DNA from: Sipunculus nudus
Lineage: Eukaryota; Annelida; Sipuncula; Golfingiida; Sipunculidae
Length of the DNA stretch: 64,000 bases
Reading direction: 5' to 3'
Assembly: GCA_026874595.1 (NCBI GenBank)
Contig: CM049312.1
Location: 78,529,429-78,593,428, forward strand
Below the pieces are notes generated by a model. It was given only the letters and a program-made list of their open reading frames with translations, had not been told where the DNA came from and did not search any database. This document shows positions 1-64,000 of this stretch, piece after piece. Positions within the stretch are counted from its first letter, which is position 1. The number at the start of each line of letters is the position of its first letter. The translations under genes were made by a program, and so were the position numbers.

Positions 1-1
1 T

Positions 2-238
2 TCGGGAACGGGTCAAGGAAAACTCGATAAGATGTTGGTGTTGATTCGGCACATAATTCGGATTCAGGAAGTCATAAAGGAATATTCACAAATGTACAGA
101 TGGTTATGCACGAAAAAACGTGGGAATATGGATCGAATACGTGTGGAGCGGAGGCTTGCATTCATTAGAATGCAGATTCCTGACTATCATATTGAGTTGT
201 ACCAAACTTCCTTAGGGTATTATGCAAGGTTTTCCTGA
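2..238 (+). CDS. C-terminal exon of an unidentified gene (5' partial)
   Basis: The frame is open from the left edge of the window and ends at a TGA at 236-238, giving at least 78 residues. The peptide is basic and rich in I, R and Y, with the segments MYRWLCTKKRGNMDRIRVER and MQIPDYHIELYQTSLGYYAR; no domain is recognised. An AATAAA poly(A) signal follows 27 bases after the stop, which supports this being a true last exon. The start lies outside the window, and the internal ATG at 32 is probably not the initiator because the frame continues upstream of it. It could instead be a chance frame. The reasons to prefer coding are the balanced residue composition in an AT-rich setting and the well-placed poly(A) signal. 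No function is assigned. Confidence 0.5.
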   Translation, partial: SGTGQGKLDKMLVLIRHIIRIQEVIKEYSQMYRWLCTKKRGNMDRIRVERRLAFIRMQIPDYHIELYQTSLGYYARFS

Positions 239-264
239 GCCTACGTAGTTTGTCATCGAGTAAT

Positions 265-270
265 AATAAA
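265..270 (+). terminator. poly(A) signal AATAAA
   Basis: Canonical hexamer 27 bases after the stop codon of the left-edge exon, inside an AT-rich 3' flank. Confidence 0.45.
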
Positions 271-1960
271 AATATTAATAATAATTCCAAATATATTTTG
301 TTCTAGTCATCGTAGTGAAATTAAAAAAAAAAATAAATCCAAACATTCGATATCTCTAAGAGTCTATTTTATAAATCCTTTGGAATGGTAACTACTTTAG
401 ATTTAAAGACTGTATGTATATTAAACATTCATTTCTACATCCCATTTTCCATCCCAACAGTAACTACCTTATAGATCAATATATATTTGCAGCTGTAACT
501 CGGACACCTTTCCGTTAAGTTGTATGCATTATTTTAATACTGTCAGGACACACACTTGGGGTGAGCCGGTCCGCACATCTAGGTGGCAGTCGCACACATG
601 GACACGAGTTGATCTAGAAATGGTGAACTTTTGTCAGATTTACCATGGTCCATGAACACATTTCGATATTTTCAAAGTTTTCAATCTCTATGGGGTTTCT
701 CCTATTCTATAAAACTTTTTAGTAGGCCATAAAACTCTTCACGATCTTGCCCTGTTTACTCTTCCGGGATAAATCCCATATACAGCTTATCATAAAAGGG
801 GTAATAAGATCCTTTTTAAGACCCCCATATTAAAAATTGCGCATTAGCTTAAACAAAAGGAAATAAATGACTTCCTCATTTTTCTGTAATTAAATAGACT
901 CCTATAGGAACACCTGACTGGTCTGTGCTTAGTAACAATTATACAACCTGCCGGAAAAATGGATAAAGACATTAATACACTAACTGCATCCCCCCCCCCC
1001 CCCCCCCCGCCTCTTAGGCCCTTCAGATCTTTATCCAAACAAGCTAGAACATATTGCTCGAAAAGAAAGATTTCCACCAGTGGTTCTAGTACATTTATTT
1101 TTGTTAAGGAGTCTTTATTCTTTATTTAGACATGAAACACAAGCACATTGTTCGAAACAAGGGCACAGGTTGAAATGTATCACATAAAACACATTCAGCA
1201 ATAGCACAAGATCTTAAATTAATTCGGAAAACGGCGGTGTTCCAGACCCGTGGTGTCCGCGATCCGCGGATAGGCGGTCCAATATTTTTTGTTGCCGGTC
1301 CGATCCGGTCGACCCCGAAATTGCGGACCGGACAGGCCAAAGCGGCCTGTCCGCACCTTCATGCTCAAGAGATACTATATCTTTAAGAAAATGTTTAGAT
1401 CAGCCAGGCCCTCTATTTATGTAGCTCACATACAGAAGCAATTCCGTATACAATTTAATCTAAGGGTGTTCAGACAGCACAAAAAGTGTATTTGAAAATA
1501 ACATTGATGAAAATGTAAATTCTACTTTCTTTTCAGCCAGGGCGGCGTCAATTCCGGTTATCATGCTGAAGTCGAACTTATACAGGATGAAGATACACGT
1601 TTAGCACAATGATTACTAACAGACCAGCATGCATTATTCCATATAACCATAACAATCACTGACGAACAAACTCTCAGTTGGTTCGTATATAAAAGCGTGG
1701 TTGGAATAATATTTGTGATAAAATTTATTTTCAGTGTTGTACTTTAAAACAAAATGGTTATGTGCCCGTGAGGCTCTCCGATATATTCCACCAAAACTAT
1801 TACTTAGCAGTGGACGACAATTTAATTTTCTCCGCTGAGGTCTTTTCTCAATTTTACACACTTGATAATATATATCAGAAGTCAACCTGTTTGTTTGACT
1901 TTTGAAGAGTTTGTTCAATCATTTATGCCAACTCTGATTCATTTATTTGAGGGAAAGTAC
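271..1960. other. intergenic, no gene seen
   Basis: AT-rich sequence with a C homopolymer of about 18 bases near 990-1008 and a GC-richer patch near 1230-1350. The open frames here are short, and some read through the homopolymer. Nothing is supported as coding. Confidence 0.5.
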
Positions 1961-1963
1961 TAT

Positions 1964-2445
1964 GGTCCGCCCATCCGTTAACTGTGTGTCGTCGCGGTAA
2001 CTTACCAAGGTTTTGCTGGAGTTTCACGAAACCCGCCATAACTATATATAATCGCCTTATGTTCGATTATAGGCAATATCCATGCATGTTCAATAAGGTC
2101 AGAGGTCGTCAAACTTATTTGTTAGGTCGCCGCGATAACGTAAAACGAGTATGATGGGTTTGGATGAAACTAACCAGAAATATTAACCAATGTAATTATC
2201 TTGCCTAAATTTCTAATTTGCGGATTCCCGGCAAATCCATGCATATTTAATGAGCTCAGAGGTCCCCAGAATTTGGTGGCACCTTAATGACTCACCATGA
2301 ATCTTATGGATATTCATGAAACACATCATAAATATTTGCTAATAGAGTTTCTCACCTGAATTAAATTTTCTGTAAATTCCACGCATATTTAATGAGGTCA
2401 GAGGTCACAAGACATATGGGTGATTCATGAAGCTTCGTGGTACTC
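1964..2445. repeat. decayed ~130-bp satellite, locus 1
   Basis: About three to four diverged units carry the words CGCGGTAACTTACC, TTTCACGAAAC, ATCTCGCC/ATCGCC, GGCAAAATCCA-like and GAGGTCAGAGGTCA in a constant order. The same order recurs at 44.26-44.73 kb. The units have diverged too far to be a recent array. Similar GGTCAGAGGTCA-bearing repeats are common in invertebrate genomes; the family name is not known to me. Confidence 0.7.
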
Positions 2446-2689
2446 TTGTTTTGTGTGCTACAAACATATATTTTAATAACCATAGTTAATTAAAACGACA
2501 TTTGTCGATTTCAAACGGAATAGCAAGAAATATAACTGTTAACGCCTCCACCCGACAGCGTGAAAATAGTCACATCAGCATATTATGACAAATAGCTTTC
2601 CTAGAAAAGAGTGGCTGAAGCTAGGCAGGACTAAAAGAAGGGCTGGACTAATTAAGGAGATAAAATCTGCCATAAGTGGTTCCTTATTG

Positions 2690-3205
2690 GATTAAACTGC
2701 ATCATGAAAGTGATTACATCCCCAGCGATAGTGACAGACTGTCGTCCCTTTCATCCAAGTCATGCAAAATACCGAGGATTCACGGCTCAGCAGATATTTT
2801 AATTAGGCTATAGCCGTCTTCTTAGAATTATGATGGCTGAGGATTGTTTCTACTTTGAACTGGTCATCATAAACTAGATACATTCAATTTAATCCAGGCC
2901 CCCTCTCCACCCCATGAAAGCAACTGAGCGATAATGGGGAATCGGCCATGGAGTGTACCACCTAAAATAAAAGTTCAAGGTAAAAAAAAAATTCATTTGC
3001 AATTCTGTGACCTGGAAATAATATTGTGCTCAAATATCAGATTAAACTATTTGTGAAACTGTTTACATCCCCAGCGATATTGATAGATTTTTTCCTTGCA
3101 AAGTGTATCTGACACTTCTTTTTCCAGTCATAAAAAGTACCGAGGATTCTAAGTTCAGCGAGCAATTCAAAGGGTCCTGTTTATAAGCTAGGTATCATAA
3201 ACATA
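2690..3205 (+). repeat. local direct duplication, two diverged copies
   Basis: Copies at about 2690-2880 and 3042-3205 share, in order, GATTAAACT, TTACATCCCCAGCGATA, an AGTCAT-AAAA-TACCGAGGATTC block and a TCAGC block. Between them is a non-matching segment with an A-run. No coding sequence is seen. Confidence 0.65.
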
Positions 3206-6200
3206 AATGAAGAACTGTGTTTACTTTTTACTTTTTTTGGGTATATACCAATATTTCGTACTAAAACCGTTTGCTTACTCTGTACATAATTGGAGATGCA
3301 TAAACAACCGGCGCCATATGTGGCACAAAACATAAACAAAGCGCGCACGCCACCTGGCGGTCGTACCGTACAACTTTTTTTTTTTATTTTTACCTTCTAA
3401 CCGGTGTTTTTTCTTCCATGTTACTTCTCCTTTCTTCACCATTCATCTCTTTGAGTTGTTGCGCATACGCAAGGTCATGCCTATTGTCGCACAGTTTTGT
3501 TTTGGTAAACATATATACAAAGATTCTATACAAATACAAGGTAATGACAAGTGGCTAAAGTAACACTGGCATGGTGAAACAAACATACACATTAAAATGA
3601 AAACACATTCTACACACACACACACAATTGTTATAATAGACACAATGGTCGCACTGGACTTTGTCACGGATCTCCTCTGTGACCACGCCTCGGATAGGTA
3701 CGCTCTGGTCTAGAACTGTCGGCAATGATGCAAAGAGTGTCCTAAGGGGGTAAATTTTCCTTATTTCTTCATTAATCCAGAGATATTTCAAGTTATTTTT
3801 CGAAGGGGCTATCGCAGCGCCATTTGTCGGCAGCTACGATTGTATATCAAGACAGAAGGCAGTCTGGTTATGTTCAATTCTTCCTAAACAATTGATAAAA
3901 ACACAATCTGATTCGGTTAATAAAACATGTGGTAAATTCAGTTTGAAATAATAAATATGTTATTTCTATGAACTCTGCAACAAACTGACACCTGTTAAGG
4001 GGTGTCTTGTTCACGCCGACCTGATTCTGTATAGCTGGTTATGGTGGCAACATCTCAGTTCAACAAGTGTACATGGGGATTCAGGGTTCTCAGAAAAGCT
4101 AGGAGTAAGCGCCTGTGACGCTTATAATCTCTCTCCGACACTCGATTCTTGGAGCTTCAGGGTCCGGTCGCACCTGCGAATTACTGACTTTGTGATATCA
4201 GGTGTTACTGTTTCCCTCAAATACTGTAGAAAAACGCATTCGTCTGCAAATCTGTAGCGACCTCTTGTGAACAGTAGATTAGTTACTTCGAAGGAGCGGT
4301 CTTGATTTATTGAAACCCTGTCAGTGCTGTTTTGACTTTCTCTCAGAGACTCAATGATACATCAGTGTGCATGATGGATGTTCCAAACTAGACTTTTCTA
4401 TCACTACACAAAATTGCTCATAGAGGTTGTCTGTGGTTATAATTACCCTGCTCAAACATAATCAGACAGATCAGACCCTCGGAAGTGAGGCATAGGCCCT
4501 ATTAACAAGAATGAAACCTAAATCATACCTTGTAATATATTTTACAATTAATTAAAATTAAGATCTGAGGTAACCGTCTATTTTTTTTTTTTTACATCTC
4601 AACCGATGAAGGCCAAGGTCACTGGCCACATGCTCAAAAAACTACATTTAAAAGCTGTTGATTGGTTGTTGAGTGTTATAAATATTGCTAATTGCTAATT
4701 AACCCATGAAAGAGACCATACCATTTACTAAACAGATTCAGAAAAAAGAAGGTTTGCAAAGTATAAATATTTGTGCTAATTATGCAGTTTTACATCTCAT
4801 ATTAGACCTTTGCACCCTCTCCAGCTTTAAATAGTGTGAAATCGTGTGTTAATATTTAAGTTTAGGAGAATAATAGCGAATTTTCAATGGGCACATACTA
4901 GTGGAACAGACTTTATAGTACATACTATTCGATCTCTTCATGTCCACATATATTTATTAGAAAAATTTGTATTTGTTACATTTCACGGAAGAAGTGATAA
5001 TATAGATGACTAACTGATACCGGGCTTTTTACCGGGGTTTGGGAGATATATTAACTGAGACGTGGAATGCTGGCTCATTTTAATTCTAAAATTAAAATGA
5101 AAATATAGGTTTTCAGTGGGACACTGTCTCAATAAGACATGTATAAATATTTTGTTTACATTTATTTTGTGGCGCTGTGCTCGTGGCAAGAAATTCATAC
5201 CCCGGTATGTTTACCTGGAAGACCTGGTCAGTGATGATGTTCACAGTGCAAACCGGAATGAGACGCGGGGGCATTCAAGTATTCGATAATATTTGACTGG
5301 ATTCTATCGTTGGACGTATAAAGATTAGGTTTATGGGGGAACACATGAAAGATTAATTAAATGTACGTTGCAAGGAAACTGTTCCTGAAGAAAGAAGCAT
5401 AAATATGCATAACTCGTAAGTAGAAAAAGCAGAGCCAACTGGACCCCATGTAGAGGGTCCGTATCCAATGTTCAGTCGCCGCATCTTTTTCTTAATCGTA
5501 TCAGACAAATGTTGTGGTCTGAAACCCCCGCCGCCACTCCACCCTACCCCACCCCTGTTCCTAAATTTTGGACCTTGAAAAAGGTTGTTTACACTTATCC
5601 TCCTTGGTTGAGCCTTCCATTTCATAAAGAAGAAACATGTGTTTTTCACTTTTACTGACCACGCACGTGGATGAGAGCCTGGGTCAAATGTAAGACCAGA
5701 CATGCTCAAATCCCTCGCTGAAAGCAAGCGTTATTCATATAAACAATAGTCTTTAATTAATTGTGTGTTTGAGGTTGAGTGACCACGAAGCACGCATTCA
5801 TGTCATTGAAGAAGGCAGTTCTGCTGTGGTCGGTCTAACCTCCGTGCAAGTCAGTCAAAACGAAAAAATCACTCAAAATTATATGTACATTAAAATTATT
5901 TTAATAATGCAGTTTCAGAGAACATTGAGGACAAAGGTGGAGCGAATTCCTTTTATAAGTATTAGAATATTTATGGACAAGAAAAGTATACAGCAACCTT
6001 ACACAATATATAAGAAACGGAGTTATTTTAAAATATGAGAATCATACCAGCCCCACTTATGGCGGTCAAGGTCATTAGTCACATTTAAAAACAGCCTCAG
6101 TTCACACCTGCTATGACGATGTGATGTAAACATTCTAAAAATATGACCGGCCAACACAAATATGGTTATGCCGGGAAACACCATAATGTTGTGAAACATA

Positions 6201-7468
6201 AACCTGAGGTTAATTTTAAAATTCCTGAGATCCATACTAGGTCATCACTTCCATATGCAGCCTTCTATGAAATCACTGAGAGATTTAAACTTCTGAGAAA
6301 ACTTCTTGCTCTAAAGAATAGGTGGACACAAGTTGGGGGACAGAATATTGCATCTAGCTACCAGAAGTGTTGACAGGGAAATCGGGCATAGTTACAAAAA
6401 GTGTAATAGCTGACAGTCCTAAAACAATACCATACTCACAAATTTTACCTGCTGGTTGTATAGGCAGAGATATTAGCCATGACGACATGACACTCAGGCC
6501 TTCTAAAATAAAATGATTTTGGGCTTGCGAGTCATGATACAAGTAATAATATAACACCCATTCTAAGAGTCGGATCAACATAATTGCGTGTGGTAGTATT
6601 TCACATCAGAGACTTATATGGTCGTGTTATATTTGCTTATGAAGAAAAAAGTTGTTATGCAGACAAAATAAATTACATCAGTTACCACCTTTCTTCCCTA
6701 TGTCAGCGATTCATACAAAGTAGTCCGTCATGACGGACGCAGAGACAAACTTTCCGAGTAAGACCAGTCTCGTTATTAATAGCTGCTGCATGAATATACG
6801 TAAGTCAACCGTGGTTGTAAATTTATAATTTTTACCAACAGAATAACGCCACTTTATGTCGTACCTCGGAAAAATGAAAGTTCATCAAGCAGATGAAAAT
6901 GAAAAAGTACTGTTAGAAATGACATGCACAATGACATGTATATATTAGAATCGATGCGAACCCATTAGATTTTACTGCCACCCCAACGTATTCAGTTAAT
7001 TAAAAATCGACGTTTGGTTGGCAGGCTGCCGTTAGGTTGAGATGATCTCTGCAAACACCTCTAGTAATTAACAGTATATATTGTCGGTGGCGACCTCTAG
7101 TGAAAGAAAATTATACCAACCATCTTTCAGGTGCTACCTTGTGGAACACGTACTTCGTTTATTTTTAGAAACAGCCAGAGAACAGCCAGCGTAGCACCTG
7201 GCAGGCAGCAGTACATGCTGGGAGGTTCAGCATGTCTACACACGAGCCTTGCTGTAAAAGAATATTTACACTGAAGGTCAAGGGCGACGCAAAATGAATT
7301 TTTCTGATGAAGACCTTGATATGACATACTGAAGAAATGCCAGTTTGTTAACAATTATCTTGATTCGTAGACTTTAGAAGATCAAGCCCAGGTAGATACA
7401 TATACCAACACTTATAAAAACAAGGTTATATTATGCTTATACAATCAGTATTCCTTGATTGTGGAAAG
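3206..7468. other. intergenic, no gene supported
   Basis: Contains a short (CA)n tract near 3615, scattered A/T homopolymers and one copy of a dispersed repeat (6.0-6.36 kb, listed separately). The longest frame (minus strand 5353-5727, 124 codons) has a low-complexity G/W-rich centre and no splice or poly(A) support. Confidence 0.5.
6005..6360 (+). repeat. dispersed repeat, copy 1 (partner at 50.7 kb)
   Basis: Shares with 50665-51035, in the same order and strand, AAGAAAC-GAGTTATTTTAAAA, TTATGGCGGTCAAG-TCATT, CCAACCAAAACAAA/GGCCAACACAAA plus ATGGTTA, GTAAACATAAAC, TATGTGCAGC-like and CTTCT-AGAAAA blocks. About 350 bases, strongly diverged and non-coding. Confidence 0.6.
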
Positions 7469-7593
7469 CGACCTCTGTTGTTAAAGATGACCTATTACAC
7501 TGACAGGTGCGAGTTTTTGTGACGAAGAGATACAGGTGAGCCAACCTTTGTATAAGTGGATGACATTATAGCTGTTGATCATCTGTGGAAGGG
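7469..7593 (+). promoter_or_regulatory. probable 5' UTR or proximal promoter of ASB copy 1
   Basis: A block at 7469-7550 aligns with 15510-15598 just upstream of the second ASB gene (shared GCGACC, TAAGAT, CTGACAGGTGCG and CAGGTGAGCCAA). Conservation between the copies outside the coding exon suggests transcribed leader or promoter sequence. No TATA box is evident. The CAGGTGAGC could be a splice donor, but no suitable acceptor lies between it and the start codon. Confidence 0.4.
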
Positions 7594-7876
7594 ATGGCGC
7601 AGCTAGTGCCATCTGGCGGCCAGCTGTTTCAGCTGATCGGCGACGTCAGTGACATGGACCTCGGAGCAATGGGTCACGTGACGGCTGAAAATAAAGAGTA
7701 AGTAAATTGATATCACGGTGTGTCTCTCGGTCACGCACTTTTCAGCTCTGACACATGAACGTTATCACACACCCACACGAGCACACACACAGACTATATA
7801 CTCAAACATGGTTGGAAGAAATCGTGTAATTGCGCTGTTCTGCTCGTGACCATTGATGAATGCTGTGTATATATAA

Positions 7877-7953
<77 letters not shown>

Positions 7954-10900
7954 GTTATTATTATTATTAATATCCATATATTATCAATATATCATATTTT
8001 TTATACAATAATGATACTAATACTACTGTTACTCCTACTACTAGACCAATACTAATACTTATTACTAATTATAATAATAATGTTATTGTTGTTATTATTT
8101 TATAATAATAATAATAATAATAATAATAATTATAATAATAATAATTTTGTATTTGTAATTATTTGTATTAGTAGTAGTAGTAGTAGTAGTAGTAGTCGTA
8201 GTAGTAGTATTTGTATTCGCATTAGTATTATTATTAGTATTATAAAATTAGTATGAGTAACAGTAGTATTATATAAGTACCAGTAGTAATACCAGCTACA
8301 GTCGTATCAATACAGTAACAATATAGTGCACGTAAGTAAGGGACAGTAGCAATCGTAGTATAAGTAGTAATAATGGAAGTACATGTAATGATAGCAGAAA
8401 CAATAAAAGTAGAAAAGTAGTAATAGTATTGCAGAAGCTGCAGTATAAGTATAAGAAATAGTAGAAATGGCCGTTGTCAGTACAGCGGTAGGGGAAGCAG
8501 TAGCAGCAGTAGTAGAAGTAGAAGTAGAAGAAGTTTTATAGTAGTAGAAGTAGTAGCAGTAGCAGTAGCAGTAGCAGTAGTAGTAGTAGTAGCAGTAGTA
8601 GTAGTAGTAGTAGCAGCAGTAGTAGTAGTAGTAATCTTTAACGTGCAGCAGATTAAAATAAGAAACAACAGTGGAATCAATGGAAGTATGTAGTGTTTGT
8701 GAGATACATGTCTTATCTTACGTTTATCGCCAAATTTGTTTCCTTTATGAGCGTTTTACTCATTTGAAATCTGTCATTTCAGTGTGATCACGGCCACCAG
8801 ACGAGATAACTATCAACTTCTGTCTCAGCTGTTACAGGAGAAACGTCTGTATGCACTTGATGACCTGGGACGAGCGCTGCAGGTGATCACTTTAATTCCA
8901 TATGCAGACAAAAATTACCCCACAGGACATGAGATTTACAAATGTTCATGATAATACACACATACAGAATTCTCTTGACAAAATCACAAATGCTAGGGGC
9001 GATTAAGCTCACACTACTGTAAATTTAAGTGGCAATGATCGGGGTAAACGAAAACACGCGAAAACACGACAAGGATCAAAGATGGCGCCACCAATCTTCC
9101 GTAAATAACAATGGCATATTAGATCTTCGGTCAATTGTTTGGGTTAATCCATGCAATCTTTCTTAAGGTTATTGACATTTTGTTTGCCTTTCAACAAAAA
9201 TGGACCTATTCAAGGTCAAGGTCACATTCCTAGTAAATGACATGGCCTTATTTCAAATAGGTTCGTCTACTCACCCACACCTTGGCATATGTTAAGTTTG
9301 ATGAAAATCCGTTAAATATTTGTGACCGTGCTAACCATAGTTTCCCCCGACTTTGGGCTTGAATCCCACAAATATTTGCTGAGCAGTGTAAGAATGATAT
9401 CAATTGCAATACCATGTCAGCGACCTTTTTAGAATTTAGAGATTACAAAATAGTAAAATGTACTAAGTAATAAGGTAAACCCACGGTCCATCCGCCGGTC
9501 AGTCTGTCTGTCTGTTAATGTTCAGACTGTTCGTTTTGTTTATAGCCACATGTTTATAACATGTGGTGGGCCGTCAGACTGACATTTCGACTTTCGCACA
9601 TACCGATAAAGATATTATTTTTTTTACAATATGCACATATACCATGTTTACTACTAGCTTCTAGATAAATAAACTGATTCATCCGACACACAGACGTTAT
9701 AATAACTTTGACATAGAGTTCATTAATATGTACATAAGATAAGTCAGAAATCACATAAATTTTACAGTAAAGGTGGATGAATAGATGGCTTGAGGATCTT
9801 TTTTTATAATTTCAGGTGGCAGCCCAGAAAGGGTATAGCGATTGTGCTGCCCTCTTGCTTCGAGCAGGTGCACTACCGGACATTCATGACATGATGGGAT
9901 TCACGCCAATCATGATGGCGGCCAAGGAAGGTCATGTGGAGGTCGTGCGGATGTTGATTAGTGCCGGGTGCAAAATCAACAAGCCTTCACGGCGGTAAGA
10001 GAGAGTAAATGTCACACGTTATAAAACAAACACTATGAATATTATATTTCAAGATACCTGAATCTGGAAGTAGTGTAGTTTATTCAAGAAATTTCTCCCG
10101 ACACTATCGTTCCCTCAAAAAGCTACATTTTATTTTGAAACTGTAAATTGTTTAATAGATTTGTGGGTTATAATGTATGTTTATTTCTATATCTGGGTCA
10201 ACATTTTTGTCTGTGGGTTTTCTAAGGTCTCCCTGGTGCAAAACCATCGTTTTTTCCCTTCTTCTTCTTATTTCATCTGCCCATGTTTGTGTTAGATATC
10301 CAATACTTCTGATTTTCAATAACTTGCCAATATTAAAGGGAAATAATCAGGTGCAATATTGCCCCTGTTCTTTCTCACTACCAATTAGTTTTGCTTAATA
10401 TGAACCTTTTCCAGCAAAACTATCCTAGCACACAGTCTCAGTACCTCCAATACAGTTGTTTAACTCCTTGTTATAGAAATAAACACGTCATACAATATAG
10501 GCCTCCTTTTCCAAAGGGGGAGGCGTAATTACGCGACCACCATTTTAGATGACAGGTTTATCTCATGGATCTCCTCAACTGATAAGTTTGTGGACTCGCT
10601 TGGATGACTTTAGAAAAAATTATCGGTTGATTTTGAAGGTATGACTTTATATTTTTGTATCCCCTTTAAATTTCAGATTATTGTATTATTGCATTATAGT
10701 CATAAAGCCTGTATATTATATTATTATGTTCAAAGTAACACTACAGCAAAGTGTTCACAGTTAAAGAAATTGACAATCAACTATTTCATCTACATAGTTT
10801 AATACTTAAAGTGTTTCTATATACAGAATCCGAGCGACGCCCCTCCACTACGCCTCGGCTAATGGTCACACCCGGTCCGTGTTGCTGTTGTTGAAACATG

Positions 10901-13175
10901 GCGCCAACATAGACGTGCAGACGATCAACGGAAACACGGCGCTGATGCTTGCTGCGCGCGCAGGCCATGACGAAACTGCTGACGTGCTTATTGACGCCGG
11001 ATGTGACGTCAACAAGCGGGACGCACAGAAAACGACAGCGTTACATGTAGCGGCGGAAGAGGGCGCCACCTCTTGTGTGAAACTGCTACTACAAACATCG
11101 ATAGAGATTGATGCGCGGCGGAGAGAGGGAGATACAGCGCTCATGTTAGCGGCACAGCGAGGTATGATTTAAATTAGTACAGTCACCATGTATGATCGAG
11201 TCATCCCCCTTTAACGCTGTTTTACACTTTGTAGCATCCTTCATTCTCTTTATGATGTGGCTTGCCTTTTAAGAGATTTCCAATTATTCCTCCCTTTCAC
11301 CAAATTCTCCTATTTTAACGAAAATTAAATGCTGTACACATGAATGCTGAACAGAAACCTTCTCAGGTCCAGAAAAGGGGATGGTCCAGGCAGGAAATTT
11401 TACCCCTAAAAAACTTGCATTGGGTGGAAAAAGCAGTTGTCAGGCCCCGTGGAGCCCCCTGCCCCGCTCCATTGGTGTGCTAATGTTATTCAACCACACT
11501 ATGTAAAGAAACACGAATCTGGTTATGCATTGAAGAGTCAATAAACCTTATAAAACAGTGACAGGTTTTTTTTACCATGTTTGATGATTGCTCGGTGTTA
11601 AATAAGTAATCGATTATTTCATGTGACCTCTGTATCATGTGGAAATGCTAGCATATTGTTACAACTTGCTGATGTTAGTTAATAATGAAACATCAAGGAT
11701 ATGGCAGGTTATGGCAACTTTAACTTCGGTTATTGCTGTATCCCAAGTGTTTTGACCAAACGGATATTTACAGATTTGATTGAATCTTTAAATTTGTATA
11801 CGGCATATACACAGATGATTGTGATAATCGACCATACAAAAATCCAACTTCAGTAGATCGTCGTTTAAAAGAACACCATTTATTTGAAAAAAAAATATCC
11901 GATATTAAAACCTGAGAACCGGAATTTTGATCTTTTTTTCCTAAATCTGAACAATGAACAAAAATTTAAGGCAAATGTATAGAGATTGGTTGGCATAAGT
12001 AATGCACATTTATTTTCTAGGACCATTAAACATTAATTTCGATGTATTCTATATCCTACTTTAAATACATTGATGGTAAACTTCACAGAAATGTAGTTTC
12101 CAATCTATCTGATAACGTCCAGTGTTTGACATTCATGGTGAATCCTGCGACATTGGTAATCCGAACGATCGTTTCTCTCAACAAAACCCCTGTCTCCCGA
12201 GCTTTTCGGATAATTACTGTAATTTTAAAAAAGACCAACCATCGTTATATCGACTAATCAATACAGCACATGAATATTAACTGTTGTTTATCAAAATATA
12301 CATTTGTTCACTGTGGGTATTTCTGTACTTCAGGTCAACTCGAAGTCGTTAGGTTATTAATAAGAAAGGGAGCGAATTACAACTTGACCGGCCGGTGTAT
12401 GACGCCCCTTCACTGGGCGGCAGACGGGGGTCACAGCGCATGCGTACAGGCGCTTGTTGAGGTCATGGTGGACGTTGATAAACCTACTACAGACAGCTAT
12501 CATGGCAGCCAATTCATCGTCAACAAAAGGATGACATCTCTAATGCTAGCAGCCCGTGGTGGCCACAAGGGGGCGCTGCAGGCGTTGTTGTCGCAAGGAG
12601 CAAATTGCACTTTACTTGACGAAGAGGGCTTGTCGGCGCTGCACTACGCTATCAAAAAGAACTATCCAGAATGTTTAAAGCTCTTGTTGCGACACACAGA
12701 CATGTCAGCTCTTACAAGTACTGAGTCTGAAGTAGTAATTTCTCCGCTTATTATGGCCGTCAGAATGAACCATGTATATTGCGTCAGTGTTCTGTTGAAG
12801 GCTAACTGTGATATGTACACAATAGATCACACTTCCCCTGAAAAGTTGTTATTTGCATTCGATATTGCCATGGAGAAAGGTTATTACACAACAGTGCGCA
12901 TGCTTTTGGTAGCCGGATATGACGTCACGGTGTGTAATCCAGTTCTGATGCAGCAGTCACTGGGGGAGTTAGTACATGAAGAACCGGAGTTATTTGAAGA
13001 AATTCTAGATCTGGTGAGAACGGCTCGCAGTCTGAAACAACTGTGCAGATACCTGATAAGACAATGCATTGGGTTACGTCCACAGGAAAGTATTGCTCAA
13101 CTGCCACTACCCACAGCCATCCAGGATTATCTCAATTTGTCTGATCTAGACAACATCACAGGCGGGCAAATATAG
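7594..13175 (+). CDS. ankyrin repeat and SOCS box (ASB-like) protein, copy 1
   Basis: Five coding exons: 7594-7697, 8783-8882, 9816-9994, 10827-11161, 12334-13175, all with GT-AG junctions and matching phases (2, 0, 2, 1). They total 1560 bases and 519 residues. The start is the first ATG after an in-frame TGA at 7576. Residues about 62-445 hold about eleven ankyrin repeats (GFTPIMMAAKEGHVEVVRML, ATPLHYASANGHTRSVLLLL, TALMLAARAGHDE). Residues about 469-507 form a SOCS box: the Elongin-BC box SLKQLCRYLIRQ and the Cullin-5 box LPLPTAIQDYL. In known ASB proteins the ankyrin stack binds substrate and the SOCS box recruits Elongin B/C, Cul5 and Rbx2, so a cytosolic substrate receptor is expected. 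The substrate is unknown. A close tandem paralogue lies downstream. I cannot assign it to a specific vertebrate ASB orthologue. Confidence 0.93.
7879..7952. repeat. (AT)n microsatellite in intron 1 of ASB copy 1
   Basis: About 37 uninterrupted AT units. Open frames of alternating I/Y on both strands come from this repeat. Confidence 0.97.
8098..8640. repeat. compound trinucleotide microsatellite field
   Basis: Successive tracts: (AAT)n at about 8098-8150, (AGT)n at 8168-8207, scattered AGT/ATT triplets, then an AGT/AGC/AGA mosaic at about 8481-8633. Lies in intron 1 of ASB copy 1. The threonine/alanine-rich and leucine-rich frames on the minus strand are products of the repeat. Confidence 0.92.
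8883..9815 (+). other. intron 2 of ASB copy 1
   Basis: Begins GTGATC and ends TTTCAG. It contains a CAAGGTCAAGGTCAC block near 9210-9230, typical of dispersed invertebrate repeats, and a run of CTGT units near 9500. No coding content. Confidence 0.7.
10405..10560 (+). repeat. dispersed element D, copy 1 (intron 3 of ASB copy 1)
   Basis: Shares CCAGCAAAAC-ATC, CACAGTCTCAGTACCTC, TTGTTAT and CGCGACC with copies at 21.83, 27.64 and 61.0 kb. The best-preserved copy is at 61.0 kb; this one has lost the ACCATAACAAGGC core. Confidence 0.55.
11162..12333 (+). other. intron 4 of ASB copy 1
   Basis: GTATGA donor and a TGTACTTCAG acceptor. AT-rich, with no recognised element. The open frame at 12042-12257 shows no coding signature. 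Confidence 0.7.
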
Positions 13176-13435
13176 TCCCATGTGCTCATGGCAGATGGCG
13201 CTTCAGCATTCATAGAAATTTGACCTGACATTGTGTTCTTCATTCAAGGTCTCAATTGCATTTATGTTTTCTGTGTTTTAGGTAAAATTCCTTCCATGAT
13301 GCCCCAATGCGTATTCACGCATGCACACAAGCAAACATTTGCTATCACCTGCACCAATTAAAAAAAATTTTGAAATCCATCAAAGTATGACTATATGGAC
13401 GGATTTACAATAATGTTATGTCATATGTTTCACTA

Positions 13436-13441
13436 AATAAA
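13436..13441 (+). terminator. poly(A) signal of ASB copy 1
   Basis: AATAAA 261 bases after the stop at 13173-13175, the first canonical hexamer in the 3' flank. Confidence 0.6.
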
Positions 13442-15359
13442 AATAAGTAAATTTCGGTTCAAACACTTCAGCATATTATCATTTTATTTGGAAAAAAATT
13501 CAATCTTATTCTGATATTCTCAATACGTTACTAGTATAACTTCTGGCTTTATGATTTTAAAGAAAATATACTGACTGACGTAATTAGATATTTGACGGAT
13601 GTTCCTTATTATTTTAATGAGGTTATGAGTAATGACTTTTAAATGAAGACCCGAGCTTTATCCGGGGCTTGATATTTAAAGATTTGACCTTGGTTGCCCC
13701 GGGCCAACCACTTTCATTAACGTTGGTTTATCCATTCATAAGTCAATGAATCGAACGTTCTCACATAAACGCAACCTCGTTCAGTTATGTTGTTCAGGAA
13801 GGATATGTATACCTGATGTGGAAGACGGACGCTCAAAGGGCAAGATTATAGACCACAATCCCTTTAGCCCATTCTAGCACGTACCACAATTCATACAACG
13901 TATAAATACTCATTTAACCGAACATCACTTATCCGACCACACACACATAATTATAAACATTGAAGTATTTCGGACAAACGGGAGTGTACTATAATATACA
14001 TAAGAAAAACACCACTAGACCCGGCCCAGCTCACCCAGTCATTAATAAACAGCGTGTCGTGATGGTTACCCTCCTCCCGCCGGTCGAACATCCACCTCCC
14101 TACGCCATTCCGCACCTACCCACTCCATTCTTCTCCCATATTGATTGTTAATAAATATGTAAACTTACACCAGCTGTGTCGTTATCTTTTAAAAGAAAAG
14201 TAACAAAATCATGAAACCCTGTGTCTTAGAATAAACATACTGGAATGCTACAGAAAGTATTCATATTAAAGCTGCCGAATCATCTACCTTTTGAAAAAGA
14301 ATTTATGTGTTTCTGGCTTCCTCTGTGTATATATTAATGGCCTTAGGCTAATTTTGGTTGTGAAAAAGTAATTATAACGCCTCCGTGAAGGATGTATGAA
14401 CTTGTTTATCAAAAACGTGTTTTTAAACACAGCCATGTTGACAAACGGGAGAAACATGTGACCTAAGGTGGTAATAAGGTCACTTGTTACAAAACGCCAT
14501 GAGCAAAGCGATGACTTATCTGACTTGCCGTCATGCAGATGCCCTTGTTGAATTTGTGTTGATTATTTTGGCGGGCCCCCACATTTTATAAACATGTTAA
14601 TATAAACAAACCAAGCAGCCTGTGTGCGGTAATATTCACGTTTTCTTGCCTTTCTTTTAAAGCCCAAAAGGATTAGTTCATGAAGATCTGATAGGTGATT
14701 AGACCCCTGTAAGATAACATATATTAATTATTTTTTTTGGGTTGTTTATTACTGACGACATAACCTGAAGTATGGGTGTTTCAGTAATAGTGACGTATCA
14801 TTTTTACCACATTTCCTGTTGGTCAGAAATTACACTTTAATAAAATAAGAAATATAAGCCGCTGAATAACTATAAACTATCATAGTCTCATAAACATCAG
14901 AATACCATAAAAACATTTTAATGAATTTTTGAACATATATCTCCTGATATAATGGTATAATGTGTTTTTGGTTATATGAGAAATCTTATCATCCCTCTCT
15001 TGTTCTAGCCTCTTGAACGAATTTATATATACCACCAGTATACTCAAAATTCCCAAATGTGTATCGGCTAAGTTTATTTCGGAATAACGGTTTTTTTTAC
15101 CACGCCAAAATCTTTAAATTATATTGGAATACTTGATGTATCTACCGCCGCATATTGTCATGCACATGTCTTATGCGAAGTGCGCAACAGTATAAAAGAA
15201 TCATGAAAAATCATTGTTTTCTTATGTTGCACCTGTAGAATAAATAAAAATCTTGTGCCAGTATTTTTCTGCATCAGCTGTCGCTTGTCAAGAATGAGTG
15301 CTTTGGAAGGTCAGAGATCAAAGGTCATGCACGCTTGATTTAATTTTTTTCTGATTCAG
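13442..15359. other. spacer between the two ASB genes
   Basis: AT-rich, no gene supported and no recognised mobile element. The frame at 13960-14151 is short and has no splice or poly(A) support. The tandem duplication breakpoint probably falls near its right end, because homology to the upstream gene only begins around 15510. Confidence 0.5.
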
Positions 15360-15464
15360 AGAGAGGCAGCTGGTATTAACGAGGTCGGAGTGAAGGACAT
15401 GCTGGATGACCTTCGAAGTACCCTGGCAGATTCGGGACATCGCCGGGTATACAACCCAAAGTAA
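15360..15464 (+). CDS. candidate alternative first or orphan exon upstream of ASB copy 2
   Basis: After a good acceptor (TTTTTTCTGATTCAG, ending at 15359) the frame reads 34 residues (parts: REAAGINEVGVKDM, LDDLRSTLADSGHRRVYNPK) to a TAA at 15462. It looks protein-like, with balanced charges and third-position GC. A GTAATA donor-like site at 15461 would end the exon in phase 2, exactly the phase that ASB exon 2 (16505) accepts. The ATG at 15399, with G at -3, would give a 20-codon alternative N-terminus spliced to the rest of ASB copy 2. Alternatives: the last exon of an unseen gene, an exon fragment trapped at the duplication breakpoint, or chance. I find no counterpart upstream of ASB copy 1. 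Confidence 0.35.
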   Translation, partial: REAAGINEVGVKDMLDDLRSTLADSGHRRVYNPK

Positions 15465-15601
15465 TACAAATTTACATTTTAATGGTTCCTGGCATCCGGG
15501 GCCAGGCGGACAGCGACCCCTGTCGCGTAAGATCATGAACTTTGCTGACAGGTGCGCGCTTTTGTTACCTGTGGGAATATCCAGGTGAGCCAAACCTTGA
15601 C

Positions 15602-15778
15602 ATGGACCTGGGAGCAATGGGTCACGTGACGGCTGAAAACAAAGAGTAAGTGAACACAGGACCACACACTGACATTATTGATAATTTCAGCCATAACCTT
15701 TATTTTAAAACTCCGACAAGTGCGCTCTCTTCCGTTAATGCTGGAGACCATCGTCTTCAAAAAGTAAACAACACCAAC

Positions 15779-15837
<59 letters not shown>

Positions 15838-18043
15838 TAAATAGTAATAATAATGAAAATGCTTTTATATATAATAAGAATATTTATTTACATAATTATT
15901 TATATAATTTAATTTATAATTAATATAAGAAAATAGGAATATTGATCAATGGAAGTATAGTAATATCTTATTGGAGTTTTACAAATTTACTGACACAGAT
16001 ATCACCACCTACGACTTTTCCACATTGCTCCATTAAAACGGATTACCGATATAGCATGTGTGCCAGATTCTGGATTCAGCAGTGACAACTTTTCCATGTT
16101 TCACGACATGGGCTGACTGTCGTTACACAACTGAGGACTGTTTCCCATTTTTTTTTTCAACACGGTCTGATTCTCGATACACAACTGACGACAGTGTCAC
16201 GTTTCGCAACAGGGGCGGATTTTCGATAAACAATGTCAGCTGTTTTGCGTTTCAAAACACGGACTGATTGTCGAATACAATAACAACTCTGTCACGGTTT
16301 GCAACAGGGGCGGATTTTCGATACACAGCTGAGGACTATAAATGTCAATAAACGTCAGATATCGCAAGAAGTCGAGGTAATTTTAATAAGGTAGTGTAAA
16401 GATAATAATTGCATATTATATGTATAACCCTTCATGTTAACTGCCTTCTCTAACACCTGACCCTCATCAGAGACCTGGTCAAGATTTCCTCATGTTTATT
16501 TCAGTGTAATCAGCGCCACCAGACGTGATGACCAAGAACTACTATCGCAGCTGTTAAAAGGGAAGAGACTTTATGCACTTGATGACCTCGGTAAAGCGCT
16601 GCAGGTGAACTTTATATTTCTCTCTTATAGATCTCATGCACAAAGTTTTACGCTCAACACATTTTCCAGCCTTAAGCGAGCCATATCGCCTGGCAATTGA
16701 AAATTAAAATTAAGGCGATTGAACCCACTCGTTTGTAAGTGATACACGGCTGTCGGGCGAAGGTTTCCAATTAAGCTTACAGAGCGCTCACCCTTGGGGA
16801 TTTGACCCTGCGACATCCAGGTTTTAGTCTTGTGCTCTATCCCAAACCTCCGTTCAGGATCAAGGTCTATTGAGACAATGATAGATCCCTGCAAGGGGAT
16901 GTGCACACGACACGGAACTACAGCGGGTTTGACCTGGATTGCTTGGGCAACCACTTTAAACTAACATGGCGGACCACATGCATTTGGACGTCTTCTGTCA
17001 TCGCATAATCGCGCCCGTATACCAAACACATGCTTTAACCTGTGGCACGTGCTATTGTTTGTATACATTTACACCATTACTTCACCGATATTGCGCCCCG
17101 ATGTAGTTCCCCCGAGTCTTACAACATATAAAAAACAAACAGACATTCATATTCTTTATAATCGATATATTTGAAATGAATATTGTCAATATATCTTCTA
17201 TATTTGCTTCATTGCCTTAATTATTGTAATTTTCAATTGCCAGGTGATATAGCTTATGTTCGACTGAAATTCGTCCTTGTGCACATTGATTGGCAGAGAT
17301 AAATCCCCTTCACAGAGGAGATCTATCGTGTGGAGAATGCTCTATATCCAGATCACCAAAGCCCTTCTCCACACACAAGATCTCTCTATAAAGTTCAAGG
17401 ATAGATCTCATGCACACTTTCGTGCGCTCAGCACACCTTCCAGCCGAAAGCGAGTTATATCACCTGGCAATTGAAAATTTCAATAATTAAGGCAATGGAA
17501 CACATACAGAACATTCATTGACAACAATCATTTAAAATATAGCGGTTATAAAGGATATGATTGTCTATTTTTTTTATGTTGTCAACCCTTGAACTACATT
17601 AGAGGGTGATATTAGAGACTTGGCGGTGTAAATATACAAGAAATAGCACGTGCCACTCGGTAAAAGCACGTCTTTGGTAAATGGGCGCGATTCTGTGGGA
17701 CGACAAGTGACGTCCGGGCTTGACTGAGTGTTATAACCCAGGAGTGGGGACCCATTACCCATTCAGGATCCGCAAGTGCGGTAGACACCAGGCCTAGGTT
17801 ACACCAGGATACAAAATAACTATATAGAAAGCTAGCGCTGCCGCCGTGTCATGAAGTCTCAACCGGAAATGGAAGTTTCCAGATGCACATACTTTAGAAT
17901 CAAATAAGAAAGCATAATTAAAGAAGCGGTTACCTCCACCAAAAAAAAACAATTTAAAAAATATACATAGAGGCAAAAGATCAATTTATAAAGACTTAGG
18001 GAAGCAATATATAGATAATAGATAAATAAAAAAAATGAACATG

Positions 18044-18082
<39 letters not shown>

Positions 18083-20595
18083 TTCATAACTGAAAACAAT
18101 GTGTATTAGAAGATGTAATATGGTATCATTCTTATATTTGAGGTGTCAGCACAGAAAGGATACAGCGATTGTGCTGCCCTCTTGCTTCGAGCAGGTGCAC
18201 TTCCGGACATTCATGATCCGTTGGGGTTCACACCAGTCATAATGGCGGCCAAAGAAGGCCATGTGGAGGTCATTCGCAAGTTGATAAGTGCCGGGTGCAA
18301 AATCAACAAACCTTCAAGACGGTAAGGGAAAGAAAATGTGACACGTTATAAAACAAAAAAACAAAAAAATTCTATATTGTATTTCAAAAGAAGGATTCTG
18401 AAAGACAGTGTATCGTATTGAAGAAATATCTCCCGACTATATTGTTTCGTCAAATAGCAATTTTGTATTTCGAATCTATCTTTAAATTATTTTATACATT
18501 TGTGGGGAATAAAAGTATTTAACGTGGAGCAGGCTATCGAGGCGGTCAGATGAATTGAAATTCATGTAATTTGGTCATCGTGTGATCTAAATACCAGCAC
18601 ACTCTCTTTATCATCATTAAATTGTCTCTTTAAGTAGGCTTTGATCTTTTTTGTTTTCTTTGAATATAAATCATAAATAATTTGATTTATAAATATGTTA
18701 GTAATTATTAACAATCGCGGTCAGCTAACGATCGTCTAACTGGCATTAGTTGCATTTGCTAATAAAAAATATATATATTATTAACAAAGGAAATGCCTGT
18801 GTCTTCCAAATTACAGAATCCGAGCGACGGCCCTCCACTACGCTTCCGCTAACGGTCACACTCGGTCCGTGTTGTTGTTGTTGAAATATGGCGCAAACAT
18901 AGACTCGCAGACGATCAACGGAAACACGCCACTGATGCTTGCTGCGCGCGCAGGCCATGACGAAACAGCAGACGTGCTTATTGACGCCGGATGTGACGTC
19001 AACAAGCGGGACGCACAGAATACCACAGCGTTACACTTGGCGGCCGAAGAGGGCGCCACCTCGTGTGTAAAACTGCTACTACAAACATCAATAGAGATTG
19101 ATGCGCGTCGGAGGGAGGGAGATACTGCGCTGATGCTGGCCGCACAGAGAGGTATGGATTTGGTGATTCATGAAAACTTTAAGGCCTAAAATGCGATTTA
19201 ATATATGTGAATGTTACGTCTATACTTAACTCGAACTGCGTCCTCCGTCGCCAGCCTCTTCCTAAATACTGAATAATCTATCAGTAAACATGCACGTGGT
19301 CACAATAAAGTATTAATACCTTACCTGGCGTTTGAAGTGTGAAAACAGTGATTCTAATGGTCAGGAATACATTTAAGCCTTAACTGCTTCAGAAAAAAAA
19401 ATCACCAAAGAATACTAAAAAGAAGCATACATATACCTTGACACATGTCCATATCGTTTTAGATGACTCTGTCCAGTATCATTGATATATAAATATCTTT
19501 TAATATAATTTACATATCATCTGATGTTATACGCAATTATGTAATCTAATTAAAATATTGTCCGTAAATGCTCTCTTTGTAATATGTAGGGGCCTAACTG
19601 TTGAAACAATTCATTCTTCAGTAATAAGATATTGGCTTACATCTTCTGTTCCAGGTCAGCTTGATGTAGTTCGGGTCCTGGTTGAAAACGGAGCGGACGT
19701 CAATCTTACCGGTCGATGCATGACGCCTCTTCATTGGGCAGCAGACGCGGGTCATAGCGCATGCGTACTGGCGCTTGTTGAGGTCATGGAGGACGTTGAC
19801 AAACCAACTACAGACAGCTATCATGGCGGACATTTCATCGTCAGCAAAGGGATGACACCGCTGATGCTGGCCGCCCGTGGTGACCACCAGGGGGTGATTA
19901 AAGCTTTATTGTCCAGAGGAGCCAACTGCGCTGTACTTGATGAAGAGTGTTTGTCGGCTCTGCACTACACTATCAAAATGAATCACCCAGACTGTTTAGA
20001 ACTATTGTTGCGACACACAGACATATCAGCTCTTACAAGAGCTGAATCAGATATCGTTGTTTCTCCACTAAACATGGCCGTCAGAATGAATCATATAAAA
20101 TGCGTCGCTGTGCTTTTGAAGGCTAATTGCGACATGTACACAATAGACCATAATTCACCAGATAAAATGTTATTTGCATTTGATATTGCCATAGAGGAAC
20201 GTTATTTCACTATTGTGCGCATGCTTCTGGTGGCCGGATATGACGTCACGGTTTGTAATCCAGCCCTCATGCAGCACTCACTTGGTGAGTTAGTACACGA
20301 AGAACCGGAGTTATTTGAAGATATCCGGGAGCTTATGAGAACGGCTCGCAGTCTAAAACAACTGTGTAGATATTCCATAAGACAACGCATCGGGTTTCGA
20401 CCACAAGAGATTATTTTCCGACTGCCGCTACCCACAGCCATCCTGGATTTTCTTAATTTGTCAGAACTAGATAAAATTTTAGAAGAAAAGTTCCGGAATT
20501 TGCCAACAGATGTCGCTACATCAGGTTTGGGACGTCGGCCTGATGGCTGTGTTCTCAGTTCAAATTCTTTTGCGTTTGTATTTTCAGCACCTTGA
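15602..20595 (+). CDS. ankyrin repeat and SOCS box (ASB-like) protein, copy 2
   Basis: Five coding exons: 15602-15645, 16505-16604, 18143-18321, 18817-19151, 19655-20595, with phases 2, 0, 2, 1 as in copy 1 and identical lengths for exons 2-4. They total 1599 bases and 532 residues. The start is the ATG equivalent to Met21 of copy 1; the upstream frame closes at a TGA (15536-15538) with no earlier ATG. The ankyrin repeats match copy 1 one for one. The SOCS box at about 449-487 keeps SLKQLCRYSIRQ and LPLPTAILDFL, so Elongin-BC/Cul5 recruitment is predicted. A 44-residue tail follows, absent from copy 1. Intron 2 ends in TTTGAG, weaker than the TTTCAG of copy 1. No frameshift or internal stop is present, so it appears functional. 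An alternative first exon may exist at 15399-15460. Confidence 0.9.
15778..15842. repeat. (AAT)n microsatellite in intron 1 of ASB copy 2
   Basis: About 20 AAT units with one interruption. Intron 1 of copy 1 also carries an (AAT)n tract, so the tract may predate the duplication. Confidence 0.95.
16066..16345 (+). repeat. 47-54-bp minisatellite, intron 1 of ASB copy 2
   Basis: About five to six diverged units, each with GATTNTCGATACACAACTGA-like, TGTCACGTTTCGCAAC and GGGGCGGATT-like blocks. The GATT(G/T)TCGA word recurs at 16169, 16218, 16266 and 16313 (spacing 47-49), with an earlier GACTGTCGTT at 16115. Copy 1 has no equivalent. Confidence 0.75.
16628..16725 (+). repeat. dispersed repeat E, copy 1 (intron 2 of ASB copy 2)
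   Basis: Matches 17402-17500 in direct orientation: GATCTCATGCACA, CGCTCA-CACA-TTTCCAGCC, AAGCGAG and CACCTGGCAATTGAAAAT-like blocks. The pair flanks a tRNA-like SINE fragment. Confidence 0.7.
16720..16965 (-). repeat. tRNA-derived SINE fragment
   Basis: On the minus strand the element carries a box A-like TGGGATAGAGCACAAGACT (plus 16826-16844) and a box B GGGTCAAATCCC (plus 16797-16808), in tRNA order and spacing, followed by GGGTGAGCGCTCTG. That last block recurs at 41.64 kb and 63.84 kb. It is not a functional tRNA: no cloverleaf could be folded by eye. Confidence 0.6.
17402..17500 (+). repeat. dispersed repeat E, copy 2
   Basis: Second copy of the repeat at 16628-16725, about 770 bases downstream in the same intron. 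It is slightly fuller, with a CAATAATTAAGGCAATGG end. Confidence 0.7.
18045..18070. repeat. (AT)n microsatellite just upstream of exon 3 of ASB copy 2
   Basis: About 13 AT units, then imperfect ATACAT units, ending about 70 bases before the exon 3 acceptor. Confidence 0.9.
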
Positions 20596-20807
20596 AGAAA
20601 ACCACATTGACATAGGTCCATGCATAAAAATGCCCACGTGTGCAACCATAATTACTTTTCAATTCTCGTGACAGACGTCTCAGAAGGTCAAGAAAGATTT
20701 TCCTAGTGTGAAGAAGAGTGACGTGTTTGATTTGTCCCCACCCTTCCCGTCCAATTTCTCAGTCGCGAAACCATTCCATACAGTCCATACCTCTCCTGTT
20801 GAACATC

Positions 20808-20813
20808 AATAAA
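20808..20813 (+). terminator. poly(A) signal of ASB copy 2
   Basis: AATAAA 213 bases after the stop, in the context CATCAATAAAGTTGTTAAATG; a similar distance to that in copy 1. Confidence 0.65.
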
Positions 20814-21531
20814 GTTGTTAAATGACCATTGTTTCTTGTTCTATTGGCTTAGACATTTTTTAAAATTAATATAAATGCCAGATTACGGAGTGAGTTGCTG
20901 CAGCTCGGTGCCACTTAATCTTAATATTCATTTAATAATAAAAAATATTTTCAATTCAATTCACTTGTAACGATATGTTAGGTGTCCTTAAAATATAGAC
21001 TGTTTTATTTCTTGTAAGTTTAGCATAATCTCAAACGAAATGGACAGTATCATTCAAATATTTATATATGTGGCCAATCAAAGACATGTTTTCAAAATGC
21101 TTGTTGGGACTGCTTCGCGGCCGGGGGGGGGGGGGGGGTCATTTTGAATTCACTGCATTTGGACCAGTACAGTGAGAAAAGGTGATACACAAGCCCCAAT
21201 TCTATTTGCCTTATTTAACTATAGAAACAATAATCGCTCAGGTAGAAACCAGTTTAATATCAGAATCTATCTTAAAATTGAAAAAAAGAGACCCAGACTT
21301 ATGGACTTTGAAGATGTTACATATAGGAAACTTAAATATAGTTAGATATTATCATGGCGGCTGCCACCTTTCGTACACACTAAAACCGGGAAGTCCTAAG
21401 GTCGCATGTCGTTATTATTGGTATACTATGAATATACATGTATTATAAATATTTTAGTGGGAACACGATGACATCGTTTATCACACAGATCTTTGCGATG
21501 ACAGGAAGACCATTTTAGCGTTTATTATTCG

Positions 21532-21705
21532 CAGGGGCGGATTCAGGATTAAGGAAAGGGGGATCAAATCCAGAGGACCAATAACAAAGCCTAAAAAGGC
21601 AACAAGTCCGGAAGGGGGGGGGGGGGGACAGGACACCAAAAAAAATGTTTTAAACCCTAAAAAAGGTTGCGGCGGCAACCCCCCCCCCTTTGGATCCGCT
21701 TCTCA
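21532..21705. mobile_element. MITE-like element with CAGGGGCGGAT termini
   Basis: The left end reads CAGGGGCGGATTCAGGATT. The right end, on the other strand, reads GAGAAGCGGATCCAAAGGGG, an imperfect inverted match centred on GCGGATNCA. The interior is short, with G/C homopolymers and no ORF. The termini resemble those at 39.0 and 57.7 kb. Confidence 0.45.
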
Positions 21706-21829
21706 CGGGCATAAAGCAAAACAGAACATACAACTTAAAAGCATGCATCACACATCGATATCATGATTAAAGGTGCATTAAATGTATCAATAGTCATATG
21801 CATTTCTCAAGCTATTTGTTCATTTTGAC

Positions 21830-21952
21830 TGCATACAAAGGTAAAGTCTAGTAAAACCATCCCGGCACTACAGGAACAAACAATCTCAGTTTATCTGTTT
21901 TATACGTGATTATGGTTCTGTGGGTGAGTAAACGCAGCCAACGTGTCTGTTT

Positions 21953-21983
<31 letters not shown>

Positions 21984-22070
21984 CAAGACCGCATGTAATG
22001 ACGTCCAATCTTGATAATGCCTGATGACTCAGATACAAGAAGAAACATGAAAGAAGAAATACAGAAGAAA
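21830..22070 (+). repeat. dispersed element D, copy 2
   Basis: Shares with 27640-27860 the blocks TACAAAGGT, AAGACCATCCCG-CAC, TTATGGTT-TG-GGGT and AAGAAGAAACATGAAAGA, and with 61.0 kb GTGTCTGTTT. Its ACCATAACAAG core is replaced by a run of about 28 A. Confidence 0.65.
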
Positions 22071-23329
22071 CACGGACTGGAAGCTGGAAAAATCTAGATT
22101 TATGTATTGTTGCCCGTTACGGCTACAAGGTTGCGAGCGCTATGTTTATATTTATAACACTGATCGCGCCCGATGCAAGCTTTTGTGTAACGAGTACGAA
22201 ATATTATCAGATACCATAACATCCGGAGAAGAAAACAATATTATTCATGTATATTTTGCATAATTGGCATGTGAAAGGTCCCTTTAAAATGCATATAAAA
22301 ATGTCTATGATACCTACATTACCGTCTGTCTGCCAGTCTGACACCCCTGTCATCACACAGATCCCGGAGAACAAGGCTCGTAACACACCTCATAGGTAAA
22401 CGCCCCATGGATGGTGAATTATCTCAGCGATTACCCCCGCGACTGACGGAATTATAAACACTCCCTGCCAGCCAGACGTCGGGGAAGTCCATGTTGAGTG
22501 ATGATCATCGCGCGGGTCATTGATTATAGAACGGTGTGTGAACTTACCGACCTCAAGGGCAACATCTTAGTCAAGAAATAGTCTGGTGACCTTCACGCTA
22601 TATGGAGATATTATATCCTGCCCTAGGATACACCCATAAAAAGTAATAATAATTGTTCTACGGAAGCGCCACATCTGGGCCACAGAGAAAATGATATTGC
22701 TCTAGGACTTTGGGAAGGAAAAGAAATTGTGCGAGCGGGTTGTTTTCGTTCTTTTTTGTTTTCTTTTTTCTTTTCCGGTCGATATACAACACTTTACATT
22801 TTCGTCAGCTTGCCTAGAAACACGGAATTTAGTCCATTTTCATACTGTGAAAAATTCCTTTCAGGAATCTGTGCCATAGCATAAACTAGCAACAATCCCA
22901 AGGACCGGATCTTCATTGGGAAAGTAATGATCTAGGTAAATGGGAACAATAAAATATTTTTCTATGGTCTTCGTGGAGAAGCAGCAAGTTCTCTGTATTA
23001 ATCTTTCTCTTTTCTTATTCTCTATTTGTTACTCTTCCCTCAATCGTTTAAAGAAAACTGAACCTACGCAAATGCACAATTGCAGAATAATTCCGCCAGA
23101 AGGTATAGTATTTCTCTTAATCTTTGTGTTGTTTTTTATGAGCAACTAGTTAACTACAAATAAGTTTAAAAGAATTTTATGACTATATTTTGGTTACAAG
23201 GTTACGCGTAATGAACGTATCTCACACACAGGTATCTCACACACAGGTATCTCGAAAGTTCTGGATAGGGTATATGCATATGGACTGGAATGATAGTACA
23301 AGGTTGTTTATAAAATATGTTTGCATATA

Positions 23330-23735
23330 AAAGACAGGTCCAGGGTCTTCTTTTAGTTCTGGTTATATTCTGGGCGGCCGACAGGGATTTAATGGTTTAT
23401 GACATATAGGGGATATAAAAAGACCATCGTATTTTATGTTCGGGACCCTGACCTCTGTATCTTTGCTAATTTGTTTCAGCCTTAGCCCTGTACAAATAAA
23501 TTGAATATAGGCATTGCACGTTAGTTACCAATTATCTCAGACCTCCTGTTAGTCAGGCTGAGATATTTAGAAGAAAAAAGTTTTCCTCATGTATAACAGA
23601 ATAATAAAACTGGCAGCCCGGGAATGGTGTGAATATGAGACACAGACTCACCGTCCATACATAGCCATGTGAGGGTAATTTAATCGTTCTTTGAGTTCAG
23701 GGTGTAAGATGATGCATTTTTAACATATACATCAA
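23330..23735 (+). repeat. ~400-bp repeat F, copy 1
   Basis: Matches 24940-25350 along its length: GGTTATATTCTGGG-GGCCGA, TATGTTCGGGACC, GACCTCT-TATCT, TTTGTTTCAG, ATTATCTCAGA, GTCAGGCTGAGATA, GGGAATGGTGT and GTAAGATGATGCATTTTTA. Direct orientation, about 1.6 kb apart. Confidence 0.85.
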
Positions 23736-24274
23736 AGCAAGGACGTTATAACAAGTGGAGATTCTTCGAGTCTGGTGGTGTCGAATGTTGCTGACGGGGG
23801 TTATAAAACTCGCTCCTCAAAGGCACAGAGAGATTTTGATACAGCGCGAAAATCACACTTCGGCGTGACTTCGGAATGTCTCGTTGGATTCCGAAAGCTC
23901 CAAGCGTGGACTAACGTGTTTTGTAAACATTTAGTTAGAATTTTTACAAAAGTTAAGATGTAAGTCACAAAAGTCAGTAGTATTTTTTTATTCCATTAAT
24001 GAATTCATTTCAGGTAACAGTCCTACTAATATTTACCTGTTCAACTTACTTATTGTATTTGAAATGTACATGGCATAAATAAAATTTTGTCATGACAAAA
24101 TTAGATTTAACTTTATGAGTAGGCTGAACTTAGGTGAATTTTCTTAAATTTTACCCGAAGTATGTGCTGAAGGCGTTATTTATAGTATTATGTCAGTTCA
24201 CAGGCTGAAAGAAGATTTGGCCTGAACCAGATGCTGTTCGGCGTTTAGTCTGGACCAATCGGGAATTGGTTTTT

Positions 24275-24314
24275 GACCAATCGGTGATAGGTCAAGACCT
24301 ATCGGTGATTGGTC
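24275..24314. repeat. near-perfect 19-bp inverted repeat with CCAAT words
   Basis: GACCAATCGGTGATAGGTC, a 2-base spacer, then GACCTATCGGTGATTGGTC. The arms pair at 16 of 19 positions. A further GGACCAATCGGGAATTGG lies at 24252. Confidence 0.8.
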
Positions 24315-24554
24315 CAGGCCAAAACTCGATCAGAACTCAGTCCGGAATATATATGAAAATATTTTGTGTTAACTTACGATTGTTCCAATAATTACATTAA
24401 ATATACTCCAGATTAATTCGAGGAGAAACTGGCAATCCTCAGCTCAAGACAAAAGAACCTGCTGGATAAACGCTCCGAAATTGTATCAAATTGTCGCCAT
24501 GGACCAAGGGCACCTAACCGAGCGAAAAAGAAATGATAAAACCTACAATTCTAC

Positions 24555-24680
24555 AATTACAATTTCTACAGTTTCTAACATTTGCAACCCACCGACCCGG
24601 ACAAAAGATCTGAAAACATCGTCAATAAAAAACAATCACCAGCAATAAAACTTTGGCAATTTATGCCCCAAACTGCATAA
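24555..24680 (+). repeat. dispersed repeat G, copy 1
   Basis: Shares CTAACATTTGCAAC-CACCGA, ACAAAAGAT-TGAAA, ATCGTCA, ACCAGCAAT-AAACTTTGG and ATTTAT-CCCC with 33385-33490. Confidence 0.75.
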
Positions 24681-24873
24681 AATGTGTATATTAACGAAAA
24701 TGAATCAATCGAGAGTCAAATAATCAATAAAAATAGTTATAACATATAGAACAAAATAAAGATAAAGCCTTCATATTCCTAAACCGAGTGGCCCCTTGAC
24801 CCCTGCCGTGACCACCTCCGCTTGTTTCGCCATGTCCATAAATTTAGCCGGAACTCAAATATGTCTCTTTATA

Positions 24874-24877
<4 letters not shown>

Positions 24878-24929
<52 letters not shown>
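24878..24929. repeat. (AT)n microsatellite
   Basis: About 26 AT units, immediately upstream of repeat F copy 2. Confidence 0.95.
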
Positions 24930-24931
<2 letters not shown>

Positions 24932-24939
24932 CATATTTA

Positions 24940-25350
24940 AGAGTGGTGCGTTTTCTTTTTAAATTGTGATTATATTCTGGGGGGCCGAAATCGAGTCCAG
25001 GGTTTAATACATATAGAGGACATAGATAAGACCTCAATCGTATACATTCTATGTTCGGGACCGAGACCTCTTTATCTACTGCTCATTTGTTTCAGTCTTA
25101 GCCCTATACAAATGGCACTGAACGTGATTTACACATTATCTCAGAACTCCTGCTTGTCAGGCTGAGATAACAAGAAGAAAAAAAAATCAAGTGTACTTCA
25201 TTTATAACTGAAGAACAAAACTGGGAGCTTGGGAATGGTGTAAATATGGGTCACAACCTTACCGTTGTTACATGGCCACGTGTAGGTTACTTTGTCGTTA
25301 TTTGAGTTCAGGTTGTAAGATGATGCATTTTTATATTATACATATATATA
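24940..25350 (+). repeat. ~400-bp repeat F, copy 2
   Basis: Second copy of the sequence at 23330-23735, with small indels. Non-coding on all frames. Confidence 0.85.
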
Positions 25351-25669
25351 ACACAGCAATATAATAATACTACATCGGTAAACCCGAATCTGATCCTACC
25401 TGCTGCGTTACTACAGAGTGATTTAAAAATTTCCTTGCAGATGGTCTAGGGAAAGTCAATTACTGCACAATTTCACCTTAATCTTACTCAAACCTTTGGC
25501 CGGAGGTTGCAGTTACAAATATTTAGTCTACATATCCGCGGTTCCAGTTTTGATAGAGACAGGGATGTGTATCATATTTGGCAACAAGAAGCTATTACGC
25601 AGTGAAAGGGGATTCTTTTTTATAAGCGTGCATCCCGGTGAAATACAGAGGAAGTGTCATCTAACGTAC

Positions 25670-25672
<3 letters not shown>

Positions 25673-25744
<72 letters not shown>

Positions 25745-25760
25745 TATATATATATATATA
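25673..25760. repeat. (AT)n microsatellite
   Basis: Two AT tracts split by ACAC. The long I/Y frame reading through it is an artefact. Confidence 0.95.
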
Positions 25761-26036
25761 GGGGATGCCAGTGCCATCATATCCGTATATATCTCAAATA
25801 AATCTCAAGCGTAAAGTGCAGAGTTGTGTGGCCTAATTTTTCAACCATTTTTAGTGATTAAACATTGAAAATTTGGATGATCTGCCATTAGGAATCATTA
25901 TTATTAGAATGACATGTTCAAGATCGATTTATGCCCCTTTGGCTTCATTTTTCCCATACGATATCATATGAATCCCATAATTGTTCTCCTACTGCCCAAA
26001 ATAAGGGATCGTACCCTTAATGCTGTCAGTATGGTC

Positions 26037-26040
<4 letters not shown>

Positions 26041-26078
<38 letters not shown>
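26041..26078. repeat. (AT)n microsatellite
   Basis: About 19 AT units. Confidence 0.9.
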
Positions 26079-26080
<2 letters not shown>

Positions 26081-26411
26081 TTAGTGAGTCGGATTTGTTA
26101 GATAGTGATCAGGTGTCATATTGCTGATTTCTGCTGACTGCGTTTTTATTATTTAGTATCTCCACTTCAAACTCCTGACAATCTGCTGATTTTATTACAT
26201 GTATATCAGATGAGCGAGGGCACTACTTAGTTGACAGAACAAGACAATCCACTCTGAAGACCAAGAAACTGGCCGCTGAGCGCGAAGCAATCTCAGTTAG
26301 AGGGCGATTGTATGTCTCTTCATAGAAGAGAAACGTATTGTGGATTAAAGAATATTTAAGATAGAAACATTTAATAAACTATTCGTTGGGATACAAAAGC
26401 CAATAGGAGAG

Positions 26412-26525
26412 TAATATAGTACTCGAGTCCGGACTCGAGACATCTGTATAAGGGACTCCGACTCGGACATGGACTCGAGGGTCCTAGGCTCGGACATGTA
26501 TTCAGGTGGTGTGGCCTCGACTACA
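26412..26525. repeat. GAGTCC/GGACTC word cluster, locus 1
   Basis: GACTCGAG, GTCCGGACTCGAG, GGACTCCGACTCGGACATGG and ACTCGAGGGTCC in quick succession. The same hexamer grammar occurs at 41.77-42.19 and 55.03-55.11 kb. Confidence 0.65.
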
Positions 26526-27639
26526 TCGATCACTGCAGTAGAACACGTTTGTCACATCAACAGGCACTGCTCCTGTCGTTCAGTTAATTGTACACGTATA
26601 ATAAAGCACTCATTTTTACATCGATGTTCATGGATTTCTTGGTAAAATCGTTGCAAAATCCATACAACGACCATTTTGAATACAACTGACACCACTTAAG
26701 ATAAAAATCATTGGCCTTGCGCACGGTTGGACGGGGTGTGGGATAAAGCACCTTTTGTCTCTCTCGTTTTTTTTAAACAAAATTTTAAAATTTCGAGATA
26801 ATTCAATCCTTCATTTTTTATTTTCGTAATATTTTCCTCAATAACATTTCAATCATTCATCTCATTTTGAGAGAATTTGGGAAATCGCTTGTGTCACCTG
26901 TCTCATTTAATTGAGCACATATGTTAACCAAAGGGTTAAATATATTCAATTCTAATGTAAACTATAAATAATCATAATATGGAGCTGAAAAGTGAGCAAA
27001 ACTTATCTTCGTATAATAAAATCAAAACATTTCATAATATGCATTAAAAAAAAGAAGAAAATATGATATTCAGAGAAGGGCATTTTAAAGGGAAAAAACC
27101 ATCATAGGCCACTGCAAAGTGCTATACGTTCCTTTGTAGGCCAACCGTTTGTGATGGTATATAAAAAACTAACTTTAACTGATACTCCTCAAGTCCATGG
27201 AGTAGCAAGAAAATTGAAAGTTAATTAAAGTGACCCTTATGACCTTTCTCCGACAAACGAGTCCGTCTTGTAATTCCCAGATTTAGGAGGATACTGTAGA
27301 TTAGCTGACCGTTATTTTATAGGTTAAACCAACCATGCCTCGCGCGTAATTGGAAAAGCGTACACGGGGGATCTGAGAGGATTTGGAGGATTGTCTAAAC
27401 CAGTTTCGACGCTGCCTGCTCCTTCCAAAGACTACTTTGGGGACAAAGTTAATTTTCTCGGCACGCTTTCTCCGTGTTGCAAATCAGATAACGTCGGGTT
27501 CTGTCTTCATTTCTTTTTCGTATGTGTACAATAACGTTCAGCTGAAATACAATGCGACCATTTGATCGATTGTCTCTTTTTTGTTTAAAAGGTACATAAC
27601 ATTTGCAAAAATATGTGTAATATCTCACGCTATTAGATC

Positions 27640-27860
27640 ATATTGGCTGAATACAAAGGTTTATCCAGCAAGACCATCCCGACACACCACTCCTATTTCC
27701 TGTTCGCCTCTTTACACGTTGTTATGGTTGTTCTGGGTACGAAGTGTATATCTGTGTACCATAACAAGGCTGCGTGACCAGACATCCGAATTTGCACATT
27801 CAATACAACTCCGAAACAAGAAGAAGAAACATGAAAGAGAAAGGCACAAAAAAAACTCAT
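27640..27860 (+). repeat. dispersed element D, copy 3
   Basis: Contains AAGACCATCCCGACAC, TTTACACGTTGTTATGGTT, GTACCATAACAAGGCTGCGTGACC and ATCCGAATTTGCAC, matching the copies at 21.83 and 61.0 kb. Confidence 0.75.
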
Positions 27861-27921
27861 ACCACTTTGAAACCCATTAATTTGTGAAGTTGTGTGGCTC
27901 AGCAAACACTAAGTGTAAGCA

Positions 27922-27937
<16 letters not shown>

Positions 27938-27962
<25 letters not shown>

Positions 27963-27982
27963 AGGGTGTGTGTGTGTGTGTA
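27938..27982. repeat. (GT)n microsatellite
   Basis: GT units interrupted once by GAGG, next to a short AT tract at 27922. Confidence 0.95.
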
Positions 27983-28316
27983 AGTTTTGCTCTTTTATTT
28001 CTATTCGTGTTCAGAAGTATAAGCAGACTGTTAAGAAGGAACATTTGTACATGTCATAATGTTCAGCGGCTTCAATACGGAGAGATAAGGGTTTATACCC
28101 CCACCCTCTTTTAAGCAAGTGTCTATGTTATTATTGTATATTCATTATACTACGCTCTTCAGAAAATAATATTTATATAACGGAAATAAAATATTTGAAC
28201 AATTAGAATGACAGACTTTAGTTACATTTCTCCTTTTTCTGTTTGATGGACCAGCATTAACAGATGAGTTATAAATTATTTGAATGCCCTAAACCACACA
28301 CACACATACACACACA

Positions 28317-28349
<33 letters not shown>
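28317..28349. repeat. (TA)n with adjacent (CA)n
   Basis: CA tract at about 28295-28315, then TATG and about 14 TA units. Confidence 0.85.
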
Positions 28350-28789
28350 TTCAGTTTTGATATGCACGGGGCCCTGAAGTTGTAACCTGAAATTTTAACC
28401 TATCGGGAGTATCATAAACTTGGCTTTTTGGCTGTGGGGGTATTCTAAGCGGGGACCCCTTCGCGCCGAAGTATAGACGCTGTGACCCCCAGGCTACACT
28501 GTGAAAAGTACGTTGTTTATTTAATTGTCCCTCAATTTATAATTTCTTATGTCATATTATTTTATTTTTCTTTCACAGAAAGGAAGAAATAATAATGAAC
28601 TAATTTTGAAAGTATAACTTCGGAATGTTTTTATCACATTTTTCTTCAGATAAAGTCAATATACCAACAATACAATGCTTGACCGTGAGTGACTTACGGC
28701 AGTAATGGCCAATTGTTCGACCTTTGATTAATAGAGGACGCTAAAATATTTTCCATTAGTTTCTGCTTCCCATTTTTTATAAGTGAAAA

Positions 28790-29865
28790 ATGTGGTCTTA
28801 ATATATAATATAGTTTCATACCGTTTAACCCTATTAATCTAGAATATCTTAAAATCTAAATTGGTTTAAAACTTTAATGATTATAATTATTCTTAATCTG
28901 TGCACCTTTTTGGTGCGCTTCATGGCTGCGTGTATCGCGGCTGTTTCATACCGAAGTTTGTGAAGAAATATTTTCTAAGAAGGTGGCGGGACCCGTATAG
29001 TAGCTCGTCTCCCGACAGACAGTGAAAATCCCGACACAATCAGTGTTCAACAAATAAATTCCAATAAAACCGTGAAGGATACAAACACACTAAACAGTGT
29101 TATCGTCTGATAGAGGAAGACAACTTGGGCCTCAAGAGAGGTAGTGGCAGACCTTTTGAGGGCGATGGGACCAATTCAGGAAACGTAAATCCATCAATGT
29201 AACATTGCTATGACCAGAGACAGGTGCGATGGGGATTTGGTTGACTGTTGGTGCTCACGGTAATTTAATTTCCATTAACTTACTGTAAGATGTTCCTAGT
29301 TTCAGATATATTGGGACCACTGCTCACGCAACACACTTCTTCTTTTCTGCTTTTTAGGATTTTGCTCTCTTTAGTGTACTGTTTTATTTATTTCGTCTGC
29401 GTCATTGATATATTGGGACCGCATGAAGCGTAGATATTGTAAGAGCAAAAGCAGTAACTCAGAAACAAGAATATTTTACTTTTCGGAATACTGCTTTATG
29501 TATAACCTTGGACTGTCAAAGGAATTCTTCGATCTGTTTGGCATCATATTACCAAAATGCTTAGGGATAAACGTATGATATTTTTTTTCAAAACGTAGCG
29601 ACAAATGTCTATGGAAGCGTTCTGTCGAAAGGCACTTGAAATACCAACAACTGTCTAAGGCGTTTCCCCAATTTATTGTCCTTTACCTGTTGGCCTACTT
29701 ATGTAAAGGTCTTCATATTCATACGCAAAAGACATTCTCCACGACCGACTGTTTTAGTAACTGGTCGCGTTTGCAGCTGATTCTCAGCTCGTGTTTGATC
29801 GAGCACGTGTGGCTTCAGATATGAGAAACATTTCAGCAGGAGATAACGTGTACCATATGAGGGAA
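28790..29865 (+). repeat. ~1.07-kb tandem duplication, unit 1
   Basis: Aligns with 29866-31190 over its whole length, for example AGTTTCATA-CGT-TAACC, AAGTTTGTGAAGAAA, GAAGGTGGCGGGA-CCGTA, CAACAAATAAATTCCAATA, AGGTAGTGGCAGACCTTTT and GCAGCTGATTCTCAG. No long frame is conserved between the units. Confidence 0.9.
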
Positions 29866-31190
29866 ATCATGGTAATAATGTTTAATTTTAGTTTCATATC
29901 GTCTAACCATTTAAAATCTAGAATTTCTTTAAAATCTAAATTTGCTTAATCATAAAAAAATATTATCAATTTTTGCAACTTTTTGGGGTGCTTCCTGGCT
30001 TCCTGCACATGTGGCTGCATGTATGGCGGCTGCTTTATACCAAAGTTTGTGAAGAAACAATTTTCAAGAAGGTGGCGGGATCCGTACAGCAGCTCCTCTC
30101 CTTACAGACAGGGAAAATCTCGACTCAATCAGGGTTCAACAAATAAATTCCAATATAACCAGGGCGCTGTCTGCTAGCCATGAAGGAAACAAACACACCA
30201 AACAGTGTTATCGTCTGAGAGAGGAAGACAACCCGGACCCTCAGAGAGGTAGTGGCAGACCTTTTCAGAGCGATGGGACCAATTAAGGAATCATAAATCC
30301 ATCAATGTAACATTTTTATGACCAGGGACAGGTTTGTATGGGAATTTGGTAGACTGTTGGTGTTCACAGCAATTTAATTTTCCATTAACATTCTGTTAGA
30401 TGTTTCTAGTTTCAGATATATTGAGAAATCGTCACGAATATATTCGAGCCGCATCAAACGTAGATACTGTAAGAGTATAGAGCAAAGCAATAATTCAGTT
30501 ACAAGAATATTTTACTTTTTTCAGAATAATGCTTTATGTGTGGCTGTGGACAATGAAAGGAAATTCTTGCAATTTAGGGCCTCATATTTCCAAAATGCGG
30601 AAGAGACTGGACACGTGATTTAAAAAAAAAAACACGTAACTACATATGTTTGCGGAAGCAATTCCGTCACAAGACACTTCATATACCAACGAATGCCTTG
30701 GGCGTTCCCCAATTTTCTGTCGTATACCTGTTGGCCTGTTGTACAATTGTTGTACAATCACCTTCACAATAACAGTTTAATATACAGTAAAATAATTTAT
30801 TACCGAGAATTGACATCTGCTTAAATATTCCCTTGGTCTTTAAACTTCTCTGAACACCCAATAGTAAGAACCACCTAAATGGGCTCGTCTTTCTCGAAAT
30901 CGTCTAGCTAGGCTCGTCTTTCTAGGAATCGTCCAGCTGAACTCATCTTTCTGGAAATAGTCCAGCTGAACTCGTCCAGCTGACATGTAATCGGGCAAAC
31001 GTTTCTAAAGGCCTTCATATTCTTAAGCGAAGGAAATTCTCTCTACGACAGACTGTTTTCATAAATGGTCGTGTTTGCAGCTGATTCTCAGTTACTGTTT
31101 GATCGGGCTTTCAGATATTTGAAGCATTTCCACAGGAGATAACAAGTGTGGTTAGAAATGATGATTGATATTGAGGAAATCATAAGTAAT
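29866..31190 (+). repeat. ~1.07-kb tandem duplication, unit 2 with a ~265-bp insertion
   Basis: Same content as unit 1. It is split by extra sequence between CCTGTTGGCCT (about 30737) and TAAAGGCCTTCATATTC (about 31006), positions that are contiguous in unit 1 (CCTGTTGGCCTACTTATGTAAAGGTCTTC). The insertion starts with a direct repeat of TGTTGTACAAT. Confidence 0.85.
30882..30983 (+). repeat. 29-bp minisatellite inside the insertion
   Basis: About 3.5 units of GGCTCGTCTTTCTNGNAATC plus GTCCAGCT(G/A): units begin at about 30882, 30911 and 30940, with a partial unit at 30969. Confidence 0.85.
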
Positions 31191-33113
31191 TGAACCAAGA
31201 CTGGGTTGATGGATCTGTTTAATATCAGGAAGATGGCATGTTACTCATAAAACAATATTAACGCTGTCACCATTGGAACCAAAGTCCTGAAACGATCGCC
31301 ATCATACATTTTACGATTACTGACATCGGACGTTCATTCCTCATCATTCTATATTTTTTACTATTTGCCTTCAATGGTATAAATCTCATTCATTTGTGGA
31401 GTAGGTGATATAAAAGTCCTGACAATATAAATTGCTATGGCCTATGCCTTTGATCAGAACCATATTTTCAAACTTCAAATCACAGCAGATTCAATATCCA
31501 GGCTTTTTGGGTCGCTTTGCAAGTGTCGACAAGAGCACTAAATATATAGAGGGGATTTCGACCCCTTTAAGCGTCATTGTTAGTTAAGCGTCTGGCATAA
31601 TTAGAATAAATGACGGCCATGTCCTACCGCCTTGGAGGTATCGTATTTTAAATGGCAAAGAGGTGTCTTCTATAATATATCTCGTGATTCTTTTGTCTTT
31701 TCGACTTTTGTCTCCACTAACAGCTAAGACCTGCTAGTAGAATTGGAGTATCGTATTCTTGTGGTCACGTGACACTGCCTGGTGTCACATGATTAATCAC
31801 ATCCGGTGAAGTGCCCCCACGCTGAACATTGATAATATACTGTGTATGGTGACCTCCCGTGATAATGAATCACTCTCATTATTAACAGCACGGCCGCAGG
31901 AAGTGACCTTTCATTAATTAAGTTGTGACTAATCATCACTTCTCACTCTCTTCACTATACTCTGTCCTACTGCAGACTAACGGCAAGTTAAAGAAATAAC
32001 GGTCTATCGGTTTATCAACCTGTCATGGTCTCTTTGAATGTATAACACAGTATATAGTGCTTAAATCAGCACTCGAGTATTCAAGTCTAAGAACCTCTTA
32101 CCGAATAATCAATGTCAGCAAAATGGAAACATTACTATAATAAATTAAGCATTTTTTTCATATATTTTGTTAGACATTTCTTGCGCTTCTAGCATAAATC
32201 CATGAAATATTTTAACTGTAGGTTATCAATATGATTGAAATAAACTTTAATTAAAATAAACATATCCTTAAAAAGTTGTTCTGCGGCCATCAACCGGCAT
32301 TTGAAGATTTGCATGTATGAGACCTGAAAACCGACTGAACATTAGAAGTATGGAATAAAATAGTGCTAATGTTGTTTAGAAAGGAATAACATTAATATGA
32401 AACAGTTCTGTGTGTGAAAGAAATGACGAGTTAACATGTATTATACGTGACTTATTTGTATTTTTGCAATATAAGCACGACCTCTGACAAACAGAAAAGT
32501 CTGATCACATAAATAAATGCATTAAATACACCCGGGCTAAGGAACAAATATAAAACAGAGTGTTACAGGGGTGAATCATTATGTAATTGGACAGGTCTGG
32601 AGCGGCTCATACACTATTCACACTGCCTCATCCACGAAAAAAAAAACGTTATATAAGGTGTTATATTGAACAACTGCGGTTTGCTAACCGCGTAAGTATT
32701 GATCCCACAATAACTGTTATTCCAATATAGAACTTACGGGGACAGAATTATAGTCAGAATGCGTCTCTTCACTCATCTCTTGGTAAATGCGACCAGGTAT
32801 GATCGGTATATATAGACATAACGTTAACAAAGCTGTGTTAAATGAATTCACTCATTCAATGATGTCTCACTCAAACTGTTAGTCCCTTACACACAATATT
32901 GCTTCTCGCTCAGCGACCAGTTTCTTTGTACCTAGAGTGGATTGACTTGTTCTGTCACCTAAATGGTGCCCTCTCTCATCCGAAGAACATGAAATACAGT
33001 AACATGATCAGGAAACTGAAGTAGAGACAGTTTATAATGTAAACGTAGTCAACAAAATTCTAAAGTCATGAAACCAAGTCACCCTGTAAAATCATTCTCA
33101 CTTGTGTCATATG

Positions 33114-33116
<3 letters not shown>

Positions 33117-33155
<39 letters not shown>
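33117..33155. repeat. (TA)n microsatellite
   Basis: About 19 TA units. Confidence 0.95.
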
Positions 33156-33157
<2 letters not shown>

Positions 33158-33384
33158 AAAAGCTATCCAGAAAACACTTTACTCCTTCCGGCAGCAGTGC
33201 ATTAAAAGTATGCATACAGTTGGAACCTCAAAAGGTCCCTCATTCAGTCAACTACAAAGAACATCTTTTGCAGCGGCGTCAATATGGAGGGGATAGGGGT
33301 ATTAGAAATTAAATATATATTAATATATACAGCGTTATAGCAAAAGCGGTCGGCGCAGGTCGGGGATAGCCGGGATGGGTTTCT

Positions 33385-33490
33385 GCCGGCCGGAACAAAG
33401 CTAACATTTGCAACTCACCGATCGGCACAACAGATTTGAAAGATCGTCATAACACAACTACCAGCAATGAAACTTTGGTTATTTATTACC
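33385..33490 (+). repeat. dispersed repeat G, copy 2
   Basis: Second copy of the sequence at 24555-24680, preceded by a GC-rich CCGGCCGG stretch. Confidence 0.75.
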
Positions 33491-34768
33491 CCTTTTGCTT
33501 TTTTGTTCGCGAGGATTTCAGAATCGTGATTTTCGCGAAAAGGGAATTATCGCGAAAATAAAACCTTCGTGAATAAGAGCTCCCATCGTCGAAGACAACT
33601 TTGAAAAGTGAAAGGTTGACAATATGAAAAAATACATCGTGTATCTGTTCAAGATTGACTGTTTAAGTATCGTTACTTTCGAATTTCTGTCATTGGTGAA
33701 CAATATTTTTTTTCTTAATAATAAGAGTTGATGCACATAATAATTACTAAGTATTATGTTTATAAAATATTAATATAAAGAAAAAACATTTTTTTACATT
33801 TTATCACACAAAGCAAACTATGTTGGTAAAGGTTTACGTATATCATATTAATAATGTTTGCATGAAAAGAAAAAAAGACTTCATCTATAAATGCATGGCA
33901 TATACTAAATATAAGCTACAATACAATGTATCATTTTTCTGTTTCAGGTAATGACCTTAGCTTGTTGCTAACATAAGAGTGCTGAGCTTTATTTGACATG
34001 CTATTATTGGCGAAAGTGTGTTGAAACTACTCGAACTGGCTGAAACTGACTGTTATTGAATCGTAAAGCGGGCTCCGCTGGCGTGCCAGTAAAGCCGGGT
34101 TTAAGGTGGATATGTCTAACTAACATCGTTCAAACCAAAGTGACTTTACAGTGAATTTGTATAGCTGCAACATTGCTTTTAAACTGTGCTACAAAAATGC
34201 CGTTTTATTATCTGAGTAGACTTATATTATCCAAACCAAATTAAAGAATGTTATTTGCTTTTATAGAATTAATAAACAGGATGAAAATACAAGCCTTTAT
34301 CAGCCGATGCATCACGTGGGCAACCGCCCATGACAGTCAATGTCCTGAGTGTAACATAAATTATTGTCTCTAAGCTTTATGATAAATATCAATGCCAAAA
34401 GGATGCATATTCTCGTCGCCCTTGTTCGCGGTTCTGCTTGCATTGTCCTGGACCTCAAACATTTATGTTCAGGATACACTTTGCGCGAAAAATTCATTGG
34501 ATGCAAGCAATTTCGATGCCATGAAAGAATAAAGCAACTAAATATAAGAAACAACAATCGATCCTATATTTTATTAACGATGGCATCGGTAAGTGAAAGT
34601 GCCAGTTAAAAAGTTTCTCTTCTCCGGAAACTATTTCGCACTTTAATAAAAGAAACTTTAAAAAGTAATTTTAGCTCGTATCGATTTTTTCCAATACATC
34701 CATGAAAAGAATGTTTCATTTATAAGAAAGCAAAGGTCAAAGAGCAAAATATTCCTTTCATTTGGATA

Positions 34769-34774
34769 TTTATT
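34769..34774 (-). terminator. possible poly(A) signal for micropeptide A
   Basis: AATAAA on the minus strand, 258 bases beyond the stop of the 35-kb micropeptide. A plausible distance, but unproven. Confidence 0.35.
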
Positions 34775-35031
34775 TAAACGGATTTTAAAAATGAGCATAA
34801 TAAACTGCTGGATCGTAAAATTGCACAAGCACCTCAAAAGAATACCTCCATATTTTTTCTTTAGACAGCAAGCTCTATGGAAACAAGCCCGGAGTAAAAG
34901 GACATGAACTTGGTGTATGAGTGAATGATTCCTCCCTTTGAAGATTGTTTATGGATTTACCGAAAGAAGATAAATACAGCAGGAAAATTAATCTTTTGTA
35001 AATGATTCGAAACTTACTCCAGGAATCAACA

Positions 35032-35322
35032 CTAGTCCCTCTCCGAACGATACTTGTTCATGTATCGACCCATCATCAAAAAGGGATGAGCATTTTTACC
35101 ACTAGATGATCCCTGCTGGTCGAACGAGGTTCCCGCCATCGCGAAGTCACGTGGTCTGAGCAGTTCGTCGTTCTGTTTTGGCCTCCTGGGCTTGATTTTT
35201 GTGCAGTAGATGTAAATATAAATAATCCCAACAATGATGACGAGAACCACCACCACTGCTAACGTCAGAGCAAATATATCCTTAACCTCGATATCCATAT
35301 TCACTAAATTAATTTTCGTCAT
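35032..35322 (-). CDS. single-pass membrane micropeptide A (unidentified family)
   Basis: A single coding exon of 96 residues ending in TAG. An internal Met9 (MDIEVKD) aligns with the start of the paralogue at 59 kb, so the true protein may have 88 residues; both ATGs have A at -3. Layout from Met9: an acidic short N-terminus, a hydrophobic segment at about 8-32 (FALTLAVVVVLVIIVG, then IYIYIYC), a basic stop-transfer KIKPRRPK, a polar middle (NDELLRPRD, a DQQGSSSG linker) and a C-terminal PFLMMGRYMNKYR. The charge pattern predicts outside N-terminus and cytosolic C-terminus without a cleaved signal peptide. About 60% identical by eye to the 59-kb protein, with conservation concentrated in the membrane segment and the C-terminal motif, which argues for selection on protein. 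I do not recognise the family and assign no function. Confidence 0.8.
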   Translation of the reverse strand: MTKINLVNMDIEVKDIFALTLAVVVVLVIIVGIIYIYIYCTKIKPRRPKQNDELLRPRDFAMAGTSFDQQGSSSGKNAHPFLMMGRYMNKYRSERD

Positions 35323-38087
35323 TTGAATTTCAGTTCTAAGTTTTACGTAAGTTTTTTTTTTCTTTACAGAGTCCTCACGTGTGTTTTCTTTCTGGTGTCA
35401 CAAATGAGCAGTTCATTTTCACTACCAACTTATGTGTTCCGTTCGCTGTCGATATTTGTCACAGGTTTAAAATTAAAAAAAAATTAAATTTAAATATATC
35501 GCTCCTTTACTCAGTAAAGCTGCGTGTTTATCTGTACTGCAAAATGGTTATAAAATGCTCCGATGTTTCTTTGAAGTTTCCTCTGTTGACGTAAAGCTTG
35601 GAGCCTCTTTATTCTCGTATTCTTCGTATGATATCCATTTATTTGATATGCTGTTTCTTATAACACACTGGAAAAAAAAAGAACTTTAATCCAGGCTTCA
35701 CAACAACAAACCATTCATACGAATATCTCTCTGGGTATGTGTCTTATCTAATGAAACAAATGACTGGCATTTTCTTCACGATTATATTGTCATTTTAGTA
35801 TACGACCAATTTGCAGTAATGCACATTCCACGTGCTTTGCATATTTCCATCTGCTTTTTAGAAAATAACATAAATTGTTTTTATGTTGTCAGCAAATCAA
35901 ACTTTAAGTCGTTATCCCTTTTTTTAAATATACGATAAGCATATTTGCACCACACGAGCCACATCTGTTTGCGACGAAAGGCTCTAAGTCTTCGGGTTCG
36001 TTATATCGAAAGATTAATTCCCTTTTTATGATATTTCAAATATCAAATCGAAAGCCTTTCTTATCCATGCAGGGGAGGTTTCTGTCACTGTCTGAGGCAT
36101 GTACCTTGTAACAAAACCGGCAATGCTTGATCCCTTGACCCGAGTGCGAATGTTCGTGAAATGGTCTTTCAAAAGGTTATCTTTTTATGCTTTGACGTAA
36201 CTTCCTTGTTTCTTCTTACGATTCTTTTCAAGCTTAGACTTAATAAAATCTTCTCCACTTTCGGTTTTGTTTGTGTCAGCGAAGTCATTATATACGCGAA
36301 CATATCCGTAATTGTATATAAAACAGCTAGCAGTTGAAGTAGCATGTACCATCCCGTGCCAAGCCTCCCGTCTTTTTTGGTCAATGAGAATGCGCGGACA
36401 AGCAGTTTTCAGCAGGTTTTACAAGACTTTTACGTCTCCCCTAATCCTCGGCTCCAAGGCACTTGAGGTAAACAGTAGTCAGCATAAAGGGATTACAGGT
36501 TAATCAATTCTCCCGTGGCCCGTGCTGGTACCAGTCAATACTCCTCTAACTTTCAGGATGAATACTGTGAAGTCACGCTCCCCGTGTTTTATCTTGTAGG
36601 TTGTTAATTCATTACCTCCTAACAGCCCCGTGTTTCCAACCAACCTTTACGTCTTATTGTTTACCCAGGAAGATCCCCCAGTTGTTAATGGTTCAATGCT
36701 TGTACACTGATCATTCCTTTAAACCACATCGTTTAACACAAAATAAAACACACCTTACACCTAAATGATATTTTTTTTTCTGTTGGCTATGTATTCTTTT
36801 ATAGTAAATACATAATCCGTTTTGGTCGATTATGCAAACATGCAACCGATATATATATATTGAAACATCGCATTTATGACAACCAATGAAATCTCAATTA
36901 AGTGGTCGTCCAAGGGAAGTCTGATTGCAGCAGAGAAGAAAACAATAAGGACCGTGAAAAGTGGCCGTTATTTTCCCCTATTAGCGGGAGGGTCATGTGA
37001 GCGAGATGATTGTGTTAGCAAGATGGTCATTCAAAAGCGAACAATTTACAGACACGTTTTCATTAGGGTATTAAGGAATGTTTGGTGAAACGTACCATAT
37101 ATGGTCAAAAGTATCTACAAAGTGTAAGAATGCTGTACAATTCCATGTATAACAGAGCATATTATATATGTCATATTTCAGAAGCTTTAACATCATATGA
37201 TTTGCCTTATATTTTACTTTTTAGCAAAGCAAGGTGTTTTCTTCCATTTATATCGAGCGGAAGATCTCATTCGAGGCCCCGGCTTCATAGCTCGCTTCCA
37301 ATTGTTGATTAATATTGGAGGGCATGAATCCGGCAGCTTCGAAGCGGACACTCTGCCATTTATAGTTATTTTCAATTAGTGTATAAACAGAAAGTGATAA
37401 ATTTTGAAGAGACTGGGCGACTAGCTCGTTTATCATTTCACCAATTCGTCCAAATCTGCTGTTTTCTTTTAATGAGAGTGAATATATTTTTAATGACCAA
37501 ACAAATCCTTTATTGTTACTAATTACAATCCTGTCAGCCTCGCAGGAATTAATTACACGCGGCGGTGATCTATGATTGTGACATTGATAGAAACCCATCA
37601 GTAACCTTGAACATCAGACAACACGACACCGTTATAAACATAACACAACGTAATGTCACTTATTTCATAAATAAATAGTTTCCCTAAACATAAGAGTTTA
37701 ATTTATGCCCGGTGTAGAAACATATGTTTGTCTGATATGAAAAAAATAAGACGAGGGTCAAGTGAGATGATTAAACGACTCGGTAGGCATATTCATTCGA
37801 TTGGTAAGACTTTGTACACTACATTGATTTCTGCAATAAATCGACTCAAAATATCTATATTCCGAGAGATATATAATGACTTTCTTATGTGTGGACTGGC
37901 CTAGTCGGTATGCCGGTATTTTTCCGCAGTATGGAGCACCTACTACTAAATTGAAGGTTCTGCCAGCTGGCGGCAAATAATATAATTAATTCAGACTCGT
38001 CTCACTATCAGGAATGTACAAGACCAGACTGCTCTTATCTTTATCAGTCATTCCTAATTAGGTATATGGGAATACGTTTCATTATAC
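35323..38087. other. intergenic upstream of micropeptide A
   Basis: AT-rich, no repeats of note. Frames at 36169-36503 and 37082-37598 overlap on opposite strands and show no splice-site or poly(A) logic. Confidence 0.5.
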
Positions 38088-38887
38088 TGTTACGGAACCT
38101 AATATAAACAAATCGCGTATGCGTGATGAACACAAATTTTGTAATGGAGATTTAAAAAAAATCAGATTCTGTAACACTAGGCAGCGTGAAATGTCTAGGG
38201 GTATGAATAAAGAAGTCAGTGTTTTTTTTGTTAACAAATAACCATAATTTATTCTTAAAACAACCCTAACATTACAATACACTAAATCAATACAATTATA
38301 CAGTAAAACAGCGGTATAACAACAAATCAATACAATCACACAGTAAAATACACAAAGTCCACAGTACCTGGATACCACCATCGTCACAACGATAAGTTCT
38401 TTAAATATATACTCTCGGAGAATGACAGTCCAGTGTAAAGCTCTTGTAACAATCCAGAAAGTAAACTTAAGTCTAAATGCACGAAATCCAGGAGAAAGTC
38501 TGAAGAAAATCTATAATTGCCGCACTCTTCGGATAAGGTCCCAGAAACTGACACACACGCTTCTGCGTCCGCTGGAAATCTTCTCTGCTGCTCTCTCTCG
38601 GCTCTAAAACGCAGCCCCTTTATATACTCTTCACCCCAAGGCGAGAATTTTCCACTTCTCGAACAGTCTAAAAGATCTTACACAACACAGTAAACACGCT
38701 TTACAGGAATCATCTAGTAGAACATAGCTGTGTGTGTCTCTACATACCAGGGTCCACACGTGACTCACAACCAGGCGAGAAAGCCCAAGGCTTGCTTGAC
38801 AACGAGAGTTCAGCCAGTACGGATAATCTGCGAATTTAATAAACGGCCCGGCGAGGGTGTCCCAACACGAGTTACGCCCGTGTCACA
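38088..38887 (-). mobile_element. probable solo LTR of a retrotransposon
   Basis: Read on the minus strand, an 800-bp unit starts TGTGACACGGGCG and ends GGTTCCGTAACA, short imperfect inverted ends of the TG...CA type. Internally it has a TATA box (GAGTATATAAAGGGGC, plus 38617-38626) and, about 370 bases downstream, an AATAAA (plus 38248-38253) followed by T-rich sequence: promoter and polyadenylation elements in the order of a U3-R-U5 unit. No internal domain, primer binding site or coding remnant flanks it, so a solo LTR is the best reading. A clear target-site duplication was not seen. The 101-codon minus frame inside is a by-product. Confidence 0.6.
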
Positions 38888-39013
38888 CAATAAAAAGAGC
38901 ACCTGTAACAATAGATATATTGCTGGGAATATGGGAATCGCATTGGTCATAAATCTCCATGCCTTTATATATTATGAATAATTAAAAGTTAAACCGTCTG
39001 TCGCCTGAGAATT

Positions 39014-39335
39014 CAGGGGCATAGCCAGGATCGTCCAAATGGGGCCATACCCCCCCCCCCCCCCCCCTATCCAGAACTCCCCGTCCTCCAATAATTTCGT
39101 ATAGTCTAATGATAATTAATATTTTTAAAACAAAAACATGGAATTCCTGTGACTGGTATTCGTTGCTTATGACTTATTTCAATATAAAACATTGCAGATG
39201 CAGTACTTAATGCTTTGTTTATTGATAATTTTACATTTCATTAGCTTTGATCCTGCAAATATTATATGTTTTATTTAGGCCCATTGAATTTGTACAACTG
39301 ATATTTCTAACTGAAATTAAAACGTGCGAAGTATT

Positions 39336-39372
<37 letters not shown>

Positions 39373-39477
39373 TTAATATATATAACATACATATATTATA
39401 TATATATTCAATTTGTACAAGTGATATTTCTAATTGGAATTAAAACGTATGTATATAAATATAAATATAAATATAAA

Positions 39478-39552
<75 letters not shown>

Positions 39553-39588
39553 GCCCCCTCCCTTCCCACAATCCAGGCTACGCCCCTG
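39014..39588. mobile_element. MITE-like element with 18-bp terminal inverted repeats
   Basis: The left end CAGGGGCATAGCCAGGAT (39014-39031) and the right end read on the other strand, CAGGGGCGTAGCCTGGAT (39588-39571), match at 16 of 18 positions. The interior has a C run, an internal duplication of about 45 bases (about 39284-39328 and 39407-39451, TTTGTACAA-TGATATTTCTAA) and long AT tracts. No transposase. The CAGGG start suggests a hAT-type non-autonomous element (inference); flanking 8-mers do not match clearly. Confidence 0.7.
39340..39550. repeat. AT-dinucleotide tracts inside the MITE-like element
   Basis: (AT)n at 39340-39366 and 39481-39550, with ATAAAT units between. Three overlapping frames in this region are artefacts of these tracts. 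Confidence 0.95.
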
Positions 39589-40770
39589 GAGTTTGCCCTT
39601 TTCACAATTAAAGCACGATGTTATGTATATCTATGTTATTCATAATGACGATCATGACTTAATTCACGATTTGTTGACCCCCAAAATATGTAAAATATAC
39701 AGTTTAGGTAAAAAAATAAACCAGGAGGTCAATGGCGTAGTGCCCGTTCGGCTCCGCCGCAACAGGAAATTGAGCAATTTGCACTTGGAGCATGAAAAGT
39801 TTAATAACAGAAATGTTGTATCACTCTGCTGTTCTGAACTCTGAAGAAGGCTCCAAGCACATTCGGATTAAACATGCAGACTCAGTCAATAAAGGAGAAT
39901 AAGGGTTTTTTTTTTGTTGTTGTTATGGTAAAGGTTTGCATACATTTAATTAATGATTTTCAGATCACTGTGTAGTAGTTTAAAAGAACACACTGAACAC
40001 TATCAGGTAAATATAACAAAAACACATCGATACAAAAGATAAGAAGATTTTTTATATGAATTGTACAGGGAAGCCTCAGAGACGGACGGACAGACGGACG
40101 CCACATCATCAAGCTAATGGTCGGATGAACTAAAACTAAAAAATTAAGTGCTAATCATTCACAACTTAATAACGTCCCAAAGGCCAATAAAATTAATTAA
40201 ACCATTTACTGCAGTGCTGTTTGTTTACAGGAAATGTGAATTTAAACAGAGCCATATGACCGTTATACACATAGCTGGAACATGTCAGTTTCCAGTTGGC
40301 CAAGCGCAAAGGTGAAATTGATTAACATGCATTAACACTGGGACACTGCACTGGTCACGTGACCCATGCATGTCAGATGCGTGGGCCCTTACCAGAGCTA
40401 AGTTTATTGACAGGCTGACCTGACCCACAGATTATCCAGAGAGTTTTTCCTATAATCCCTTCGCGCGCTACCTGACGGTAGAACACACAAGTTGATTAAA
40501 GTGTAATGTTTTATAAAAGCTTCCTTCGGTTGTCACACAAACATCCCTACGTTCATTTGATAAAAGCAAGTTCACACAGTAGTGTGTTTTATTTTATTTT
40601 ATCAGGTTTGTTTTGCCTATTATATTATGGGGTTTTCGTTTAGTTTTTGATATTAGCGTTATGTTTCTGTTGCGGTTCGGGTATATTGTGTACTGTTTAC
40701 AATTCCTAAACATTTAATGTATCTGTTGTGTTTTAGGAATATCCTCACAACAGTGGACTTCGTTTATATA

Positions 40771-40919
40771 CAGTGAACCCTGTTTAATAATAGAAGGCCG
40801 CGTGTACATTAAGACAACCCTCTGGCGATCATTTGTTGGAACTAACCTTATAAGACCACCTGCGAATTAAGACCATTTTGGACAGTACCACTGGTGGTCC
40901 TAATACACAAGTTTCACTC
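40771..40919. mobile_element. short TA-flanked inverted-repeat element, copy 1
   Basis: 149 bp. The left end CAGTGAACCCTGT and the right end on the other strand, GAGTGAAACTTGT, match at 10 of 13, and TA dinucleotides flank both ends. The interior has ATAAGACCACC and AATTAAGACCATTTT words, shared in type with 47493-47655. A Tc1/mariner-type MITE is the likely class (inference from the TA flanks). Confidence 0.55.
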
Positions 40920-41599
40920 TATTTGCAGATAAACCGGTGCTGTGTAGCGGGAATTCACATCCCGAAAAGAGAGTTTTACTTCGCGGCAATTTATGAGATG
41001 GCAGGACAACATTATATTCATTGGCATTCATATAGTTGTAAAAGCTTGAGGCACGTCCTGCCTGAGACGAACAAAACTGAATTCCTAGAGGCTAAATGAG
41101 AAAATCCATTCAGTATAGTATTTATAAATCAAATTATGCTGTTTTTTCAACTGTAACGTTTAGAATATATTTATTTAGGAATTCTTTCTAAATATTCATT
41201 GAGCCTCTAAATCAATTCGGCGTTTCTTTAATTATTGATACTTGTCTTACCCCAGCTGTCGGTCATGTATAATCCTTGAGAAACCGTAAAGGATTCAGTT
41301 TGAATATCAATTATTGCCTTTCGATTCAATGATTTAGACTTTTTTATATATTTGTTGTTGGAGGTATCCATATTTTAAATACTAGCATAACCCAAAAAAA
41401 AATTGTACACCTTCAGATTTCCATTGCTGTTTTAAACTACGTGACAGGGCAGTATCACATGCTTCCCTCATGTGACATCCTGGTATTACCTGGCCCTGTG
41501 ACTACTGCACCTGCGGGCCCTGGGGGCGTTATAGTACCCATTACTTAGTCATACCACCGAGAAACCCCGTTACAAGTCATAAACCCGAAAGGCGGACTC

Positions 41600-41765
41600 G
41601 TTTGAGAGTGAAATATGGCCATTGGGCACGGGCAGAGCGCTCACCCAAAATGTCGCCGACTATGAAAATCTCACAGCCTCGGCTAAGATTCTAGCTCACG
41701 ATCTCCCTTGTTTGAGTCCTCGCCTCCACCCCTGGATTACGGAAGCCGTAGGTCACTATGATGCA
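41600..41765 (-). repeat. SINE fragment, same family as 63.3 kb
   Basis: The minus strand reads GGGAGATCGTGAGCTAGAAT, then TTAGCCGAGGCTGTGAGATT and a terminal GGGTGAGCGCTCTG. The 63.3-kb copy has GGGAGATCGTGAGTTTGAAT and CAGCCAAGG. A tRNA-like box B lies in the GTGAGC/TTNGAATC block. Confidence 0.6.
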
Positions 41766-42190
41766 GTCGAGTCCGTCCTCTCCGAGTCCGAATGGAAGTC
41801 CAGGCCTAAGCCAGTCGAGTCCAAGTGCGAGTCCTTGAGGTTCAAGTCCAAGTCCACCTCCTTCGTGTCCGAGTCTGTTTGAACACGAGTCCAAGTCGGA
41901 GTCCAAGTTCAAAATGTCTAAATTTGTATAAAGTACTTTAAAATGGAAATTTGAGAGATAGATGTGTATTTTCATTATGTTAGTTTACACATGTATTTTA
42001 CTTTAATATTGCATCACTCCCATTGTTACAATGAGTTTGGTTTTAAAGAGAGAGTTTTTTTTTCTACTAAACTCGAGACAGACTCCATCTGAAATCTCGA
42101 TCGAGTTCTTACTCCTGAGTCCGAGTATACGTCAGAGTACCTAAAAAGTGAACTGGAGTCCGGACTCTAATTCAAGCCCGGACTCATGTA
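41766..42190. repeat. GAGTCC word cluster, locus 2
   Basis: Many GAGTCC/AAGTCC/GTCCGAG words at 41766-41915 and again at 42070-42190, separated by a segment (GGAAATTTGAG...TGTGTATTTT) that also flanks the 55.03-kb cluster. The 86- and 94-codon frames across it are repeat products. Confidence 0.7.
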
Positions 42191-44259
42191 TTACATTATT
42201 GTTTTGATTCGATTCGATTCTCTGTTCATTCATTTTAAACAGTTGAAATATTATGCAGGGAAAGACTAGAACAAATGGTTTTTTACCGGGTTACGCTAGG
42301 ATGAACGTTATAATGTACCTTTATATATATATATGCATTTATGTGGACCAAATAATCATCAATTAATCTCCGCATGTATTACTGCGTTAAAATTTGATAT
42401 AGGATATAAGGACAAGTTCCTTACTAATTTAGAATCTTTACGTTGCCACAACATTGTTTATCCGTCCGCAGGTATCAAGAAAGTTTTTTTTTTGCAATTA
42501 TAATTGTTGTTTTGATTTTTATGAATCTGTTTATAACATGCTTTGATACAATATATCGGCCATTCAATACCCTCTATAACTAAAGATCTAGAACTAATCT
42601 GGTGCTTGATTTTACGTCATTACGTTCGTAAGAGCCATATCTCCATTCTGAAGAGATCACATATTTGTCTTTTGTCACCGGATATTAGATCATGCTGGGA
42701 AGACTTATTATAAAAATGACTTCTCTACACAAGCCAATGGGGGAACAATTTCCACATAAAAGAAAAAAAAACCCTTTGGGTGATCTCAAAGCTCTTACCG
42801 ACGATTCTGATTAGATAAATGCTTGTGCTTTAGGAATTCCAGCCTCAGGAAAGAGGCTACAACCAGTATTTAATGGACTTGATATATTCCATTATTGCAT
42901 AGCCATAAGATCTGTTTACCATGACAACAAAGTCTAATCACGCCAAAGGCCGAGTCTCGTCGCGTGACCGTTACAAGTCATAAACCCGAAAACCTTAATG
43001 TTAGACGCACTGGACAAACAAGTACACCCCCGGACGGCCTGGGATTAACGACTGGGCTTGGATATTGATCAGGATATGTCAGCGCGCCAACACTGATCGC
43101 TTTGAAGCTTCTGTTAATAGGCTGGTTCCCGACTCATTATGAGGACTTGTCTCGAACATCATTAACATCATCCGTACCAAGTCTTGTAAAATTGCTATTC
43201 TGTCGATTATAAGGAACAAGGCAGTAAAACGATAAACCAAAAACCGTATTTGACCTAATAAGCCTATCGGGCGTTAAACATTTATAAAACATGACGTTTC
43301 CGTTCTTTAAAGAGCATTACAAACAGTTGGAATCCAAAATTTGCCCGATTTTGTAAACACCTTAGTTGAATGATTGACTATAACAGTAATATCGCGCAAA
43401 ACCGTAACCAAACAAAGCTATTTTCGAATCATGTTTTTCTGTTCCTTATTTCACCAAGAATGATTGATATGTCTATTTATGACTGTAAGAAAAGGCTACT
43501 ACGGATTGCCGGTAGTGTGCAGTGTCAGGAATCACGAAATCATGTTGAGGTATATATACCAGGGAGGGACACTTAACTGGTCAAAAAAGGTACTCAAGTA
43601 ATAATTTATTTTTTTGGTGATAAATAGTATAGGGGTATAGGAAACATTTATATTATTATTAATTTTATTCAATTACTATTGAAGCGACCTATCTTATGTA
43701 CAAATTTAAGAGATTTGCTGCGGCTTTGAGATACAAGCCCGGACACACATATTCACATATGACATATATACATATACAAACATACGCACTGACGAACATA
43801 CAAGCAAACCGATAAACCCGTTTTCAGTGCCCCAATCCCCAAATAAACATTCAAAAAAGGGTAAAAAATGTATAATACAAGTATAATACGTATTATCTCT
43901 ATATGTCGTTTTAAACCCTCTCTAACACTAACCCATTCCTCAAAATGGCTGCAAGCTTACATCTGATGTTACGAAGCGCCGACTAACATGGGCAGACAGC
44001 CAGCATGCCGTGTGCACCAACAAGTCAACTGGCATCATCGTAAGTTACCTTAAGGCCGGGGCCAGTGGTCACCTTTAAGCTTGAAAGCCACATGTAGTCC
44101 ATGAAGCATTAAGTTGAATTATAGTAAACGTCACGGAAACTACATGTGTTGAACAAGTCTGCGGGAACCACTAAAACAACATACTCGATAAAGTAAAAAA
44201 AATCATTGATTCGAGCAATACTATTTATGCGCCTGTCAATGACGGGACGGATTATATTA
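42191..44259. other. intergenic, no gene supported
   Basis: AT-rich, without recognised repeats beyond short homopolymers. Confidence 0.5.
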
Positions 44260-44735
44260 TTCTCACCGCCCGTCCGTCCGTCCGTCCGTTAATTTTTAGT
44301 GTCGCCACGGTAACTTACCGGGAGTTTGATGGATTTTCACGAAACTCACCATAACTACTAATCAATAGATTATCTCGCCCAGTTTGGATTGTCGGCAAAA
44401 TCCACGTAAATTTTATGATGTCAGAGGTCACTAGGCTTCTTTGTGGTGTCGCCGCGATCACTTACGAGGAATATGATGTATTTTGATAAAACTCCAAAAA
44501 AAATATTATTAATGTAATATCTCGCCTAAGTTCGATTTCCGGCAATATCCTCGCATAAATAATTAGGTCAAAGGTCACCGCACTTTGGAGGCAAAAAATC
44601 CTATTAATTTTCATGAAACTCGTTTTACATATTTTCCAAAGAAGTTTCTCACCTCAATTCAATTCTCAGCAAAATACACGTATATTTAATGAGGTCACGG
44701 GTCACAAATTAGTTATGAACCATTTGCGGGGCCCT
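44260..44735. repeat. decayed ~130-bp satellite, locus 2
   Basis: Starts with four GTCC units and contains about 3.5 units with GTGTCGCC-CG-TAACTTACC, TTTCACGAAACTC, ATCTCGCC, GGCAAAATCCACG-like and GAGGTCA-GGTCAC, in the order seen at 1964-2445. Confidence 0.75.
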
Positions 44736-45540
44736 TGTTAAAAAATTTTCCCGGCTCTATAATATTCAAACAACAGGTCCCTAATGAATAGAACAACGTT
44801 GCTCGAGTTTGATGGACAACTGCTTTACAACACGTCTTCCTACGGTATAGGGGACTATTTCGCTATCTGACGTCTTTTGGCTGTTTTTGGATTTGTGAAT
44901 ATACCTATCGCTCCTCTTTTTATTGTTACAAAGAAAGTGATTCGATTCAGTTTTATAAGAGACATATAGGACCCTCTATCACCCCGCCAAGCCAAAATGT
45001 GAAACCTAAACTTACAATAGACATGCATGATACATTTACAAGGAAAGCTACCACACTAATGCCGTCCCCTTGCTAAGAAATAATCTGCTACAATAAGAAG
45101 CAATACCCTGCATCATTTTTGGTGTGTGTGTGTAATTTTATGGTTATGTAATATTTTGGTCAGTAGGAACCTCTCAGTGGGGAAAAATCTGTACATAAAC
45201 TTAATGACTTCCAAGGCAAAGTGGCTCTCTTGCCATCAGAGGGTTGCTACCAGCCTGAAACCAGGCTGTCTCAATATGCAGTCGAATGCGACAACTTTTA
45301 GGAGATATTTTGACAACTCTGGCCCTGTTGACAAATCTATGTTTTGAGTTTTATAAATGTCTTTAATCAAGAGATTTAGTTTCCTTTAACGTCAGCATCT
45401 GTTGGTCGCTCGATGTTGGGAAGATATATTTTACTAAGGGTTGCATGTATATCGTGTAATGTTCATGATCTTTTTATACCCAGAATTAATTGTTTATATT
45501 TAATGACAAGTAACACTGTGATTATGTTTCAAATAAGACG

Positions 45541-45543
<3 letters not shown>

Positions 45544-45580
<37 letters not shown>
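45544..45580. repeat. (AT)n microsatellite
   Basis: About 18 AT units. Confidence 0.95.
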
Positions 45581-45584
<4 letters not shown>

Positions 45585-47492
45585 TATATTATTTAACCTC
45601 AGGTGGCATGTATTCATATTTATTGTCGCCATTGTCAAAGTCAATTAGCAGAGTAAATCAGCAGTTCAGATAATAATCATATCGCACTGTTTTGCCGTCA
45701 TATATTCTCGGGTTTATACTGTTCTGTAAATCAACATTTTATTCCGGACAAATATGTGTAATATGAACACGGTTGCCTTGGTTACATGCAACAAAACCAT
45801 GACAATCAACCATGGAGTTTACGGATTGGGAACTTTTGAACCAGGTTAATTGATAAATGACCTCCAAGTTGCTCTCCTGCCGGTCATGCATATTAAATAT
45901 GGGAACGAAAATAAGTACCTTAAAACATAACATCTTGTTTTGTTATGTAAATGCCCTGGGTTAAATATGCACAGCAATTAGTAGCTGTTGTTACGCTATA
46001 TGTTTTTCTCATTATTCAAAAGGTAATAGACCGTGATGTACTAATTGTCAGTGTTTCGCATTCCATTTACGGAATATCACCATGCAGAAATTTACACCGT
46101 GTATTGAACTATTAATACACGAATTAATAATTTCGTCAAATTAAGCAAGTTAATTTCCTTGATTTTAATTTGCGGTCAAAATTTTATTATTTCGACGAAA
46201 ATTCAAGTTAATATCAAACAAATGGAAATTCTTTTTTTTTTAATTAATTGACAATATATAAACATCTGATAGAATTTATAATGTCAAGGTTTGATTTACG
46301 GGTAGCACAAAAGGGTTATATATAATAACCAGCTTAACCATGAAAACGTATACATGAGATAAATATATGGTTGTTTACTTTTCTAAATGATGTTATTTAT
46401 TTGGGATTATTTTTATTTTTGCGATAACATCCCTATCGTGATCGGAAGCTCTCGTGAATATTATATCGACCACACTATGCTAATGAGTCGCGAAGTTTCA
46501 TCATGCAGCAGTTTTATGTGACGCAAGACATGATGTACTGTTTTGTAAGTGGCAAATGTGTCCAAAGAGGCGCTCGCTGGGGAGAAAATAATAAAGCTAG
46601 GAATTTGATAAAATCGAAAATCAAATATATAACGTAGGAATATGAAATTTGTGAATGTCTGAATGCATGAAATACATTTTATGTAAATGAAGTGTTTAAT
46701 GCTTCTTATAATTTTGACAAATAAAGTCTTAAGTGTATCGATAATTTGTTAATATATTTTATATTCCACATAATTCTTCGTGTATACAGAAATTCTTCAT
46801 CTCTTATTCTGCTGAAAACCAGATTAATTAATACCAAAAATAGGCGAAAGAGGCGTGTGGAACTTTCTTTTTAAGGTAGACACCAATTTGACCATATATA
46901 AGGTGTTTTAATGCTGTATTAATAACCTCTGGTTTATATGGTAAATACGAGATGACAAGTGGAAAGTAGCGTTCGACACGTGGTTCCTATGGTATTTACC
47001 ACCGACGAACTGAGGAGGAACCCCATTTGGTGACCTTCACCTTAATCTACGGTAAGGAAGACATCCAGCAAACAAATAATAAGTCCCCGATTTAACAAGT
47101 AAATAAATTGTGACATGAAACATATATTATAAAACAGTTCTTGTTTAGTTACTATGAAACCTAGACATCCGGTCATTGGACCTTTTATTCTGTTCATCAG
47201 GTACCGACTGTTGCTAGTCATTTGCACCACTTGACAACTGGTGATCACTATAAATCCTAGTGCTAACGAATGCAGCATTAAACTCAGCTTTTATAAGAAA
47301 GCTGTGACTGGCATAACTTTATAAATCTTTGTCCCCCGGGACCGCCCGTCCCTCATCTCATCCACTTTATACTTGGCGTGGGTATAAGGCTGGTAAAGCG
47401 AGGTTTACGTCAAAATAAACATGTACAACTGTCGAGAACACCTGATGGTCATGTTACTGAGTAGTGACGTTCCTCAAACCTAGGATCAAATA

Positions 47493-47655
47493 CAGACGTT
47501 GCCTAATGACCACCTCTATTTAGCGACCACCTCAAAATAATAACCACCAGTCAACTGTTTTGCTCTTTATATAAGACCTCGCTTAGACGATCACCTTGTA
47601 AATGCGACCACTTTATCGGGGACCCATTGATTGTCGTAATATCGAGGTTTTACTG
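47493..47655. mobile_element. short TA-flanked element, copy 2
   Basis: 163 bp between TA dinucleotides. The right end on the other strand reads CAGTAAAACCTCGAT; the left end, CAGACGTTGCCTAAT, is more diverged. The interior repeats GCGACCACCT/TGACCACCTC words like those of the 40.77-kb element. Confidence 0.45.
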
Positions 47656-50600
47656 TATAATTTTTATTTGAACTAAATTATTTCTAAGAGGCGTCATGTC
47701 ATATCGCAGTTTTCGGAAATGTTCATAGTGTAAATCAATTTTCTCAGTGTTTCTTTCCGCATTTGCTTCTATGAGCTATTTTTTCTCTGATACATTTTAT
47801 TTTTTTAATTTTTGTAAAGGATCAAGTATCCAGTCTTTATGTAATATTCCTGAAATAAAAACAAGTTCCTTCTTCTGGGTGCTATAATTAACGTTGCATC
47901 GGACTCGATGCTTCACCCGCACATACTGAATGTTTCTCTCCGATGCAGATAGAGGGGGCCACTGAAACACAAGTTAATTCTGTTTCTATGATCTTATTCG
48001 AAGAGATCTACTGTATCTATAACATCAAGATAAAATAAAATTTTTACTGTTTGTATTTTAACAAAATGAATAAATACAAATTTTTCATAGTTAGTTGGAA
48101 ATGAAGTGGATAGAAAGTCCCTGGGATTTTAAAGGCAGAGCGTTTTAGTGGACCTCCCCATATAAAAATATCAATGAATATCAATGGTATGAATATCGAT
48201 GCCTATCATATTATAGCATCTTAAATGAACATTTTGGGAAACCCTATATAAAGTAACAATGAATTGTTCCAAATCTCCTGAAGTTATGGAAAAAACTTGT
48301 TTCTACATAACAATGGAAATATCTTCCGGTTCTGCCTGTGGTAAGTATGGTTGGGTTTTAATTTACATATCAACCGAGTGATTAAAATAGTTCATTGAAA
48401 TCTTATAATATTATCAGTTAAAATTATATTGTCACCATGGGGGCCTTTCTTATGTCTTCCGGTCCTGACTTTCCGGCCCTAGCCGTGTGTTTTTCCCAAA
48501 GTTGCTTTTCAGTTTAGACAATATTGAGCTACACATGGATTGCATTTGTTATGCATTACAGTTGTGACCAGAATGGCTAATACTTTAAATATAATCCTTC
48601 CTGAATTTATGTTAAAAAGAGAAGTGGCCTTATCTACCATCAGACAAGGCAAAAAAGAAGATAGTCGATATCAGGGTATATTTTCAGGAAATTTTAGAAA
48701 TGCACATTCTTCTAATTAAGCGTTCCCCGTCATTATAAAATGAACCCCATAGAACCCCATTACATGAAGTTGTTAACGGAACAGAAATAACAGTTATCGG
48801 AGACGGAGATTTGTTTTTGTTTAAAGCTGATTAATTTCCAGTTAATCTCAAGTCGGTATAAATAATATGAAATATTATACATATGCATGGATCGTGAATG
48901 GAAATATAGAAAACTATAAATCATTATTACAGAAATATAACAATATTTGCAAACTCATACCAGAGCCTATTATGAGGGAAAACATTAATTTGATGAAATT
49001 TAATTATTATTGACAACTGAAATAAAAATTGATATTCAATCTGTGACGACAAACAAACTTTTGGAACTGCACATTTCCATCTATAACTGCACAAACAGGG
49101 ATCACCTGCACGTTTAAATATATCCTGGATGACGTCAGATATGCCACGTGGCGTGGAGGACATAACAACAGACAGGTGGTGTCGGTCATTTTGTATATTA
49201 CTCCGTCCTATCAGGTGATCGCCCATGCAGAGTATAAGCAAATGACATGAAGTATAATCCCAACCGAAAGTCGTGACGAGGTCTATCTAATCAGAGTAAC
49301 GACATCGTTGTAATGGAGTCCAGCTGTCTAGTTTAATCTCATAACCATTGACTGATGGACTTTTCCTATTTGCAGGACATTATGGGTGTATTTGCATTAC
49401 CACTGAAGCAAGCACACACGGCCATTGTGTCAAGCTTAATCATAAATACATCAGATGGACGGGACTGGACACTCATTTGATTAGACTTAGCGTGATTTCT
49501 GATGTTTAACTGGACATGGCTGGAGAGGCAGAACCTTAGGAGGTACAGTTAACTTGTACAGGAAGTGATACTGTCAGATCACGTGGTCACTGGCGTGACG
49601 TAAAAAGTAGGTGACCGATTGGTAAACCATTACAAATAAGAATCAAGGGTTGGTTTACATAGGGCAAAGTAATTTCCATGTCTTTTTATTTATATCCTGT
49701 TTGTATTGCTATACATACGTTGGTGTCTCTTTCAAGCACATGCTAACTTTATCAAGTAGTGAAGTTTTTTAAGCCAACAACATTTTAGGAAAGTATATCT
49801 ATTAAAACGGTTAAGTATAATTCACAAAATAGTTCAACATACTGGGCATTCCACATTCCTCGAAAACTGTGAAACGTGATTATTGCCGGAACTGTACAAG
49901 CATGATATTTTTTTTACGAGTGTGAACAAGGGAAAAAAACATAACTTTTTTTATATCTACATTTTTGCTGTCTTTATAAGGATTTAATGCTAATTTAACT
50001 CTGATCTGTGGTAAACAAAATGTTTAAGGTGTTTGACTAAGGTGCACCAATAAACCAAATATGTATTAACCTTCTTTTTTTCGACGGATTATCAGTGGAG
50101 CCGCCATTGCATGATGATTTCAATTTGTGCGATCCCTTATATATTCTCCCATCAAATAATACCTTCGCAGTGGTGCCTGGTTTCAAATTTAAGGCTAAGA
50201 TCAGTTTGATAAGGAATTCCTTTTAAGTAACTATTGAATCATCCTTAACTGATCCCCGGCTGTGATTAATTAACCAGCAGTCCATATTCTGCAGCGGAAT
50301 TTGTGAATCCCTTAGTACAGAGAAATAAGACAAATATATGAAAGTGTGCCAGAGTAACGTGTGCATTGCTTGTTTCATTTGACTTATATTTTAACAGACT
50401 TTCGGTGGTGTTGTAAACCTTTACAACACATTCTGTATATTCATATTTCTCAAGCGACATGAAACCCTACAATAAAATCAATATTTAGCTTGGAAACAAG
50501 AATTTAGAGTAGGATTTTCTCTAATCCGTTTCTTTCCCTCCTGTCCACCTGTTTTTGCTAGGAAATGTTTCATTAGTAACACTGCGCTGGAGAAAATGAT

Positions 50601-50664
50601 AATGAAAGGAAAAAAATTAAGATCTAATTTTTTACAAGGAAACTACACACGTACCTGTCACAGA

Positions 50665-51035
50665 ATTTAAGAAACAGAATTATTTTAAAACATGATAAAT
50701 TACTTTACATTTAATCAGATATACGTCCCTTATATGGCGGTCAAGTTCATTGTTCCCATGCAAAAAAAAGCCACAAATTAGAGCTTCTGATTGGATGATA
50801 TTATGTATACACTTAGAAAAATATAACCAACCAAAACAAAGATGGTTACATATGCAGGGACACACCTGATCATTCAGATCATTGAAAAGAGTAAAGAAAA
50901 TTTGTAAACATAAACTGGAGCATAATTTTAAAATTTGGGCTTCCGTATTAGGTTGTCACCTCTATGTGCAGCTTCTTAGAAAATTTCTGGGAAATAAAGT
51001 CACCGTGGATATTCTCTATTCTAAACGAAATATTT
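50665..51035 (+). repeat. dispersed repeat, copy 2 (partner at 6.0 kb)
   Basis: Diverged copy of 6005-6360 in the same orientation, followed by a T homopolymer of about 19 bases at 51058-51076. A third, poorer match may exist near 57.0-57.13 kb. Confidence 0.6.
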
Positions 51036-51076
51036 GCTATTTGATCTTATGCGCTTGTTTTTTTTTTTTTTTTTTT

Positions 51077-54000
51077 CACTAATAGTGTTCATAGTAAATT
51101 AACTTGGTTATTACCTTATAACAGTAAAACCCTTGACGGCGGTAGATTTGAGTCAAAAGGGAAAAAGTTCAGAAAGGAGCTCTAAACAATATGACGTCCA
51201 TGCCGCTGTATAGGCCGCAGATATTAATAGCAAACGGTTTCCATCCGAAATCGATCGGAGGTTCGCTTTGACTTAATAGAAAAAAAAGAGATATCTTGGT
51301 CGATCTGCAACGTCTGTGCTGATAAAATCCTTGTCTAATAAAACTTCTACTGTAATTTTAGAAATTGCGCGGATAATATCTTCCCAGTTACTTTGTTGAT
51401 GGTTTATCAGTCGCTCGGAAGAGTTACTTTTCGCGATGGTCACAAACGACGTTTTACCTTCTTTCTTGACAATAGATCATTTAAGCGACGATACGCCTGC
51501 GTCACTTCGCCTAAAGCATGGATTAATTGCTAGAAAGTTCATCTCAACCAGGCATCGCTTGTGACATTAATTATATTTCATTACATAACAAATCACCATT
51601 GGGGGCACAATTTGTCAACCGCAATCATTAATTTTGCGGATAAAACATAAATCGTGTTGCTTGTAACAGTGCTCGTCAAACTAACAGCCGCGCGCGAGAA
51701 AAAAGGGGAATGAAGGGTTATTTAGGGGCATCCTATTAACGCCCGTTGTTGCATTTCTTGCATGAGTTCAGGTGAGTTGGCCTTGACACATGACCATTAT
51801 GACGTCACACATATTTTAATGCGGGTTGAATTTATTAAACTCCATCCTACTGCGGGAAGTGTATGCTTTCTAAATCAGGGACTAGAACACAAGCCCCTCT
51901 TATTCCTTGTCTTGACTCGCACATGGAACCATTAAAACTTACAAAGCGGGTGAACTGCAGTTAGTAAGTTCAAGTGCCATGCAGTTTTGCTCGGAAACTT
52001 GTTTATTTAGTTAAAATGAACTATAATAGTGTAATAATGAACAAACAATGATTATGAACCTTTACTTAAATTAAAGACACATAATTTTAACATATGTTAT
52101 ATATTTAGCATATTTTATATGTATATGTACATATAGATATGTAATATACTAAGTGATATTTGGTGGCATGATAGTCAATTCGGCCGGGACCTTATCACAA
52201 CATTCTTTCGGTATTCATTTTTAGGCTGTCCATAAAAGAAAAAAAATCCGCTTGTCCATGAATGGGTATGGAGCTCAGATAGTCTTTTATTTAGGTTAAA
52301 AGTCACTTTTCAGGTCAGCGTCTCAGTCTATCAACTCGCAGGTATTTTAGTACTAAATGATACACTTTTCAATAACGATAACATTTTCTGCAATTCTTAT
52401 TGTAGGACATCATTTTGAAGGTCTCTTTCTGGTCTAAGTAACTCATTCTCCCACTTGCCCGGTAAATTGACTGAATATAAAATTTTCATGAAAAAAAGCT
52501 GGGGCGATCCTGAGCCTTGCCTTGCGTGAGAGGTAACGGATGAGTATGTTAAAGAATTGGACGGAACTGCAATTACATGGTTGTAAGGAGATACTGACGC
52601 TGATCGCTTGCGTGATGCAGACCTCGGGTCTGTATTTTGTATAATCAATATACAATATAGATCCTCTTCACTGTTAGTCCCTTAAATTTGTACTTTGGAG
52701 AAAAATTGTAAATACAATAAAAATAAAGGGAATGAAATATTACCTTTGTGAGACTAAGGTCTAAAAAATAAATGAAATGTCATTTAAATCTTCTTATTGT
52801 ATACCAATAATAACTTTTTGCTCTTTACATTTGAATCAATGTGTCAAATAAACTGACTGATATTTCAGTCAATTTATATCATGTCTGAAAATTTTGCAGT
52901 CATTTTTTAAATTGCCTGAGTGAATCCGGCACTTTTTATATTGACGGAACATTTCAGGAATTTTACAATTTGACTGATTTTACACATTGACATTAATCAC
53001 AAAATAATTTCATCATGCAGTATTAGGAAAAGAATAAGGACTTGTACAAGTTATGACGAATAACCCATTTCCCACGTTCATTTGTGTTAAATCTAAACAG
53101 AAATTAAGATATATATATATAATTAACAGGAGTGTATGAAATATGCGCAATATCGCTAAGTAAATCATCATTATAATTAGTCATTCAAGAATATTGTCTT
53201 TAAAATACTGAAGACAGAAGAGCCGTATTATCTTTTTATGATAATACAGTCTCTCTCTGTCCCAGCCATTACATGCGTCGCTTTAGTTTATGTTTAGGCG
53301 TCCGGTAAATTGCAGCTAGTTTTTTTCTTTCTTGACAGAGATGATAAAGCTTGCTAGGAAACGAATCTCATCTGGAGGCTAAGAAAAGCGTCTCTCGGTG
53401 TCTTGTGGCAGTTAATTGGATAAATTCCTGTTTGCTTGCTATGGTATCCCGGCATCGTTTTTGTATGTTCTGTTTACTTGTCCTTAACGGCTTCAGCCAA
53501 GCGTAACGCCACTATGACAAGATCCTTTTAGATAAATTAGCTCTGAATCGATTGCCCTGAGGGGAGTGACGCTGACCGCCGTTCCCTTTGGCTCATTTAC
53601 TTTTACAGCAGCTTCCTAGAGAATGCAGCCGGAACGAACCCTGAAAAGGCGACGAGCAGTATCCCAACCTCACTCCCACCGCTGCGACACAAGTCTGTAT
53701 TATCTGCGGGAGTAAACAATATATGAGCTTACGGCGCTGGATACGACGCGCGGCTCTAGTGGTACATCTTTTCAACTTTGACTTTTGCTGAAGTCTTCTT
53801 CCATTGTTTTAATCTGTTTAAATTAGTCCTTGGAGTCTTCACGGAGCAGTATTTGAGGTATACACTGAATGCTGTGTTGTTCGAAATGTTTCAAAATGCA
53901 GAACTGGGAACCGTTAAGCATTGAGTTAGGTTGCGATTTATATCCAGTGTCCTTTGGAGTATGAAGGATTATTCTTTTCATCACCGGACACGTCGGATTT

Positions 54001-54234
54001 AACAGCGGCCGAGCAGAAGAAATGCTGGAATCATGCGCTGGGTACATGATTGATTGACAGACATAACAAAGATTAACAAGCCTTGAAAAATCCCCTAGCG
54101 TGCCAGGGCTGTATGTTTACCCGACCTGCTCTCATAAATTCATGATAAAGCCAAGGAACATCCTAGACCCCGGCCCAGAGCCCAATTGTTACAATTGAAT
54201 TCTTTGATCTTGTTTATGATATACGCTGCTCCAG
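51077..54234. other. intergenic, no gene supported
   Basis: The minus frame at 52397-52648 contains ELLRPERD, superficially like the micropeptide motif ELLRPRD, but has no membrane segment. The stretch at 53.5-54.05 kb is GC-richer, without a supported gene. Confidence 0.45.
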
Positions 54235-54315
54235 GTCTGGGAGGATGGTATTCCGGACCTGACCAGACTGACTGTCGGACCAGGAGCCAAAACTGTCTCT
54301 CAATGATATAAGGAG
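54235..54315 (+). other. possible non-coding exon
   Basis: Bounded by an acceptor-like CTGCTCCAG and a strong donor, AGGAG followed by GTGAGTATG; 81 bases. All three frames contain a stop, so if real it is untranslated. It could be a distal leader exon of the plus-strand micropeptide gene 4.6 kb downstream, but that is only inference. Confidence 0.2.
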
Positions 54316-55027
54316 GTGAGTATGAAGAGAAAAGTTTACCACCGAGCAGAAAACTTTAATCTGGTTGTAGTTTTGCCACTTAGTTATAAGAAAGTATCAA
54401 CTACTAGTAGCATGTAAAAAGTTATTATGAAATCATAACTGAACGAATCTGAGATTGTTCATTACATGGTCTTATTAACTTTAAACAGAGGATTACTAAT
54501 CATACCGCGCTTTAGTTAGTATTATGAGTCAATGTTCGTATTGGCCATTAATATACTGTGCACATAAATTTGTCGTATTAACACCTTTTTTTAATTTTGT
54601 ACCAATCCTTTGGAAAGGGGAACACCTATAGTTGTTTTCCTCATTAGTATCGTTCAGTAGTAGCAAACACTAAAACGAAATATTTTACAGGGTCCTCCAT
54701 CAACCTCCTAGGTTCCTTGTATTTCCCTTTACAAATATGCCACAATTTCTTATACTTTCCGGCATTTAGGCTCTCATCTCCTATAGTTTGATTCGTATCA
54801 AGAAAGTCCTGAAGTAACCCATGCAGAAAACAGACTTATGTCTTAAAAAGTAATACATTTAGAAAAAAACACAAACAGTTCTAGATGTGGCTTATGGTAT
54901 TCTAGTGTGGCTACAAAATACATTCCGTTTGGTCACCACGGATTTTACATAATTGTGTATATAGATGATCAACATCTAGTGGTCGCTAAAATAAACTGAT
55001 TATTTTTAAAAGTGTCAATACAAGTGA

Positions 55028-55180
55028 CGTAGTCGAGTCCTCAGGATCCGAGTATGAGTGCAAGTCCAAGTACTGGAGCATCGAGTCCCGAGCCCGAGTC
55101 CGCGTTCAATACAAAACTTCTTCAAATGAAACTGTAAATGGAAATTTGAGTTTATCATGTGTATTTTATGTATTACGTTT
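55028..55180. repeat. GAGTCC word cluster, locus 3, with flank
   Basis: GTCGAGTCC, GGATCCGAGTATGAGTGC, CAAGTCCAAG, CGAGTCCCGAGCCCGAGTCC, then GTAAATGGAAATTTGAG and TGTGTATTTTATG. The last two blocks also flank locus 2. Confidence 0.7.
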
Positions 55181-57653
55181 AGCTCCCGATTCCGAACTAA
55201 AGATTCGTACATCCATTTACAATTTACTATGAAATATTATATCTAATCCCGGTTTAGAATGAACTTGTACTGGAAACATAATATCTTATTTTCTATAACC
55301 TTTTAATAAATTTTAATACATTTGAAATGTGATTAAGTATATAAATTTGAAATGTGTGATACATACACTACAAAGGTATATGCATATATACATGTATATA
55401 TATATATAGTATGTGTGTGTGCACAAGTCCCCCTCCCACACACACACACCTTCCCCACCCACCCTGGAAGGAATATTGACGCCACTGATTTCTCAGAACA
55501 TTTCTTCATTTCATATATGCCCAGAGAAAGCCAGAAAACGCATAAATTCTACAAATAAGATATTAAAGCGAGAAAATAAAAGATGTACTGATTTTTTTAA
55601 ACATTCGCATTTAATTAAAGGGAACCCGTTTTATGTTAGCAAAATATCTCCAAACCTCATTGAATCGGAATAGTTCTGAAATTCTAGACAAGGCGTTCGT
55701 GTTACATCGCAGAATTATTCGTTTGTAGGTACCATTTTTGAAAGATTTATACGTACTAACAAAACCATGGCAGGTCTTTTAAAATAAATCTTACGTTACA
55801 TTGCTCTTTGCAAAAACAGTCTGCAAAACTCGGTTGTAGATTATCAACTTATTTCGAGAAATACAATGTGTGGTTTGCACTGTGACAGAATTGTAAGTTG
55901 ACGTATGGCTACTGGCTAAGGGAAATGGTTTACGGTTTAATTTAACGAGTTCTCCAGCAAAAGACGGTTTTTGCCTTTAAAAGGCACTGGTAAGGAAATA
56001 CTTGATCAAAAGCAGCGCACCCCGCCCGTAGCTGCGTGGGAAGTCTTAAAGGAAACTGTCTGTCTATCGGGAGTCCCCCCAGTCCTCGTTAAGGAGACTG
56101 ATATCTCATCCACAAGATGGCAGGCGAACTGCTTGGGGAAAGTAGTTCCTCATCAGTTGGCCTCTGGGTGACAGTCTCGAGGAAAGAGGACTCTCACTTT
56201 TATTAGTCCCGGCGTCCAGCTTAAATGAAACGATGCCTTATCAGCGAAAATCATGATCTGACATCTAATGGGAAGAGAAGTCTCAGGCGTGAATATCAAA
56301 GATTGAAGTAAATCCTGTTAGAAATTTAAAACTCATGCTAGAATGACCATGCACACAACAGACGGTCATGTATAATACGTTTCCCTTAGCTGATTACTTG
56401 GTTGGTTGATTTGTGTGTTAGCAAGTTTATGAACGGATTTTGATGACATTTTGTGAGGGTAAATTTTAGGGTTAATTTAAATCACCGTAATATGTCTTCA
56501 GTTCAAGGATTTTTGTTCATTTAGAGATAGATGGGCTCTTTATCCTTGGCCATTTTGGTTATAAGTTGATCTTTGTTCTGGAGCTCACTTGTGTACACAG
56601 AGAAGACAGATAGAAACAATATTATGATCCTGGTGGAGGTGTTTTTGTATGCTCAGACCCCATTTCTAATTATATATAAAACAGTAAATGTCACATTGAA
56701 TTCCATAAATATTTCCTGCACCGACGGAAACTGTGTAAAATGACCCTTTTTTGGGTATACAGGATCCTTTTGTCAGAAAAATCCGGTTCATTTGGTGTAT
56801 TTGTAATCTTTTCAAAAGAATTCACTTGACAACTTTTCAATGAATTAATATTTAATTCCACACAAAAACATCAATCCTATTGGTAATATATAAATTTCAT
56901 TTACATTTGATTTACACATACTGAATAATGGCTTGTATCCGAAATTTCACGCCCAGAATCCAGATATTGGTAACATGATCAGTAGTAATCAATGAAAAGT
57001 AAGGAATAAATATGAAATCTAAATTGCTTTACTGTCTGTTATACAGATGAAATGCAGTATTTCCCTATGGTCAAGTTCAATGTTTGTAAATGCATACATA
57101 CAGCTCAGTTTAGAGAAACTCTTAATCAAACTCATTGGAGTAGTCCGAAGAGCTATTAAAAAAAATTAACGCAAATATTTCCGAAGTAACATCCAAAGAC
57201 AAAAGTCTTTTGCATATTCATCTGGAATTTTGACTGATTATTACCCCGTTCTGTTTGAAAACGTTTTGAATGCGAATTAAGCGTCCACACGGCAATCCAA
57301 AGCGTTTTCAAACCATTTTGGCCAAAGATCAAGCGCAGGAAGTGGTTTTAAACCGTTTTGAATGCGAACCGTTTAATCCACTTTGCTCAAGAGCCGTGTG
57401 AACGATCTAGAACGGTTTGAACCTAGTTTTTAGTTACCCGCTAAATTGTTTACGGCTTTTTCCTCCAAGGAAAGGCTATCAGTTACACCCCTATTCGCTT
57501 TGGCCTTATGCCCATTGTGAACTCACAACACAGGTTATAACTGATTTGGTCAAACCGCTTTACCCGAGTCGTTTTGAAGACTGTTTTGTGTGTAAGGTGT
57601 ATAATGACCTCGTGTGTGACCGCTCATGCTGCAAGTCGAGCTGCTCCAGCTGC
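55181..57653. other. intergenic, no gene supported
   Basis: Short AT and CA tracts near 55390-55450. The stretch at 55.9-56.2 kb has an open frame (55971-56171) of balanced composition, but no splice or poly(A) support was found. Confidence 0.45.
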
Positions 57654-57939
57654 GGATTTAGGGGGCGCAGGGAAACCCTCTTCCTTATTCCTTACCCCCC
57701 CCCCCCCCTTCTCAAATCTTGTATCCTCCCAAGTGGACAGTAAAGGGCTGCCTTGATCCTGGAGTCGTAGGTGATCGTAAAAGCAGATCCAGGGGAGGTC
57801 CAGGAGGTCCGCCCCCCCCCCTCCTTTTTTTCAGCCACCGCAACTACTTTTCCGGAACTGGAGACCTTTTTGTAGGATTAGTCATTACTTCTCCTGGGGG
57901 GGGGGCTCTTTTCCTAAATCCTGGATACGCCCCTAAATC
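57654..57939. mobile_element. MITE-like element with GATTTAGGGGCG termini
   Basis: Left end GATTTAGGGGGCGCAGGGA; right end on the other strand, GATTTAGGGGCGTATCCAGG. Imperfect inverted ends 286 bp apart, with several C/G homopolymers and GATCC-AGG words inside. The termini resemble the elements at 39.0 and 21.5 kb. The three overlapping plus frames here are not genes. Confidence 0.5.
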
Positions 57940-58680
57940 GTACAGGGTTTTGTGACTAGGCCTGCACGAAAGCCAGCACGTTTGACTGTATTCGTACGAT
58001 CATCTGATTAGTCAAACGTTGTGTTTCGACAGTCCTACAACTGTTAAAAGACCCATAATTTGACGCTAGTTTGGGTCGCTGGTTACAGAAGCATACTGTT
58101 GCCTGTGGCCATATAAGACATTCGTAAGACTGTTTTCAGATAGTCTGCCACCGATATAATACAACTTGCGAGTATCCACATCTATCTACGACCAAACCAA
58201 TCGTGCGGAGGGAGGACTGCAGGTCTAATTTAGTCGTAACCTCTCGAATCCTTGCTTTTACCTATATTTTTAAACCAGGGTGATAACAATGCGCCGCATA
58301 ATCGATGATTTGGATCAAAGCCAATCAATAATTAATACTCGAATCGGGTCTGTTAGTGCTTTTTTAGCCCTGTGAAATGTTATGTATCATGTAAGTTTTT
58401 ACGAAGCGTGTGTCATACATGGCAATCGCAAAGCAAATTGACTTGCATTGCAGCTATAGGGGTGATGCAAGTTTATTTGAACGAACAGTCAGAACAAAGG
58501 AATATACTTAACCTATGAGACAATAAACATTTAATGCCAACTGTTGCATTTGCATGTCAAGCAAAGAAAATAATCCTTTAACCAATATAAGATGTAACCG
58601 CAGAAATGGCTAAGAAGAAATATTATTTTGCTTGTCTAATGCCTACGGATATATTATAATGTACTTCTTAACATGAAATG
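57940..58680. other. intergenic, probable upstream region of micropeptide B
   Basis: AT-rich, no repeats. The transcription start of the micropeptide gene probably lies here or within the next 90 bases, but no TATA box is convincing. Confidence 0.35.
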
Positions 58681-58769
58681 GGAGGAAGCGTTTAGATGAA
58701 ATACGTTTGGGACAGAGTATCATGAAATTCATAGAAACTGAAAAATTTAATGTAAAATCTAAGCAAAAG

Positions 58770-58796
58770 GTAAGTCACTCAGTATCTAATGTATCA

Positions 58797-58834
<38 letters not shown>

Positions 58835-58894
58835 CAGCAGATTTAATTCGAGTGTATTATCAAAATATTTAATATCATTTGGTTTTATTTTCAG
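58770..58894 (+). other. 125-bp intron in the 5' UTR of micropeptide B
   Basis: Donor AAAAG followed by GTAAGTCAC at 58770, and acceptor GGTTTTATTTTCAG ending at 58894, both near consensus. It contains a (TA)n tract of about 15 units (58802-58831). Splicing joins a short upstream ATG frame (from about 58721, about 24 codons) that ends before the main start. Confidence 0.55.
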
Positions 58895-59018
58895 AATATT
58901 AAACGCAGTTTGCTCAGGTGATGGAGCGGATGCTCAAGAAATAGAGGCGTAATGCAAGTGAAAAGGTACGCACCCGTTGACCAAATATGTCAATCGCTTG
59001 AGAGGAAGTGACGTCACA

Positions 59019-59291
59019 ATGGAATTTGCAATAAAGGATTTATTTGCCCTGACGCTGGCGGTGGTATTTGGTCTTGTCGTAATTGTTGGTTTGATTTATA
59101 TCTATATATACTGTACGAAAATACGTGTTAAACGACCGAAAAATGATGAGGAGCTTGGTCGGTCACGTGACTATAATACAGGAGCGGGATTTGCTGGAGA
59201 TCAGCAAGCACAGAATGGGAATAAAAATGCGTTACCCTTCCTGATGATGAGCAGGTACATGAATAAGCATCGAACTGACAGACAACAGTAA
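59019..59291 (+). CDS. single-pass membrane micropeptide B (unidentified family)
   Basis: A single coding exon from the ATG at 59019 (context CACAATGG, A at -3) to TAA; 90 residues. The frame is open 14 codons further up, but without an ATG. Layout: MEFAIKD, hydrophobic segment at about 8-32 (FALTLAVVFGLVVIVG, then IYIYIYC), basic TKIRVKRPK, polar NDEELGRSRD, DQQ, and C-terminal PFLMMSRYMNKHR. Homologous along its length to micropeptide A on the opposite strand 24 kb away. Predicted outside N-terminus and cytosolic tail. AATAAA signals at 59397 and 59426 give a 3' UTR of about 110-140 bases. A leader intron with strong splice sites precedes it. No known family recognised; no function assigned. 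Confidence 0.82.
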   Translation: MEFAIKDLFALTLAVVFGLVVIVGLIYIYIYCTKIRVKRPKNDEELGRSRDYNTGAGFAGDQQAQNGNKNALPFLMMSRYMNKHRTDRQQ

Positions 59292-59396
59292 GCTTTTTAA
59301 CATTAATTATTATGCATTGATTTACATTTTTCTTTTATTTTAAAAAGATCCTTCGAGTTTTCTTACTCAGGAGGAAATTTAACGTTAGGAAATTTG

Positions 59397-59402
59397 AATA
59401 AA
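59397..59402 (+). terminator. poly(A) signal of micropeptide B
   Basis: AATAAA 106 bases after the stop; a second AATAAA at 59426-59431. Confidence 0.5.
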
Positions 59403-59431
59403 TCTTTACCTTACACAATGTTCTTAATAAA

Positions 59432-62155
59432 CTGGGTATCAGTAACATTGTTTTGTTATGTACCTGTAGTCTGTGAGACAAGGCTTATAATTACACCATG
59501 ACAGTCATTGATCGATCGCTGTACAAAAGTTTTATAATTGATTAAACTATTTGTATACCCATAATTTCGATATTCGACCGTTGACGTCTATGTTTTAGTG
59601 TGTTCGCAAAATGGCAACCCCCATGAGCGGATTTTGAGAACCATGATGAAATAAACCTGACAGGGTTCGATAGGGCGCGGGCTGCGACACGAAAGTATAC
59701 CCCGAGGACGGCGTCCAGAGGAGAACATATCAGCGGAGAGAGTTTTTATGGCAAGTAGACGTGTATCAGCAAACTTTAGAGCGGAATATCTCTTTTATTT
59801 TACCACGTCTAAATTATCAAATTATAGTAGGATTCATTTATGATGTTTGTAATTTCGACCGCTCCAAAGGGCTTTGGTTGTCATACGGTACTGCGGTAGA
59901 TCTCTTGGACTTTCGACAATATGGCGACCTACAATCGGGCTCCAATCGCGTGATGTCTAGTTATACTTTGAAAACCTTATACTATGTGCTTTAACACATT
60001 CGAATCCTTCCCGTTTTACATATTAGGAATCCACACTTCGTGCTGTAAATATATACTATGTGTCAAGACTGCGTTCTTAAACCAATCCCTTACGCTTATA
60101 CACAACATAAATACACTTTCATCGGGTTTGATCACCAGCCGCTTTTAGTGACTGGAAAGAACACTTAAACAGCGCCTCTTGGGCTACTTTCATAAATCAA
60201 GGTGGCGACCGATAATAAAAATCCATTCTTTTAGTGATTCTTGACAATTACATTTTCTTCCCTTTTATTATTAAATTTTCGCGTTGGCGGAATATCGTAA
60301 ATTCTTCCGGGCGTCCTTGTTATAAATAGTAATCAGATACACATGGGTCATATTTATAAACACATAGAACCAAAACAATGTATAACGCAGGTAGTCACTT
60401 AGTCTGTATGCCGACTTGGTTTCGCTAAGAAACTTTTAAATTCAGCCAGAATAAGCTGATAGCAGAAGATTTTACTCACTGAGGCAAATTAATAAGTACA
60501 TTTAAGTTACAATCTGGACATTATCATAATATTACGTCTGTGGTTCAAACATTACGTGTTAAAGTCTCATCGTAGAAATTGCTGCTCTGAAGTACGTTCT
60601 GTTGAAGATGGCACATTATTTTGAATTGTGCATAGCTGAATTTTACATATCCGCCATCTGAATTTATAAACTTGTCGCCATTCAGGAGGCATGAATGGCT
60701 CCAAGGTGAGATTGTGTAATCGCTTCATTCTGAGCAAACGGGTGAAAATAGAAAACTCAATGCTAAAAGTAATGTAACAGGAAACACCTAAGACGAACTA
60801 CTACGACATTTTTAGGCTAAAATGGAGGGTAAAATTTGATATATAATTCTTTTTAATTCATGCTAACTATTCCGTCAATTAAAGCTGCAGCGGGAAAAAT
60901 GTTCCAAGACGTGTGGTCATAAGTCATAGGACTGGTATCCTTTATCTTACGCTATGAGTCATTCAAGTAAGTCATTCAAATATATTTAACATGCTTTATA
61001 CAATTTCCCAGAAAACCATCTCAGCGTACAGTCTCAGTACCTCGGCTACAGCTGCTTTACACCTTGTCATGGTTCAGTGTGTAAGTAAACAAAGTCTACG
61101 TGTGTCTGTTTACCATAACAAGGCCGCGTGACCGGAGTTCCGATTTTGTGCATGCGTGACAAATCTCAAGCAAGAACTTGTCCAAACAAGTGCATACATG
61201 GACCTTCATGTCCTCTGATAAATCTCCTCTGGATGGACAATATGGTCCATGGGCCGAATGTTTATTTATTGTAGAACATGTTTGAACAGAACTGTACGAT
61301 AGGTCGGGGCATCAGCTGAAATGAAACGTGTAGTTCGATGTGAGAAATAACGCGCGATGTTTCAGTCAACGGGAGCATGCATTACATTTGTTGGGCAAAG
61401 TCAGTCAGGGCATCTCCTGATTGACATGTGTAGTGGCCCGGACGATGCATGCGCTGTGTTTATGGTGCACCTGTGATTGCGCCCCGTCCACTTGTGTTAA
61501 CACTCAAGACTACAGTAGTAAGCTAACGGTTTCAAGGCAAAAATTTAATTAAAAGGGAAGAAGCTATTTTCCGTGTTAATTCAACATGCTTTTTAGGTGA
61601 TTAGGCCTCTAATCATAAGAAAAATTATACGATATGGGGGATGCTCTTGGGCCCTTTGATAAAATATTAATACTTGGCGTTATTAATAAAAATCAAAGGA
61701 TATTAAAAATAAAATAATTTTGGTTGAAATCATGCATCGAGATCCCAGAATGGCCCGGGGTGTTTGCAACGTTGATTAAATGGAATGTTTGTGTCTTTAT
61801 GAGACAGCCATAAAGCTACGAAAATCCGGAATAAATCCATTATAGTTAAATAAATGCGCGGACGTTATATGGGTCGTTAATACGTTTTCATTATCTCGGG
61901 GATATAACTCAGGGATTCAAACACCGGGGTACATCGATGGTCACGTGATATAGGTTGTAGGGTCAGGTGTCAATGCTTCAATAGACGCATATAACGACGA
62001 TGAGTCATTTATGGTCTCCTAAAATGATGGAGTGAAAGAAAATTAAAAATATAGACTAAAGTTCTGGGATTATTACCGTCCTAAAACTGTCCGGCTCAAA
62101 ACTTTGAATCAGGCATAGGCATTTACATACATCCGTTTTATAATGAAAAAAATAT
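59432..62155. other. intergenic between micropeptide B and the minus-strand exon
   Basis: Contains the best copy of element D (61.0-61.2 kb). The stretch at 59.58-60.0 kb is GC-richer, with an open frame (59761-59994) lacking splice support. No gene supported. Confidence 0.5.
61000..61200 (+). repeat. dispersed element D, copy 4 (best preserved)
   Basis: Blocks in order: CCAGAAAACCATCTCAGCG, ACAGTCTCAGTACCTC, TTTACACCTTGTCATGGTT, GTGTGTAAGTAAAC, GTGTGTCTGTTTACCATAAC, AAGGCCGCGTGACCGG and TCCGATTTTGTGCAT. SINE length, no coding potential. Confidence 0.75.
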
Positions 62156-62161
62156 TTTATT
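62156..62161 (-). terminator. poly(A) signal for the 62.2-kb minus-strand exon
   Basis: AATAAA on the minus strand, 26 bases beyond the stop codon at 62188-62190. Confidence 0.55.
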
Positions 62162-62187
62162 CAAATAATTATTAACACAAAAAAAAT

Positions 62188-62406
62188 TTAACATTTTTTA
62201 ATCATTCTCATTAGATTTACACCCGACTTATGACAGTTATAATGGAAAAGTCTAGCAGGATGACTGGGTGTACGCCAGGTAGTGTAGTATGCTATGATCT
62301 CAGGGTTATGATCTTCAAGATTAACATGTCTAATCTGTTGATATGATGATGGATCACGATACCACGGCCATGGTTCATCGTAACATCTCCTCATTTCAAA
62401 GAAAGA
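62188..62406 (-). CDS. W/Y/P-rich terminal exon of an unidentified gene
   Basis: On the minus strand an acceptor (CTTACGGTTATGCCTTATTAG) is followed by 72 in-frame codons and TAA, with AATAAA 26 bases later. The peptide includes SFFEMRRCYDEPWPWYRDPS, then NLEDHNPEIIAYYTTWRTPS and a KSGVNLMRMIKKC end. The density of W, Y, H and P in AT-rich DNA is unlike chance frames in this window. In-frame translation could also start at the ATG at 62394-62392, but the TAG at the acceptor means the frame must be joined by splicing if it extends upstream. No upstream exon could be placed before the right edge. Short proteins rich in such aromatic/proline motifs include axonemal microtubule inner proteins; that is a loose resemblance, not an assignment. 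Confidence 0.5.
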   Translation of the reverse strand, partial: SFFEMRRCYDEPWPWYRDPSSYQQIRHVNLEDHNPEIIAYYTTWRTPSHPARLFHYNCHKSGVNLMRMIKKC

Positions 62407-63264
62407 CTAATAAGGCATAACCGTAAGAAAAATGTTTTACGGACTCCTTATTTTGTGTGTGACTGGACATGACCCCTCAATACTAATATTGCTTATCGCT
62501 GCTTTGCTAATTGCAAAATTCATAGAAATCGTTAATAAGCGTTACCTCAGAAGCCCACTCAGTACATATAACCGTTTCAACTTGTTGGATTTTCCTAATT
62601 TAAATATATTATATATCTTATTTTCAGTTCTAAAGATTTCCATTTCCTCAAAGAAAACAAACCATGGGGTATTTTTAAAGGGGCTAAGAAACCATAAAAA
62701 TCAAGAGATATAACATGAAAAAAGGACGGCTATGGTGTGTCCAAAACCATAAATTAACCTGAACAGTTAACAGTGTATAACGTTCAATGTGTTAAACTTT
62801 TCTTTATACACAACTTCAAATTTATTTATTTTTTAATTTTGTGCAAACTGGCCAAAATTAAATATTAATCGCAATCGGCAAATTTTGACACAAAAATTGC
62901 ACCCGCTCGCTTCATATTTTGCTCCCAGGACTCGTGAACAAATATGTGTTTGATGTGGCCAGAGTCTTATCAACATATGCCTGCTTAACATTCCATAAGA
63001 CGTCGTCCAGTTACCTAATCAGTGTTGGAATTGTCTGAAGTCAAATCCCCGTCGGAGCAATAAGAATTTCCTCGTCAAAGTGTCTATGGCATCATTGATT
63101 TATGGTCATTTTCCTGTAAGATACACCGATTTGTCTGGAACAGCCTTAATGGGAAGCAGACTAATTACTGCAGCCATTGGCTTGGTTCCAACAAGTTCAA
63201 TAAAAAAAATAGATCGTAATTGGCTGACTCCCTAGCACAGAGATTTACTTAAACATTAGGACAA
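62407..63264. other. intron or intergenic, no gene supported
   Basis: AT-rich. The plus frame at 62432-62713 (hydrophobic, 93 codons) begins only 26 bases from the minus-strand exon and looks like a by-product of AT richness. Confidence 0.45.
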
Positions 63265-63380
63265 CGACTCTATGGCCTAGAGGTACAGTACAGAGCTCAA
63301 AACCGGGAGATCGTGAGTTTGAATCTCAGCCAAGGTGTGGTGAGATTTTCCACGGGTTGTTCCGATCCAGGTTGTGCCAT
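63265..63380 (+). repeat. tRNA-derived SINE fragment
   Basis: Box A-like TGGCCTAGAGGTACAGTAC (about 63273) and box B-like GTGAGTTTGAATCTC (63313-63327), then CAGCCAAGG and TGAGATTTTCCACGGGTTG, shared with the inverted copy at 41.6 kb. Confidence 0.65.
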
Positions 63381-64000
63381 TTCTACCCTTTAATATTAGG
63401 GAGTCTATGGCCAGCAGGCGGTCAGAGTGAGGTTACATTCTTCAACGAGGAACGCACTCGTCATTTTTTACAACGTCTCATCGCCTACAAGTACGCTGTT
63501 TTAACTCAGCATATTGGTAAATCCTCTGTATGTTTGTTGAATTTCTGATCGCATGAATACAAGCATGGCTTGCACGGGTAACTGAACGGCAGACAACTTG
63601 TACGCGATACAGGACTCGTTACCATAATGATAGAGTTTCAGTTTGGGTTGAGAGTTCACATGTTTTCTCTTGTGTAAATTCATCATTCATAGCCTAATGT
63701 TAAGATTATGGGCTGATATGAGTGTAACATGATGGAAGATAACTGCAAAGTATTCCTTCGTATTGCTTGTGTCAAGATTCAAGTTAGGCTTACCAGCCTA
63801 ATATAAATACCTATTGAGTAGAGTAATCGCGACTACGATCTAGGGTGAGCGCTCTGTATAGGCTATATAGGGAGACCCTGCCCAACAGTCGTGTTTAACT
63901 TACAAACGAGTGCGCCTTTCTGGGGTCCCTCTGGCCCAGCAGGGAAATGACACAATCTCAGGACTTGCAGGAGTGGTACACCAAGCCTGGTTGAACCCCA
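63381..64000. other. right edge, no gene supported
   Basis: A GTAAGT-type donor on the minus strand at 63903 follows an open minus-strand stretch running to the window edge, which could be a partial exon. The frame that matches the phase of the 62.4-kb acceptor contains a stop near 63957, so I do not call it. Confidence 0.3.
63838..63860 (+). repeat. SINE core fragment
   Basis: AGGGTGAGCGCTCTGTA, the same block that ends the elements at 16.78 kb and 41.64 kb. Confidence 0.5.

Follow-up and report, generated by a model that had tools for sequence, protein, structure and literature searches.

The stretch of Sipunculus nudus DNA analysed here (64,000 nucleotides; hereafter the window) contains two short open reading frames on opposite strands, A1 and A2, whose products resemble each other, and the question they raise is whether they are a local pair of genes or part of something larger, and what such proteins might do. 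Both ORFs lie where the preliminary description had placed them and translate as it described. Their features, in order of position, are as follows.

35032..35298, minus strand: A1 coding sequence, 88 amino acids, taken to be a single coding exon with stop codon TAG
35038..35085, minus strand: A1 tail motif PFLMMGRYMNKYRSER, common to the 78.56-78.73 Mb cluster only
35188..35244, minus strand: A1 family core, L19-x4-G24-x-I26-Y27-x3-Y31-x3-I35-K36-P37
35203..35277, minus strand: A1 membrane helix, residues 8-32, from hydropathy with limits set by judgement
58880..58894, plus strand: candidate acceptor (3' splice) site for an intron in the 5' UTR of A2, a consensus match only
59019..59291, plus strand: A2 coding sequence, 90 amino acids, taken to be a single coding exon with stop codon TAA
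59040..59114, plus strand: A2 membrane helix, residues 8-32, with the best hydropathy at residues 8-28 (mean 2.85)
59073..59129, plus strand: A2 family core, L19-x4-G24-x-I26-Y27-x3-Y31-x3-I35-R36-V37
59235..59282, plus strand: A2 tail motif PFLMMSRYMNKHRTDR

The reading frame of A1 at 35032-35322 stands, but its originally assigned start at 35322 is less likely; translation probably begins at the second ATG, at 35298, which is preferred because homology to A2 begins there and because its context (G at +4, A at -3) is that of most family members. BLASTP aligned the two proteins with 54 identities and 69 positives over 88 positions, close to the approximately 52 of 88 identities previously counted by eye. 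Codon positions 1, 2, and 3 agree in 58, 72, and 36 of the 88 aligned codons, respectively, and the same codon is used at 28 of the 54 identical residues. The untranslated flanks, earlier said not to align, showed no similarity between the copies over ~1.5 kb on each side.

The two genes had been presented as a paralogous pair; they are in fact two of five clustered copies and two of 17 found in the genome. Searches with protein queries in the genome from which the window comes placed all 17 members found on chromosome C7, five of them, A1 and A2 included, within one 166-kb cluster (78.56-78.73 Mb) and the remaining 12 spread over six further sites. The proteins are 67-108 amino acids long, each being read from one uninterrupted ORF. 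No further copy was found at E < 0.5 in the window plus 56 kb of neighbouring sequence, and none of eight off-chromosome loci (E 0.07-0.86) contained a core-bearing ORF. The top-scoring ORFs on chromosomes C15, C6, and C9 are YIYIYI runs, the one on C15 reaching 24.4 bits with the family profile, and IYIYIY-type microsatellite sequence thus explains several of the weak matches elsewhere in the genome. A microsatellite origin of IYIYIY in the family itself was considered and rejected, as paralogues carry IYAYIY, VYVLLY, or IYALLY at that place. A search of viral contigs with the five-member alignment gave 220 stretches, and one of GTDB genome contigs gave 73; none was confirmed in either collection, and because both are unsuited to an animal gene, these results carry little weight. 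Confinement to C7 suggests an old tandem array that was split up by intrachromosomal moves, which makes the age of the family testable by synteny.

The pattern L-x4-G-x-[IV]-Y-x3-[YF]-x3-[IM] is exact in 16 of the 17 proteins, the exception being member B, with A in place of L. When all members were aligned with MAFFT, the core G and Y came out invariant, and the L and the other Y nearly so; note that the core-anchored alignment was fixed on G-x-[IV]-Y, and those columns are therefore full by construction, whereas the MAFFT alignment is independent. After the core, R at +12 and P at +13 each occur in 13/17 members, and basic residues are usual. Profiles of the A+B and the C+D+E groups scored left-out members at 20.8-43.1 bits, and in each of 19 tests the real cross-group score was reached by none of 500 shuffles. 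Chance likeness of membrane segments was rejected on this basis, the shuffles having preserved the composition of each part. Judged by sequence, then, the at least 17 related C7 genes are one old, unnamed family of small membrane proteins, and its mark is the membrane core and not the PFLMM-RYM tail; the terminal motif, initially put forward in that role, belongs to the local cluster only.

Purifying selection acts on the family protein. In the five-member cluster, omega was 0.081 (MG) or 0.024 (GY), with lnL -1321.6 vs. -1417.7 when omega was fixed to 1, which excludes the dN/dS near 1 named beforehand as a refuting outcome and bears out the earlier view that the protein itself has been kept. 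Omega was 0.228 or 0.212 across eight members of groups C, D, and E, an estimate that leaves out the truncated member C2. The start ATG has G at +4 in 15/17 members (background 0.198 over 1027 flanking ATGs) and a purine at -3, likewise in 15/17 (background 0.537 over the same ATGs), and this context supports translation of the family ORFs. It is highly improbable that these ORFs are degenerating copies or arose by chance and lack function: omega far below 1 refutes non-function for the family as a whole, the start context speaks against it, and 16 of the 17 ORFs are open from end to end, with synonymous divergence saturated. The exception that such a reading can claim is C2, which stops at an in-frame TAG ahead of the tail motif, so that either the tail is dispensable or this copy is decaying. 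A search for shared promoter or UTR elements found no same-orientation match between the upstream parts of any two members. Other flank matches were short upstream-to-downstream, inverted, or within-locus pieces resembling dispersed repeats, or were overlaps of the adjacent loci C2/C3 and D3/D4.

The preliminary description had known of no named family containing these proteins, and database searches agree. With the window proteins and subgroups, Pfam gave nothing that passed a curated cut-off or had a clear E-value, nor did PHROGs with the two window proteins; NCBIfam returned a single match for the latter, at 16.9 bits vs. a cut-off of 80. With all 17 members, the best Pfam E-value among the best 25 of 34 families was 0.003 (Myc_target_1, one member); matches among these 25 disagree and lie below cut-offs where cut-offs are given, and, judging by the ranking, each of the nine remaining families matches a single member, at E >= 0.14. 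Among PDB chains there was no clear match by sequence, the best being the ACE/ACE2 membrane segment at E 0.0036, a lead only. None of the papers listed in literature searches describes the family, and four family peptide strings gave no match in the papers searched. Small single-pass proteins are readily overlooked by annotation; here, a single animal genome yielded 17 of them, and their clear core signature makes it possible to look for the family elsewhere. Some that have been studied, namely hemotin, stannin, and purriato, turned out to regulate basic cell processes (PMC4807881, PMC10036370).

Each of the 17 members has one hydrophobic segment, with 0-2 K/R before the helix and 3-6 after it, and the single-pass layout originally proposed is supported; in A1, for example, the Kyte-Doolittle mean across residues 8-28 is 3.22, there is no second segment, and one K/R precedes and five follow the helix. 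Ahead of the helix are 5-7 residues in 15 members, and 37 and 41 in the other two. Our preferred, though tentative, reading is that the family proteins act without catalysis, as membrane adaptors or as regulatory subunits, in which a common membrane dock is combined with branch-specific tails. The N-terminus would lie outside or in the lumen and the tail in the cytosol; a G/Y/Y/I stripe (0, +3, +7, and +11, on one helix side) would pack, within the bilayer's inner half, against another membrane protein as partner; and the basic patch would keep the chain close to the surface of the membrane. Along the full membrane segment, conservation showed no significant helical period (p 0.10, 0.14, and 0.40 for the three choices of segment), so a one-sided face is drawn from the C-terminal half only. 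Alternatively, the helix might associate with itself and the tails cluster, as a scaffold or a small pore. In favour of this, A or G is common at -10, -7, -6, and 0 of the core; however, no member (0/17) has a charged residue from -15 to +7, and the most conserved residues are at the inner end of the helix and not along its full length, and we regard self-association as improbable.

Somewhat less improbable, yet still unlikely, is that the proteins serve an ion channel or a pump as auxiliary subunits, the helix modulating its partner in the manner of KCNE proteins and regulins. Those auxiliary peptides are also small and single-pass, with a short one-exon ORF and a basic juxtamembrane stretch, and the present family resembles them in all these respects. 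The two members with longer N-terminal parts have one sequon each, and candidate 5'-UTR splice acceptors, judged by consensus only, lie no more than 500 bases from the start codon in 11/17 members; the exon that follows the A2 candidate would start 124 bases ahead of its ATG. Against this, no KCNE/regulin match, ISK_Channel included, is among the best 25 of 34 Pfam families for the 17 members, and no channel-specific features were found in the family.

Returning to the adaptor reading, the tails would supply its variable part. In the window's cluster, mean pairwise identity reaches 0.685 for the N-terminus plus helix and 0.609 for the C-terminal 16 residues, with 0.443 for the basic patch and 0.35 for the linker between them, so the tail motif is under a constraint of its own. 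Tails differ by branch, being PFLMM-RYM-K-RSER in the window's cluster and W-[LIM]-W or LLW in most 24-Mb copies. The loosely conserved linker may thus present a short C-terminal motif that varies between branches, each protein pairing the common dock with its own cytosolic recruitment. In favour of this reading, PDZ class I ends occur in 3/17 members vs. 0.5 expected from shuffles, though on related genes that are not independent. Against it, LIR, YxxPhi, dileucine, PY, and B56 patterns in the tails were no more frequent than in shuffles. The R-x-R pattern, which resembles an ER-retention signal, is present in 12/17 tails vs. 8.2 expected; the proteins could reside in the ER or be subunits whose signal is masked on assembly. 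A fuller picture, which we hold with somewhat more doubt, is an undescribed animal family of modular adaptors, an ancient dock having been duplicated and scattered within one chromosome, with branch-specific tails coupling the same membrane partner to different cytosolic machinery.

How, then, does the family compare with known systems? The ACE/ACE2-collectrin likeness consists of an iwli..G...G.....Gi membrane start and an ir plus basic end (the best PDB profile match, E 0.0036), but it is gapped and confined to the membrane segment, and the family has no ectodomain. Pfam Collectrin matches 3/17 members (best E 0.26), and integrin alpha-V comes next in the PDB profile search (E 0.14); weak matches of this kind are common among membrane segments. 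Purriato (Prto) is a protostome single-pass smORF family, Mollusca included, with a conserved C-terminal stretch past the helix, and reportedly has a C-terminal LIR motif and an N-terminal PP2A docking site (PMC10036370). Compared by description only, the present family is alike in being small and single-pass with a conserved stretch beyond the helix, and unlike Prto in that LIR cores are at shuffle level (6/17 tails vs. 5.7 expected, none in A1 or A2).

The remaining comparison is with Stannin and Hemotin, a system characterised by binding of 14-3-3zeta and a role in endosomal maturation. On this model, the proteins would be small endosomal membrane peptides, their C-terminal segment resting against the membrane on its cytosolic side and titrating an adaptor of the cytosol, for instance 14-3-3. 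We consider this unlikely, although not far-fetched. The stannin sequence used matches 1zza in the PDB set; on the family profile it scores 1.5 bits, with 265/1000 shuffles as good, and 1zza itself was not matched by three family profiles at E <= 10. Pfam PF09049 (SNN_transmemb) has no match in the window's genome, the profile's control also falling below cut-off, and R-x-x-[ST] is found in 12/17 tails vs. 9.8 expected. The hydrophobic moment peaks on the PFLMM segment in the tails of A1, A2, and A4 (0.47-0.56), whereas in A3 and A5 its maximum only partly overlaps the motif. Overall, there is no detectable sequence relationship, stannin lacks the family core, and the present genome has 17 copies. 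The likeness is one of architecture: the family matches in size and order of parts; of the stannin features of about 88 amino acids, an N-terminal membrane helix, a linker, and a C-terminal cytosolic helix, it shows the length and the membrane helix, along with the charge order; and the hemotin/stannin layout is an N-terminal helix, a basic patch, a linker, and a C-terminal segment with PFL (PMC4807881), much as in the 88-amino-acid single-pass A1, with its N-terminal helix, linker, predicted cytosolic C-terminal segment, and PFL in the tail.

The two short genes that the preliminary description had placed at 35032-35322 (minus strand; A1) and 59019-59291 (plus strand; A2) are both present. 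Their products share 54 of 88 residues in a BLASTP alignment that needs one gap; compared codon by codon, the genes match at 58/88 first, 72/88 second, and 36/88 third positions, and the same codon is used at 28 of the 54 identical residues. As had been stated, the flanks do not align: A1 and A2 share no match in about 1.5 kb on each side. The A1 gene itself stands but its start at 35322 does not; 35298 is the better choice because homology begins there and the start context fits that of the family. Similarly, the two are indeed related, being sisters in the tree (support 86/88), but to call them a paralogous pair was too narrow, as the genome holds at least 17 members.

With the A1 protein as query, seven matching places were found in the window's own assembly (G000; 1.43 Gb, 153 contigs), all on chromosome C7, where the window occupies 78529429-78593428. 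Further queries with members A3, D3, B, D1, F1, E, and F2 closed the set at 17, the matches to F1, E, and F2 (6/6, 11/11, and 6/6, respectively) being the query itself or already-listed members. Seventeen is a lower bound because the genome search scores just its best candidates.

Members of the family on chromosome C7 (positions in Mb)
78.564 (minus), 78.588 (plus), 78.604 (plus), 78.694 (minus), 78.730 (minus): cluster A
64.884 (plus): member B
23.994 (plus), 23.999 (plus), 24.002 (plus), 24.007 (minus): group C
24.795 (minus), 24.799 (minus), 24.814 (minus), 24.817 (minus): group D
22.164 (minus): member E
33.034 (plus): member F1
72.814 (minus): member F2

Eight weak matches (E 0.07-0.86) lay off C7, on chromosomes C15 and C17 (query A3), C9, C5, C1, and C6 (query B), and C4 and C2 (query D1). 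No ORF with the family core was found at any of these eight loci; the best-scoring ORFs among them are YIYIYI runs read from repeats. A weak match to D3 on C7 itself (G000:C7:9362419-9362577, at 9.36 Mb; E 0.83) may be fortuitous or mark another distant member of the family.

C7 makes up 5.9 per cent of the assembly. The family occupies seven sites on it, spaced by at least 0.78 Mb, and the chance that the other six would join the first is about 4e-8 if sites were independently placed, which duplicates of course are not. The plain reading is that an old tandem array would have been scattered by within-chromosome rearrangements.

Because membrane segments look alike by composition, the unity of the wider family was assessed by cross-group profiles with shuffles made separately within N-terminus, helix, and tail, the tested members being absent from the profiles. 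On the A+B profile, the eleven members of C, D, E, and F scored 20.8-38.4 bits (best shuffle 10.8-17.1), and on the C+D+E profile the eight of A, B, and F scored 28.6-43.1 bits (best shuffle 14.6-23.7); in each of the 19 tests, none of 500 shuffles reached the real score.

A single hydrophobic segment occurs in every member (best 21-residue Kyte-Doolittle mean 2.35-3.22); outside it, the mean never exceeds 0.07. All 17 carry 0-2 K/R before the helix and 3-6 after it, so by the positive-inside rule the tails are predicted to face the cytosol. In 15 members the N-terminus spans 5-7 residues; the longer N-termini of F1 (37 residues) and F2 (41) contain one sequon each. Aligned with G-x-[IV]-Y as the anchor, which fills the G, [IV], and Y columns by construction, the members have, counting from G as 0, L at -5 in 16/17, [LI] at +6, [YF] at +7, and [IM] at +11 each in 17/17, and R at +12 and P at +13 each in 13/17; in MAFFT without the anchor, G and Y are invariant, and L and Y(+7) occur in at least 90 per cent. 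On the helix, G0, Y3, Y7, and I/M11 fall inside an arc of 80 degrees at the cytosolic end; tested across the full segment, conservation shows no significant helical periodicity (p 0.10, 0.14, 0.40). Self-association we consider improbable, and an auxiliary subunit of a channel or pump is a doubtful candidate.

Within cluster A, mean pairwise identity is 0.685 in the N-terminus plus helix, 0.443 in the basic patch, 0.35 in the linker, and 0.609 in the tail motif (PFLMM-RYM). Most C and D members have W-[LIM]-W or LLW in the tail (not C4, and not the truncated C2), and T-E-[FCM] ends, a PDZ class I pattern, occur in D2, D4, and E (3/17 vs 0.5 in shuffles); R-x-R is present in 12/17 tails vs 8.2 expected. 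Because two conserved blocks are separated by a loose linker and the second is exchanged between branches, our tentative reading is that these proteins are non-catalytic adaptors or regulatory subunits with a common membrane dock and branch-specific recruiting tails: the common core would dock onto a membrane partner, and the tails would bring in different cytosolic partners. Member C2 (sequence L007; G000:C7:23999515-23999757) has an in-frame TAG after 67 residues, just before the aromatic tail motif, behind which the match to its relatives goes on; it is either a tail-less variant or a decaying copy.

Codon-model fits (MG and GY, respectively) gave an omega of 0.081 and 0.024 for the five A members, 0.228 and 0.212 for a set of eight from C, D, and E, and 0.108 and 0.038 for 16 members, the truncated C2 being left out of the latter two. 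Fixing omega at 1 cost about 96 (MG) and 110 (GY, kappa fixed too) lnL units for the A members and 62 and 68 for the C, D, and E members, so that a dN/dS near 1 between copies, named beforehand as refuting a kept protein, is excluded. The lower bound is poorly fixed because synonymous sites are saturated; in cluster A, values of 0.02, 0.05, and 0.1 lie within 1 lnL unit of one another. A G at +4 occurs at 15/17 starts vs 0.198 of 1027 flank ATGs, an excess to which second residues like E and A contribute in part; a purine stands at -3 in 15/17 vs 0.537. That the family has no function is scarcely credible.

Neither the window nor the neighbouring sequence that was fetched (56 kb) yielded extra copies. 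The 48 stop-to-stop ORFs listed for the window, each at least 90 aa, were judged by eye and four of them run against Pfam; the neighbouring ORFs were judged by eye alone. By Pfam, the four are exons of two ankyrin-plus-SOCS-box genes; these ASB-like genes stand in tandem at 10810-13175 and 18785-20595 (plus), their exons alike. The window gave no Rfam match at the gathering cut-off and no tRNA by ARAGORN. Glycine-/proline-rich short ORFs of similar make-up, at 21458-21766 and 57662-57955 and in another fetched sequence (L067, 2872-3267), look like dispersed-repeat pieces. Elsewhere in G000, ten full-length haem-copper oxidase genes, of which two were read (C60, C123), lie on C60, C61, C62, C66, C72, C74, C75, C89 (twice), and C123, bacterial-looking contigs inside the animal assembly. 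The C60 protein has at most 59 per cent identity among the best 80 of 589 GTDB matches and may come from a little-known cobiont; that of C123 presumably resembles a cbb3-type subunit.

Among known families, Pfam returned 34 weak ones for the 17 members, none of the 25 listed having E below 0.003, and no description of the family was found in the literature covered, from which subscription papers are mostly absent. Stannin/hemotin, as described in PMC4807881, is closest in layout. Membership in stannin by sequence was rejected (1.5 bits, equalled by 265/1000 shuffles), and three profiles built from the family gave no match, up to E 10, to 1zza, which the searched set contains. A stannin/hemotin-like endosomal peptide is unlikely. 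Purriato is a single-pass protostome family said to be present in molluscs (PMC10036370); its LIR motif is no feature of the C7 family. By its description, Purriato is the most serious candidate relative.
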